DNA of 64,000 nt from Hexactinellida sp. DTS-2022 (taxonomy: Eukaryota; Porifera; Hexactinellida), in the NCBI GenBank assembly GCA_028753945.1, contig JAPNXP010000008.1, positions 558,001 through 622,000 on the forward strand. Reading direction: 5' to 3'. Every line of letters begins with the position of its first letter. Position 1 is the first letter of the stretch. A program made the translations under genes and the position numbers. Shown here one piece after another: positions 1-64,000 of the stretch. The notes beneath the pieces are model-generated. The model saw only the letters and a list, made by a program, of their open reading frames with translations. It was not told where the DNA came from and searched no databases.

Positions 1-440
1 ATCATGTTAAAAGTTCCGTATATTTGTTAGTTTCAAAATATTCTTTTTCCAAAAAAATATTAAATTAATGAGTAGAGAACTGAAGCGGATACAATAAGGT
101 ATTTTGTTTGTTCAGAAGGTTGGAATATTGTTATAAAATGTCATAATTTACACAGAAATAATTATTTTGGAGATTTACAAAATAATTTATAACAAAAGTT
201 AGTAGTAATTATGTTGGGCATTGTAAAATATACAATATAAAACAAATTTCGTTGTTAAGAGATTAAATTCCGATATAACCTTACTTATAAACTGAGTAAC
301 AGAATTTCTGTCATTAATGTATCCCATACCTAATTTTACATGCAAAGATTGTACAATCGGAGAGCAATTAACCGAAAATATGCTATTTGAGTTTATAACT
401 ATTTATTGCATACATACACCGATATATTTTAATACGTACA
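1..440. other. AT-rich flank, no gene seen
   Basis: No open frame with recognisable protein features, no inverted-repeat element and no simple repeat stands out. The stretch does not recur in the array units to the right, so it looks like single-copy flank. Confidence 0.5.
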
Positions 441-553
441 CACTATTGTTATGAGAACATATCCCTAGTCCTCGGGGGTACTGTCCTTGGGAAAGACAGT
501 ACTATCATGAGATGAGGCCACCAACTAGTATGAAGACTAGCGGCTCTAGTCGC

Positions 554-852
554 CAGTGCTCGACAAATTAGGTGGTTTGGTGGCGTTAGCCACCAAAAAT
601 CTTTCTTAAGCCACCAAATTTAACTTTGGTGGCTTAACTAATCGACCATAAATTGTGGAATTATTTGATGTTGTGTTGATTATATTGTTCATTGCAATAT
701 TTTATACTAATATTAGCCTTTTTTCCGGCATCAGAAGTTTGTCAAGCCATCAGTGGTTTGTTAAACCGGCCGTTGATTATTCTTTAGCCACCAGAAAAAG
801 TGAGGTGGTGACTTAATTAGCCACCATCAAAATTCCATTTTGTCGAGCACTG
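554..852. mobile_element. hAT-like MITE with CAGTGCTCGAC termini
   Basis: The stretch begins CAGTGCTCGACAAA and ends with its reverse complement, TTTGTCGAGCACTG. The interior has repeated forms of GGTGGC and GCCACC. No protein is encoded. The heptamer TAGTCGC lies directly left of the element and again three bases beyond its right end, which suggests a slightly disturbed target duplication. The terminal CAGTG and the size fit non-autonomous hAT elements; the superfamily is an inference. Confidence 0.7.
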
Positions 853-888
853 CAGTAGTCGCCCCAACTCATGGAGATACCATGTGTG

Positions 889-1022
889 CAGTGCCCGATT
901 AACCATGAGGCACCTGAGGCACAGGCCTCAGGCCCCCAGCCTCTAGGGGCTCTATCGGGAAGTCTAAGGGGCCCCCAAATTGAGCTGTGCCTCAGGCCCC
1001 CATCTAGCTTAATCGGGCCTTG
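889..1022. mobile_element. hAT MITE with 8-bp target duplication CATGTGTG
   Basis: The element has inverted ends (CAGTGCCCGATTAA on the left, TTAATCGGGCCTTG on the right) and is flanked on both sides by CATGTGTG (881-888 and 1023-1030). An 8-bp duplication with CAG-type ends is characteristic of hAT elements. The interior is rich in CAGGCCTCAGGCCCC-like palindromes and codes for nothing. Confidence 0.8.
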
Positions 1023-1029
1023 CATGTGT

Positions 1030-1600
1030 GTGGTTTCGTCCCATTACGGGGAGTCATCAGGAGGGTATTACCCCTAGACCACCTTCTGTCCTATGATTCT
1101 AGGACCGTCGGACCTAGTTACCATGCGTACTGCCATAGAGCCCAAGTTACCTCTATCGTACTGTCCACTGCATGGTCCTCTCAAGACCATGTACTCCTGA
1201 AGGCCAGGTGATACTCACAACAGTAGGTTGGCAGCAGGCTTTCATCCAGACAAAAATTTCTGCGCGCCTAGATTTAGTTTGAGCTCGTTCATTATTCATT
1301 TTGTACGCTAGTTTGCACATTTTGTATTAAGTCTATGGGAGCATCTCTCGATATTGTACACCTAGACACGATTTTTGTACGCCTAGATTAAAATCCATCC
1401 AAATTACGCTCCTTTAGGAGCGCCCAATACGCCTGGATAACACCCTGGTTGGCAGTACGGGCACTAGGAGGTAACATGCCGTAGATGAGCCCGGCAGTAC
1501 GGACTGGTACCCGTGGTAGGACGCACGGTGGTGGTCGAGGGTTTACCCTCCTGATGAGTCCCTGCAATGGGACGAAACCACTCGCATGACATTGACATCC
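1030..1600. repeat. Imperfect large inverted repeat of host-block sequence
   Basis: A block with GTGGTTTCGTCCCATTAC near 1030 and a CAGGAGGGTA motif recurs in inverted form near 1530-1586 (CCTCCTGATGAGTCC, ATGGGACGAAACCAC). The same block occurs in single orientation at 6100-6200, 20690-20760, 33220-33270 and 42470-42540. The arms are separated by unrelated sequence and the hAT MITE at 1235-1447. It is probably an old palindromic element from which the array host blocks derive. Confidence 0.5.
1235..1447. mobile_element. hAT MITE with 8-bp target duplication GTTGGCAG
   Basis: Ends CAGGCTTTCATCC and GGATAACACCCTG are imperfect inverted repeats. GTTGGCAG occurs on both sides (1227-1234 and 1448-1455). 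A second copy of the family lies at 10626-10810 with its own 8-bp duplication, confirming the boundaries. Confidence 0.85.
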
Positions 1601-1751
1601 CCATGAGTTGAAGTCATACGTACATAGCGACTAGTCTCTATACTATGTCGTGTCCTCATCTCGACACTATTAAGTATATATTAATATTGTATTTATATGT
1701 AACAACAGTTGACTCGATTAACTGTATTACATTATCTTATAAAGCGAAATG

Positions 1752-1790
1752 GTGTAAATAGTAATCAATAATGAAAAATTATGAGAGACA
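1752..1790. other. Unoccupied target site of the carrier Helitron
   Basis: Here GTGTAAATAGTAATCAA runs straight into TAATGAAAAATTATG. In units to the right the left half (GTGTAAATAGTAATTAA) is followed by a Helitron 5' end (TCTATACTATTAAAAC), and the right half (TAATGAATAAATTATG) follows a Helitron 3' end. The site therefore shows the sequence before insertion and places the insertion between A (1768) and T (1769). Confidence 0.8.
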
Positions 1791-1885
1791 TAAAAGAAGT
1801 CTAAGCACTAATAAGCTATCTAACCTAAAATCCTATTCTACAACAAAATTAGGAAATGGAATAGAAACTTTTGTAATTAATACAA

Positions 1886-2959
1886 TCATTTCCATCTATT
1901 ATTAATTTCTTCAACATCTAGATAGTCAATATTCACACAGTTCTGGAGTTTATCACAGGTGTTTCCTTTCAATACAATCGAGACTTGACAACACGCTTTG
2001 GTAGCCATTTCATATATACTCTCTGGACTATAAAAAGCACTATGTGGTGTACAGATTATATTATCACAACCATTCAAAGGACTGTTTGCAAATACAAACG
2101 GTTCACACTCGTGTACATCTAACCCAGCCCCTGCAAGCTTTCCGGATTTGAGAGCTATAGCTAAAGCATTCTCGTCGACAATCCCACCTCTTGAGATGTT
2201 CACAAGGAATGCTTTGTCTTTCATTTTAAAAATAGAATTCTCGTTTATTAAATGTCTTGTTTCATCTGTAAGTGGACAGAGAATTACAATACAATCACTA
2301 TCACCAAGCATATCGAATAAATCAGATTTTTGGAAAATACCAAATTGTTCCTTGAATTCAGAAGCTTTTGAAATGTTAATATAAGGGTCGTAATACTGGA
2401 CATGAAATCCTATAGCTTTACATTTTATAGCCAACGAAAATCCGATTTTGCCTAAGCCAATCAATCCCAGTTTCTTTCCTCTTATTCGCCTAACTGAAGG
2501 TGCCAATTCAATAAGTAATTTTTGACTTAATATCTGCCCATCTCTTGTACGGGTTGCAAGATTGAAAGTCTGTCTGTATAGATTCATGATAAGAGAAATA
2601 CCGGAATCTGCCACCTCATCTACCCCATAGTCTGGTATATTAACTACCGCAATGCCAAGAGATCCGGCATATTTAATGTTAATATTATCGAATCCAACAC
2701 CCACGCGAACAATTAATCTCAATTTGTGCATTCTATCGAGAAATGGCTTGTCTAGACTGTAGCTAATATCTGCTAGAATGGCTACAGCTTGGTTGTACTT
2801 TTCTGGTGCAATTTTTTCAATTTCTTCAGGTGATTCAGAAATGTGTACAACATCTGATAATCCTTCTGTATTCAAAATCTCCTTTTCATGATCCCAACTA
2901 AAGTCTGATAAAAATAAAACTTGTTGTTTGCAAGCGGATTTAGTATCAAAAGTTGCCAT
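1886..2959 (-). CDS. CtBP-like D-2-hydroxyacid dehydrogenase, copy 1
   Basis: A 357-residue, single-exon, complete member of the D-isomer 2-hydroxyacid dehydrogenase family, closest in pattern to the CtBP (C-terminal binding protein) branch. It shows a Rossmann GLGKIG at 168-173, the NAD-selecting aspartate in YYDPY (D191), and the catalytic Arg/Glu/His at R257 (SRGG), E286 (CEP) and H306 (TPH). These align with CtBP1 R266/E295/H315 at a constant offset of 9. The end (LQNCVN) matches the end of the CtBP core; the disordered C-terminal tail is absent. The start chosen is ATG at 2959 (MATFD, G at +4); an in-frame extension to 3040 runs into Helitron sequence. Private residue: K203. CtBP proteins are NAD-sensing co-repressors, but whether this one acts in transcription or metabolism cannot be told. 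Confidence 0.9.
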   Translation of the reverse strand: MATFDTKSACKQQVLFLSDFSWDHEKEILNTEGLSDVVHISESPEEIEKIAPEKYNQAVAILADISYSLDKPFLDRMHKLRLIVRVGVGFDNINIKYAGSLGIAVVNIPDYGVDEVADSGISLIMNLYRQTFNLATRTRDGQILSQKLLIELAPSVRRIRGKKLGLIGLGKIGFSLAIKCKAIGFHVQYYDPYINISKASEFKEQFGIFQKSDLFDMLGDSDCIVILCPLTDETRHLINENSIFKMKDKAFLVNISRGGIVDENALAIALKSGKLAGAGLDVHECEPFVFANSPLNGCDNIICTPHSAFYSPESIYEMATKACCQVSIVLKGNTCDKLQNCVNIDYLDVEEINNRWK

Positions 2960-3013
2960 AACTAAATTGGAAATTAACAATTGATTGTAACTGAATATGT
3001 TAACGAGATAATA

Positions 3014-4130
3014 TCTTATATTAAATCTATATATATACAAGACAATGTCTGTCTGTCTGTCTGTCTGTCCTCACATCTCTGAGATGCCTGAACCGATCTG
3101 TACCAAATTTTGCATATTATCTAGGAATTATCTCACCACTCCAGGGAAGAAATTTTTAAGAAAAATATTCACATCTTCCCATCCCCAAGGTGACAAAACC
3201 TTTAACCAATTAAATTCGAGGGTTGTCCCAATATGGATTAGCATCTAGCATTCAATTAGTATAAAAGGATTTTTATGTCTCTATCAATTGTTAAGTGTGC
3301 AGTATAGAATACCTAACTGAGACTGTAATTTAACTGGGCGAGAGTAAATTAATTCATCCTAACAGTTATTTGTGTTCAGTATTCCATTATGATTTCCCAT
3401 AATATAAACAACAATTGAATATACATATACAGGTAAACCTCCCAAAGCGGCACCTCCGAGTAGCGGCAACCTCCGAGAAGCGGCACAAAATCATTCTCCC
3501 GATGGGTGCCGCTTTGGGAGTTTTACCTTACGAGCAACCTCCCAAAGCGGCAACCTCCGAGAAGCGGCACAAAATCATTCTCCCGATGGGCGCCGCTTTG
3601 GGAGGTTTACCTGTAGACCAATAAAATTCAACCTTACATTTGTGTTGTTGGACAATTTAATAGTCATACCTATTGCTATACAGTCAGGTCTGCTTATTAT
3701 GAACAAGATTTAGTCTGCTTAATGTGAAGATTTTTTATTATGAACAGCCTTATGGTCCAAATTTAACAACTTACATAAGGTTTGTATTAAGTTGAGTTCG
3801 CTTATTAGGAAGTCTCTCTATTATGAACACAATTTTTGGTCCCTTGAATGTTCATAATAAAAGAACCTGACTATATATAGATAGGGTTGACATATTTTGC
3901 CAACTTCAGTCATATTTTACATACAAAATCCAAACCTGTTATCAACTATACTTAGTCTATACGTATGTCACTTAAAAAACGTCGCGTGTTGGTAATGATT
4001 GGAAACAAACGCCCAATACAGCGAGAAAGCGATTAAAACGTGAAAATGAAACTTACCACCAAATACAAAGCGTAGTAAAGCGTAGTAAACTAGCAGAAAA
4101 ACCCCGCCCAGAGGGCGGCTTTTCGGCTAG
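3014..4130 (+). mobile_element. Helitron A, unit 1 (non-autonomous)
   Basis: It starts TCTTATATTAAATC after an A and ends with a GC-rich hairpin (CCGCCCAGAGGGCGG) followed by TTTTCGGCTAG, then T. TC at the 5' end, CTAG at the 3' end, a subterminal hairpin and an A/T target are the Helitron signature. A TGTC microsatellite follows the 5' end directly. No Rep/helicase gene is present. Nested inside are a pogo-type MITE at 3430-3613 and another inverted-repeat element at 3681-3873 (CAGTCAGGTCTGCTTATTAT). The 5' end lies 54 bp upstream of the copy 1 start codon. Confidence 0.75.
3430..3613. mobile_element. Pogo/Tigger-type MITE (CAGGTAAACCTCCC), double form
   Basis: The termini CAGGTAAACCTCCCAAAGCG and its complement are flanked by TA on both sides. 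Units 2-4 have the empty site CATATAGACC, proving a TA duplication. The element is two copies of the palindrome joined by a short linker (TTACGAGCAA), so it is a tandem dimer of the roughly 100-bp form seen at 13131. Confidence 0.85.
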
Positions 4131-4529
4131 TTCATAATAAATTCATTAACAAATCTAATTAAATCTATTGTAAATATTTAACCAATCTAATCAAATATAA
4201 TAGTAAATCAATTGACAAATATAGTCCAATCGAATAGTAATTCCATTAATTACATCCAGGCCTAATGTATATAATATTGTTACAGAACTACTGATTAATT
4301 AGAATATTATGTTACTCTGTCTACTCTATAGATGATGTAGTTTCATGTAAGTATACGTGGAGTGAAGTAAATATATATCAATAGTTATTGATGTAACATG
4401 TAAGGATGGAAAGTGTAATCAATCAATAGATAATAAACGAATTAAACTCAATTATTGTTTTGTTTGTTTATTGCTGTGTTCTATTTGTTAATTGTTTGTT
4501 GTTTTGTTTAACTTATTTATTTAGAATTA
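4131..4529. other. Inter-element AT-rich spacer
   Basis: AT-rich sequence with no open frame of note, ending in TTTG/TTGT-rich sequence just before Helitron B. The same spacer recurs in units 2-4. Nothing functional is recognisable. Confidence 0.5.
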
Positions 4530-5520
4530 TCGAATTATTAAATATTTCGATATATGTATGTGTGTGTGTGTTTGTTTGTTTGTTTGTTTGTTTGTGTGTT
4601 TGTCCAGAATTAATTGGAAAGACTACGAGTCCCAGAAAGCTGAAAATTTGTATACTGGGGTAATATTGCTATTGGTCTTTGAAGATAAATATTCACATTT
4701 ATAGGTGACAAAATATGTTAGCCAATGTATGGATTAGCAGACTTCATCAATTAGTATAAATAGATCGTGCATAATAGAAAATTTTTCTGAGGCTGCAATT
4801 TGATTGATTGAAAATAAATTCATTTAACTAATCAATCATTTGTCTATTTTTTGCATGTTTTTCTTTTAGTATTATTTAGATTCGAGCTGTCCTTATCGTG
4901 CAACTGAAATTTATTGAGCTATAATGGGAGGATTTGATTTCCCCAAACAAATTACATTGTATAGCATTCTTATTAAGGGGACTTTATAAGGAATATATTT
5001 AAAACACCACAAAGATGTATAATTCTAAATTATTAGTTTCAAGACGTAGTAAGGCCGCGCAGCGGCCGTCAATTGAGGCGTGAAGCGAGCGCCGAACAAT
5101 CGCAAAGCGACCGAGACCGAAGGGCTCGTATTATTAAAACTCGATTGTTGTTTGTTTGTTTGTTTGTATATTTGTCCAGATTGTATTGAAGTGATGGAGG
5201 AATAGAAACCGCACTTTATATATGAGATAGAAACTAACTTCCAAATGTTATACAGTCGAAATCGGGTTTTTTTGCCTCTCCAGGTTATTTTTCCTCCTTG
5301 CTTCTCCTTGTTTCTTCATAACCTCATAGAACTGTACATTGTTAAATACGGGTTTTTTGCCTCTTTTTCCATGCATTTAGGGGGGCAAAAAAACCTGATT
5401 TCGACTGTAGTAGGTAAACAAGTATGCTCAAATTTTTAATCAAATTATTTATTGTCTATCGAAAAAAAGCGAGACCGCGTAGCGGTTGAGTTATCCGTCG
5501 CGAAGCGACCGAAGAGGTCG
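4530..5520 (+). mobile_element. Helitron B followed head-to-tail by truncated Helitron D, unit 1
   Basis: Helitron B (4530-5128) begins TCGAATTATTAAAT, has a GTTT microsatellite after its 5' end and closes with small hairpins (GGCCGCGCAGCGGCC, TCGCAAAGCGA) and GACCGAAGGGCTCG. Helitron D follows at once with TATTATTAAAACTCG, the family 5' end lacking its first four bases, and ends ACCGAAGAGGTCG at 5520. A pogo-type MITE (5253-5407, CAGTCGAAATCGGG ends, TA target) sits inside D. Neither Helitron encodes a protein. Confidence 0.65.
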
Positions 5521-7016
5521 TTTCTAATAAATAAGCATTTTCTTAAACAGATAAATAGTATAGAGTTAATTTAACAACAACATTGATTTTAACCTTCTTT
5601 TGTTTGGTCCCTTTGGGAAACACACACGCATTACAACTATTTTTATTGTGGTTTCACTCAATCTTCTTCCTTCGAGAGTCGAGACTAATTAATATACTAT
5701 TGGCACGACGGTCACTACCAAAAAGCCAAATCTCAATGTTGACGTATACGAATATTGTCACATGGGAGATCGTCCGCTCACTCCCATATCATGGTCAGTG
5801 GCGTATCTAGGGGGGGGGGATTTGGGTGTTCAAACACCCCTCATAACTGGTTTCCAAAAGGGATATGTTGTTATTTATAATACCTAAACATCTAAACATC
5901 TTTGATACAACTGCACAATATTACACTCCTCCTACTATGTGACAAGAATAGCTGTACATCGATGTTTGAGCGTCTAAGATTCAAAAAGATTTCTGGGGGG
6001 GTTGCCCCCCAGATCCCAACTTACCGTCGCTCGCTTCGCTCGCTCCAGAGGACCCCCCTCACGATATTCCTAGATACGCCACTGATGGTAGTCACCTCAC
6101 TTTGGTGGTGGTTTCGTCCCATTACAGGGGCCTCCTCAGGAGGGTAACCCTCGACCACTAGGACCGCACCGCGCGTCCCTTGTTACCGCCGTACTACCGG
6201 TTAGCCACGGTTACCTAACCCGCACTGCCGCTACGCTGGGCTACCACCAGCGGACTCCTGTCAGTGGAGGGGTTATTTTTATGATTTTATATAACTTCAC
6301 ATCTCCGAAAATGTACGAGTACATTACGTCACCGAGCGATCAAGTCCGCCAATTCTTCCTTTACTACCCAGGTCTATATTCTAACTTTGTAGGGATCGCG
6401 TTAATGATGTATTATTGTATAAAATAGCAACATATTTAGCTACATACTTGAGGAATCTAAAATGATTTCTTAATGATCGTAATCATCGTGTGATTCGTAA
6501 CTGAAGTTGATAGTATCTAAGTTTTGTCAGATTGACTATGTGAACACATTTGCAAAATCATTTATAACTTCACAATTCTCCGATTATCGTAGCTTAAAAT
6601 AACCCCTGCGTCACACAACACTATTGTTATGAGAACATATGCCTGGTCCTCGGGGGTACTGTCCTTGGGAAAGATAGTAAGTTGGCACTCAGGCAGAGGC
6701 GTAGCCAGGGTGCGGCACTTGGGGCACAGGCCGCACCCAAAAGATTTGTGCCCAAAAATGCCACTAGTAGTATAATACTATAGTGCGGAAATGCCGCAAC
6801 CATAATCTACCAGAGCCGCACCTTCATGCAGGTCTAGCTACGCCTCTAGTTGGCAGTACGGGGCACTACCAGGTAACATGCCGTAGATGATGTCGTGTCC
6901 TCATCTCATGACACAATTATGTACGCATTAATAGTTTACTTATATGTATACAACAGGTGATCCGATTAACTGTATTACATTATCTTATAAAGCGAATTGG
7001 TGTAAATAGTAATTAA
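5521..7016. repeat. Non-coding host block, unit 1
   Basis: Sequence shared by all units between Helitron D and the carrier Helitron. It includes a hAT-like element (5796-6084), a GC-richer stretch with GTTTCGTCCCATTAC and CAGGAGGGTAACCC motifs, and a second CAGAGGCGTAGCC-type inverted-repeat element (6694-6847) flanked by near-identical TTGGCACT and TTGGCAGT. Short open frames exist but differ in length between units and show no protein features. Confidence 0.5.
5796..6084. mobile_element. hAT-like element, CAGTGGCGTATCTAGG ends
   Basis: Ends CAGTGGCGTATCTAGG and CCTAGATACGCCACTG are perfect inverted repeats, and ATGGT is repeated at both flanks. Unit 2 has the empty site (ATATCACGGTAGTCACC near 20657-20673), which confirms insertion. 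The duplication is only 5 bp, short for hAT, so the superfamily is tentative. Confidence 0.75.
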
Positions 7017-7378
7017 TCTATACTATTAAAACGGGATACAGACTTTTCGTGACAGGACTTTTCGCTACAAGACATTTCGTGACATGGACTTTTCGTGACA
7101 GGACATTTTGTGACACGGACTTTTCGTGACTGGACATTTCGTGACAATTAATTAACATAAATTATATAATTTCAATAAACCCGTATGAAAAGCAATTTTG
7201 GTAGTTGATCAGTAGGCCAATAAATATTTATAAAATGAATTTTTTAATTCTTTTTCTTAAGCAATATCAATAGAACTCAAGAATACCCATTTGATAAATG
7301 TTATTGGTTAAGATAAGAAGTTCTATATTTGTTATGTGAAAGAAAATATGAATGAAAAAACTAAGCAGAATATAAATA

Positions 7379-8147
7379 TTAATCACTAAATGTGAAGTGA
7401 TAAGCTATCCCTCTCAAAAACTCCTCTTTGGGCCTTGTTAAATAACCCTCAATTAAATTCTCCAACGCACCCTCCCTGTCGTCGTAACACCTGCGTTTCG
7501 AAGGCTTCCTTCCTGTAATGCAAAATGCCTGTTTAACCTCAAAGGCCCTCCTCTTTCTTCAATTTATCGAGGAATTTCCAAATTGATGGGTGGTGACATG
7601 AAATATGACATCCAAATGAACGGTGCCATGCTTCCACAGCATTTGTAGTGCGGGATAAACCATTTTGCACCATGAAATGCTGATTCCACATCTGTAATGG
7701 GAACAATGGTGGTGACATTAGGGCGGAATTTGCTGTGTGCCTACCAATATAAGTTGATTCAAAATAGAGAGCCTGCCTTAATTCGATAGTTTTCGAATAC
7801 ATTTGAGTTACTTTCATGACTATGTTCATTCATTTTAGAAATAACTAGGTTTTCTTTAGTGTGTAATCTAGCCTTGCAAATACCTCTCTGAATACAGTGC
7901 CACTGGGTAACATCGTGTGTCATCCTGTGTTTTGTACAACAATATCCATCTACCTGGAGACACAATCCACCTTTTGATGTTTCAGTTACTAATAACTGAG
8001 TCGATGTGGAGGATGTGTAAACTGAGTGGATACAGTGGGACTGAAAGATGTTTGACTCTCAGGAATTTCATGAAATGGAGATGTATGAATATCGATATCA
8101 TACTCATCGTCAGAAGTGTAATTTGAAGAAGGTAAATTGTAGCTCAT
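7379..8147 (-). pseudogene. MULE-1 transposase remnant, unit 1: FLYWCH finger joined to C-terminal segment
   Basis: Reading minus from 8147 gives an acidic N-terminus (MSYNLPSS), then a FLYWCH-type zinc finger (GLCLQVDGYCYTKHR, WHC, GICKARL, NEHSHE). This jumps directly to the MULE C-terminal region (STYIGR, LWN-like QMWNQH, RTTNAVEAWHRSFG with the catalytic Glu, KPSKRR). The DDE core between is missing. Frames are broken here: an extra A near 7760 and a change near 7545 split it. It was probably once a DNA-binding repressor-like deletion derivative, now decayed. Confidence 0.75.
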
Positions 8148-8845
8148 TGTAGAGTATTCGTAATAATTTTCAAAAAGTAATGAGTTTTAATACTTTATTC
8201 AAACAATACTCAATTTATATGACTTCTCTACCAGTAACTATAATTGAATATACGTAGTTTTTACTGTGCCGACTATACTATAGTATAGTGGCCCAGTTCT
8301 AATCTTACTGCCTTGGTTAATATTATTAGTCCGTATCCTACACCCAGGGTTCTTAAACTTTTTTACCTTGGTTGATGAGTTTGCTTTTTCTAAGGGTATT
8401 ACGCCCCTCCTACAATACCTTTACGCCCCCCAGTTTAAGAACCCCTGCTCTACACAGAACAGAGTTCAATTAATTAGAAGCCCAGATTTTCAGGGTATGT
8501 GTCTCAATGGTTACAGATGTGCACCTGGGGTCAGGATTTTTGATTACATTTTTTTGGACACATTTTCACACCTGTTTAATGTTGGAAAAAGAACAATAAA
8601 CAGTGCGAATATTCAATTTATATGCATTCGATAGAGAATTAAATTCTACACCTTTTCACAGTGCACGAATTTTCAAATTGCGCTTCGTTTGTGCCACTAT
8701 TGAGTTGCAAATTTCCTTTGTTTACTAACACTTCAGTTCAATTGAAAGTGTTAAATCTAATTCTATTGTTTCTACTTGTATATTGATTCAACTTGTGAAA
8801 TCGAGTAGGCTTCTATTTTCCAATTGAAAACCGAGATTTTACATT

Positions 8846-9028
8846 GAGATATCTTATATGTAGACCGTCTAGAAATAGACCAGGTTTTATTCCCTATGCA
8901 TTAGTATTACCCATAAAAAGCAGGGCAAGTGGTCTACAGAATTTATAGACGGTCTACAAATTTTTGGCTTATTTGTATGGGCTTTTATAGACCGTCTATT
9001 TCTAGACGGTCTACATATAAGGATGCTC
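8846..9028. mobile_element. MULE-type MITE with 9-bp duplication TTTTACATT
   Basis: The termini GAGATATCTTATATGTAGAC and the matching right end form inverted repeats including GTAGACCGTCTAGAAATAG. TTTTACATT flanks both sides (8837-8845, 9029-9037). Unit 2 has the uninterrupted site near 24252-24260. The 9-bp duplication points to Mutator-type mobilisation. Confidence 0.85.
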
Positions 9029-10625
9029 TTTTACATTCCATAACAACGACAGATTTAGTGAATATATTTCATTTTACAAGAATGCTCTTGTACTATTAAT
9101 ATACTGACGTAATTAATTATAATTAATTCAGTCTGTATTTAATATATTTAGATGCTTCCAATTTGTTTATTAGGGGTTATCGAGTGTGCGGAATTGAAAT
9201 TTGATAGCCAAATTAATTAATTAATTATTTATGACAAATAATTTAACTTAATAATTGTAAGTTGACATTGAAATTGGTGTTATATTATAAATAATATTAA
9301 TAATAATTATACTAATTAATTAAATATCATAAATATCAGAGATTATAGAAGATAGAAACAAATTTCAAATTTATCAATAAAGCCTCATGCCACGTAACAC
9401 CTCTACAAATGGGTCCTGACACCTTGAGGTGATGATGACATCATCAAAAAAAGGTGTTTTTACAATTTTATGAATTCTATTTTTCGAATGGGTTGGTTGG
9501 GGTTGGGTGATAACCCAACACGCACATAAAAAATGCTGACTCATCACTTATTATATTCCACTGAAACTTGAATTTCTTTGAAATGAAGTGAGCTAAAACG
9601 AAACTTCCAACTCACTAAGGGTCGTTGCCTTTTGAAACAATAATTTAACACCTCATAGTGAAGATGACATGGCGAAGAAAAAATCCAAAATTGCAGCCTG
9701 TGCCGACAGCATGATCCTTTGGAGGCACTATCAATAAACCACCACCAAAATATAGTGCCACCAAAGGAACATGCGTCGGCACAGGCTGCAATTTTGGATT
9801 TTATTGATGTTTTTGTTTTCTCCGTAGCAGGTGCCCCGGCCAGAGCTTTATAGTTGATGGTCTGAAACTTGGCATGTAGGTGCGATGGGACCGTCTAATT
9901 TGCACCTGGGGTTACGATTTTTGATTAACAAATTTTGGACACATATTTAACACCTTTCAAAGTTTGTCTGGTCCATAACTCAAAGAATGTTATACTAAAC
10001 CCTCAATTTTTATTTTACCAATGGATTGACCATAAAATTCTGCGTCGGATGGGAGAAGACAAATTTTAATAATGGGTTTAATTCATGCCATAAATGGAGG
10101 TTTAAATTCCCTTTGTTTACTAACATTTCAGTTCAATTGAAAGTGTTAAATCAAATTCTATTGTTTCAACTTGTAATAATTGTATTGATTTAACTTGTTA
10201 AATCTTAATCTATTGATTCAACTCGCGATAATTATATTGATTTAATTTATAAATTCCAGCTGGCTTCTATTTAATTGTAGTATTACAATACAATGGATTA
10301 AATAAAATATAATAATACATGTATAAGGAATTTGTTGACTTAACTCACTCACCGTGGATAACATTGCTAAAATAAATAAATAATAATATAATTTATTATT
10401 AATACATAATGAATGAATGGCATTAAACTAAAGATGGTTTATGATAGAAAGAAACTTCAAATTTATCTACCGTTCCTTGACTCGGACCAATTAACAAATG
10501 GTTCTTGACACCTTGAGGCGTTGATGACTTGGCGAAAAAAAATACAAAATTGCAGCCTGTGCCGACAGCATGTTCCTTTGGAGGCACTATCAATAAACAA
10601 CCAACAAAATATAGTGCCACCAAAG

Positions 10626-10810
10626 CAGGCTTTCATCCACGCAAAATTTTCGACGCGCCTAGATTAAGTTTCAGCTCGCTCACAGGCGGCTAAAATACTC
10701 AATTTGTATTACGTCTATGGGAGCATCTCTCGATTTCCGCGCGCCTAGAAAAATTTCCTCTCAAAATTACGCGCCTGGAGGCGCGTCGCGTACGCCTAGA
10801 TGAAACCCTG
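10626..10810. mobile_element. hAT MITE with 8-bp duplication CACCAAAG
   Basis: Same family as 1235-1447: ends CAGGCTTTCATCC and GATGAAACCCTG. CACCAAAG lies on both sides (10618-10625 and 10811-10818). It interrupts the hairpin block of one MULE-1 monomer. Confidence 0.85.
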
Positions 10811-12193
10811 CACCAAAGGAACATGCGTCGGCACAGGCTGCAATTTGGGATTTATTTTTTATCCGTAGACGGTGCCCTGGCCAGAGTTTTATAGTTGATG
10901 GCCTGAAACTTGGCATGTAGGTGCGTATGGACCGTCTAATTTGCACCTGGGGTTACGATTTTTGATTAATAAAATTTGCACACAACTTTAACACCTTTCA
11001 AAATTTGTCTGGTCCATAACTAAAAATATGTTTTACTAAACCCCCAAATTTTATTTCACATTTGGATTCACCCTAAAATTCTGCGTCTGATGAGATAAGA
11101 AATTTTTTAATAACGGGTTTAATTTCTGCATAAATGGGGTTTGAAATTTCTTTGTTTACTCACACTTCAATTTCAGTAAAACTGTTAAATCTAATTCTAT
11201 TGTTTCAACTTGTAGCAATTATATTGATTTAACTTGTTAAATCTTACTCTATTGATTCAACTCGCGATAATTATATTGATTCAACTTATAAATTCCAGCT
11301 GGCTTCTATTTAATTGTAGTATTACTATACAATGGATTAAATAAAATCTAATAATATAAGGAATTTATTGACTTTACTCAAATCACCGTGGATAACATTG
11401 CTAAAATAAATAACTAATAATATAATTTATTATCAATACAAAATGAATGAATGACATTAAACTCAAGATGGTTTGTGATAGAAACAAACTTCAAATTTAT
11501 CAACCGTTCCTTGTGGCTCGGATCAATTAACAAATGGATCATGACACCATGAGGCGTTGATGACATGGCGAAAAAAATCCAAAATTGCAGATGTGCTGAC
11601 AGCATGTTCCTTTGGAGGCACTTTCAATAAACCACCAACAAAATATAGTGCCACCAAAGGAACATGCGTCGGCACAGCTGCAATTTTGGATTTTATTATT
11701 ATTAATATTTCTCCGTAGACGGTGCCCTGGCCAAAGCTTTATAGTTGTTGGGCTGAAACTTGGCATACAGGTGCGGATGGACCGTCTAATTTGCACCTGG
11801 GGTTACGATTTTTGGTTAACACATTTTTAACACATTTCAAAATTTGTCTGGTCCATAACTCAAAAATTTTTTACTAAACCCCCAATTTTTATTTTACCAT
11901 TGGATTCACCATAAAATTCTGCGTCTGATGGGAGAAGAAACTTTTCAATAAAGGGTTTAATTTCTGCCATAAATGGGGGTTGAAATTTCTTTGTTACTCA
12001 CACTTCAATTTCTGTAAAAGTGTTAAATCTAATTCTATTGTTTAACTTGTAATAATTATATTGATTTAACTTGTTAAATCTTACTCTATTGTTTCAACTT
12101 GTGATAAATATATTGATTTAACTTATGAATTACAGCTGGCTTCTATTTAATTGTAGTATAACTATACAATGGATTAAATAAAATAAAATAATA

Positions 12194-12361
12194 CAGTGGA
12201 GCCTCCCATAACGGACACTCCAAATAGCGGACAACCTCTAAATAACGGACAACCCTCGTGGCACGGATTTATTTATTTAGCATATGTCTAATAGAAAACA
12301 ACCTCTAAATAGCGGACAACGGTTCCGGTCCCAAGGTGTCCGTTGTTCAGAGGCTCTACTG
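12194..12361. mobile_element. Pogo/Tigger-type MITE (CAGTGGAGCCTCCC)
   Basis: The ends CAGTGGAGCCTCCCATAACG and GTTCAGAGGCTCTACTG are inverted repeats between TA dinucleotides. The interior repeats GCGGACAACCTCTAAATA. The same family occurs inverted at 28174-28360. Confidence 0.8.
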
Positions 12362-13130
12362 TATATGGAATTTGTTGATTTTATTCAACTCACCGTGGAT
12401 AACATTGCTAAAATAAAAACTAATAATATAATTTATTCTCAATACATAATGAATGAATGGCATTAAACTCAAGATGGTTTATGATAGAAACAAACTTTAA
12501 AATTATCTACCGTTCCTTTTGGCTCGGACCAATTAACAAATGGTTTTTGTCACCTTGAGGCGTTGATGACTTGGCGAAAAAACAATACAAAATTGCAGCC
12601 TGTGCCGACAGCATGTTCCTTTGTTTTTTCTCCGTAGCAGGTGCCCTGGCCACACCTGTATACATTGAGGACTGAAACTTGGCATGTAGTTGCGGAGTGA
12701 CCGTCTAATTTGCACCTGGGGTTACGATTTTTTATCAAATGATTTCAACACCTATTTAAACTAATTATGGCTCATAACATGAAATAATTAATATTGAGCT
12801 TGATAAAATTTACATGTACGGATAGAGAATTAAATTCTACACCTTTTGACAATTCAGAAATGTTCAATTTAGCCTAGGTTTGTGCCATAATTGGGGTTCC
12901 AATCTCCTGTGTTTCCTCACACTTCAGATTCAGTAAAACTGTTAAATCTAATTCTATTGTTTCAACTTGTATTAATTATATTGATTTAACTTGTTAAACC
13001 TTACTCTATTGTTTCAACTTGCGATAATTATATTGATTTAACTTGTTAAAACTTTATCTATTGTTTCAACTTGTGATAAATATATTGATTTAACTTGTAG
13101 ATTCCAGCTGGCTTCTATTTAATTGTAGTA

Positions 13131-13230
13131 CAAGTAAACCTCCCAAAGCGGCACCTCCGAGTAGCGGCAACCTCCGAGAAGCGGCACAAAATCATTCTCC
13201 CGATGGGTGCCGCTTTGGGAGGTTTACTTG
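13131..13230. mobile_element. Pogo/Tigger-type MITE (CAAGTAAACCTCCC), 100 bp
   Basis: A near-perfect palindrome with ends CAAGTAAACCTCCCAAAG and CTTTGGGAGGTTTACTTG between TA dinucleotides. The homologous site without it reads AATTGTAGTATTACTATAC (for example near 11315-11333). Confidence 0.85.
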
Positions 13231-14094
13231 TATTACTATACAATGGATTAAATAAAATTAAATAAAATAATATATGAAATTTGTTGACTTTACTCAACTC
13301 ACCGTGGATAACATTGCTAAAATAAATAACTAATAATATAATTTATTCTCAATACATAATGAATGAATGGCATTAAACTCAAGATGGTTTATTATAGAAA
13401 CAAACTTCAAATTAATCTACAGTTTCTTGTGACTCTAAACAATTAACAAATGGTTCTTGACACCCTGGGCGTTGATGACTTGGCGGAAAAAAATCCAAAA
13501 TTGCAGCCTGTGCCGACAGCATGTTCCTTTGGAGGCACTATCAATGAACAACCAACAAAATATAGTGCCACCAAAGGAACATGCGTCGGCACAGGCTGCA
13601 ATTTTGGATTTTTTTTAAATTAACACCCTTAGTTACTTATTGCTTGTGGGTGACAATTGAATATGTATAGAGTTAACAAATTAATAACAAAACTTGTCTC
13701 ATTTAGGCCGATACAAATACTGATCAACTGCCAAAATTGCTTTTCATACGGGTTTATTGAAATTATATAATTTATGTTAATTAATTGTCACGAAATGTCC
13801 AGTCACGAAAAGTCCGTGTCACGAAATGTCCTGTCACGAAATGTCTTGTCACGAAATGTCTTGTAGCGAAAAGTCCTGTCACGAAAAGTCTGTATCCCTA
13901 TTAAAACACAAGGGTGGGTGTGTATATATATATATATATATATATTTGTTTGTATGTTCCGAGTTGATTGAAGAAACTGGGCGGTTTCCAATTGAGATTT
14001 TTGGCATATAGGGGTAACTTTTGGCACCCGACAACAAGTTGAGGTTTCCATTCAAAATTTCTCACACCTCGAAGAGTTATGACGTCATTGTCAC

Positions 14095-15827
14095 GGAAGC
14101 ACGACAATTGATCACGAACAATTCACCACGAACAATTCATCGTAGGTGATAATTCATCACAAACAATTCATCGTAGGTGTTAATTCATCACTGGAAGCTT
14201 CGCAAGTGACAATTGGTCTTACAACCTTTCTTGCCATTTAACATTGGCAAAGATGAAATTTGTATAAAAGCTACTGGTAAATGCAGTGATCTTATAGTTA
14301 ACTAAATGTTCCGAAAACTATTGTCAGAGAAAGGGAAACTTAAAATTAAAAAAGAAGGCTTTTTCTACACAAAAGATAGAGAATTGTCTCTTCCTGGTAC
14401 TACTAGCTGATACTGTGACCATAAAACCAAAACAAAGTGTCGTGGACGATTGCATTTGAGTGGTGATGTAATTATAAAGTACGTGGGTGAACACAATCAC
14501 GCTGGGGATGCTTCGAAGACGCCTGTATTGATAGCGCTACAGGCGTTTCACGAAAGAGCAACCACTACTCAGGAACCAACACAGACTATAATCGCCGAAA
14601 CTACGACAAACATTCCTAATTCTTCTGCCGCACAATTACCCTCAAAATTTTGAATGAAAAGAACTGTACAAAGGCAGAGAAACCAACATAAAAATTGCCC
14701 TCCACAGCCTCATGACCTTCTATCTTTAAATATTCCAGTAGAATACACTATTCTACCAAAGCCACAGATTTCCTACTTCACGACTCTGGCCCTGGCCACA
14801 ATCGAATTTTAATATTCACCACAAGGCATAATCTAACACTACTCGCACAATGTAGCAAATGGTATGCTGATGGAACATTTAAAATCTCTCCAAATATATT
14901 TCAGCAGGTGTATACAATTCATGGCCGAGTTTTTGGGAAGCAGATTTTTCCACTTGTCTACTGTCTTTTGCCGAACAAGACTTTTGCAACCTATGAGGCC
15001 ATGCTTCAGGCACTGAAAGAGCTCCAACCTGGACTCAACCCAGATAACTTAATGACTGACTTCGAAAAAGGTGCAATCCGATCATTCCAAGAAGCGTTTC
15101 CCGGACTAAACTGTGCAGGCTGCTTTTTTCATTTTAGTCAGAGTGTTTGGCGACGAATACAAGCCGCAGGTTTGCAGCACGACTACCAAACCGATCTGTT
15201 GCCTTCCAGCTTTAGCATTCTTACCTCCTGGTGAAGTAGAACAGGCATTTTACTCTCAGCAGACGGATTTGATCCCCGAGGACTGGAAATTGCGAACTAC
15301 TTCGAGGACACATACATTGGACGACCAAACCGCCGTCGAAACCGTCAGCCCCCATTGTTCCCAATAGATCTTTGGAACGTGCATCAGCGTACAGTTGAGG
15401 ATGAAGATCGTACTAATAACCAAATCGAGAGATTTCATCGCGGATTTCAGTCCATTATTGGTGCTCAAGTACCAAACGTCTTTCGTTTCATCGAGGTTCT
15501 AGGGAAGCAGCAGATGTTAAAAGAGATAGAAGTGCAGCAGCTCATCGGAGGCCATGAGCCTCCGTCAAAAAGTAAAAAATATCAATGTTGTGATGTACGA
15601 ATTAAGAGTATCTTAAACAATATTGCTGAAAGAACCAATTGCCAAGCTTTGAAAGGAATTTCATTTTGATATAATTTCTAATAATTTCCACTTTGTACTA
15701 GCATTTTACTACCTTTATTACTTTCCAGTTAAAAAAAAAAACATACTATTATTAAACCTGGGATGAATTGTCGCCGTGATGAATTATTAACGGTGATGAA
15801 TAGTTCGTGATGAATTGTCGTGGACCC
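14095..15827 (+). mobile_element. MULE-2, unit 1 (9-bp duplication CATTGTCAC)
   Basis: The left end GGAAGCACGACAATTGATC pairs with the right end GATGAATTGTCGTGGACCC; subterminal motifs of the type ATCACGAACAATTCATCG repeat at both ends. CATTGTCAC occurs at 14086-14094 and 15828-15836. Units 2 and 4 have the uninterrupted site (27930-27938 and 48535-48543). It carries a broken transposase gene. Confidence 0.9.
14306..15669 (+). pseudogene. MULE-2 transposase, unit 1 (broken)
   Basis: The segments appear in order: a FLYWCH finger (GKLKIKKEGFFY ... KCRGRLHL ... GEHNHAG), catalytic block 1 (KWYADGTFK), block 2 (MTDFEKGA), the GCFFHFSQSVWR motif, a YFEDTYIGR-like segment, then LWNVHQR and RTNNQIERFHRGFQ carrying the third acidic residue. 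This is the MULE DDE arrangement. The frame is lost several times: a TGA replaces the Trp codon in the finger (near 14409), there is a stop and frame change after SKF (14651), and shifts near 15200-15350. Confidence 0.85.
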
Positions 15828-16264
15828 CATTGTCACATTTCGAGAACCCTGAAAATTCACTTAATCGCACATAATTCCCGCCCTTTAAGAGATAAAAATC
15901 TGAAAATTTAATAGAACATGTACATTAATGATGCGGACATGCTGGTCACACCAGATCGCCAATATGCTAACTCATTATCGCATGATGACGTAATCATTAA
16001 AATTTCATATTGTTAAATTTGACTATTTAGGCCTATTTACGCTTTATAATCTATATTATGTGTATATAAACCACACATCAACCGCAAAGCGGTTGGTGTG
16101 TGGTTATGTTCTGCCGCGAAGCGACCTAGCAAGCGAAGCGCGATAGTAATGAATAAATTATGAAAGACATAAAAGAAGTCCAAGTACTAATAAGCTATCT
16201 AACCTAAAATCCTATTCTACAACAAAATTAGGAAATGGAATAAAAACTTTTGTAATTAATACAA
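15828..16264. other. 3' part of carrier Helitron and short gene-flank spacer, unit 1
   Basis: AT-rich Helitron sequence with a TTATGACGTCATTG-linked segment before it and the GC-rich hairpin terminus at 16073-16146. The last 118 bp (16147-16264) are conserved 3' flank of gene copy 2. No gene is seen. Confidence 0.6.
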
Positions 16265-17338
16265 TCATTTCCATCTATTATTAATTTCTTCAACATCTAG
16301 ATAGTCAATATTCACACAGTTCTGGAGTTTATCATAGGTGTTTCCTTTCAATACAATCGAGACTTGACAACACGCTTTGGTAGCCATTTCATATATACTC
16401 TCTGGACTATAAAAAGCACTATGTGGTGTACAGATGATATTATCACAACCATTCAAAGGACTGTTTGCAAATACAAACGGTTCACACTCGTGTACATCTA
16501 ACCCAGCCCCTGCAAGCTTTCCGGATTTGAGAGCTATAGCTAAAGCATTCTCGTCGACAATCCCACCTCTTGATATGTTCACAAGGAATGCTTTGTCTTT
16601 CATTTTGAAAATAGAATTCTCGTTTATTAAATGTCTTGTTTCATCTGTAAGTGGACAGAGAATTACAATACAATCACTATCACCAAGCATATCGAATAAA
16701 TCAGATTTTTGGAAAATGCCAAATTGTTCCGTAAATTCAGAAGCTTTTGAAATGTTAATATAAGGGTCGTAATACTGGACATGAAATCCTATAGCTTTAC
16801 ATTTTATAGCCAACGAAAATCCGATTTTGCCTAAGCCAATCAATCCCAGTTTCTTTCCTCTTATTCGCCTAACTGAAGGTGCCAATTCAATAAGTAACTT
16901 CTGACTTAATATCTGCCCATCTCTTGTACGGGTTGCAAGATTGAAAGTCTGTCTGTATAGATTCATGATAAGAGAAATACCGGAATCTGCCACCTCATCT
17001 ACCCCATAGTCTGGTATATTAACTACCGCAATGCCAAGAGATCCGGCATATTTAATGTTAATATTATCGAATCCAACACCCACGCGAACAATTAATCTCA
17101 ATTTGTGCATTCTATCGAGAAATGGCTTGTCTAGACTGTAGCTAATATCTGCTAGAATGGCTACAGCTTGGTTGTACTTTTCTGGTGCAATTTTTTCAAT
17201 TTCTTCAGGTGATTCAGAAATGTGTACAATATCTGATAATCCTTCTGTATTCAAAATCTCCTTTTCATGATCCCAACTAAAGTCTGATAAAAATAAAACT
17301 TGTTGTTTGCAAGCGGATTTAGTATCAAAAGTTGCCAT
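16265..17338 (-). CDS. CtBP-like D-2-hydroxyacid dehydrogenase, copy 2
   Basis: Intact 357-codon copy with the GLGKIG motif and R257/E286/H306 retained. It differs from copy 1 by V37I, K203T and C335Y. Like copy 1 it carries D19, I65-S66, R81 and V86. The start is the MATFD methionine. Upstream, 54 bp from the ATG, a 787-bp Helitron (17393-18179) is inserted exactly between the host sequence and Helitron A, so this copy has the most altered 5' flank. Confidence 0.9.
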   Translation of the reverse strand: MATFDTKSACKQQVLFLSDFSWDHEKEILNTEGLSDIVHISESPEEIEKIAPEKYNQAVAILADISYSLDKPFLDRMHKLRLIVRVGVGFDNINIKYAGSLGIAVVNIPDYGVDEVADSGISLIMNLYRQTFNLATRTRDGQILSQKLLIELAPSVRRIRGKKLGLIGLGKIGFSLAIKCKAIGFHVQYYDPYINISKASEFTEQFGIFQKSDLFDMLGDSDCIVILCPLTDETRHLINENSIFKMKDKAFLVNISRGGIVDENALAIALKSGKLAGAGLDVHECEPFVFANSPLNGCDNIICTPHSAFYSPESIYEMATKACCQVSIVLKGNTYDKLQNCVNIDYLDVEEINNRWK

Positions 17339-17392
17339 AACTAAATTGGAAATTAACAATTGATTGTAACTGAATATGTTAACGAGATAATA

Positions 17393-18179
17393 TCTATATT
17401 ATTAAATCTCGATTGTTGTGTGTGTGTGTGTTTGTTTGTCCGGATTGTATTAAAGTGACGGGGGGATAGAAACCGCATTAATATATGAGATATTCACTAA
17501 CTTTCAAATGTTATAATATGTAAACAAGTATGCTGAACACGAATTTCGCATTTATAAATTTATAATATGAATATTTATTGTTGTTGTTTACACAAAATAG
17601 GTAAACAAATTAATGAAAATTCAAAATCAACCTAGAAGTTAGCTTCAACGGGTATTATAGGTAAACAAGTATGCTGAACACGATTTTCGCGGTTAAAATT
17701 TTCTAATATGAATATTTGTTGTTGTTGTTTACACAAAATAGGTAAACAAAAAAATGAAAATTCAGAATCAACCTAGAAGTTAGCTTTCAACGGGTATTGT
17801 AGGTAAACAAGTATGCTGAACACGAATTTCGCGTTTAAATTTTCTAATATGAATATTTGTTGTTGTTGTTGTTGTTCACTCAAAATAGCTAAACAATTTA
17901 ATGAAAATTCAAAATCAACCTAGAAGTTAACCTTCAATAGGTATTATAAGTAAACAAGTGTGCTGAACACGAATTTCGCATTTATAAAATTCTAATATGA
18001 GTATTTGTTGTTGTTGTTGTTTACACAAATAGGTAAACAAATTAATGAAAATCAAAATCATAACGTCCCTATCTACCATTTCCATGGTAGAAAATGTGAG
18101 GAGTAAGGCCGCACAGCGGCCGTTAACTTTAGGTGCGTAGCACCGATCTGTCGCAAAGCGACCGAGACCGAAGGGCTCG
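17393..18179 (+). mobile_element. Helitron C inserted at the 5' tip of Helitron A, unit 2
   Basis: It begins TCTATATTATTAAATCTCG after A17392 and ends GACCGAAGGGCTCG before T18180. Units 1, 3 and 4 have the uninterrupted sequence GAGATAATATCTTATATT, fixing both ends and the A|T target. The 3' end has small hairpins (GGCCGCACAGCGGCC, GGTGCGTAGCACC, TCGCAAAGCGA). The interior has about four tandem ~130-bp repeats carrying GGTAAACAAGTATGCTGAAC. It is non-coding. Confidence 0.85.
17510..18060. repeat. Minisatellite of ~130-bp units inside Helitron C
   Basis: Four successive units contain GTAAACAAGTATGCTGAACA, a TTGTTGTTGTT run, and AATCAACCTAGAAGTTAGC. The number of TTG triplets differs between units. 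The Helitron copy in the TRP gene intron (58488-59009, inverted) has only about two such units, so the repeat expands and contracts between copies. Confidence 0.8.
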
Positions 18180-19115
18180 TCTTATATTAAATCTATATAT
18201 ATACAAGACAATGTCTGTCTGTCTGTCTGTCTGTCTGTCCTCACATCTCCTCTGAGATGCCTGAACCGATCTGTACCAAATTTTGCATATTATCTAGGAA
18301 TTATCTCACCACTCCAGGGAAGAAATTTTTAAGAAAAATATTCACATCTTCCCATCCCCAAGGTGACAAAACCTTTAACCAATTAAATTCGAGGGTTGTC
18401 CCAATATGGATTAGCATCTAGCATTCAATTAGTATAAAAGGATTTTTAAGTCTCTATCAATTGTTAAGTGTGCAGTATAGAATACCTAACTGAGACTGTA
18501 ATTTAATTGGGCGAGAGTAAATTAATTTATCCAATCAGTTATTTGTGTTCAGTATTCCATTATGATTTCCCATAATATAAACAACAATTGAATATACATA
18601 TAGACCAATAAATTCAACCTTACATTTGTGTTGTTGGACAATTTAATAGTCATACCTATTGCTATACAGTAGGTCTGCTTATTATGAACAAGATTTAGTC
18701 TGCTTAATGTGAAGATTTTTTATTATGAACAGCCTTATGGTCCAAATTTAACAACTTACATAAGGTTTGTATTAAGTTGAGTTCGCTTATTAGGAAGTCT
18801 CTCTATTATGAACACAATTTTTGGTCCCTTGAATGTTCATAATAAAAGAACCTGACTATATATAGATCGGGTTGACATATTTTGCCAACTTCAGTCATAT
18901 TTTACATACAAAATCCAAACCTGTTATCAACTATACTTAGTCTATACGTATGCCACTTAAAAAACGTCGCGTGTTGGTAATGATTGTAAACAAACGCCCA
19001 ATACAGCGAGAAAGCGATTAAAACGTGAAAATGAAACTTACCACCAAATACAAAGCGTAGTAAAGAGTAGTAAACTAGCAGAAAAACCCCGCCCAGAGGG
19101 CGCCTTTTCGGCTAG
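18180..19115 (+). mobile_element. Helitron A, unit 2
   Basis: Same ends as the unit 1 copy (TCTTATATTAAATC and TTTTCGGCTAG). It has a longer TGTC run after the 5' end and lacks the MITE found at 3430 (empty site CATATAGACC near 18597). It keeps the internal inverted-repeat element of the CTGCTTATTATGAAC type. Confidence 0.75.
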
Positions 19116-19515
19116 TTCATAATAAATTCATTAACAAATCTAATTAAATCTATTGTAAATATTTAACCAATCTAATCAAATATAATAGTAAATCAATTGA
19201 CAATTATAGTCCAATCGAATAGTAATTCCATTAATTACATCCAGGCCTAATGCATATAATATTGTTACAGAACTACTGATTAATTAGAATATTATGTTAC
19301 TCTGTCTACTCTAGATGATGTAGTTTCATGTAAGTATACGTGGAGTGAAGTAAATATATATCAATAGTTATTGATGTAACATGTAAGGATGGAAATTGTA
19401 ATCAATCAATAGATAATAAACGAATTAAACTCAATTATTGTTTTGTTTGTTTATTTTTGTGTTCTATTTGTTAATTGTTTGTTGTTTTGTTTAACTTATT
19501 TATTTAGAATTATCA

Positions 19516-20386
19516 TCGAATTATTAAATATTTAGATATATGTGTGTGTGTGTGTGTTTGTTTGTTTGTTTGTTTGTTTGTTTGTTTGTTTGTTTGTGTG
19601 TTTGTCCAGAATTAATTGGAAAGACTACGAGTCCCAGAAAGCTGAAAATTTGTATATTTTTCTGAGGCTGCAATTTGATTGATTGAAAATAAATTCATTT
19701 AACCAATCAATCATTTGTTTATTTTATTGCATGTTTTTCTTTTAGTATTATTTAGATTCGAGCTGTCCTTATCGTGCAACTGAAATTTATTGAGCTATAA
19801 TGGGAGGATTTGATTTCCCAAACAAATTACATTGTATAGCATTCTTATTAAGGGGACTTTATAAGGAATGTATTTAATACACCACAAAGATGTATAATTC
19901 TAAATTATCAGTTTCAAGACGTAGTAAGGCCGCGCAGCGGCCGTCAATTGAGGCTTGAAGCGCCGAACAATCGCAAAGCGACCGAGACCGAAGGGCTCGT
20001 ATTATTAAAACTTGATTGTTGTTTGTTTGTTTGTTTGTATATTTGTCCAGATTGTATTGAAGTGATGGAGGAATAGAAACCACAAATTATATATGAGATA
20101 GAAACTAACTTCCAAATGTTATACAGCCGAAATCGGGGGTCTTTGCCACGGGTTTTTTTGCCTCCTTGCTTCTTGTTTCTTCATAACCTCATAGAACTGT
20201 ACATTGTTAAATACGGGTTTTTTGCCTCTTTTTCCATGCATTTAGGGGGGGCAAAAAAACCTGATTTCGACTGTAGTAGGTAAACAAGTATGCTCAAATT
20301 TTTAATCAAATTATTTATTGTCTATCGAAAAAAAGCGAGACCGCGTAGCGGTTGAGTTATCCGTCGCGAAGCGACCGAAGAGGTCG
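19516..20386 (+). mobile_element. Helitron B/D pair, unit 2
   Basis: Helitron B runs from TCGAATTATTAAAT to GGGCTCG (19516-19999), with a long TTTG microsatellite and an internal deletion relative to unit 1 after GAAAATTTGTATA. Helitron D follows to AGAGGTCG. It contains the pogo-type MITE (20124-20273). No protein is encoded. Confidence 0.65.
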
Positions 20387-21595
20387 TTTCTAATAAATAA
20401 GCATTTTCTTAAACAGATAAATAGTATACAGGTAGAGTTAATTTAACCACAACATTGATTTTAACCTTCTTTTGTTTGGTCCATTTGGGAAACACACACG
20501 CATTACAACTATTTTTATTGTGGTTTCACTCAATCTTCTTCCTTCGAGAGTCGAGACTAATTAATATACTATTGGCACGACGGTCACTACCAAAAAGCCA
20601 AATCTCAATGTTGACGTAGACGAATATTGTCACATGGGAGATCGTCCGCTCACTCCCATATCACGGTAGTCACCTCACTTTGGTGGTGGTTTCGTCCCAT
20701 TACAGGGGCTCCTCAGGAGGGTAACCCTCGACCACTAGGACCGCACCGCGCGTCCCTTGTTACCACCGTACTACCGGTTAGCCACGGTTACCTAACCCGC
20801 ACTGCCGCTACGCTGAGCTACCACCAGCGGACTCCTGTCAGTGCAGGGGTTATTTTAATGATTTTATATAACTTCACATCTCCGAAAATGTACGAGTACA
20901 TCACGTCACCGAGCGATCAAGTCCGCCAATTCTTCCTTTACTACCCAGATCTATATTCTAACTTTGTAGGGATCGCGTTAATGATGTATTATTGTATAAA
21001 ATAGCAACATATTTAGCTACATACTTGAGGAATCTAAAATGATTTCTTAATGATCGTAATCATCGTGTGATTCGTAACTGAAGTTGATAGTATCTAAGTT
21101 TTGTCAGATTGACTATGTGAACACATTTGCAAAATCATTTATAACTTCACAATTCTCCGATTATCGTAGCTTAAAATAACCCCTGCTTCACACAACACTA
21201 TTGTTATGAGAACATATGCCTGGTCCTCGGGGGTACTGTCCTTGGGAAAGATAGTAAGTTGGCACTCAGGCAGAGGCGTAGCCAGGGTGCGGCACTTGGG
21301 GCACAGGCCGCACCCAAAAGATTTGTGCCCACAAAAATGCCACTAGTAGTATAATACTATAGTGCGGAAATGCCGCAACCATAATCTACCAGTGCCGCAC
21401 CTTCATGCAGGTCTAGCTACGCCTCTAGTTGGCAGTACGGGGCACTACCAGGTAACATGTCGTAGATGATGTCGTGTCCTCATCTCATGACACAATTATG
21501 TACGCATTAATAGTTTACTTATATGTATACAACAGGTGATCCGATTAACTGTATTACATTATCTTATAAAGCGAATTGGTGTAAATAGTAATTAA
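20387..21595. repeat. Non-coding host block, unit 2
   Basis: Homologous to 5521-7016 but without the hAT-like element at the CACGGTAGTC site. It contains a segment bounded by CAGGGGTTATTTTA and TAAAATAACCCCTG (20844-21185), which may be another inverted-repeat element, and the CAGAGGCGTAGCC element (21271-21426). The 125-codon open frame at 20627 is interrupted in other units and is not taken as a gene. Confidence 0.5.
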
Positions 21596-21740
21596 TCTAT
21601 ACTATTAAAACGGGATACAGACTTTTCGTGACAGGACTTTTCGCTACAAGACATTTCGTGACAGGACATTTCGTGACACGGACTTTTCGTGACTGGACAT
21701 TTCGTGACATTTAATTTACATAAATTATATAATTTCAATA

Positions 21741-21924
21741 CAGGTAAACCTCCCAAAGCGGCACCCATCGGGAGAATGATTTTGTGCCGCTTCTCGGAGG
21801 TTGCCGCTTTGGGAGGTTGCTCGTAAGGTAAAACTCCCAAAGCGGCACCCATCGGGAGAATGATTTTGTGCCGCTTCTCGGAGGTTGCTGCTACTCGGAG
21901 GTGCCGCTTTGGGAGGTTTACCTG
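21741..21924. mobile_element. Pogo/Tigger-type MITE, double form, in MULE-1 terminal repeat
   Basis: Same dimeric structure as 3430-3613 in the opposite order, between TA dinucleotides. Unit 1 has the intact site AATTTCAATAAACCCG. Its presence in one terminal repeat only makes the MULE-1 ends of unit 2 asymmetric. Confidence 0.8.
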
Positions 21925-22153
21925 TAAACCCGTATGAAATTCAATTTTGGTAGTTGATCAGTAGGCCAATAAATATTTATAAAATGATTTTTTTAATTCT
22001 TTTTCTTATGCAATATTAATAGAACCCAAGAATACCCATTTGATAAATGTTATTGGTTTAAGATAAGAAGTTAAGATAATAAGTTCTATATTTGTAATGT
22101 GAAAGAAAATATGAATGAAAAAACTAAGCAGAATATAAATAAAATGCATTATA

Positions 22154-22921
22154 TTAATCACTAAATGTGAAGTGATAAGCTATCCCTCTCAAAAACTCCT
22201 CTTTGGGCCTTGTTAAATAACCCTCAATTAAATTCTCCAACGCACCCTCCCTGTCGTCGTAACACCTGCGTTTCGAAGGCTTCCTTCCTGTAATGCAAAA
22301 TGCCTGTTTAACCTCAAAGGCCTGCTCTTTCTTCAATTTATCGAGGAATTTCCAAATTGATGGGTGGTGACATGAAATATGACATCCAAATGAACGGTGC
22401 CATGCTTCCACAGCATTTGAAGTGCGGGGTAAACCATTTTGCACCATGAAATGCTGATTCCACATCTGTAATGGGAACAATGGTGGTGGCATTAGGGCGG
22501 AATTTGCTGTGTGCCTACCAATATAAGTTGATTCAAAATAGAGAGCCTGCCTTAATTCGATAGTTTTCGAATACATTTGAGTTACTTTCATGACTATGTT
22601 CATTCATTTTAGAAATAACTAGGTTTTCTTTAGTGTGTAATCTAGCCTTGCAAATACCTCTCTGAATACAGTGCCACTGGGTAACATCGTGTGTCATCCT
22701 GTGTTTTGTATAACAATATCCGTCTACCTGGAGACACAATCCACCTTTTGATGTTTCAGTTACTAATAACTGAGTCGATGTGGAGGATGTGTAAACTGAG
22801 TGGATACAGTGGGACTGAAAGATGTTTGACTCTCAGGAATTTCATGAAATGGAGATGTATGAATATCGATATCATACTCATCGTCAGAAGTGTAATTTGA
22901 AGAAGGTAAATTGTAGCTCAT
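22154..22921 (-). pseudogene. MULE-1 transposase remnant, unit 2
   Basis: Same FLYWCH plus C-terminal arrangement as unit 1, with no DDE core. Here the C-terminal half is open to a natural end (KKEQAFEVKQ ... GIAYHFTFSD, stop at 22154), while an extra A near 22540 shifts the frame between the finger and the STYIGR segment. A one-base difference also breaks the N-terminal part near 22775. Confidence 0.75.
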
Positions 22922-23277
22922 TGTAGAGTATTCGTAATAATTTTCAAAAAGTAATGAGTTTTAATACTTTATTCAAACAATACTCAATTTATTTGATTTC
23001 TCTACCAGTAACTATAATTGAATATACGTAGTTTTTACTGTGCCGACTATACTATAGTATAGTGGCCCAGTTCTAATCTTACTGCCTTGGTTAATATTAT
23101 TAGTCCGTATCCTCTACACCCAGGGTTCTTAAACTTTTTTACCTTGGTTGATGAGTTTGCTTTTTCTAAGGGTATTACGCCCCTCCTACAATACCTTACG
23201 CCCCCCAGTTAAGAACCCCTGCTCTACACAGAACAGAGTTCAATTAATTAGAAGCCCAAATTTTCAGGGTATGTGTC

Positions 23278-23920
23278 CAGTGGCGTTTCTAGGGGGGGGC
23301 TAGGGGGGGCGACCGCCCCCCAGTTTTTTTGCTTGCCCCCCCACTTTTTTAGGATTCACTTGACTAATAATAATTTACCGTTGAAAATTACTATTTCGTA
23401 TAAATAGAAATTTTCTCCCTTAATTACACATATTTTATTATACGGATTACTTATATGGAGCTCAGTTACTGTTAACTGAACCTCCATATAAGGATATTTG
23501 AATTCAAAAACACCCACAACCTCAGAAATCAAATTTAGACATAAATTTAAACCACTTCAGTTACCCGTAACTCAGCTCCATATAAGCAAAAATTTTATTA
23601 TATGTACCATATATCCATATCATTTTTTTTTTATATTCATGCTTCAGTTTATAATACTATATATCTGTAGTAGTCAACTTCGATAAATAATATATTCAAC
23701 AGTTAACTGCTAGCTTGCCACATTATATCAATAATTTTAGCAAATTAACTCAAAATATCACATCTCCTACTTCGTTTTTTAATATAATTAGTTAGAAACT
23801 AAATTCAAAGATGATTGTGTACGTTGTCTCATCATTTTAGATCAAACTTATAAGCCCCCCCAGGATTTGGTCTTGCCCCTCCTTTGCCCCCCCAGTTTCA
23901 AAATCCTAGATACGCCACTG
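23278..23920. mobile_element. hAT element with 8-bp duplication TATGTGTC
   Basis: Ends CAGTGGCGTTTCTAGG and CCTAGATACGCCACTG; TATGTGTC at 23270-23277 and 23921-23928. Units 1 and 4 retain GGGTATGTGTCTCAAT, the empty site. G-runs lie near the left end and C-runs near the right. No transposase is encoded. Confidence 0.9.
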
Positions 23921-24569
23921 TATGTGTCTCAATGGTTACAGATGTGCACCTGGGGTCAGGATTTTTGATTACATTGTTTTGGACACATTTTTACACCTGT
24001 TTAATGTTGGAAAAAGAACAATAAACAGTGCGAATATTCAATTTATATGCATTCGATAGAGAATTAAATTCTACACCTTTTCACAGTGCACGAATTTTCA
24101 AATTGCGCTTCGTTTGTGCCACTATTGAGTTGCAAATTTCCTTTGTTTACTAACACTTCAGTTCAATTGAAAGTGTTAAATCTAATTCTATTGTTTCTAC
24201 TTGTATATTGATTCAACTTGTGAAATCGAGTAGGCTTCTATTTTCCAATTGAAAACCGAGATTTTACATTCCATAACAACGACAGATTTAGTGAATATAT
24301 TTCATTTTACAAGAATGCTCTTGTACTATTAATATACTGACGTAATTAATTATAATTAATTCAGTCTGTATTTAATATATTTAGATGCTTCCAATTTGTT
24401 TATTAGGGGTTATCGAGTGTGCGGAATTGAAATTTGATAGCCAAATTAATTAATTAATTATTTATGACAAATAATTTAATTTAATAATTGTAAGTTGACA
24501 TTGAAATTGGTGTTATATTATAAATAATATTAATAATAATTATACTAATTAATTAAATATCATAAATAT

Positions 24570-27340
24570 CAGAGATTATAGAAGATAGAAACAAATTTCA
24601 AATTTATCAATAAAGCCTTATGCCACGTAACACCTCTACAAATGGGTCCTGACACCTTGAGGTGATGATGACATCATCAAAAAGGTGGTTTTACAATTTT
24701 GTGAATTCTATTTTTCGAATGGGTTGGTTGGGGTTGGGTGATCACCCAACACGCACATAAAAAATGCTGACTCATCACTTATTATATTCCACTGAAACTT
24801 GAATTTCTTTGAAATGAAGTGAGCTAAAACGAAACTTCCAACTCACTAAGGGTCGTTGCCTTTTGAAACAATAATTTAACACCTCATAGTGAAGATGACA
24901 TGGCGAAGAAAAAATCCAAAATTGCAGCCTGTGCCGACAGCATGATCCTTTGGAGGCACTATCAATAAACCACCACCAAAATATAGTGCCACCAAAGGAA
25001 CATGCGTCGGCACAGGCTGCAATTTGGGATTTTATTGATGTTTTTGTTTTCTCCGTAGCAGGTGCCCCGGCCAGAGCTTTATAGTTGATGGTCTGAAACT
25101 TGGCATGTAGGTGCGATGGGACCGTCTAATTTGCACCTGGGGTTACGATTTTTGATTAACAAATTTTGACAGCATATTTAACACCTTTCAAAGTTTGTCT
25201 GGTCCATAACTCAAAGAATGTTATACTAAACCCTCAATTTTTATTTTACCAATGGATTGACCATAAAATTCTGCGTCGGATGGGAGAAGACAAATTTTAA
25301 TAATGGGTTTAATTCATGCCATAAATGGAGGTTTAAATTCCCTTTTGTTTACTAACATTTCAGTTCAATTGAAAGTGTTAAATCAAATTCTATTGTTTCA
25401 ACTTGTAATAATTGTATTGATTTAACTTGTTAAATCTTAATCTATTGATTCAACTCGCGATAATTATATTGATTTAATTTATAAATTCCAGCTGGCTTCT
25501 ATTTAATTGTAGTATTACTATACAATGGATTAAATAAAATCTAATAATATAAGGAATTTATTGACTTTACTCAAATCACCGTGGATAACATTGCTAAAAT
25601 AAATAACTAATAATATAATTTATTATCAATACAAAATGAATGAATGACATTAAACTCAAGATGGTTTGTGATAGAAACAAACTTCAAATTTATCAACCGT
25701 TCCTTGTGGCTCGGATCAATTAACAAATGGATCATGACACCATGAGGCGTTGATGACATGGCGAAAAAAATCCAAAATTGCAGATGTGCTGACAGCATGT
25801 TCCTTTGGAGGCACTTTCAATAAACCACCAACAAAATATAGTGCCACCAAAGGAACATGCGTCGGCACAGCTGCAATTTTGGATTTTATTATTATTAATA
25901 TTTCTCCGTAGACGGTGCCCTGGCCAAAGCTTTATAGTTGTTGGGCTGAAACTTGGCATACAGGTGCGGATGGACCGTCTAATTTGCACCTGGGGTTACG
26001 ATTTTTGGTTAACACATTTTTAACACATTTCAAAATTTGTCTGGTCCATAACTCAAAAAATTTTTACTAAACCCCCAATTTTTATTTTACCATTGGATTC
26101 ACCATAAAATTCTGCGTCTGATGGGAGAAGAAACTTTTCAATAAAGGGTTTAATTTCTGCCATAAATGGGGGTTGAAATTTCTTTGTTACTCACACTTCA
26201 ATTTCTGTAAAACTGTGAAATCTAATTCCATTGTTTCAACTTGTAATATTTATATTGATTTAACTTGTTAAATCTTTCACTATTGTTTCAACTTGCAATA
26301 ATTAAATTGATTTAACTTGTAGATTGGATTAAATAAAATAAAATAATATATGAAATTTGTTGACTTTACCCAACTCACCGTGGATAACATTGCTAAAATA
26401 AATAACTAATAATATAATTTATTATCAATACATAATAAATGAATAGCATTTAACTCAAGATGGTTTATTATAGAAACAAACTTCAAATTAATCTACCGTT
26501 TCTTGAAAAAAAAAAATTGCAGCCTGTGCCGACAGCATGTTCCTTTGTTTTTTCTCCGTAGCAGGTGCCCTGGCCACACCTGTATACATTGAGGGCTGAA
26601 ACTTGGCATGTAGTTGCGGAGTGACCGTCTAATTTGCACCTGGGGTTACGATTTTTTATCAAATGATTTCAACACCTATTTAAACTAATTATGGCTCATA
26701 TCATGAAATAATTATAATTAATATTGAGCTTGATAAAATTTACATGTACGGATAGAGAATTAAATTCTACACCTTTTGGCAATTCACAAATGTTCAATTT
26801 AGCCTAGGTTTGTGCCATAATTGGGGTTCCAATCTCCTGTGTTCCTCACACTTCAGATTCAGTAAAACTGTTAAATCTAATTCTATTGTTTCAACTTGTA
26901 TTAATTATATTGATTTAACTTGTTAAACCTTACTCTATTGTTTCAACTTGCGATAATAATATTGATTTAACTTGTAGATTGGATTAAATAAAATAAAATA
27001 ATATATGAAATTTGTTGACTTTACTCAACTCACCGTGGATAACATTGCTAAAATAAATAACTAATAATATAATTTATTATCAATACATAATAAATGAATA
27101 GCATTTAACTCAAGATGGTTTATTATAGAAACAAACTTCAAATTAATCTACCGTTTCTTGTGACTCGAAACAATTAACAAATGGTTCTTGACACCCTGGG
27201 CGTTGATGACTTGGCGGAAAAAAAAATCAAAAATTGCAGCCTGTGCCGACAGCATGTTCCTTTGGAGGCACTATCAATGAACAACCAACAAAATATAGTG
27301 CCACCAAAGGAACATGCTCGGCACAGGCTGTAATTTTGGA
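24570..27340. repeat. Tandem monomers inside MULE-1, unit 2
   Basis: Homologous to 9345-13620. Monomer landmarks occur near 25660, 26458 and 27114. One junction (near 26510) joins TTTCTTGAAAAAA directly to the hairpin block, so a monomer has been internally deleted. No gene is seen. Confidence 0.65.
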
Positions 27341-27677
27341 TTTTTTTAAAAATTAACACCCTTAGTTACTTATTGCTTGTGGGTGACAATTGAATATGTA
27401 TAGAGTTAACAAATTAATAACAAAACTTGTCTCATTTAGGCCGATACAAATACTGATCAACTACCAAAATTGCTTTTCATACGGGTTTATTGAAATTATA
27501 TAATTTATGTTAATTAATTGTCACGAAAAGTCCGTGTCACGAAATGTCCTGTCGCGAAATGTCTTGTCGCGAAGTGTCCGTCACGAAATGTCTTGTAGCG
27601 AAAAGTCCTGTCACGAAAAGTCTGTATCTATACTATTAAAACACAAGCCTGGGTGTGTGTATATGTGTATATATATA

Positions 27678-27778
27678 CAGTCAACATCCGGTAACTCGAA
27701 TGCCCGTTAACTCGAACATTCGTTATCTCGAACGGATTTTTCATTCCCCTGAGGGTTCGAGTTACCGGATGTTGACTG
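27678..27778. mobile_element. Pogo/Tigger-type MITE (CAGTCAACATCCGG)
   Basis: Ends CAGTCAACATCCGGTAACTC and GAGTTACCGGATGTTGACTG form a perfect inverted repeat between TA dinucleotides, inserted in a TA-repeat. A relative sits in the TRP gene intron at 60451-60620. Confidence 0.85.
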
Positions 27779-28173
27779 TATATATATATTTGTTTGTATG
27801 TTACGAGTTGATTGAAGAAAGTGGACGGTTTCCAAATGAGATTTTTGGCATATAGGGGTAACTTTTGGCAACCGCCAACAAGTTGAGGTTTCCACTCAAA
27901 ATTTCTCACACCTCGACAAGTTATGACGTCATTGTCACATTTCGTGAACCCTGAAAATTCACTTAATCGCGCATAATTCGCGCCCTTTAAGAGATCAAAA
28001 TCTGAAAATTTAATTAAACATGTACATTAATGATGCGGACACATTGATCCCACCAGATCACCAATATGCTTACTCATTATCGCGGGATGACGTAATCATT
28101 AAAATTTCACATTGTTAAATTTGACTATTTAGGCCTATTTACGCTTTATAATCTATATTATGACTTATGAGTA

Positions 28174-28360
28174 CAGTAGAGCCTCTGAACAACGGACACC
28201 TTGGGACCGGAACCGTTGTCCGTTATTTAGAGGTTGTCCGCTATTTAGAGGTTGCTTTTCTATTAGACATATGCTAAATAAATAAATCCGTGCCACGAGG
28301 GTTGTTCGTTATTTAGAGGTTGTCCGCTATTTGGAGTGTCCGTTATGGGAGGCTCCACTG
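28174..28360. mobile_element. Pogo/Tigger-type MITE (CAGTAGAGCCTC), inverted relative of 12194-12361
   Basis: TA-flanked inverted ends CAGTAGAGCCTCTGAACAAC and ATGGGAGGCTCCACTG. The interior is the reverse complement of the 12194 copy with an extra internal repeat. Confidence 0.8.
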
Positions 28361-29007
28361 TATATGTTATGTCGATTTTGTCAAATGTTGATTTTACAAA
28401 ATCGACATGTCGATTTTACAAAATCAACATGAATCAACGGAAACTAAAACAAGTGTTCGATTTTGGCTATATAACTCGGATAAGCCAAGGTTTTATTGCA
28501 TTTTGTTCAGAATTCGCTTCATCCAAGTATATACCGACTTGTATGAAGAATTTTTTTACTAGAATGAAAAAATATTCCAGGGTAATTTTGCAAAATCAAC
28601 GAATAAAATATGTCGATTTTTTAAAATCAACATTTTTCATTAGTTGATTTTGCAAAATCGACATTTTTAATTAGTTGATTTTGTAAAATCGACATTCTGA
28701 AATGTTGATTTTGTAAAATCGACATTTCAGAATGTCGATTTTTCAACTAATGAAAAATGTTGATTTTAAACAATCGACATATTTTATTCGTTGATTTTGC
28801 AAAATCAACTAATTAAAAATGTTGATTTTATAAAATCGACTTTCTGTAATGTCGATTTTACAAAATCAGCTAATTAAAAATGTCGATTTTATAAAATCAA
28901 CTATTTTACAAATTAAACTTAAGTTTGTATGTTGAATTTACAAAATCGACATTTTGGATGTTGATTTTGTAAAATCGATTATTTGACAAAATCGACATAA
29001 CATATAT
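28361..29007. repeat. Palindromic array of GTCGATTTT/AAAATCGAC units
   Basis: About 640 bp built almost wholly from alternating GTCGATTTTRYAAAATCGAC palindromes and short spacers, bounded by inverted repeats TATATGTTATGTCGATTTTG and CAAAATCGACATAACATATA. It replaces a short TATATAAACC context seen in other units. It is probably a MITE whose subterminal palindrome has multiplied. The open frame at 28336 is an artefact of the repeat. Confidence 0.8.
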
Positions 29008-29204
29008 AAACCACACATCAACCGCGAAGCGGTTGGTGTGTGGTTATGTTCTGTCGCGAAGCGACCTAGCAAGCCAAGCGCGATAGTAATGAATAAATTA
29101 TGAAAGACATAAAAGAAGTCCAAGTACTAATAAGCTATCTAACCTAAAATCCTATTCTACAACAAAATTAAGAAATGGAATAAAAACTTTCGTAATTAAT
29201 ACAA

Positions 29205-30278
29205 TCATTTCCATCTATTATTAATTTCTTCAACATCTAGATAGTCAATATTCACACAGTTCTGGAGTTTATCACAGGTGTTTCCTTTCAATACAATCGA
29301 GACTTGACAACACGCTTTGGTAGCCATTTCATATATACTCTCTGGACTATAAAAAGCACTATGTGGTGTACAGATGATATTATCACAACCATTCAATGGA
29401 CTGTTTGCAAATACAAACGGTTCACACTCGTGTACATCTAACCCAGCCCCTGCAAGCTTTCCGGATTTGAGAGCTATAGCTAAAGCATTCTCGTCGACAA
29501 TCCCACCTCTTGATATGTTCACAAGGAATGCTTTGTCTTTCATTTTTAAAATAGAATTCTCGTTTATTAAATGTCTTGTTTCATCTGTAAGTGGACAGAG
29601 AATTACAATACAATCACTATCACCAAGCATATCGAATAAATCAGATTTTTGGAAAATACCAAATTGTTCCGTGAATTCAGAAGCTTTTGAAATGTTAATA
29701 TAAGGGTCGTAATACTGGACATGAAATCCTATAGCTTTACATTTTATAGCCAACGAAAATCCGATTTTGCCTAAGCCAATCAATCCCAGTTTCTTTCCTC
29801 TTATTCGCCTAACTGAAGGTGCCAATTCAATAAGTAATTTCTGACTTAATATCTGCCCATCTCTTGTACGGGTTGCAAGATTGAAAGTCTGTCTGTATAG
29901 ATTCATGATAAGAGAAATACCGGAATCTGCCACCTCATCTACCCCATAGTCTGGTATATTAACCACCGCAATGCCAAGAGATCCGGCATATTTAATGTTA
30001 ATATTATCGAATCCAACACCCATGCGAACAATTAATTTCAATTTGTGCATTCTATCGAGAAATGGCTTGTCTAGACTGTAGGTATGATCTGCAAGAATGG
30101 CTACAGCTTGGTTGTACTTTTCTGGTGCAATTTTTTCAATTTCTTCAGGTGATTCAGAAATGTGTACAACATCTGATAATCCTTCTGTATTCAAAATCTC
30201 CTTTTCATGATCCCAACTAAACTCTGATAAAAATAAAACTTGTTGTTTGCAAGCGGATTTAATATCAAAAGTTGCCAT
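29205..30278 (-). CDS. CtBP-like D-2-hydroxyacid dehydrogenase, copy 3
   Basis: Intact 357-codon copy with the full catalytic triad and dinucleotide motif. Differences from copy 1 include T6I, D19E, I65H plus S66T, R81K, V86M, K203T and F244L. The HT at 65-66 matches the HT seen at the equivalent place in animal CtBP, so it is probably the older state. An in-frame extension to 30359 continues into Helitron A and is not taken as coding. Confidence 0.9.
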   Translation of the reverse strand: MATFDIKSACKQQVLFLSEFSWDHEKEILNTEGLSDVVHISESPEEIEKIAPEKYNQAVAILADHTYSLDKPFLDRMHKLKLIVRMGVGFDNINIKYAGSLGIAVVNIPDYGVDEVADSGISLIMNLYRQTFNLATRTRDGQILSQKLLIELAPSVRRIRGKKLGLIGLGKIGFSLAIKCKAIGFHVQYYDPYINISKASEFTEQFGIFQKSDLFDMLGDSDCIVILCPLTDETRHLINENSILKMKDKAFLVNISRGGIVDENALAIALKSGKLAGAGLDVHECEPFVFANSPLNGCDNIICTPHSAFYSPESIYEMATKACCQVSIVLKGNTCDKLQNCVNIDYLDVEEINNRWK

Positions 30279-30332
30279 AACTAAATTGGAAATTAACAAT
30301 TGATTGTAACTGAATATGTTAACGAGATAATA

Positions 30333-31257
30333 TCTTATATTAAATCTATATATATACAAGACAATGTCTGTCTGTCTGTCCTCACATCTCCTCTGAGATG
30401 CCTGAACCGATCTGTACCAAATTTTGCATATTATCTAGGAATTATCTCACCACTCCAGGGAAGAAATTTTTAAGAAAAATATTCACATCTTCCCATCCCC
30501 AAGGTTTGACAAAACCTTTAACCAATTAAATTCGAGGGTTGTCCCAATATGGATTAGCATCTAGCATTCAATTAGTATAAAAGGATTTTTATGTCTCTAT
30601 CAATTGTTAAGTGTGCAGTATAGAATACCTAACTGAGACTGTAATTTAATTGGGCGAGAGTAAATTAATTCATCCTAACAGTTATTTGTGTTCAGTATTC
30701 CATTATGATTTCCCATAATATAAACAACAATTGAATATACATATAGACCAATAAAATTCAACCTTACATTTGTGTTGTTGGACAATTTAATAGTCATACC
30801 TATTGCTATACAGTCAGGTCTGCTTATTATGAACAAGATTTAGTCTGCTTAATGTGAAGATTTTTTATTATGAACAAGCCTTATGGTCCCAATTTAACAA
30901 CTTACATAGGGTTGTATTAAGTTGAGTTCGCTTATTATGAAGTCTCTCTATTATGAACACATTTTTGGTCCATTAAATGTTCATAATAAAATAACCTACT
31001 ATATATAGACCGGGTTGACATATTTTTCCAACTTCAGTCATAATTTACATCCTAAATCCAAACCTGTTATCAACTATACTTAGTCTATACGTATGCCACT
31101 TAAAAACGTCGCGTGTTGGTAATGATTGTAAACAAACGCCCAATACAGCGAGAAAGCGATTAAAACGTGAAAATGAAACTTACCACCAAATACAAAGCGT
31201 AGTAAAGAGTAGTAAACTAGCAGAAAAACCCCGCCCAAAGGGCGGCTTTTCGGCTAG
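30333..31257 (+). mobile_element. Helitron A, unit 3
   Basis: Ends as in the other units (TCTTATATTAAATC, GGCTAG before T). It has a short TGTC run. Several substitutions in the internal inverted-repeat element are unique to this unit. The 5' end is 54 bp from the copy 3 ATG. Confidence 0.75.
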
Positions 31258-31652
31258 TTCATAATAAATTCATTAACAAATCTAATTAAATCTATTGTAA
31301 ATATTTAACCAATCTAATCAAATATAATAGTAAATCAATTGACAAATATAGTCCAATCGAATAGTAATTCCATTAATTACATCCAGGCCTAATGCATATA
31401 ATATTGTTACAGAACTACTGATTAATTAGAATATTATGTTACTCTGTCTACTCTAGATGATGTAGTTTCATGCAAGTATACGTGGAGTGAAGTAAATATA
31501 TCAATAGTTATTGATGTAACATGTAAGGATGGAAAGTGTAATCAATCAATAGATAATAAACGAATTTACCTCAATTATTGTTTTGTTTGTTTATTGCTGT
31601 GTTCTATTTGTTAATTGTTTGTTGTTTTGTTTAACTTATTTATTTAGAATTA

Positions 31653-32627
31653 TCGAATTATTAAATATTTCGATATATGTGTGTGTGTGTGTTTGTTTGT
31701 TTGTTTGTTTGTTTGTGTGTTTGTCCAGAATTAATTGGAAAGACAGTCCCAGAAAGCTGAAAATTTGTATACTGGGGTAATATTGCTATTGGTTTTTGAA
31801 GAGAAATATTCACATTTAAAGGTGACAAAATATGTTAGGCAATGTATGGATTAGCAGACTTCATCAATTAGTATAAATAGATCGTGCATAATAGAAAAAA
31901 TTTTCTGAGGCTGCAATTTGATTGATTGAAAATAAATTCATTTAACTAATCAATCATTTGTCTATTTTTTGCATGTTTTTCTTTTAGTATTATTTAGATT
32001 CGAGCTGTCCTTATCGTGCAACTGAAATTTATTGAGCTATAATGGGAGGATTTGATTTCCCCAAACAAATTACATTGTATAGCATTCTTATTAAGGGGAC
32101 TTTATAAGGAATGTATTTAATACACCACAAAGATGTATAATTCTAAATTATCAGTTTCAAGACGTAGTAAGGCCGCGCAGCGGCCGTCAATTGAGGCTTG
32201 AAGCGCCGAAAAATCGCAAAGCGACCGAGACCGAAGGGCTCGTATTATTAAAACTTGATTGTTGTTTGTTTGTTTGTTTGTATATTTGTCCAGATTGTAT
32301 TGAAGTGATGGAGGAATAGAAACCACACTTTATATATGAGATAGAAACTAACTTCCAAATGTTATACAGCCGAAATCGGGGGTTTTTGCCACGGGTTTTT
32401 TTGCCTCCTTGCTTCTTGTTTCTTCATAACCTCATAGAACTGTACATTGTTAAATACGGGTTTTTTGCCTCTTTTTCCATGCATTTAAGGGGGCAAAAAA
32501 ACCTGATTTCGACTGTAGTAGGTAAACAAGTATGCTCAAATTTTTAATCAAATTATTTATTGTCTATCGAAAAAAAGCGAGACCGCGTAGCGGTTGAGTT
32601 ATCCGTCGCGAAGCGACCGAAGAGGTC
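31653..32627 (+). mobile_element. Helitron B/D pair, unit 3
   Basis: Helitron B 31653-32242 and D 32243-32627, with the pogo-type MITE at 32367-32515. A small deletion relative to unit 1 removes the TACGAG after GGAAAGAC. Confidence 0.65.
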
Positions 32628-32909
32628 GTTTCTAATAAATAAGCATTTTCTTAAACAGATAAATAGTATACAGGTAGAGTTAATTTAACCACAACATTGA
32701 TTTTAACCTTCTTTTGTTTGGTCCATTTGGGAAACACACACGCATTACAACTATTTTTATTGTGGTTTCACTCAATCTTCTTCCTTCGAGAGTCGAGACT
32801 AATTAATATACTATTGGCACGACGGTCACTACCAAAAAGCCAAATCTCAATGTTGACGTATACGAATATTGTCACATGGGAGATCGTCCGCTCACTCCCA
32901 TATCATGGT

Positions 32910-33198
32910 CAGTGGCGTATCTAGGGGGGGGGGGATTTGGGTGTTCAAACCCCCCTCATAACTGGTTTCCAAAAGGGATATGTTGTTATTTATAATACCT
33001 AAACATCTAAACATCTTTGATACAACTGCACAATATTACACTCCTCCTACTATGTGACAAGAATAGCTGTGCATCGATGTTTGAGCGTCTAAGATTCAAA
33101 AAGATTTCTGGGGGGGTTGCCCCCCAGATCCCAACTTACCGTCGCTCGCTTCGCTCGCTCCAGAGGACCCCCTCACGATAATCCTGGATACGCCACTG
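32910..33198. mobile_element. hAT-like element, unit 3 copy
   Basis: Homologous to 5796-6084, at the same target with the same ATGGT flanks. It predates the duplication of units 1, 3 and 4, or was removed by exchange from unit 2. Confidence 0.75.
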
Positions 33199-33635
33199 AT
33201 GGTAGTCACCTCACTTTGGTGGTGGTTTCGTCCCATTACAGGGGCCTCCTCAGGAGGGTAACCCTCGACCACTAGGACCGCACCGCGCGTCCCTTGTTAC
33301 CACCGTACTACCGGTTAGCCACGGTTACCTAACCCGCACTGCCGCTACGCTGGGCTACCACCAGCGGACTCCTGTCAGTGCAGGGGTTATTTTTATGATT
33401 TTATATAACTTCACATCCCCGAAAATGTACGAGTACATTACGTCACCGAGCGATCAAGTCCGCCAATTCTTCCTTTACTACCCAGATCTATATTCTAACT
33501 TTGTAGGGATCGCGTTAATGATGTATTATTGTATAAAATAGCAACATGTTTAGCTACATACTTGAGGAATCTAAAATGATTTCTTAATGATCGTATGATT
33601 CGTATCTGAAGTTGATAGTATCTAATAGTTGTGTC

Positions 33636-34041
33636 CAGAGGATCCGAATGGATTACGGATTTACGGATTTTGGAACGGATTTGGAATAATTCTCAAATCC
33701 ATTCCAAAACCGTAAATATCGGATATTTTAATGAACTTGGAAATTATTCTCAAATCTATAAAAAATCCTTATCCTAATATGGTATAATGGATCCATATGG
33801 ATTTGGAAGTTCGTATGGATTTATAAATCCGTATGGATTTGGAAATCTGTATAGATTTTATAGAATTTAAAAATCAGCTATGGATAGAGGCCCTCTATCC
33901 ATATGGACCCCATATAGATTACGGATTACGGATTGAAAATCCTTAATTTACGGATATGGAACGGATTTGGAATTTTAATTCTAGATGTGATGGATTATGG
34001 AGCAGATATGGATACGTCTTCCGACCCATTCGGACCCTCTG
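33636..34041. mobile_element. Inverted-repeat element rich in GGATTTGGA/TCCATATGGA
   Basis: Ends CAGAGGATCCGAATGG and CCATTCGGACCCTCTG are inverted repeats. The interior is repeats of ATGGATTT, ACGGATT and AAATCC in both orientations. A copy lies at 42890-43274 in unit 4; units 1 and 2 have the shorter sequence without it (near 6525 and 21095). The flanks are similar (AGTTGTGT, ACTTGTGT) but not identical. Confidence 0.75.
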
Positions 34042-34081
34042 CAACTTGTGTCAGATTGACTATGTGAACACATTTGCAAAA

Positions 34082-35851
34082 TAGAAGATAGAAACAAATT
34101 TCAAATTTATCAATAAAGCCTTATGCCACGTAACACCTCTACAAATGGGTCCTGACACCTTGAGGTGATGATGACATCATCAAAAAAAGGTGTTTTTACA
34201 ATTTTGTGAATTCTATTTTTCGAATGGGTTGGTTGGGGTTGGGTGATCACCCAACACGCACATAAAAAATGCTGACTCATCACTTATTATATTCCACTGA
34301 AACTTGAATTTCTTTGAAATGAAGTGAGCTAAAACGAAACTTCCAACTCACTAAGGGTCGTTGCCTTTTGAAACAATAATTTAACACCTCATAGTGAAGA
34401 TGACATGGCGAAGAAAAAATCCAAAATTGCAGCCTGTGCCGACAGCATGATCCTTTGGAGGCACTATCAATAAACCACCACCAAAATATAGTGCCACCAA
34501 AGGAACATGCGTCGGCACAGGCTGCAATTTTGGATTTTATTGATGTTTTTGTTTTCTCCGTAGCAGGTGCCCTGGCCAGAGCTTTATAGTTGATGGTCTG
34601 AAACTTGGCATGTAGGTGCGATGGGACCGTCTAATTTGCACCTGGGGTTACGATTTTTGATTAACAAATTTTGGACACATATTTAACACCTTTCAAAGTT
34701 TGTCTGGTCCATAACTCAAAGAATGTTATACTAAACCCTCAATTTTTATTTTACCAATGGATTGACCATAAAATTCTGCGTCGGATGGGAGAAGACAAAT
34801 TTTAATAATGGGTTTAATTCATGCCATAAATGGAGGTTTAAATTCCCTTTGTTTACTAACATTTCAGTTCAATTGAAAGTGTTAAATCAAATTCTATTGT
34901 TTCAACTTGGATAATTGTATTGATTTAACTTGTTAAATCTTAATCTATTGATTCAACTCGCGATAATTATATTGATTTAACTTGTTAAAACGTTATCTAT
35001 TTTTTCAACTTGTGATAAATATATTGATTTAACTTGTAGATTCCAGCTGGCTTCTATTTAATTGTAGTACAAGTAAACCTCCCAAAGCGGCACCTCCGAG
35101 TAGCGGCAACCTCCGAGAAGCGGCACAAAATCATTCTCCCGATGGGTGCCGCTTTGGGAGGTTTACCTGTATTACTATACAATGGATTAAATAAAATAAA
35201 ATAATATAATATATGAAATTTGTTGACTTTACTCAACTCACCGTGGATAACATTGCTAAAATAAATAACTAATAATATAATTTATTATCAATACATAATA
35301 AATGAATGGCATTAAACTCAAGATGGTTTATTATAGAAACAAACTTCAAATTAATCTACAGTTTCTTGTGACTCGAAACAATTAACAAATGGTTCTTGAC
35401 ACCCTGGGCGTTGATGACTTGGCGGAAAAAAATCCAAAATTGCAGCCTGTGCCGACAGCATGTTCCTTTGGAGGCACTATCAATGAACAACCAACAAAAT
35501 ATAGTGCCATCAAAGGAACATGCGTCGGCACAGGCTGCAATTTTGGATTTTTTTAAAATTAACACCCTTAGTTACTTATTGCTTGTGGGTGACAATTGAA
35601 TATGTATAGAGTTAACAAATTAATAACAAAACTTGTCTCATTTAGGCCGATACAAATACTGATCAACTACCAAAATTGCTTTTCATACGGGTTTATTGAA
35701 ATTATATAATTTATGTTAATTAATTGTCACGAAATGTCCAGTCACGAAAAGTCCGTGTCACGAAATGTCCTGTCACGAAATGTCTTGTCACGAAATGTCC
35801 GTCACGAAATGTCTTGTAGCGAAAAGTCCTGTCACGAAAAGTCTGTATCCC
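34082..35851. mobile_element. MULE-1 remnant, unit 3 (left part deleted)
   Basis: Host-block sequence (ACACATTTGCAAAAT) joins directly to the MULE-1 interior (AGAAGATAGAAACAAATTTC, equivalent to about 9346 in unit 1). The left terminal repeat, the transposase remnant and the carrier Helitron 5' end are missing. The right end CTGTATCCC at 35851 and the following TATTAAAAC are intact. It contains a pogo-type MITE at 35070-35169. Confidence 0.85.
35070..35169. mobile_element. Pogo/Tigger-type MITE, unit 3 copy
   Basis: Same 100-bp palindrome and same target (AATTGTAGTA / TATTAC) as 13131-13230, so it is a shared insertion carried by duplication. Confidence 0.8.
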
Positions 35852-36267
35852 TATTAAAACACAAGGGTGGGTGTATATATATATATATATATATAAAATG
35901 TCTCTATAGACGAGAAAGTGTCTTTAAGTGTCTTTTATGGAGTATATCCAGCAAAAGTGTCTTTACTCGGCAAATTATCCATAGGACACGCCTTGTTTTT
36001 GCCTAGGCAAAAACCCTCAACTTTTTATAAATTGTCTGTGTATCATTAGATTTAAAGACACTGTCTGTATATTTATGAAATATACAGACAGTTTTTATAT
36101 ATATATATATATATATATTTGTTTGTATGTTCCGAGTTGATTGAAGAAACTGGACGGTTTCCAATTGAGATTTTTGGCATATAGGGGTAACTTTTGGCAC
36201 CCGACAACAAGTTGAGGTTTCCACTCAAAATTTCTCACACCTCGAAGAGTTATGACGTCATTGTCAC

Positions 36268-38014
36268 GGAAGCACGACAATTGATCACGAACAATTGATC
36301 ACGAACAATTCATCGTAGGTGATAATTCATCACAAACAATTCATCGTAGGTGTTAATTCATCACTGGAAGCTTCGCAAGTGACAATTGGTTTTACAACCT
36401 TTCTTGCCATTTAACATTGGCAAAGATGAAATTTGTATAAAAGCTACTGGTAAATGCAGTGATCTTATTGTTAACTAAATGTTCCGCAAACTATTGTCAG
36501 AGAAAGGGAAACTTAAAATTAAAAAAGAAGGCTTTTTCTACACAAAAGATAGAGAATTGTCTCTTCCTGGTACTACTAGCTGGTACTGTGACCATAAAAC
36601 CAAAACAAAGTGTCGTGGACGATTGCATTTGAGTGGTGATGTAATTATAAAGTACGTGGGTGAACACAATCACGCTGGGGATGCTTCGAAGACGCCTGTA
36701 TTGATAGCGCTACAGGCGTTTCACGAAAGAGCAACCACTACTCAGGAACCAACACAGACTATAATCGCCGAAACTACGACAAACATTCCTAATTCTTCTG
36801 CCGCACAATTACCCTCAAAATTTTGAATGAAAAGAACTGTACAAAGGCAGAGAAACCAACATAAAAATTGCCCTCCACAGCCTCATGCCCTTCTATCTTT
36901 AAATATTCCAGTAGAATACACTATTCTACCAAAGCCACAGATTTCCTACTTCACGACTCTGGCCCTGGCCACAATCGAATTTTAATATTCACCACAAGGC
37001 ATAATCTAACACTACTCGCACAATGTAGCAAATGGTATGCTGATGGAACATTTAAAATTTCTCCAAATATATTTCAGCAGGTGTATACAATTCATGGCCG
37101 AGTTTTTGGGAAGCAGATTTTTCCACTTGTCTACTGTCTTTTGCCGAACAAGACTTTTGCAACCTATGAGGCCATGCTTCAGGCACTGAAAGAGCTCCAA
37201 CCTGGACTCAACCCAGATAACTTAATGACTGACTTCGAAAAAGGTGCAATCCGATCATTCCAAGAAGAGTTTCCCGGACTAAACTGTGCAGGCTGCTTTT
37301 TTCATTTTAGTCAGAGTGTTTGGCGACGAATACAAGCCGCAGGTTTGCAGCACGACTACCAAACCGATCTGTTGCCTTCCAGCTTTAGCATTCTTACCTC
37401 CTGGTGAAGTAGAACAGGCATTTTACTCTCAGCAGACGGATTTGATCCCCGAGGACTGGAAATTGCGAACTACTTCGAGGACACATACATTGGACGACCA
37501 AACCGCCGTCGAAACCGTCAGCCCCCATTGTTCCCAATAGATCTTTGGAACGTGCATCAGCGTACAGTTGAGGATGAAGATCGACTAATAACCAAATCGA
37601 GGGATTTCATCGCGGATTTCAGTCCCTTATTGGTGCTCAAGTACCAAACGTCTTTCGTTTCATCGAGGTTTCAGGGAAGCAGCAGATATTAAAAGAGATA
37701 GAAGTGCAGCAGCTCATCGGAGGCCATGAGCCTCCGTCAAAAAGGAAAAAATATCAATGTTGTGATGTACGAATTAAGAGTATCTTAAACAATATTGCTG
37801 AAAGAACCAATTGCAAAGCTTTGAAAGGAATTTCATTTTGATATAATTTCTAATAATTTCCACTTTGTACTAGCATTTTACTACCTTTATTACTTTCCAG
37901 TTAAAAAAAAAAAACATACTATTATTAAACCTGGGATGAATTGTCGCCGTGATGAATTATTAACGGTGATGAATAGTTCGTGGTGAATAGTTCGTGATGA
38001 ATTGTCGTAGACCC
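36268..38014 (+). mobile_element. MULE-2, unit 3
   Basis: Same ends and same 9-bp duplication (CATTGTCAC at 36259-36267 and 38015-38023) as in unit 1, so it is one insertion copied with the unit. The left subterminal repeats show an ATCACGAACAATTG variation. Confidence 0.9.
36479..37841 (+). pseudogene. MULE-2 transposase, unit 3 (less damaged)
   Basis: The FLYWCH finger is open here (36479-36826; Trp codon intact where unit 1 has a stop). The catalytic part reads from about 36868 to 37407 with KWYADGTFK, MTDFEKGA and GCFFHFSQSVWR. A frame change then separates PALAFLPPGEVE, and another separates the TYIGR and LWNVHQR segments; a deleted base near 37584 further breaks the RTNNQIE segment. 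A stop after SKF separates the finger from the core in both units, so an intron or an ancestral break there is possible. Confidence 0.85.
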
Positions 38015-38451
38015 CATTGTCACATTTCGAGAACCCTGAAAATTCACTTAATCGCACATAATTCCCGCCCTTTAAGAGATAAAAATCTGAAAATTTAATA
38101 GAACATGTACATTAATGATGCGGACATGCTGGTCACACCAGATCGCCAATATGCTAACTCATTATCGCATGATGACGTAATCATTAAAATTTCATATTGT
38201 TAAATTTGACTATTTAGGCCTATTTACGCTTTATAATCTATATTATGTGTATATAAACCACACATCAACCGCAAAGCGGTTGGTGTGTGGTTATGTTCTG
38301 CCGCGAAGCGACCTAGCAAGCGAAGCGCGATAGTAATGAATAAATTATGAAAGACATAAAAGAAGTCCAAGTACTAATAAGCTATCTAACCTAAAATCCT
38401 ATTCTACAACAAAATTAGGAAATGGAATAAAAACTTTTGTAATTAATACAA

Positions 38452-39525
38452 TCATTTCCATCTATTAATAATTTCTACAGCATCTAGAAAGTTCATATTC
38501 ACACAGTTCTGGAGTTTATCACAGGTGTTTCCTTTCAATACAATCGAGACTTGACAACACGCTTTGGTAGCCATTTCATATATACTCTCTGGACTATAAA
38601 AAGCACTATGTGGTGTACAGATTATATTATCACAACCATTCAATGGACTGTTTGCAAATACAAACGGTTCACACTCGTGTACATCTAACCCAGCCCCTGC
38701 TAGTTTTCCGGATTTGAGAGCTATAGCTAAAGCATTCTCGTCGACAATCCCACCTCTTGATATGTTCACAAGGAATGCTTTGTCTTTCATTTTAAAAATA
38801 GAATTCTCGTTTATTAGATGTCTTGTTTCATCTGTAAGTGGACAGAGAATTACAATACAATCACTATCACCAAGCATATCGAATAAATCAGATTTTTGGA
38901 AAATACCAAATTGTTCCGTGAATTCAGAAGCTTTTGAAATGTTAATATAAGGGTCGTAATACTGGACATGAAATCCTATAGCTTTACATTTTATAGCCAA
39001 CGAAAATCCGATTTTGCCTAAGCCAATCAATCCCAGTTTCTTTCCTCTTATTCGCCTAACTGAAGGTGCCAATTCAATAAGTAATTTTTGACTTAATATC
39101 TGCCCATCTCTTGTACGGGTTGCTAGATTGAAAGTCTGTCTGTATAGATTCATGATAAGAGAAATACCGGAATCTGCCACCTCATCTACCCCATAGTCTG
39201 GTATATTAACCACCGCAATGCCAAGAGATCCGGCATATTTAATGTTAACATTATCAAATCCAACACCCATGCGAACAATTAATTTCAATTTGTGCATTCT
39301 ATCGAGAAATGGCTTGTCTAGACTGTAGCTAATATCTGCTAGAATGGCTACAGCTTGGTTGTACTTTTCTGGTGCAATTTTTTCAATTTCTTCAGGTGAT
39401 TCAGAAATGTGTACAACATCTGATAATCCTTCTGTATTCAAAATCTCCTTTTCATGATCCCAACTAAACTCTGATAAAAATAAAACTTGTTGTTTGCAAG
39501 CGGATTTAGTATCAAAAGTTGCCAT
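38452..39525 (-). CDS. CtBP-like D-2-hydroxyacid dehydrogenase, copy 4
   Basis: Intact 357-codon copy with the catalytic residues kept. It has E19, I65-S66, K81, M86 and V93. Its C-terminus is the most diverged of the five: I344M, D345N, Y346F, V349A, E350V and N353I all fall within ten residues, while the last RWK is kept. The cluster of changes at one end looks like a short foreign tract rather than scattered mutation. Helitron A again starts 54 bp upstream of the ATG. Confidence 0.9.
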   Translation of the reverse strand: MATFDTKSACKQQVLFLSEFSWDHEKEILNTEGLSDVVHISESPEEIEKIAPEKYNQAVAILADISYSLDKPFLDRMHKLKLIVRMGVGFDNVNIKYAGSLGIAVVNIPDYGVDEVADSGISLIMNLYRQTFNLATRTRDGQILSQKLLIELAPSVRRIRGKKLGLIGLGKIGFSLAIKCKAIGFHVQYYDPYINISKASEFTEQFGIFQKSDLFDMLGDSDCIVILCPLTDETRHLINENSIFKMKDKAFLVNISRGGIVDENALAIALKSGKLAGAGLDVHECEPFVFANSPLNGCDNIICTPHSAFYSPESIYEMATKACCQVSIVLKGNTCDKLQNCVNMNFLDAVEIINRWK

Positions 39526-39579
39526 AACTAAATTGGAAATTAACAATTGATTGTAACTGAATATGTTAACGAGATAATA

Positions 39580-40505
39580 TCTTATATTAAATCTATATAT
39601 ATACAAGACAATGTCTGTCTGTCTGTCCTCACATCTCCTCTGAGATGCCTGAACCGATCTGTACCAAATTTTGCATATTATCTAGGAATTATCTCACCAC
39701 TCCAGGGAAGAAATCTTTAAGAAAAATATTCACATCTTCCCATCCCCAAGGTGACAAAACCTTTAACCAATTAAATTCGAGGGTTGTCCCAATATGGATT
39801 AGCATCTAGCATTCAATTAGTATAAAAGGATTTTTATGTCTCTATCAATTGTAAAGTGTGCAGTATAGAATACCTAACTGAGACTGTAATTTAATTGGGC
39901 GAGAGTAAATTAATTCATCCTAACAGTTATTTGTGTTCAGTATTCCATTATGATTTTCCATAATATAAACAACAATTGAATATACATATAGACCAATAAA
40001 ATTCAACCTTACATTTGTGTTGTTGGACAATTTAATAGTCATACCTATTGCTATACAGTCAGGTCTGCTTATTATGAACAAGATTTAGTCTGCTTAATGT
40101 GAAGATTTTTTATTATGAACAGCCTTATGGTCCAAATTTAACAACTTACATAAGGTTTGTATTAAGTTGAGTTCGCTTATTAGGAAGTCTCTCTATTATG
40201 AACACAATTTTTGGTCCCTTGAATGTTCATAATAAAAGAACCTGACTATATATAGATCGGGTTGACATATTTTGCCAACTTCAGTCATATTTTACATACA
40301 AAATCCAAACCTGTTATCAACTATACTTAGTCTATACGTATGCCACTTAAAAAACGTCGCGTGTTGGTAATGATTGTAAACAAACGCCCAATACAGTGAG
40401 AAAGCGATTAAAACGTGAAAATGAAACTTACCACCAAATACAAAGCGTAGTAAAGAGTAGTAAACTAGCAGAAAAACCCCGCCCAGAGGGCGGCTTTTCG
40501 GCTAG
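39580..40505 (+). mobile_element. Helitron A, unit 4
   Basis: 5' TCTTATATTAAATC, 54 bp upstream of gene copy 4; 3' hairpin CCGCCCAGAGGGCGG and GGCTAG before T. Non-coding. It carries the CAGTCAGGTCTGCTTATTAT inverted-repeat element near 40057-40249. Confidence 0.75.
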
Positions 40506-40898
40506 TTCATAATAAATTCATTAACAAATCTAATTCAATCTATTGTAAATATTAACCAATCTAATCAAATATAATAGTAAATCAATTGACAAATATAGTC
40601 CAATCGAATAGTAATTCCATTAATTACATCCAGGCCTAATGCATATAATATTGTTACAGAACTACTGATTAATTAGAATATTATGTTACTCTGTCTACTC
40701 TAGATGATGTAGTTTCATGTAAGTATACGTGGAGTGAAGTAATATATCAATAGTTATTGATGTAACATGCAAGGATGGAAAGTGTAATCAATCAATAGAT
40801 AATAAACGAATTAAACTCAATTATTGTTTTGTTTGTTTATTGCTGTGTTCTATTTGTTAATTGTTTGTTGTTTTGTTTAACTTATTTATTTAGAATTA

Positions 40899-41889
40899 TC
40901 GAATTATTAAATATTTCGATATATGTATGTGTGTGTGTTTGTTTGTTTGTTTGTTTGTTTGTGTGTTTGTCCAGAATTAATTGGAAAGACTACGAGTCCC
41001 AGAAAGCTGAAAATTTGTATACTGGGGTAATATTGCTATTGGTTTTTGAAGAGAAATATTCACATTTAAAGGTGACAAAATATGTTAGCCAATGTATGGA
41101 TTAGCAGACTTCATCAATTAGTATAAATAGATCGTGCATAATAGAAAAAAATTCTGAGGCTGCAATTTGATTGATTGAAAATAAATTCATTTAACTAATC
41201 AATCATTTGTCTATTTTTTGCATGTTTTTCTTTTAGTATTATTTAGATTCGAGCTGTCCTTATCGTGCAACTGAAATTTATTGAGCTATAATGGGAGGAT
41301 TTGATTTCCCAATACATTGTATAGCATTCTTATTAAGGGGACTTTATAAGGAATATATTTAATCCACCACAAAGAAGTATAATTTTAAATTATTAGTTTT
41401 AAGACGTAGTAAGGCCGCGCAGCGGCCGTCAATTGAGGCGTGAAGCGCCGAACAATCGCAAAGCGACCGAGACCGAAGGGCTCGTATTATTAAAACTCGA
41501 TTGTTCTTTGTTTGTTTGTTTGTTTGTACGTATATTTGTCCAGATTGTATTGAAGTGATGGAGGAATAGAAACCGCACTTTATATATGAGATAGAAACTA
41601 ACTTCCAAATTTTATACAGTCGAAATCGGGTGGTTTTTTTTGCCTCTCCGGGTTATTTTTCCTCCTTGCTTCTCCTTGTTTCTTCATAACCTCATAGAAC
41701 TGTACATTGTTAAATACGGGGGTTTTTGCCTCTTTTTCCATGCATTTAGGGGGGCAAAAAAACCTGATTTCGACTGTAGTAGGTAAACAAGTATGCTCAA
41801 ATTTTTAATCAAATTATTTATTGTCTATCGAAAAAAAGCGACACCGCGTAGCGGTTGAGTTATCCGTCGCGAAGCGACCGAAGAGGTCG
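40899..41889 (+). mobile_element. Helitron B/D pair, unit 4
   Basis: Helitron B 40899-41484, D 41485-41889, with the pogo-type MITE at 41617-41776. The 3' hairpins are as in unit 1 with small changes (for example AGCGACACCGCG). Confidence 0.65.
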
Positions 41890-42164
41890 TTTCTAATAAA
41901 TAAGCATTTTCTTAAACAGATAAATAGTATAGAGTTAATTTAACAACAACATTGATTTTAACCTTCTTTTGTTTGGTCCCTTTGGGAAACACACACGCAT
42001 TACAACTATTTTTATTGTGGTTTCACTCAATCTTCTTCCTTCGAGAGTCGAGACTAATTAATATACTATTGGCACGACGGTCACTACCAAAAAGCCAAAT
42101 CTCAATGTTGATGTATACGAATATTGTCACATGGGAGATCGTCCGCTCACTCCCATATCATGGT

Positions 42165-42453
42165 CAGTGGCGTATCTAGGGGGGGGGATTTGGGTGTTCA
42201 AACACCCCCCTCATAACTGGTTTCCAAAAGGGATATGTTGTTATTTATAATACCCAAACATCTAAACATCTTTGATACAACTGCACAATATTACACTCCT
42301 CCTACTATGTGACAAGAATAGCTGTACATCGATGTTTGAGCGTCTAAGATTCAAAAAGATTTCTGGGGGGGTTGCTCCCCAGATCCCAACTTACCGTCGC
42401 TCGCTTCGCTCGCTCCAGAGGACCCCCTCACGATAATCCTGGATACGCCACTG
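42165..42453. mobile_element. hAT-like element, unit 4 copy
   Basis: Homologous to 5796-6084 with the same flanks. The right end reads GGATACGCCACTG, one change from the unit 1 form. Confidence 0.75.
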
Positions 42454-43769
42454 ATGGTAGTCACCTCACTTTGGTGGTGGTTTCGTCCCATTACAGGGGC
42501 TCCTCAGGAGGGTAACCCTCGACCACTAGGACCGCACCGCGCGTCCCTTGTTACCACCGTACTACCGGTTAGCCACGGTTACCTAACCCGCACTGCCGCT
42601 ACGCTGGGCTACCACCAGCGGACTCCTGTCAGTGGAGGGGTTATTTTTATGATTTTATATAACTTCACATCCCCGAAAATGTACGAGTACATTACGTCAC
42701 CAAGCGATCAAGTCCGCCAATTCTTCCTTTACTACCCGGGTCTATATTCTAACTTTGTAGGGATCGCGTTAATGATGTATTATTGTATAAAATAGCAACA
42801 CGTTTAGCTACATACTTGAGGAATCTAAAATGATTTCTTAATGATCGTATTATTCGTATCTGAAGTTGATAGTATCTAATAGTTGTGTCCAGAGGATCCG
42901 AATGGATTACGGATTTACGGATTTTGGAACGGATTTGGAATAATTCTCAAATCCATTCCAAAACCGTAAATATCGGATATTTTAATGAACTTGGAAATTA
43001 TTCTCAAATCTATAAAAAATCCTTATCGTAATATGGTATAATGGATCCATATGGATTTGGAAGTTCGTATGGATTTATAAATCCGTATGGATTTGGAAAT
43101 CTGTATAGATTTTATAGAATTTAAAAATCAGCTATGGATAGAGGCCCTCTATCCATATGGACTCCATATAGATTACGGATTACGGATTGAAAATCCTTAT
43201 TTTACGGATATGGAACGGATTTGGAATTTTAATTCTAGATGTGATGGATTATGGAGCAGTTATGGACCCCTCTGCAACTTGTGTCAGATTGACTATGTGA
43301 ACACATTTGCAAAATCATTTATAACTTCACAATTCTCCGATTATCGTAGCTTAAAATAACCCCTGCGTCACACAACACTACTGTTATGAGAACATATGCC
43401 TGGTCCTCGGGGGCACTGTCCTTGGGAAAGACAGTAGGTTGGCACTGCAGAGGCGTAGCCAGGGTGCGGCACTTGGGGCACAGGCCGCACCCAAAAGATT
43501 TGTGCCCACAAAAATGCCACTAGTATAATACTATAGTGCGGAAATGCCGCAACCATAATCTACCAGTGCCGCACCTTCATGCAGGTCTAGCTCCGCCTCT
43601 AGTTGGCAGTACGGGGCACTACCAGGTAACATGTCGTAGATGATGTCTTGTCCTCATCTCATGACACAATTATGTACGCATTAATAGTTTACTTATATGT
43701 ATACAACAGGTGATCCGATTAACTGTATTACATTATCTTATAAAGCGAATTGGTGTAAATAGTAATTAA
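42454..43769. repeat. Non-coding host block, unit 4
   Basis: Equivalent to 6085-7016. It contains the GGATTTGGA inverted-repeat element (42890-43274), which here has a shortened right end, and the CAGAGGCGTAGCC element (43448-43600). The open frames here run through these elements and are not taken as genes. Confidence 0.5.
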
Positions 43770-44143
43770 TCTATACTATTAAAACGGGATACAGACTTTT
43801 CGTGACAGGATTTTTCGCTACAAGACATTTCGTGACATGGACTTTTCGTGACAGGACATTTTGTGACACGGACTTTTCGTGACTGGACATTTCGTGACAA
43901 TTAATTAACATAAATTATATAATTTCAATAAACCCGTATGAAAAGCAATTTTGGTAGTTGATCAGTAGGCCAATAAATATTTATAAAATGAATTTTTTAA
44001 TTCTTTTTCTTAAGCAATATCAATAGAACTCAAGAATACCCATTTGATAAATGTTATTGGTTAAGATAAGAAGTTCTATATTTGTTATGTGAGAGAAAAT
44101 ATGAATGAAAAAACTAAGCAGAATATAAATAAAATGCATTATA

Positions 44144-44912
44144 TTAATCACTAAATGTGAAGTGATAAGCTATCCCTCTCAAAAACTCCTCTTTGGGCCT
44201 TGTTAAATAACCCTCAATTAAATTCTCCAACGCACCCTCCCTGTCGTCGTAACACCTGCGTTTCGAAGGCTTCCTTCCTGTAATGCAAAATGCCTATTTA
44301 ACCTCAAAGGCCCTCCTCTTTCTTCAATTTATCGAGGAATTTCCAAATTGATGGGTGGTGACATGAAATATGACATCCAAATGAACGGTGCCATGCTTCC
44401 ACAGCATTTGTAGTGCGGGGTAAACCATTTTGCACCATGAAATGCTGATTCCACATCTGTAATGGGAACAATGGTGGTGACATTAGGGCGGAATTTTCCG
44501 TGTGCCTACCAATATAAGTTGATTCAAATAGAGAGCCTGCCTTAATTCGATAGTTTTCGAATACATTTGAGTTACTTTCATGACTATGTTCATTCATTTT
44601 AGAAATAACTAGGTTTTCTTTAGTGGGTAATCTAGCCTTGCAAATACCTCTCTGAATACAGTGCCACTGGGTAACATCGTGTGTCATCCTGTGTTTTGTA
44701 TAACAATATCCATCTACCTGGAGACACAATCCACCTTTTGATGTTTCAGTTACTAATAACTGAGTCGATGTGGTAGGATGTGTAAACTGAGTGGATACAG
44801 TGGGACTGAAAGATGTTTGACTCTCAGGAATTTCATGAAATGGAGATGTATGAATATCGATATCATACTCATCGTCAGAAGTGTAATTTGAAGAAGGTAA
44901 ATTGTAGCTCAT
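44144..44912 (-). pseudogene. MULE-1 transposase remnant, unit 4 (202-codon open frame)
   Basis: The best-preserved version. One open frame, 44912 to 44304, joins the acidic N-terminus, the FLYWCH finger (cysteines and histidines in GYCYTKHR, WHC and NEHSHE) and the C-terminal block RTTNAVEAWHRSFG. It then stops after DKLKKEEGL because of a base change near 44308; the ancestral frame continues to about 44144. The MULE DDE core is absent, so it cannot be an active transposase. It could bind DNA if expressed. Confidence 0.75.
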
Positions 44913-45275
44913 TGTAGAGTATTCGTAATAATTTACAAAAAGTAATGAGTTTTAATACTTTATTCAAACAATACTCAATTTATATGACTTCTCTACCAGT
45001 AACTATAATTGAATATACGTAGTTTTTACTGTGCCGACTATACTATAGTATAGTGGCCCAGTTCTAATCTTACTGCCTTGGTTAATATTATTAGTCCGTA
45101 TCCTCTACACCCAGGGTTCTTAAACTTTTTTACCTTGGTTGATGAGTTTGCTTTTTCTAAGGGTATTACGCCCCTCCTACAATACCTTTACGCCCCCCAG
45201 TTTAAGAACCCCTGCTCTACACAGAACAGAGTTCAATTAATTAGAAGCCCAAATTTTCAGGGTATGTGTCTCAAT

Positions 45276-45618
45276 CAGACATGGGGTCAAGCCCTTTCAA
45301 AAGGGTTTAAGTCCAAGCCCATCCCTAATCAGAAGGGCTTAAGCCCAAGCCCTTTTTCTAAGCCCTTTTTGAAAAAGGGCTTAAGTCCGGACTTAAGTCT
45401 TTTACTCTAATTATTTATAAATCCATACCGTATTTTATTGAATAAGTGCCTTGAAAAGTGCTTGAAAAAGGGCTTGAAGGCCATCTATAAAGGGCTTAAG
45501 TCCAAGTCCGGACTTAAGCCCTTTTATTAAAGGAGGACTTAAGTCCGGATTTAAGCCCTCTCAAAAATGGGCTTAAGTCCAAAGGGCTTAAGCCCTTTGG
45601 GGCTTGGCCCCATGCCTG
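45276..45618. mobile_element. hAT MITE with 8-bp duplication GTCTCAAT
   Basis: Ends CAGACATGGGGTCAAGCC and GGCTTGGCCCCATGCCTG are inverted repeats. GTCTCAAT lies at 45268-45275 and 45619-45626. The interior is a dense mix of GGGCTTAAGTCC and AAGCCCTTT motifs in both orientations. Confidence 0.85.
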
Positions 45619-45648
45619 GTCTCAATGGTTACAGATGTGCACCTGGGG

Positions 45649-46230
45649 CCTTATTCACTAAACTACTTAAACTTATACTTAAACTAAGTAAAAACTAAGT
45701 ATATAGCCAAAACCTGGTAAAACTAAGTATTATTCCTTATACTTAGCAAAAAACTAAGTCGGTATTCACAAAGCAAAACTAAGTAAAAATCCTTAGTTAT
45801 TGTACAATACTTAGTTTCATACTTAGTTTTGTCTTAAACTAAGTATAATACTTAGTTTTTTGTCCAAATTTACTTAAGATTTTAAGTCAAAATCGGAGGA
45901 CACTTAAGTCTACATATTCATTAAATTATTAACTTATCGAAGAAATTTAGAAAGATATTTGTGTAAATGCATCAAGTTTGAATCTTAAATACGATAATAT
46001 TGATAAGCATAACAAAAGTTCAACCAATTTTCAGAATAAAACTTAGTTTTATGGCAAACTAAATAAAAAGCTAAGTATTGTACTTAGTTTTTGCATATAT
46101 ACTAAGTAAAAACTAAGTATAAAGTTAAGTTTAAGAAGTATACTTATACTTAATAAAAACTAAGTAATTGCTTAGTTTAAGTATAAGTATAAATATAAGT
46201 TTAAGTTTAAGTAGTTTAGTGAATAAGGTC
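45649..46230. mobile_element. Inverted-repeat element rich in AAACTAAGTATAA
   Basis: Ends CCTTATTCACTAAACTACTT and AAGTAGTTTAGTGAATAAGG are inverted repeats. CCTGGGG occurs at both flanks (45642-45648, 46231-46237), and other units have the empty ACCTGGGGTCAGG. More than ten ACTTAGTTT/AAACTAAGT motifs fill the subterminal parts. The superfamily is uncertain (PIF/Harbinger or hAT). Confidence 0.75.
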
Positions 46231-46593
46231 CCTGGGGTCAGGATTTTTGATTACATTTTTTTGGACACATTTTCACACCTGTTTAATGTTGGAAAAGAAC
46301 AATAAACAGTGTGAATATTCAATTTATATGCATTCGATAGAGAATTAAATTCTACACCTTTTCACAGTGCACGAATTTTCAAATTCCGCTTCGTTTGTGC
46401 CACTATTGAGTTGCAAATTTCCTTTGTTTACTAACACTTCAGTTCAATTGAAAGTGTTAAATCTAATTCTATTGTTTCTACTTGTAATAATTGTATTGAT
46501 TTAACTTGTTAAATCTTAGTCTATTGATTCAACTCGCGATAATTATATTGATTTAATTTATAAATTCCAGCTGGCTTCTATTTAATTGTAGTA

Positions 46594-46767
46594 CAGTGGA
46601 AGCCGCTTAATCGGGAGACGGTTAATCGGGAAATTCGGTTATTCGGGACGAGCCTTTGGAAACCAATTCGTATTAAATAGTATAAAGTATATCGGTTAAT
46701 CGGGAGAACCGGATAAACGGGACTAAATTCCTACTCCCGAGGCGTCCCGATTAAGCGGCTTCCACTG
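46594..46767. mobile_element. Pogo/Tigger-type MITE (CAGTGGAAGCCGC)
   Basis: Ends CAGTGGAAGCCGCTTAATCG and GATTAAGCGGCTTCCACTG, TA on both sides. It sits at the AATTGTAGTA dinucleotide used by a different MITE in other monomers. Confidence 0.85.
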
Positions 46768-47572
46768 TATTACAATACAATGGATTAAATAAAATATAAT
46801 AATACATGTATAAGGAATTTGTTGACTTAACTCACTCACCGTGGATAACATTGCTAAAATAAATAACTAATAATATAATTTATTATTAATACATAATGAA
46901 TGAATGGCATTAAACTAAAGATGGTTTATGATAGAAACAAACTTCAAATTTATCTACCGTTCCTTGACTCGGACCAATTAACAAATGCTTCTTCACACCT
47001 TGGGCGTTGATGACTTGGCGAAAAAAATCCAAAATTGCAGCCTGCGCCGACAGCATGTTCCTTTGTTTTTTCTCCGTAGCAGGTGCCCTGGCCACACCTG
47101 TATACATTGAGGGCTGAAACTTGGCATGTAGTTGCGGAGTGACCGTCTAATTTGCACCTGTGGTTACAATTTTTTATCAAATGATTTCAACACCTATTTA
47201 AACTAATTATGGCTCATAACATGAAATAATTAATATTGAGCTTGATAAAATTTACATATACAGATAGAGAATTAAATTCTACACCTTTTGGCAATTCACA
47301 AATGTTCAATTTAGCCTAGGTTTGTGCCATAATTGGGGTTCCAATCTCCTGTGTTTCCTCACACTTCAGATTCAGTAAAACTGTTAAATCTAATTCTATT
47401 GTTTCAACTTGTATTAATTATATTGATTTAACTTGTTAAACCTTACTCTATTGTTTCAACTTGCGATAATTATATTGATTTAACTTGTTAAAACTTTATC
47501 TATTGTTTCAACTTGTGATAAATATATTGATTTAACTTGTAGATTCCAGCTGGCTTCTATTTAATTGTAGTA

Positions 47573-47672
47573 CAAGTAAACCTCCCAAAGCGGCACCTCC
47601 GAGTAGCGGCAACCTCCGAGAAGCGGCACAAAATCATTCTCCCGATGGGTGCCGCTTTGGGAGGTTTACCTG
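47573..47672. mobile_element. Pogo/Tigger-type MITE, unit 4 copy
   Basis: Same 100-bp palindrome and target as 13131-13230 and 35070-35169. Confidence 0.8.
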
Positions 47673-48972
47673 TATTACTATACAATGGATTAAATAAAAT
47701 AAAATAAAATAATATATGAAATTTGTTGACTTTACTCAACTCACCGTGGATAACATTGCTAAAATAAATAACTAATAATATAATTTATTATCAATACATA
47801 ATAAATGAATGGCATTAAACTCAAGATGGTTTATTATAGAAACAAACTTCAAATAAATCTACAGTTTCTTGTGACTCGAAACAATTAACAAATGGTTCTT
47901 GACACCCTGGGCGTTGATGACTTGGCGGAAAAAAATCCAAAATTGCAGCCTGTGCCGACAGCATGTTCCTTTGGAGGCACTATCAATGAACAACCAACAA
48001 AATATAGTGCCACCAAAGGAACATGCGTCGGCACAGGCTGCAATTTTGCATTTTTTTAAAATTAACACCCTTAGTTAGTTATTGCTTGTGGGTGACAATT
48101 GAATATGTATAGAGTTAACAAATTAATAACAAAACTTGTCTCATTTAGGCCGATACAAATACTGATCAACTACCAAAATTGCTTTTCATACGGGTTTATT
48201 GAAATTATATAATTTATGTTAATTAATTGTCACGAAATGTTCAGTCACGAAAAGTCCGTGTCACGAAATGTCCTGTCACGAAATGTCTTGTCGCGAAGTG
48301 TCCGTCACGAAATGTCTTGTAGCGAAAAGTCTGTATCCCTATTAAAACACAAGGGTGGGTGTGTATATACGTATATATATATATATATATATATTTGTTT
48401 GTATGTTCCGAGTTGATTGAAGAAACTGGACGGTTTCCAATTGAGATTTTTTGCATATAGGGGTAACTTTTGGCACCCGACAACAAGTTGAGGTTTCCAC
48501 TCAAAATTTCTCACACCTCGAAGAGTTATGACGTCATTGTCATATTTCGAGAACCCTTAAAATTCACTTAATCGCACATAATTCCCGCCCTTTAAGAGAT
48601 AAAAATCTGAAAATTTAATAGAACATGTACATTAATGATACGGACATGCTGGTCACACCAGATCGCCAATATGCTAACTCATTATCGCATGATGACGTAA
48701 TCATTAAAATTTCATATTGTTAAATTTGACTATTTAGGCCTATTTACGCTTTATAATCTATATTATATGTATATAAACCACACATCAACACGCAAAGCGG
48801 TTGGTGTGTGGTTATGTTCTGCCGCGAAGCGACCTAGCAAGCGAAGCGCGATAGTAATGAATAAATTATGAAAGACATAAAAGAAGTCCAAGTACTAATA
48901 AGCTATCTAACCTAAAATCCTATTCTACAACAAAATTAGGAAATGGAATAAAAACTTTTGTAATTAATACAA

Positions 48973-50046
48973 TCATTTCCATCTATTATTAATTTCTTCA
49001 ACATCTAGATAGTCAATATTCACACAGTTCTGGAGTTTATCACAGGTGTTTCCTTTCAATACAATCGAGACTTGACAACACGCTTTGGTAGCCATTTCAT
49101 ATATACTCTCTGGACTATAAAAAGCACTATGTGGTGTACAGATGATATTATCACAACCATTCAAAGGACTGTTTGCAAATACAAACGGTTCACACTCGTG
49201 TACATCTAACCCAGCCCCTGCTAGTTTTCCGGATTTGAGAGCAATAGCTAAAGCATTCTCGTCGACAATCCCACCTCTTGATATGTTCACAAGGAATGCT
49301 TTGTCTTTCATTTTTAAAATAGAATTCTCGTTTATTAAATGTCTTGTTTCATCTGTAAGTGGACAGAGAATTACAATACAATCACTATCACCAAGCATAT
49401 CGAATAAATCAGATTTTTGGAAAATGCCAAATTGTTCCGTAAATTCAGAAGCTTTTGAAATGTTAATATAAGGGTCATAATACTGGACATTAAATCCTAT
49501 AGCTTTACATTTTATAGCCAACGAAAATCCGATTTTGCCTAAACCAATCAATCCCAGTTTCTTTCCTCTTATTCGCCTAACTGAAGGTGCCAATTCAATA
49601 AGTAACTTCTGACTTAATATCTGCCCATCTCTTGTACGGGTTGCTAGATTGAAAGTCTGTCTGTATAGATTCATGATAAGAGAAATACCGGAATCTGCCA
49701 CCTCATCTACCCCATAGTCTGGTATATTAACTACCGCAATGCCAAGAGATCCGGCATATTTAATGTTAATATTATCGAATCCAACACCCATGCGAACAAT
49801 TAATTTCAATTTGTGCATTCTATCGAGAAATGGCTTGTCTAGACTGTAGGTATGATCTGCAAGAATGGCTACAGCTTGGTTGTACTTTTCTGGTGCAATT
49901 TTTTCAATTTCTTCAGGTGATTCAGAAATGTGTACAACATCTGATAATCCTTCTGTATTCAAAATCTCCTTTTCATGATCCCAACTAAAGTCTGATAAAA
50001 ATAAAACTTGTTGTTTGCAAGCGGATTTAGTATCAAAAGTTGCCAT
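48973..50046 (-). CDS. CtBP-like D-2-hydroxyacid dehydrogenase, copy 5 (right end of array)
   Basis: Intact 357-codon copy with GLGKIG and R257/E286/H306. It has D19, H65-T66, K81, M86, H186N and F244L. Its upstream sequence resembles the other copies for only about 40 bp, with more mismatches than the gene body, and then becomes unique. No Helitron A is present, so this is the only copy with a native-looking 5' flank and may represent the founder promoter. All five copies lack introns, whereas animal CtBP genes usually have several, so a retrocopy origin is possible; no poly-A tract remains to prove it. Confidence 0.9.
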   Translation of the reverse strand: MATFDTKSACKQQVLFLSDFSWDHEKEILNTEGLSDVVHISESPEEIEKIAPEKYNQAVAILADHTYSLDKPFLDRMHKLKLIVRMGVGFDNINIKYAGSLGIAVVNIPDYGVDEVADSGISLIMNLYRQTFNLATRTRDGQILSQKLLIELAPSVRRIRGKKLGLIGLGKIGFSLAIKCKAIGFNVQYYDPYINISKASEFTEQFGIFQKSDLFDMLGDSDCIVILCPLTDETRHLINENSILKMKDKAFLVNISRGGIVDENALAIALKSGKLAGAGLDVHECEPFVFANSPLNGCDNIICTPHSAFYSPESIYEMATKACCQVSIVLKGNTCDKLQNCVNIDYLDVEEINNRWK

Positions 50047-50221
50047 AAATAATTTGGAAAATAACATTTGATTGTGACTGAATATGTTAAAATTATGTAC
50101 AAAAAGCTTATGGGTTATTGTTATATCATTGATATCGATACAGTTCCCAGATTTTGATCGTTTTAATCTTGGATTTTTAGTGTGCTTCTTCTAGTAAAAA
50201 ACGTTATAGTAGGGTCCTACT

Positions 50222-51035
50222 TAGGGTTTGCAATCCCGGGATCCCTATACATTTTCTCCCGGGATTCGAAGACCAAGCCCGGGATTCAATAAAGTACTAG
50301 GAATCCTGATCAATTTGTTTGTTGTTAAGTGCTAACCACGTTCCATAATGCGAATCCTTTGATTTCATAATTAGATGTGTGAACTTAAACACGATGCTCG
50401 ACAAGAATTATCATATATGATTCCGGGTGTTTACTACTAACTATTCTCTTTCATTATTTACACTTTTATGCACTCATTATACACCATTAAAGTAACATTT
50501 AGATCTATTAAGTTATAGTCCATAAAAGTTGATTACATTTATACTAGCTTTTCCATACTATATAACGTGAAATGTTTAACCCCGGGATTGAGTTTCGGGT
50601 CAATCCCGAATCCCGGGATTGGAAAATATGCCCCAATTTTGGAAACACTACTCCTAGTCTCCTACTATAGTTTTATACTATAAGTGCACAGTATTGAATT
50701 TACCTCTGTCGGACTTCCGGCCGGCCGACGCGATGACCTGACTAGACCATTGGTGATAGAGATTTTAAATTTGAACAGGGGATATAGAATTTCCTGGAGA
50801 TGATCACCTCGAAGCCGGTTCGTCAGTTATATCAAGTTGTGTTCTGGTCCAGTGACTCTAATAATTCGAATTAGCTATTGAAATTATAGAGGTTGTATTC
50901 TCCTAAGCCATCGCGTACGGCCGGAAGTCCGACAGAGGTAAATTCAATAATGTGCACTTATAGTATAAAACTATAGTAGGAGTAGTGTTTGCTAATTGCA
51001 ATCCCGGGGCATATTTTCCAATCCCGGGATAGGAT
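50222..51035. mobile_element. Outer inverted-repeat element with CCCGGGATT motifs, split by an inner element
   Basis: GCAATCCCGGGATCC near 50229 and AATCCCGGGATTGG near 50611 are separated from GCAATCCCGGGGCATATTTT near 50997 by the inner element. The phrase GGAAAATATGCCCC (50621-50634) has its complement GGGGCATATTTTCC (51006-51019). The outer boundaries are not precise. Confidence 0.5.
50650..50985. mobile_element. Inner element with ~65-bp inverted ends
   Basis: CCTACTATAGTTTTATACTA near 50661 pairs with TAGTATAAAACTATAGTAGG ending at 50980. The match continues inward through AAGTGCAC, GAATTTACCTCTGTCGGACT and CCGGCC, with few mismatches. The loop is about 190 bp and non-coding. Confidence 0.75.
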
Positions 51036-51717
51036 GTTCTTTCTATTATCAATAAAAATGCTTAGATCGCTAATCAATTCAACGTTTTATTAACGGTTTT
51101 TTATGTAAATCAGCCATCTTCTCCATAGTGTAATTACTATATATTATACTGAATACTATAGAATATATTACATACTATGCTAGATAAACTGTGATTGGTT
51201 TTGTAAGTGAATATGTGTTTATACAAGTGCAATGAAAACACTTGGAAGTTAGAACATTTTACAAAGTTGATGATGATGTCAATTATATTATTCAAAATAC
51301 GTAGTAACGTAAATACTACACGTATTCCTAATTCTATTTGTAATAATTAATATTTAAATAATATAAACATTTGAAGTTTCACAATTCAAACATTAATTAA
51401 ATTATATTACACTAAGATTAAATGTAATTTGAATATTGAAATTCTAGTTTTATTAAACATTCGGGAAGTGCAATCAGAAGAAGCACACTCCCATCCCGTC
51501 TGTGAGGGGTTTTTTATTTAAATTGAGTCATTATTAGCAACATTATAGATCTATAAAATGAAATAATTCAAGCCATAAAATGTAGTAAAATTGCTCTCAA
51601 CAGCTAATTTGCATGTAAGAGCCCACGTTGCTGTTTGGCAGTAGTTGTTTCCATCTCAAATAAATCTAGGTAAATAGCCACAGCCCACTAAATAGTATCA
51701 AAATCTAAGTATACTAC
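51036..51717. other. Intergenic, no gene seen
   Basis: AT-rich, with many stops in all frames. No repeat shared with the array is recognised. Confidence 0.5.
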
Positions 51718-51907
51718 TATAGTCGACTCCGCTTAATAGAGTCACCTCGGGACCAGATTACATTGACCAGATTAAGCGAAGAAATCTATTAACCGAAAAT
51801 ATTTTAAGCCAAAATGTCATTCCGTCTTATAATTCCTGTGAAATTTTGACCCGATTAAGCAGTGAAATCTATTAACCGGTGGCTCTATTAAGCGGAGTCC
51901 ACTCTAT
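51718..51907. mobile_element. Pogo/Tigger-type MITE (GACTCCGCTTAATAGAG)
   Basis: GACTCCGCTTAATAGAG near 51725 pairs with CTCTATTAAGCGGAGTC near 51883. The ends TATAGTC and ACTCTATA are imperfect. The internal ATTAACCG motifs resemble the other pogo-type MITEs here. Confidence 0.65.
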
Positions 51908-52104
51908 ATTATATTCAAGGAACGTCCTATGGTTTACCAGTGTCTACAACTGAAAAATAATATAATATGGTAACCAAATGTAATTTAATTAATAATTACA
52001 AGTTTCAATGTACAGTTAATATATATTGATGCTGCTTAACTAATATATACATTCCATCAGAAGTGAGAGAGATAGTAGGAACATAGAATGCGTTTATCAA
52101 AAGA

Positions 52105-53160
52105 TCAATTTGAAGGTAAAGGGACCTTCAAATGGATAATTTCGTAGGTCCCTGGGTATGGCGCTGTTGTGTATATTTCATAAACCCAATTGAGGTACTG
52201 TGATGCTTCTCCACTCTCACTAAAACCGCATGCAAAATTTCCTCCGTATTTTCGCTTTTTAATAGAACCCGTTAGTAGGAGATTTTGTGTTGTAGAGCAC
52301 GTTAAGTAGCCACCTTCTTTTGATGGGTAGTTGTTAGTTGAAAATGCGTATTGAGGTTTCAGAGCACTGAGGAATGCTATGCTATTTGAATTTGATGAGA
52401 ATCCATTAGAAGATATTTTATAGTGTGAACAGTTAACTGGTATCTCTGTCTGTTGCCATTCCTGTACTATCAATCTTTCGATATCAGTTCCTTCAAAATC
52501 TCCAGGCAAAACCAACCTAAAATTAGGAACAGCTGTTTGCATTGAGAGTATCAAACTACGGCCAGCAGAATTTGATCCTAAATTGGCGCCCAAAAGACTG
52601 AATTTTACTTTGTTTGTGTTCATGCACATCGGTGGATCGAATACACAGTCTGAAATGCAAGGTTCCTGGTTGTTAACATACTCAACGATTTGTCTATGCT
52701 GGTTAATCCAATAAGTGAAATTCCTTTCACTATAATCCTGCTGTCTTCCTCCAAGGATAATACGCTTAAGATTAGGAAAGTAAGCGTTTCGATCGAAAAC
52801 ATATGGCAACAAGTTATAATGGCTCGCCATGCCTCGAGTTACAATAATAGTAGTAACCTGAAACAGTTGATATTGGAGATACATTTTCACCATGCTAGGG
52901 GACCAAGCATTCAGCGAATTGTATCCTAAATTTAGAATAATGAGGTCACCACCGGGACACTGTACAATAGAACCATCTCCGCTGCCGAGTGGAAGACCGT
53001 AGAAATGCAATGCGTGATCTGGTTTTGGTAAAACACCGAAATTGGCTACTTCAGTTGTAATTGATGTTTCTAAGTCGAATTGATCGATATTACTCAATGG
53101 ATTAGAAAAAGCAACATATACAAAAAAGTTAAAATATAAAGAAAATGTAAAGTAATTCAT
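52105..53160 (-). CDS. Predicted secreted protein with degenerate ComEC-like metallo-beta-lactamase fold
   Basis: 351 codons, one exon. Residues 1-18 form a hydrophobic signal peptide (MNYFTFSLYFNFFVYVAF). GSGDGSIVQCPGG (59-71) followed by LIILNLG fits the first strands of ComEC/Rec2-type metallo-beta-lactamase domains (GQGDxxxIxxPGG). VTRGMASHYNLLP (107-119) is where the family has THPHxDHxxG, LPGDF (218-222) matches the later GD motif, and CSHYKISSNGFSS (244-256) matches HHGS..SS. Most metal-binding His/Asp positions are replaced, so hydrolysis is unlikely. Several cysteines (168, 172, 179, 244, 288, 311) suit an extracellular protein. The family assignment is by pattern only. Confidence 0.75.
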   Translation of the reverse strand: MNYFTFSLYFNFFVYVAFSNPLSNIDQFDLETSITTEVANFGVLPKPDHALHFYGLPLGSGDGSIVQCPGGDLIILNLGYNSLNAWSPSMVKMYLQYQLFQVTTIIVTRGMASHYNLLPYVFDRNAYFPNLKRIILGGRQQDYSERNFTYWINQHRQIVEYVNNQEPCISDCVFDPPMCMNTNKVKFSLLGANLGSNSAGRSLILSMQTAVPNFRLVLPGDFEGTDIERLIVQEWQQTEIPVNCSHYKISSNGFSSNSNSIAFLSALKPQYAFSTNNYPSKEGGYLTCSTTQNLLLTGSIKKRKYGGNFACGFSESGEASQYLNWVYEIYTTAPYPGTYEIIHLKVPLPSN

Positions 53161-53215
53161 TACTAGTTATGATTAATGGTCAATGTTAATTTTTACTTTA
53201 AAGATTTCTCAAAGC

Positions 53216-53223
53216 TTTATATA
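53216..53223 (-). promoter_or_regulatory. Candidate TATA box for the secreted MBL-like gene
   Basis: On the minus strand the sequence reads TATATAAA about 57 bp upstream of the ATG at 53160, a suitable distance for a short 5' leader. It is a sequence match only, and such matches are common in AT-rich DNA. Confidence 0.35.
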
Positions 53224-53737
53224 CTTAATTCTCAGATTAGGAAGTGGAATTACTTCCGAAATCTTATCATAACTTGAACATATGGATTTTCAATTAAATA
53301 AGTAATGATTTCTAATTCTAAAATGAAAGGAAAAAAGTTTGTGTACATCGATATGTTTCATGGCTTTTAAGAATCACTTTAATTGCCAAAGGAATAAAGT
53401 TGAATAGAACTATAACGCTTGTAACAATATTAGAAGGATTTAAACAGATGGATTGGTATATATTAAAGATATATATTATTTGAATCAAATTTGAATACAT
53501 ATGAAACAATACGCGTGTGATGGATGAAAAACACTTGTATTTACAATTAATTCAAGTGGTGAATTTTGCTCGGTTACAAAATTAACAGTTGGAATTTTAC
53601 CATACTAATTTGGTATACGTGTTATTTCGGAATTATAGAATAACTATAGTTAGCAACAAGAATATATTATATAGGCTTCCGTTAAGGAGAAATGGGCAGT
53701 TGTCCATTCTTACTCCGGTTTATCTATTAATTACAGT
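53224..53737. other. Intergenic, no gene seen
   Basis: AT-rich; the 63-codon frame at 53318-53509 has no recognisable feature. Confidence 0.5.
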
Positions 53738-54383
53738 CAGTGTATTATACAGCCATTTGTAAATACGCCTAAATCACAAATTAATGTTACGGTATTAGAG
53801 AAAATTCCGATTTTTCGCGCTCCTAATAAATTTTTCCCCTAAAATCATACTTGAAAAGGAGCATCTCGCGCTCTTGGATAATTCCCTGATTACAGTTGAC
53901 ATTCGTTCTCAAACTTTGGGGAAATCAAAATCTTTTCGAGATAGCAAATGTTCTAAATAACTGACCTCCATTTAATGTAACAAAAATGTTATTTAGAAAT
54001 ACGTACACATCCATGTTCAGTGAATATTTTGAAAATAAATATATTATCCCAATGTACATAGTATCCTAAGTAAACTTAATAGAAATCAAGGTTCAATATT
54101 CGGTTGAGCCAAATAGTTGATATTCGGTCGACCAAATAGTTTTGTTCGGACACCAATCATATTTAGTAAATTATATACTTCAAATTACGACTGTTTTAAT
54201 CAAGGAATTATCCAGGAGCTCGAGACGCTCCTTTTAGAGGATTACTTTTGGAAAATTTGAATTTAGGAGTGCGAAAATTTGGAATCCTCTCCTATACAGT
54301 AACATAAATTTATTTTTAGGCGTATGAAAATTGGATCAGACCAGGATTAGGAGCGTATTTACAAATGGCTGTATAATACACTG
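53738..54383. mobile_element. Inverted-repeat element, CAGTGTATTATACAGCC ends
   Basis: CAGTGTATTATACAGCCATT at 53738 pairs with AATGGCTGTATAATACACTG ending at 54383. The inner parts carry GGAGC and GCGC motifs in inverted order and GGATAATTCC / GGAATTATCC. No matching target duplication is visible. A related single-sided copy is at 55267-55446. Confidence 0.7.
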
Positions 54384-54668
54384 GTTCTAATACGCACTAT
54401 TTAATTTAATTTTAAAACGAATTTTCATAAAATCTCAGTCTCCTTATGTTGTAATCTAAAATGAATATCTCTGATATTTGGTTATACATTCGGTTGAACA
54501 AGGGTTCGGTTTCGGTTAAAACGGTTTCTACCTTTAAATAAGAAACATTAAGTTTCCTTGGTTTGAAAAGTTCTAAACAACTAACAGAGTTCTATTGAAA
54601 ATGGGAACTTCACATCCTTAGGTTCTACATAAATATAAAGTAAACTATCGCATTCATAATTTCAAATA

Positions 54669-54998
54669 CAGTAGACCCTCGCTAATTTAAATAGCAGTGT
54701 TCTGATTCAAAATTTTATGTTCCGATTAATTAATTCGTTCGTATTAGCGAAGTAATACATTTTCTATAGGCATCTGTAAAATGAGAACCTCGATAATCCG
54801 AACCAAAGTTATCTAAAACTTTTTAACCAGCAGAAAACATCTAGTGTACTACTTAAAATACTTGTCTGAGACATATTAGTTATACTTCCTTAGCAATATT
54901 GCTATTTTAAGATTTTTGCCCACTTTTATTAGAAATATATTTTGCGGCTCCCGTTCGGAATAGCGAATTTCGGAATCCGGATTAGTCAGGGTGCACTG
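54669..54998. mobile_element. Pogo/Tigger-type MITE (CAGTAGACCCTCGC)
   Basis: TA-flanked ends CAGTAGACCCTCGCTAATTT and GATTAGTCAGGGTGCACTG are imperfect inverted repeats. Internal TTCGTATTAGCGAAG-type sequence is typical of the MITEs in this window. Confidence 0.7.
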
Positions 54999-55266
54999 TA
55001 TTAACTTCAACTAAACTATATTAGTTTGCTGATATTTTGTATCGAAGTTAGAAACTGATATACATATTCATTGATTGATTTTCTCAAGGTCAAACGTTAC
55101 GTAACGCTTGCAAGGGTCAACCAACTTGTGGAGATCATCTCTTTACAAAAACATCAAAAGCTTGACCTAAGGAGGGATATATACTTTCGATAACGTTAAA
55201 CTGCCTCAAATTTGAAAGGAAACTTTTTTAGGCAAGCGGAAAACGAGAGAATGACACTCCCTTAGA

Positions 55267-55446
55267 AAGGAATTATTTAGGAGCGCGAGACGCTCCTTTT
55301 GGAGTATGATTTTTGGAAAATTTTAATTTAGGAGCGCGAAAATTTTGAATCTTATCCTATACCGTAACATTAAATTGTGGTTTAGGCGTATTAAAATTGG
55401 ATCAAACCAGGACTAGGAGCGTATTTACAAATGACTATAATATACT
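55267..55446. repeat. Partial copy of the 53738-54383 family
   Basis: AGGAATTATTTAGGAGCGCG through GAGCGTATTTACAAATGACT follows the right half of the 53738 element, including GAGACGCTCCTTTT. The left half is missing. Confidence 0.65.
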
Positions 55447-55599
55447 GGCCGCCACAGCCAAAGGGACCACATTTTTATGAAACGAAGAATAAATTATAAA
55501 TTTTGTTAATTGATTATAATTCCAGTAATGTTTACCAACTACAATTGTCTGGAAAAAAAGTCATATCTACGTATAACTATAGATTCATATCGAAATATG

Positions 55600-55889
55600 C
55601 ATAAAACTACGTGATAATGACTGCATTCCTATTACGTATATCATTCCTATTATATAATTAATAATATGTTATATATTATAAGTTATATAAGTTATCCACT
55701 AAATAGTCTTAAGCTTGCATTTTGTAAATAAAGATAATATAAATTCAATAAGAGAAGAAATTTGTTGGGAGAAATAAAAATTTATCTAATTAGGCATATT
55801 CTAAAATCTTAATTAACACAAAATGAAATGAATACAACCCTGCTCTTGACAACATTATTTGTAATATTCAATATTAGTTGAGAAAATCA
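55600..55889 (+). promoter_or_regulatory. 5' flank conserved between the two TRP genes
   Basis: Blocks such as TGCATTCCTA, TAGTCTTAA, ACAACCCTGC and TTAGTTGAGA.AATCAATG occur in the same order upstream of the first exon here and at about 62260-62867. Conservation next to two start exons suggests promoter and 5' leader sequence, or simply recent duplication. No TATA box stands out. Confidence 0.45.
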
Positions 55890-58800
55890 ATGCATGAACA
55901 ATCCGTTGATAAAGGGAAAGAAAGTACCCATCAGAAAAACTATATCTTCCCAGTTAAAAAAGATCACAGAATGGTCAGTATTTTATTATTTCTAACATAC
56001 CAGGTTAACATTTAGATGTTGAAAAAGTAGACTCTTGTTAATACGAACATGAATATGGCGACCAATTGGTTAAGGAGTACAAGGTTTAATTTCCATTGCC
56101 TTTATAAATGCATGCAATTGACTTCGGTTAATACCAATTTCTGCATAACAACAACAAATTTTGATGATCCCATGATGTTCGTATTAATAAGTGTAATACA
56201 TTTCTACATAATTCAAATTGATTCAGAAATGTTTAGGATAAATTACCCATTAATTTGATTAATTAAAACTATAAATCATTCTTTATAACAAAGCAAATCA
56301 ATTTTCAATGATTACCTCAAGGTCTTGTTTTCAGAGGAATTTCAGAGATACGTGCTACGTGTTGGGGTCGTTCAAACGTTACGTAACGGTTCCAATGGGA
56401 GAGTGGGGCTTCCAAGGGAAAACAAATTTGTTCGAATTAACGGTTGTCGACTGTAATAATAGAAGGTTTTAATTTGCATTAAAATCCTTAACTGTATTCC
56501 TTAAGATAAATTAGGGAATTAAATCACACTCCCTTTCCTTGAGTTGCGAAATTTTCAGATTAATTCCCAGTGGGTCAACCTATGTGTTATTTTATATTAG
56601 AAACAAGTCAAAAAGGCGTGATATAGGGAGAGGGGTGTCTAATTTTCATGGAATTTGCGTTACGTACGCTTAAACAACACAAATACGTAATTTAGGTTCC
56701 ACATTTATTGGTTCAGTCAGCTTGTAAATCTCCAAGATAAAAACTTAAGTTTGCCAATTACGTATTCTGTAGATGAAAAGTAGTGGTAGTATACACAGTG
56801 GAATTAGTTCTGTATATCAACCATCAAAACACAGACCAACACTTAATAAACATGAAATGGGGAGTATAATTCCAAGCTGGAAGACTCCATTACATATTGC
56901 AGCAGCAGAAGGAAGGTGTGATGAACTAAAACTACTTTTAGAACAACCAAAGTTAAATATCAACATTAGAACAAAAAGATACAATGATTATGAAGGAATT
57001 ATAAAGTTAGACAACACTCCTCTCCATTTAGCAGCAGAAAATGGTAAATGAGTATTAATCCGTTCTAAATTTATTGAATTTCAAGATTTATTATCTGATT
57101 AATTGCAGAGACCATTCATTGCTATATAATGCTTTCCATAAATTGAAACTTGACATACGTAATTCCAAGTTAGTAGAACCTCGGTAGTACAACAGGGGAG
57201 AGTCAAAATGCGTTCGTCTTATCTGGAATTCGTATTAACCATATCATTTGTATTGAAAAGGCTTAGAAAGGGACTGAAATAGTGTTCGTATTAACTGGAA
57301 TTTCGTATTAACCGTATTCGTATTAACGGGGTTCTACTGTGGTTGGTAGTTCATTTGAAATATTGAATTCCATTATTTAACAGAATATTTAACAATTAAA
57401 AAAATATTTTATAGGTCAAGAACAAGCAGTGAGTATTCTACTTAAAAACGGTGCTTTGTGCGATATTCAGAATTCAGATGGAGCTACCCCGTTGCATTTA
57501 GCAACAATCAATGGAGTTTCTTTTGAGATTGTGGACAACTTGGCGAAAGATAAAAGTATCCTTGAAATAAAAGATAGTAAAGGTAAGATTTAATTGCATA
57601 AACTACATGTAGTTTTAAAGTTGATTAACCAGTATTATAATTGCTCAGCAAAATTTGAATTCAAGACTATTCACTTTTAGAATTGAAATAGTACATATCG
57701 GTAATTTTTAAAAAGCATACGCATGAAAGCATTAATTTGTAATCTCAAATATAAAAGAAATTGTTGTGTGAAATTTTTTTTAATATTAAAAAAATCATAA
57801 TAGGTCGTACGCCACTGTACTGCGCTGCTGTTGAAGGCTGGCACAATCTCATTCCCATTCTAGCGGGTACGGGAAATCTTATAGAGGAGACTGATGTATT
57901 GGGTGTAACGCCATTGATTGCTGCTACAAAGAATGGATTTTCACAGACTATGAAGTTACTGATTGAAATGGGTGCTCATTTATCAAAGAGGGATAAAACA
58001 GGTAACAGCGCAATAGACTATGCAATAAGAGCGGACGAAAAATCCATTCAGGATGAACAAGTCTTTGATTGTATTCTTTCTCAAATGCTTAAATCTCAAT
58101 CAAAAGAAGTAGCACTATCTTATCTGCAAAACTTGTTAGCTAAATACCAACGAATGAAATTGAAACAAAGTCTATTTACATTGTTTGATAGAATTCCAGA
58201 ATTTAAAGCAATAAAAGGTGAGTATCAATATACAATAAATTATGACATTGTTTCTAATACTGTCGCAAGCATTGCATACTCCAACTTGGGCATCGTAAGG
58301 ATCTAATGCTTAGCACGTTGATTTGGGTTTAAAATTTAAATGTTGCAACTTTTTAGTTATCCTTCGTCCATATTTTCATTAATACTGCCAAGTCTTTATG
58401 TACTACTAGGTTGAGTACAAGAAAAATATTTTCCGGTTATTTGCTTTAAAAAGGAGCTCAGTAAACTACATTGTGTATTTTAACATACGAGCCCTTTGGT
58501 CTCGGTCGCTTTGCGACGGTTCGGTGCTACGCACCTCAAGTTAATGGCTGCTCTGCGGTCTTATCCTCACCCTTTCTACCATGGAAAATGGTAAGAAGGG
58601 ACGTTATATACACCCCTTTATACCATTTCCATAGTTTTAACTTGTTTTACATATTTAAATTTTTTGAATTTTACCTATTTTGTGTAAACAACAACGACAA
58701 ATATTCATATTAGAAATTTATAAACGCGAAATTCGTGTTCAGCATACTTGTTTACCTATAATACCCGTTCAAAGCAAACTTCTAGGTTGATTTTCAATTT

Positions 58801-61357
58801 CTTAAATTTGTTTACCTATTTGTGTAAACAACAACAACTATTCATATAGAAATTTGTAAATGCGAAATTCTAAATCAGCATACTTGTTTACCTATTATAA
58901 CATTTGGAACTTAGTTTATATCTCAATTATAAATGCGGTTTATATTCCCCCATCACTTTAATACAATCCGGACAAACACAGAACAACAATCGAGATTTAA
59001 TAATATAGATTTACAGGTAAATTTTGAAAATTACGACTTGAATTGTGAATATGTAAATGAAGGTTTTTGTTAAGGTTGAAACCTTGGTGTAACTCAACAC
59101 TGCAGCGCCGCGCCCGCCCCGAATCGTAGTGTAACATCTTGGTGCAAAATTTACACTAAAATCGGCCTTAAAAAATCCCTGCAGTTATTGTATCTATATA
59201 ACTAACATTTACTGTTTGTAGTCATAATACACACAAAGTATCTAGAGAGTGATGAGAATGGGTTAACACCAGATCAGAAAGATTACGATCTTAGGGCTAC
59301 CACTGCTTTACAGATGATCGCTGACACAAATGATGCCGATTTAGCTTTTCATCCTTGCATAAGAACTGTCGTTAATAAGAAAATGTCAAAAATTGGCAAT
59401 TACTTCCTTCTGCTGGAAATATTATATTATTTAGCATTTCTATTCTGCATGGGGTTCGTCCTTATAGCAGCAGCAGCTAAACCCAATCCAAAAACATACG
59501 ACAAACCATCAGACTATGTCAGAGCAGTATTTGAAGTCATAACCATTCTGTTTTGGATGTCGCTAGTGATTGCATTCTTATTAGGGATTTTTACAGGAAT
59601 TATATGGGAGTACCATAGAGGGGGGAGTGAAGATGCAGATGACGAGAAAGAAGAAGTTAAAAAGCCAACTGCTATTAAAATGCTTTATAACTCGATAAAA
59701 CATCTAGCAAGTGATCCCTACAATTACTTCAGTTTATTCTGGATACTAAGTTTATGCTTAGTAATGTCATTACGTGTTAGAGAAAGTCCTGCACAATGGA
59801 TATTTGCAGTATGTGCAGTCACATTCGGATTCTTAAGGGCAATTAAGATAATCCGTCTTTTGCCTGGTTTGGGGCCTTACGTGCATACGATAATACTGAT
59901 CCTATTATATGATGTGCCGAAGTTCAGTGTTATATGTTTGATGTTTGCGATAGTGATAGCAGAATGTTTCTTTTTATCAATTCGCGTGCCATACGACTCT
60001 GTTAGGCCGGATAACATTAGTGTTTCAGAATTAGGTGTAGAAGGACGAACTAATGAAATTTATTGGATGATCTTATCAATCATACGAGTGTTGGTGCAAT
60101 CTCAAAATCTAGTGCCGGGTAACTTTCTGTCTAATAACTTGAACTGGCTTAATTGTATCGTCTATTTGATTGCCTTAATGTTCTTGATCATAATTTTGAA
60201 CGATATATTCATTGCTCAGGTATGTTAGCTTCCAGTAGTTATTTTATAAGGAAATTTTTGGATATTTAATGAGGGATGATATATGAGGGATCCATTAGAT
60301 ATTATTAAAAATTCACACAAATGATCGATATTTTGATATATTTTACTTATCGGGGGTTCGGATAACGCAATCTTGCCTATCCCATTGCCTTTTTTCCAAA
60401 AGGTGGACATTAAATGTTGTTGTGTTGGCTAGATTTCTTAACTTAATGTACAGTCAACATCTGTTAATTCGAATACTCGTTAACGAACATTCGCTAATTC
60501 GACTAATGTATTTTTCTCTTGGAAGCCTCTCCCATACAATATCCGTTAGATAATTCGAAAATTCGCTAGTCGACCTAATTTATTTTTACCTTGAGTATTC
60601 GAATTAATGGATGTTGACTGTATTTAGGTAAGTGACACTTATGCAAGTTCCAAGTCAAAATCAGAACGAGCGATAGCGTTATACCGTCTACAGTATATTG
60701 TTCGCTTACAGGTTAAAACCTTCGGATTGATTAGCAAGATAGGTTACACAAATGATATTATACTGAAAGGAAATTATTGGAAATCTGTGCTGAAGGGTGA
60801 GTTATACACTAAACTTATTCCATCTTATTCATTTTCACTGATTTATGTGACAATTTTGGAGGGAAATTACTTAAATAAGGCTCATTTATACTAGAGGACA
60901 ACTTTTAGTAAAATTAAAAGAGCCAGGCTTACTTGAATAGTCATTTTGAAAAATGTGAACAACTTTTCTCTATACCTGAACTACAACATACTGTGCGAGT
61001 CTCTATATAAACTATCTTATTTGGAGGAGTCTGTCTGAACGAAAAGGTTGAAATTACATTACCATAGATGGAAATCTAAAATTTATTTCATTTGTGGTCT
61101 CTCATCTTTCAAAATATCTTTTAACGTATTAATCTAAATTTCAATGCCTTTTGCTCTAATGCTATATATTTATAATCTTGTTTTAATATGAAAATTCATT
61201 AGATTCGGATAAACTGTATGGAGAAATGCTAATACAACTTGAGAAACAACTGTCGAACATGGACCAACTCAAGCAATACATCCTTACTCTAAAAAAGTTG
61301 CTACAATCGATGGTTGAAAACAACCTCAAGTCTCATTATTTTGATAGCTCAATATAA
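55890..61357 (+). CDS. Ankyrin-repeat TRP-family cation channel, seven exons, 752 residues
   Basis: Exons by frame and GT-AG sites: 55890-55973, 56773-57043, 57415-57582, 57804-58217, 59222-60219, 60628-60796, 61203-61357. Coding length is 2259 nt and all junction phases agree. The protein has a polar N-terminus, five full ankyrin repeats plus a partial one from about residue 65 (TPLHIAAAEG, TPLHLAAENG, TPLHLATING, TPLYCAAVEG, TPLIAATKNG, NSAIDYA), and six membrane segments in exon 5 with a re-entrant pore stretch (EIYWMILSIIRVLVQS) between S5 and S6. FIAQVSDTYA follows S6, and a C-terminal coiled coil lies around KLYGEMLIQLEKQL. The layout resembles TRPA/TRPV-type channels but with far fewer ankyrins than TRPA1. 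Ion selectivity cannot be read. Exon 1 is supported by the same exon in the paralogue at 62868. Confidence 0.85.
57171..57343. mobile_element. Pogo/Tigger-type MITE in TRP gene intron 2
   Basis: AGTAGAACCTCGGTAGTACA and CGGGGTTCTACTG are imperfect inverted ends; the interior has GTATTAACCG and TTCGTATTAAC motifs. It lies wholly inside the intron. Confidence 0.65.
58488..59009 (-). mobile_element. Helitron C copy, inverted, in TRP gene intron 4
   Basis: On the minus strand it begins TCTATATTATTAAATCTCG and ends GACCAAAGGGCTCG. Flanks are A before the 5' end and T after the 3' end, the same rule as at 17393-18179. The 3' hairpin region has GCTACGCACC and TCGCAAAGCGA forms. About two of the ~130-bp minisatellite units are present. 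The 80-codon frame at 58471 lies inside it and is not a gene. Confidence 0.85.
60451..60620. mobile_element. Pogo/Tigger-type MITE in TRP gene intron 5
   Basis: CAGTCAACATCTGTTAATTC and GAATTAATGGATGTTGACTG between TA dinucleotides; same family as 27678-27778. Its right end is only 7 bp from the start of exon 6 (60628), so it overlaps the region expected to hold the polypyrimidine tract. Confidence 0.85.
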
Positions 61358-62867
61358 AGGTGAAGCTACACCCGAGATTAATGAACACGAACTATACACT
61401 TTAATTGCTCGTATAATTCAGTCGTTAAATAAGTTGATAAATAATTCATTTATGTATGTTTGGTTAAAAATGTCAGTGCAATTACTATACCACCCATTAT
61501 TCCATTATTTCTAGTTAGTTATAGTGTACAAGGCAGCTGTCAAGGAAACTAATTGATAAGTAACAACTCTTTAAATACTCGGCCATTCAATCATCTCAAG
61601 CTAAATGGAACACACCAACCTAGGACAGTTAAGTAAATTAACTGGAAATAAACAACAACAGATTTTTCCAATGAGATGTACGTGTACATTGAAGCACTGT
61701 AATACCAACATTGTTGTCTATTTACTCCTTCAAGGCTCAAGTAATAATATCCAATACATTTTTGATTCAGAGTATGATTGAAATTGATCCTATAATAACT
61801 TAATAACTCAGTAGAAATGAAAATATATTTAAAGGAGTGCTCCATTTTATCATTTAGGATCATCATTCCTTATTACGACATTGAAACATGATTTTCGTTA
61901 TCGTTTGATAGTTACTAGATACTAGATAGTAATCTTTTTAATTATAAACCAAACTTCAATGATATCCAAAACTTTAAGAACGCTCATATTTATTGGAACT
62001 TAGAATAATAAATTTAAAAGTATAAAGAGCGCAATAAGGAGCACTTCTTTTATTCTTGAGTGTGGTACCCCTATGTGGTTAAGTTGATCAATTTCGGCTT
62101 GAAAAATCAGGAGCGATTAATACTTTGTTCTGATTATGTGATCATGAGAACGATTACCATATCAAACAAGTTGGACTCACACTAAACTACTAGTTATAAC
62201 CCCAGGTAGTGCATTCCTATTAGCATCTGAATACCCTGATTAGCATTACAAAGTATATAGAGATACTAAACTACGTGTTATTTATTGCATTCCTAATTAG
62301 CTAATTAGCACTGAATAGTCTTAAATAAGCATTATTGCAAAGAAAGAAAATCATATAAATCCAATAAAAAAAGTTTTATGGATAAAGCTTTAATTTTTCT
62401 AATTAGTAATTACATATATAGACAGGAGCGTAGCCTCGAGAGTTGTTTTGTGATGTAGATTCTGGCCTGTGGAATAAGAGATGATTTGTAGGGCCTTTTT
62501 GGACAAATTCATTATGATTATTCTAAATTAATTACTGTCAACAAACTACTGGTAGGCCATGGCTCCTGTTAATAGAGCCACACGTTAAGTGGGTTCTTTG
62601 CTTAATCGGGTCAAGGAATTACAGAACAAAATAGGTTTGGCTGTAGTATTTTCGATTAATTGGGCCTTCCGCTTAATAGGGACAAACACACTAGATCCAA
62701 AGTGACACGAATAAGAAGAATTTACTGCATTTTGAAGGCTTGTATCAATGATAGTCAATAATTAAATAAATGGGAAGATGAGTTGGTTGAATCAACTCAA
62801 AATGAAATATTTACAACCCTGCCTTTAACAACTTATTTGTGATATTTATTATTAGTTGAGATAATCA
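61358..62867. other. Intergenic between TRP paralogues
   Basis: Holds the 3' flank of the first gene and, from about 62260, promoter sequence similar to 55600-55889. A weak inverted pair (GTTAATAGAGCC near 62570 and CCGCTTAATAGGGAC near 62669) may be an old pogo-type MITE. Open frames at 61314 and 61591 show no protein features. Confidence 0.5.
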
Positions 62868-63617
62868 ATGAATCAAGAAAATGAAGACAAAGTGGAAGAA
62901 GTGGCAAGAGAGATAAATTATATCAAGCCATATAAAAAAGATCTCAAAATGGTCAGTTACAGTAGGACCTCGATTGTACGAACACCAATTGAACGTCAAA
63001 ATGTGTTCGCCTTATCCAGAATTCGTATTAACCAATATAATTTGTATTGATTAGGCTTTGAAGGGACTGAAATAGTCTTCATATTAACCGCATTTCGTAT
63101 TAACCTTGTTCGTACTATCGAGCTAAAAATTTTAGTTGGTCATATCGTCTGTCTGTACAGACTAAGTTATTTGATTAAGAGCTCAAAATTCCAAGATAAG
63201 TAGCTCATGAGTTATCAGTTATGTTATGGATTTGTACAATTAGATTCGCTTCATACGTTTAAACCAACTGGTTTTAATCTTATCACACCAATATTAATCT
63301 CTGCTTCTAATAACATATTATAAAAATTAACGCTGACAAATCTTAGATGAAAAGTCGTGAGAGTCTATTCAACGAGACTGGTTCTGTACATCAAGCATCA
63401 AAATACGGATTCACAGCTGATACACAAGAAATGGAGAGTGTCATCTCAAGCTGGAAGACTCCATTACATAATGCAGCAGCAGAAGGAAGGTGTGATGAAC
63501 TAAAGCTACTTTTGGAACATCCAAATATAAATATCAACATCCAAACAAAAAGATACAATGATTATGAAGGAATAATAAAGTTAGACAACACTCCACTCCA
63601 TTTAGCAGCAGAAAATG
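62868..63617 (+). CDS. Second ankyrin/TRP gene, first two exons (cut by window end)
   Basis: Exon 1 62868-62951 (28 codons ending KKDLKM, donor GTCAGT) and exon 2 63347-63617 (ending in phase 1 within ENG) have exactly the lengths of exons 1 and 2 of the gene at 55890. Exon 2 is highly similar (SSWKTPLHNAAAEGRCDELK, TKRYNDYEGIIKLDNTPLHL). One change in the first ankyrin turns the TPLHIAA of the other copy into TPLHNAA. Later exons lie beyond position 64000. It is a tandem paralogue in the same direction. Confidence 0.8.
62960..63123. mobile_element. Pogo/Tigger-type MITE in intron 1 of the second TRP gene
   Basis: CAGTAGGACCTCGATTGTAC pairs with GTTCGTACTATCGAG, but the last ten bases of the right end are degraded. 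It starts 9 bp after the exon 1 donor site. Confidence 0.65.
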
Positions 63618-63805
63618 GTAAATCTTTATTTATACATTATAAAATTAATCTAAGAAGGGTTAACCCTAGAGCTATTACAAATTCAATGTATTTTTAAGCT
63701 TTCAAGCATAGTTACTGATTTAATTCATTCAAAGGACCACGAATTGCTACATTGTGTTCATTACAAATGAAAATAATTATAATCCCACTATAGTACAGAA
63801 TTATA

Positions 63806-64000
63806 ATAAAGTGGGTCCATACATTACAGCTTATCTAATAATTAAAATCTAAAATTACAGCCTTCCCGACAGTATGTCCTTTGGAGGCACTATATTTTGG
63901 TGGTTGGTTGATTGATGTGCCTCCAAAAGGAATGCTTCGGCACAGCTGTAATTTTAGATTTTTATTATTAGATAAGCTCACATGTATGGACCCACTTTAA
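63806..64000. mobile_element. Inverted-repeat MITE sharing its core with the MULE-1 monomer hairpin
   Basis: TAAAGTGGGTCCATAC at the left pairs with GTATGGACCCACTTTA at the right; GCTTATCTAATAAT and AAATCTAAAATTACAGC continue the match. The core (GACAGTATGTCCTTTGGAGG ... TGCCTCCAAAAGGAATGC) is clearly the same as the hairpin in each MULE-1 monomer. It lies in the intron after exon 2 of the second TRP gene. Confidence 0.75.

What the first reader, a model, noticed from the sequence alone, without database searches (positions are those of the whole stretch)
1790..50090. Five-copy tandem cluster of an intronless CtBP-like gene, every copy open
All five copies keep the full 357-codon frame, the Rossmann motif and the Arg/Glu/His triad while surrounding transposons decay and the MULE genes between them are broken. 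That contrast suggests either selection on the gene or very recent amplification. CtBP is normally a one- or two-copy, intron-rich regulator in animals, so a tandem intronless cluster is unusual.
Basis: partly seen in the sequence, partly recalled or inferred. Interest (0 to 1): 0.75.

Follow-up and report, generated by a model that had tools for sequence, protein, structure and literature searches.

The report
Five-copy single-exon CtBP-like gene array
A genome that looks like a sponge's carries a row of five intact, recently duplicated copies of a gene related to the animal gene regulator CtBP; the row itself looks like ordinary gene duplication, but so close a CtBP relative outside the bilaterian animals would question the published view that CtBP arose with them.

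Summary
Five minus-strand copies keep a 357-codon frame, the GLGKIG motif and the Arg/Glu/His triad; a sixth, cut copy lies 29 kb right of copy 5. No other CtBP-like gene was found in the 112-Mb assembly. Copies differ at 0.9-2.4% of coding sites. Pooled changes are 19 replacement: 18 silent (omega about 0.35, P 0.0015); coding sequence has no indel, flanks have many. So: recent local amplification, purifying selection, gene conversion (76 of 136 site pairs incompatible). A Mutator-like element sits beside two copies but copy 5 has its empty site, so it is not the vehicle. Single exons are unremarkable here: five of six other genes inspected are single long frames. The protein groups with rat CtBP1 (46% identity; 99-100/97) rather than with bacterial relatives, but lacks the C-terminal tail, and all three tetramer residues called invariant in bilaterians differ. 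Host gene content fits a glass sponge (inferred, with open points). Tandem clusters of single-exon genes are known from glass sponges, so the array is ordinary; a CtBP-clade gene at 46% identity in a non-bilaterian, if confirmed, is the interesting part.

The parts
1886..2959 (-). copy 1, CtBP-like CDS, 357 codons
16265..17338 (-). copy 2, CtBP-like CDS, 357 codons
29205..30278 (-). copy 3, CtBP-like CDS, 357 codons
38452..39525 (-). copy 4, CtBP-like CDS, 357 codons; six replacement changes in its last 14 codons
48973..50046 (-). copy 5, CtBP-like CDS, 357 codons (364 from an upstream in-frame ATG at 50067)
1769..50090 (.). tandem array; homology among units begins at 1769 and ends 44 nt upstream of the copy-5 ATG. 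A sixth, truncated copy (last 111-115 codons) lies right of the window at C17:636891-637235
14094..15827 (+). MULE-type element beside copy 2, with an 8-bp target duplication (14086-14093 and 15828-15835) and inverted ends
36267..38014 (+). the same MULE insertion beside copy 4 (FLYWCH frame 36479-36826, MULE frame 36868-37407)
48535..48542 (.). empty site of that MULE beside copy 5 (single copy of the 8-bp target)
17410..18179 (.). insert with 141-bp tandem repeats upstream of copy 2, absent from copies 1, 3 and 4

Best explanation
A single-exon CtBP-clade gene in a genome that looks like a glass sponge's was amplified by local tandem duplication of 9-14-kb segments (most likely unequal crossing-over; inferred), then partly homogenised by gene conversion, while purifying selection kept the five coding frames intact. 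The product is a bare NAD(H)-binding 2-hydroxyacid-dehydrogenase core of CtBP type, without the C-terminal tail and with a remodelled tetramer-contact loop. Most likely it works as an NAD(H)-dependent dehydrogenase or redox-sensing dimer whose extra copies raise dose (inferred; no expression, assay or structure model), rather than as the tetrameric corepressor of bilaterians. Shown: array, open frames, selection signal, clade within the sampled set, altered residues. Inferred: host group, duplication mechanism, biochemical role.
For: Five open frames, no other CtBP-like gene found in the genome. 19 replacement: 18 silent derived states; omega 0.30-0.39 for kappa 1-3, P 0.0003-0.004; 0.20-0.27 without the last 14 codons. 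Gap openings: 0 in 10,740 coding columns against 163 in 32,893 non-coding columns, pairwise and not independent. 76 of 136 informative site pairs fail the four-gamete test. The best 15 of 164 solved relatives are CtBP1/2 at 261-276 bits, the next has 158. Window + rat CtBP1 is a clade, 100/97 in 46 rows and 99/97 in 26 rows; two groupings of the window row with bacterial rows and one of rat CtBP1 with bacterial rows are rejected, AU P 0.0199, 0.0009 and 0.0152. Triad and NAD-type Asp kept in 5 of 5 copies, residues at R184/G210/L215 changed in 5 of 5. Host content: 16 homeodomain matches, no Wnt match, two Frizzled-family frames, much as described for glass sponges (PMC10280926, PMC5684314, passages).
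Against: No transcripts or reads were available. Overall substitution density is no lower in coding than in non-coding columns (0.0169 against 0.0156), and pairwise dS (0.027-0.060) exceeds the non-coding divergence, so the flanks are an imperfect neutral yardstick. Copy 4 has 7 replacement: 2 silent private changes and may be drifting. In one of four pairs examined (copies 2 and 4) the coding part is more diverged than the flanks (25 of 1074 against 21 of 2410, P 0.001; the other three pairs P 0.58-1.0). Absence of stops alone is weak: chance of none among 37 random changes 0.16-0.27. The trees hold one bilaterian CtBP and no fungal, plant, choanoflagellate, cnidarian or other sponge homologue; the window row is on a long branch with odd letter make-up, and the AU groupings were named after the first tree. 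Host: a second, partial DIX match in C14 is unresolved, two Frizzled-family frames against one reported for Oopsacas, and the Wnt search had no positive control.
Confidence: 0.6

Rival explanations
1. Recent acquisition of a bacterial CtBP-like dehydrogenase gene (single exon because bacterial), then amplified.
For: Single exon; prokaryotic relatives at E 1e-40 or better in 21 of 387 genomes of one phylum and 20 of 398 of another, five of which, aligned, share the NxPDYG motif and Phe at the Trp318 position.
Against: Rat CtBP1 scores 275 bits, the best bacterial row 189; clade with rat CtBP1 99-100/97 and AU rejection of the two groupings of the window row with bacterial rows that were tested; single long frames are common among other genes inspected here. 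Sampling: one motif-limited scan of species genomes and two phyla.
Confidence: 0.12
2. Retrocopy of an intron-bearing CtBP, later amplified.
For: Single exon.
Against: No intron-bearing parent found in the genome; no poly-A run in the aligned 300 nt after the stop, though one could have decayed; single long frames are common here.
Confidence: 0.08
3. The gene is cargo of the neighbouring MULE element and spread by transposition.
For: MULE remains lie next to copies 2 and 4 and within the sixth, partial unit.
Against: The MULE has its own inverted ends and an 8-bp target duplication and ends 437 bp short of the copy-4 stop; copy 5 has the empty site. The copies found all sit in one array.
Confidence: 0.03
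4. Unselected recent duplicates whose frames are open only by youth, or partly an assembly artefact.
For: Low divergence; no stop among 37 random changes has chance 0.16-0.27; overall coding and non-coding substitution densities are alike; no reads to check.
Against: Excess of silent over replacement changes relative to expectation and no coding indels; different junctions per copy.
Confidence: 0.17

Closest known systems
Animal C-terminal binding protein (CtBP1/2)
   Same: Dehydrogenase core, 46% identity to rat CtBP1 over 291 columns; NAD-type Asp204; triad R266/E295/H315; tree clade
   Different: No C-terminal tail; Phe at Trp318; residues at R184, G210 and L215 all changed; four extra residues in the loop after DPY; five tandem single-exon genes
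   Same: Same superfamily; NxPDYG motif and Phe at the 318 position in five of the five aligned (L020 is cut short and was not in it)
   Different: 37-42% identity, separate branch in the trees; keep G210 in 5 of 5 and R184 in 4 of 5
Tandem single-exon gene clusters of the glass sponge Aphrocallistes vastus (PMC10282587, passages read)
   Same: Local clusters of mostly single-exon duplicates (38 of 50 genes of one cluster)
   Different: Other gene families; the terms CtBP and C-terminal binding do not occur in that paper's main text
Phosphoglycerate dehydrogenase and the C7 dehydrogenase of the same genome
   Same: Same superfamily, single long frames at C18:662k and C7:1086k
   Different: About 30% identity and other branches of the tree

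Membership tests
CtBP clade of D-2-hydroxyacid dehydrogenases | Groups with animal CtBP rather than other subfamilies | tested here: met
   sampling limited to one animal CtBP plus prokaryotes and own paralogues
CtBP clade of D-2-hydroxyacid dehydrogenases | Catalytic triad R/E/H and NAD-preferring Asp | tested here: met
   5 of 5 copies
Bilaterian CtBP corepressor | Tetramer residues R, G, L, completely conserved in bilaterians (PMC9907507, section 18) | tested here: not met
   K, E or S (alignment-dependent), F in 5 of 5 copies; the mapping from CtBP2 to CtBP1 numbers is mine
Bilaterian CtBP corepressor | Unstructured C-terminal domain, usually about 100 residues (PMC9907507, passage) | tested here: not met
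   frame ends about 10 residues after the core
Bilaterian CtBP corepressor | Trp318 switch (PMC6303947, section 13) | tested here: not met
   Phe in 5 of 5; I recall, untested, that fly CtBP also has Phe, so this alone is not diagnostic
Bilaterian CtBP corepressor | PXDLS-peptide binding and repression | not testable with these tools
   needs binding and reporter assays
Retrogene | Intron-bearing parent gene in the genome | tested here: not met
   none found, by exon-wise search
Retrogene | Poly-A tail and target duplication | tested here: inconclusive
   no poly-A run after the stop, may have decayed; target duplication not tested
MULE-carried gene (Pack-MULE) | Gene lies between the element's inverted ends | tested here: not met
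   gene outside the ends; empty site in copy 5
Host: glass sponge (Hexactinellida) | Few homeodomains (Msx, NK, POU, LIM, Six types), no Wnt, no Dishevelled, Frizzled B present | tested here: inconclusive
   class labels of homeodomains are my reading; Wnt absence rests on an exon-wise search without a positive control; a partial DIX match is unresolved

The most novel reading that the evidence does not exclude
CtBP predates Bilateria: this sponge-like genome keeps a core-only CtBP that descends from the same stem as the bilaterian corepressor, has lost its tetramer interface and has become a selected multi-copy enzyme, so the corepressor's tail and assembly can be traced as later additions to, or losses from, a bacterial-type dehydrogenase.
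Probability: 0.45. Interest if true: 0.62.

Novelty: new variant of a known kind. Interest (0 to 1): 0.42.

Why it matters
Two papers place the origin of CtBP in bilaterians (PMC9907507, sections 5 and 18 read; PMC11594159, Table 2 seen as a passage, with orthologues defined there by annotation name). The first reports only about 30%-identical homologues in representative Cnidaria and Porifera. A 46%-identical core in a sponge would move the origin back, and its altered tetramer residues would give a natural test of which parts of the core corepression needs.

Tried and rejected
Retrocopy, MULE cargo and recent bacterial transfer were tested and judged unlikely (see rivals). The first genome-contig scan with one protein found no relative; the second, with an alignment, found 84 in 216 candidate stretches, 80 kept. 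Naming the host from the assembly length failed: 2 papers, both unrelated. A bacterial-type promoter scan upstream of copy 5 was uninformative (2 sites against 1.6 expected). Structure prediction could not be run; Rfam, plasmid/phage/E. coli similarity and fold searches were not run. Two further proteins of the window gave no solved relative. Searches for sponge CtBP or an intronless or tandem CtBP in print: among the titles and abstract starts listed I saw none that reports one; of the listed papers I opened only PMC9907507, PMC6303947, PMC11594159 and PMC10027918, by sections or passages, so this is no proof of absence.

Full report
Observation. The window is C17:558001-622000 of a 112.4-Mb, 18-contig assembly. 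Five minus-strand frames of 357 codons from a shared ATG are open, with stops at 1886, 16265, 29205, 38452 and 48973. A protein search of the whole genome gives 10 matches: these five at 96-100% identity, one 3' piece at C17:636891-637235, and four at 31-39%. The DNA search gives 17: the same six and 11 short matches of 33-40 bases to a dispersed repeat upstream of copy 5. A Pfam search for the NAD-binding domain (12 matches) and a search with the rat CtBP1 core (10 matches) add no intron-bearing CtBP; these searches are exon-wise. The other superfamily matches examined are a phosphoglycerate dehydrogenase (C18:662k), a short dehydrogenase (C7) and a split, intron-bearing one at C17:215-218 kb. 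The two weakest Pfam matches (C12 and C18:5489k) gave no tblastn match to the window protein and were not examined further.

Array anatomy. Long blocks in register are 94-99% alike; internal repeats are less so. Copies 1, 3 and 4 share their upstream sequence; copy 2 has a repeat-bearing insert there; copy 5 shares only 44 nt upstream of the ATG, so in a tandem model copy 5 holds the flank of the ancestral gene (inference). A MULE-type element of about 1.7 kb lies beside copies 2 and 4, with inverted ends and an 8-bp target duplication; copy 5 has the empty site. Pieces of the same block are in the sixth unit. FLYWCH fragments of a minus-strand element lie at 7759-8058, 22533-22832 and 44304-44912.

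Selection. The five copies show 37 distinct derived nucleotide states, 19 replacement and 18 silent. With kappa 1.9 this is omega 0.35, P 0.0015; leaving out the last 14 codons (13:18) gives 0.24. Pairwise omega is 0.07-0.44 over ten pairs. In 26 pairwise alignments of at least 900 columns and 94% identity, coding columns have 182 substitutions and no gap in 10,740, non-coding ones 514 substitutions and 163 gap openings in 32,893; pairs are not independent. At that gap-to-substitution ratio about 12 coding indels would be expected for 37 changes (my arithmetic). Against the reading: the overall substitution density is no lower in coding columns; dS (0.027-0.060) exceeds the non-coding divergence; copy 4 has 7 replacement and 2 silent private changes, six of the seven in its last 14 codons; and copies 2 and 4, one of four pairs examined, differ more in the coding part than in the flanks. 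Of 17 informative sites, 76 of 136 pairs fail the four-gamete test, which indicates gene conversion or recombination among copies.

Identity. Of 164 solved relatives at E 0.001 (60 shown), the best 15 are all CtBP1 or CtBP2 (261-276 bits); the next has 158. For the trees I had 115 proteins: two window copies, rat CtBP1, two own paralogues, 80 loci and 30. Of these, 46 rows went into the first tree: the 45 best-scoring, less one duplicate locus, plus the two paralogues. Window + rat CtBP1 is a clade (100/97) within a set of nine rows (100/98) that also holds six prokaryotic rows. A hand-picked set of 26 gives 99/97. Three other groupings, named after the first tree, are rejected: window with L111 (AU P 0.0199), window with L125, L113, L110, L112 and L020 (P 0.0009), rat with L113, L110, L112 and L020 (P 0.0152). 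The window row has odd letter make-up and a long branch. The phylum searches matched 21 of 387 and 20 of 398 genomes at E 1e-40; the best match has 189 bits and 41% identity. No other eukaryote was available, so this supports 'CtBP clade' but not orthology.

Residues. With rat CtBP1 numbered so that GLGRVG is 181-186 (numbering and names of the sites recalled, checked by the triad and Trp318 falling in place), all five copies keep D204, R266, E295 and H315 and have F at 318. The three tetramer residues reported as completely conserved in bilaterians (PMC9907507, section 18 read) map to R184, G210 and L215. Here they are K, then E or S depending on alignment, and F, with four extra residues in the loop. 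Among five bacterial sister rows R184 is kept in 4, G210 in 5 and L215 in 3, so the window state looks derived. A Trp318-to-Phe change in human CtBP1 is said to abolish tetramers (PMC6303947, section 13 read); but Phe stands in 7 and Trp in 5 of the 16 prokaryotic rows, and, as I recall, Phe in fly CtBP, so little rests on it.

Host. There are 16 homeodomain matches; of ten fetched, nine were read, and I take them as Msx-, NK-, Bar/Tlx-, POU-, LIM-, paired- and Six-like (labels recalled). No Wnt match, no neurotransmitter-gated channel match and two Frizzled-family frames fit the published glass-sponge repertoire of 20 homeodomain proteins, no Wnt, and Frizzled B (PMC10280926 and PMC5684314, passages read), though Oopsacas is reported to lack Frizzled A. 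One of two DIX matches is a Dixin-like protein with a CH domain; the other, partial one in C14 is unresolved and could speak against a glass sponge, which is reported to lack Dishevelled. The Wnt and channel searches had no positive control. Of six other genes inspected, five (phosphoglycerate dehydrogenase, the C7 dehydrogenase, two Frizzled-family genes, the Dixin-like gene) are single long frames and one is split; they were met through domain searches that favour long frames. Oopsacas has 1.59 introns per gene (PMC10280926, passage), and Aphrocallistes has many single-exon genes and tandem clusters (PMC10282587, passages).

Conclusion. The array is a real, young, selected, but ordinary kind of tandem duplication. 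What may be new is the gene: a core-only CtBP-clade protein with a changed assembly interface in a genome that looks non-bilaterian.

Noticed in passing
window 57405-60226 and C17:623143-625075 (window-equivalent 65143-67075): A second tandem duplication, 87-89% alike, of an ankyrin-repeat gene followed by a membrane protein that looks like a TRP-type channel (label is my reading; no Pfam or solved-structure match).
   Followed up: partly
window 16265-17338 and 38452-39525 with flanks: Between copies 2 and 4 the coding part is about 2.7 times as diverged as the flanks (P 0.001), not so in three other pairs; conversion tracts of different age are a possible cause.
   Followed up: partly
window 39526-39539 (likewise upstream of copies 1-3) and 50047-50060: Copies 1-4 have TTTCCAATTTAG two bases before the ATG, like a splice acceptor; copy 5 lacks the AG. 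Possible splicing or trans-splicing site, untested.
   Followed up: no
window 52105-53160: Intact 351-aa frame with no Pfam or solved-structure match; by eye it begins like a secreted protein.
   Followed up: partly
L020, L110-L113, L125: Rat CtBP1 and the window gene sit inside a set of prokaryotic CtBP-like proteins in the tree (100/98), which hints at an old transfer between bacteria and animals; no other eukaryotes were available.
   Followed up: no
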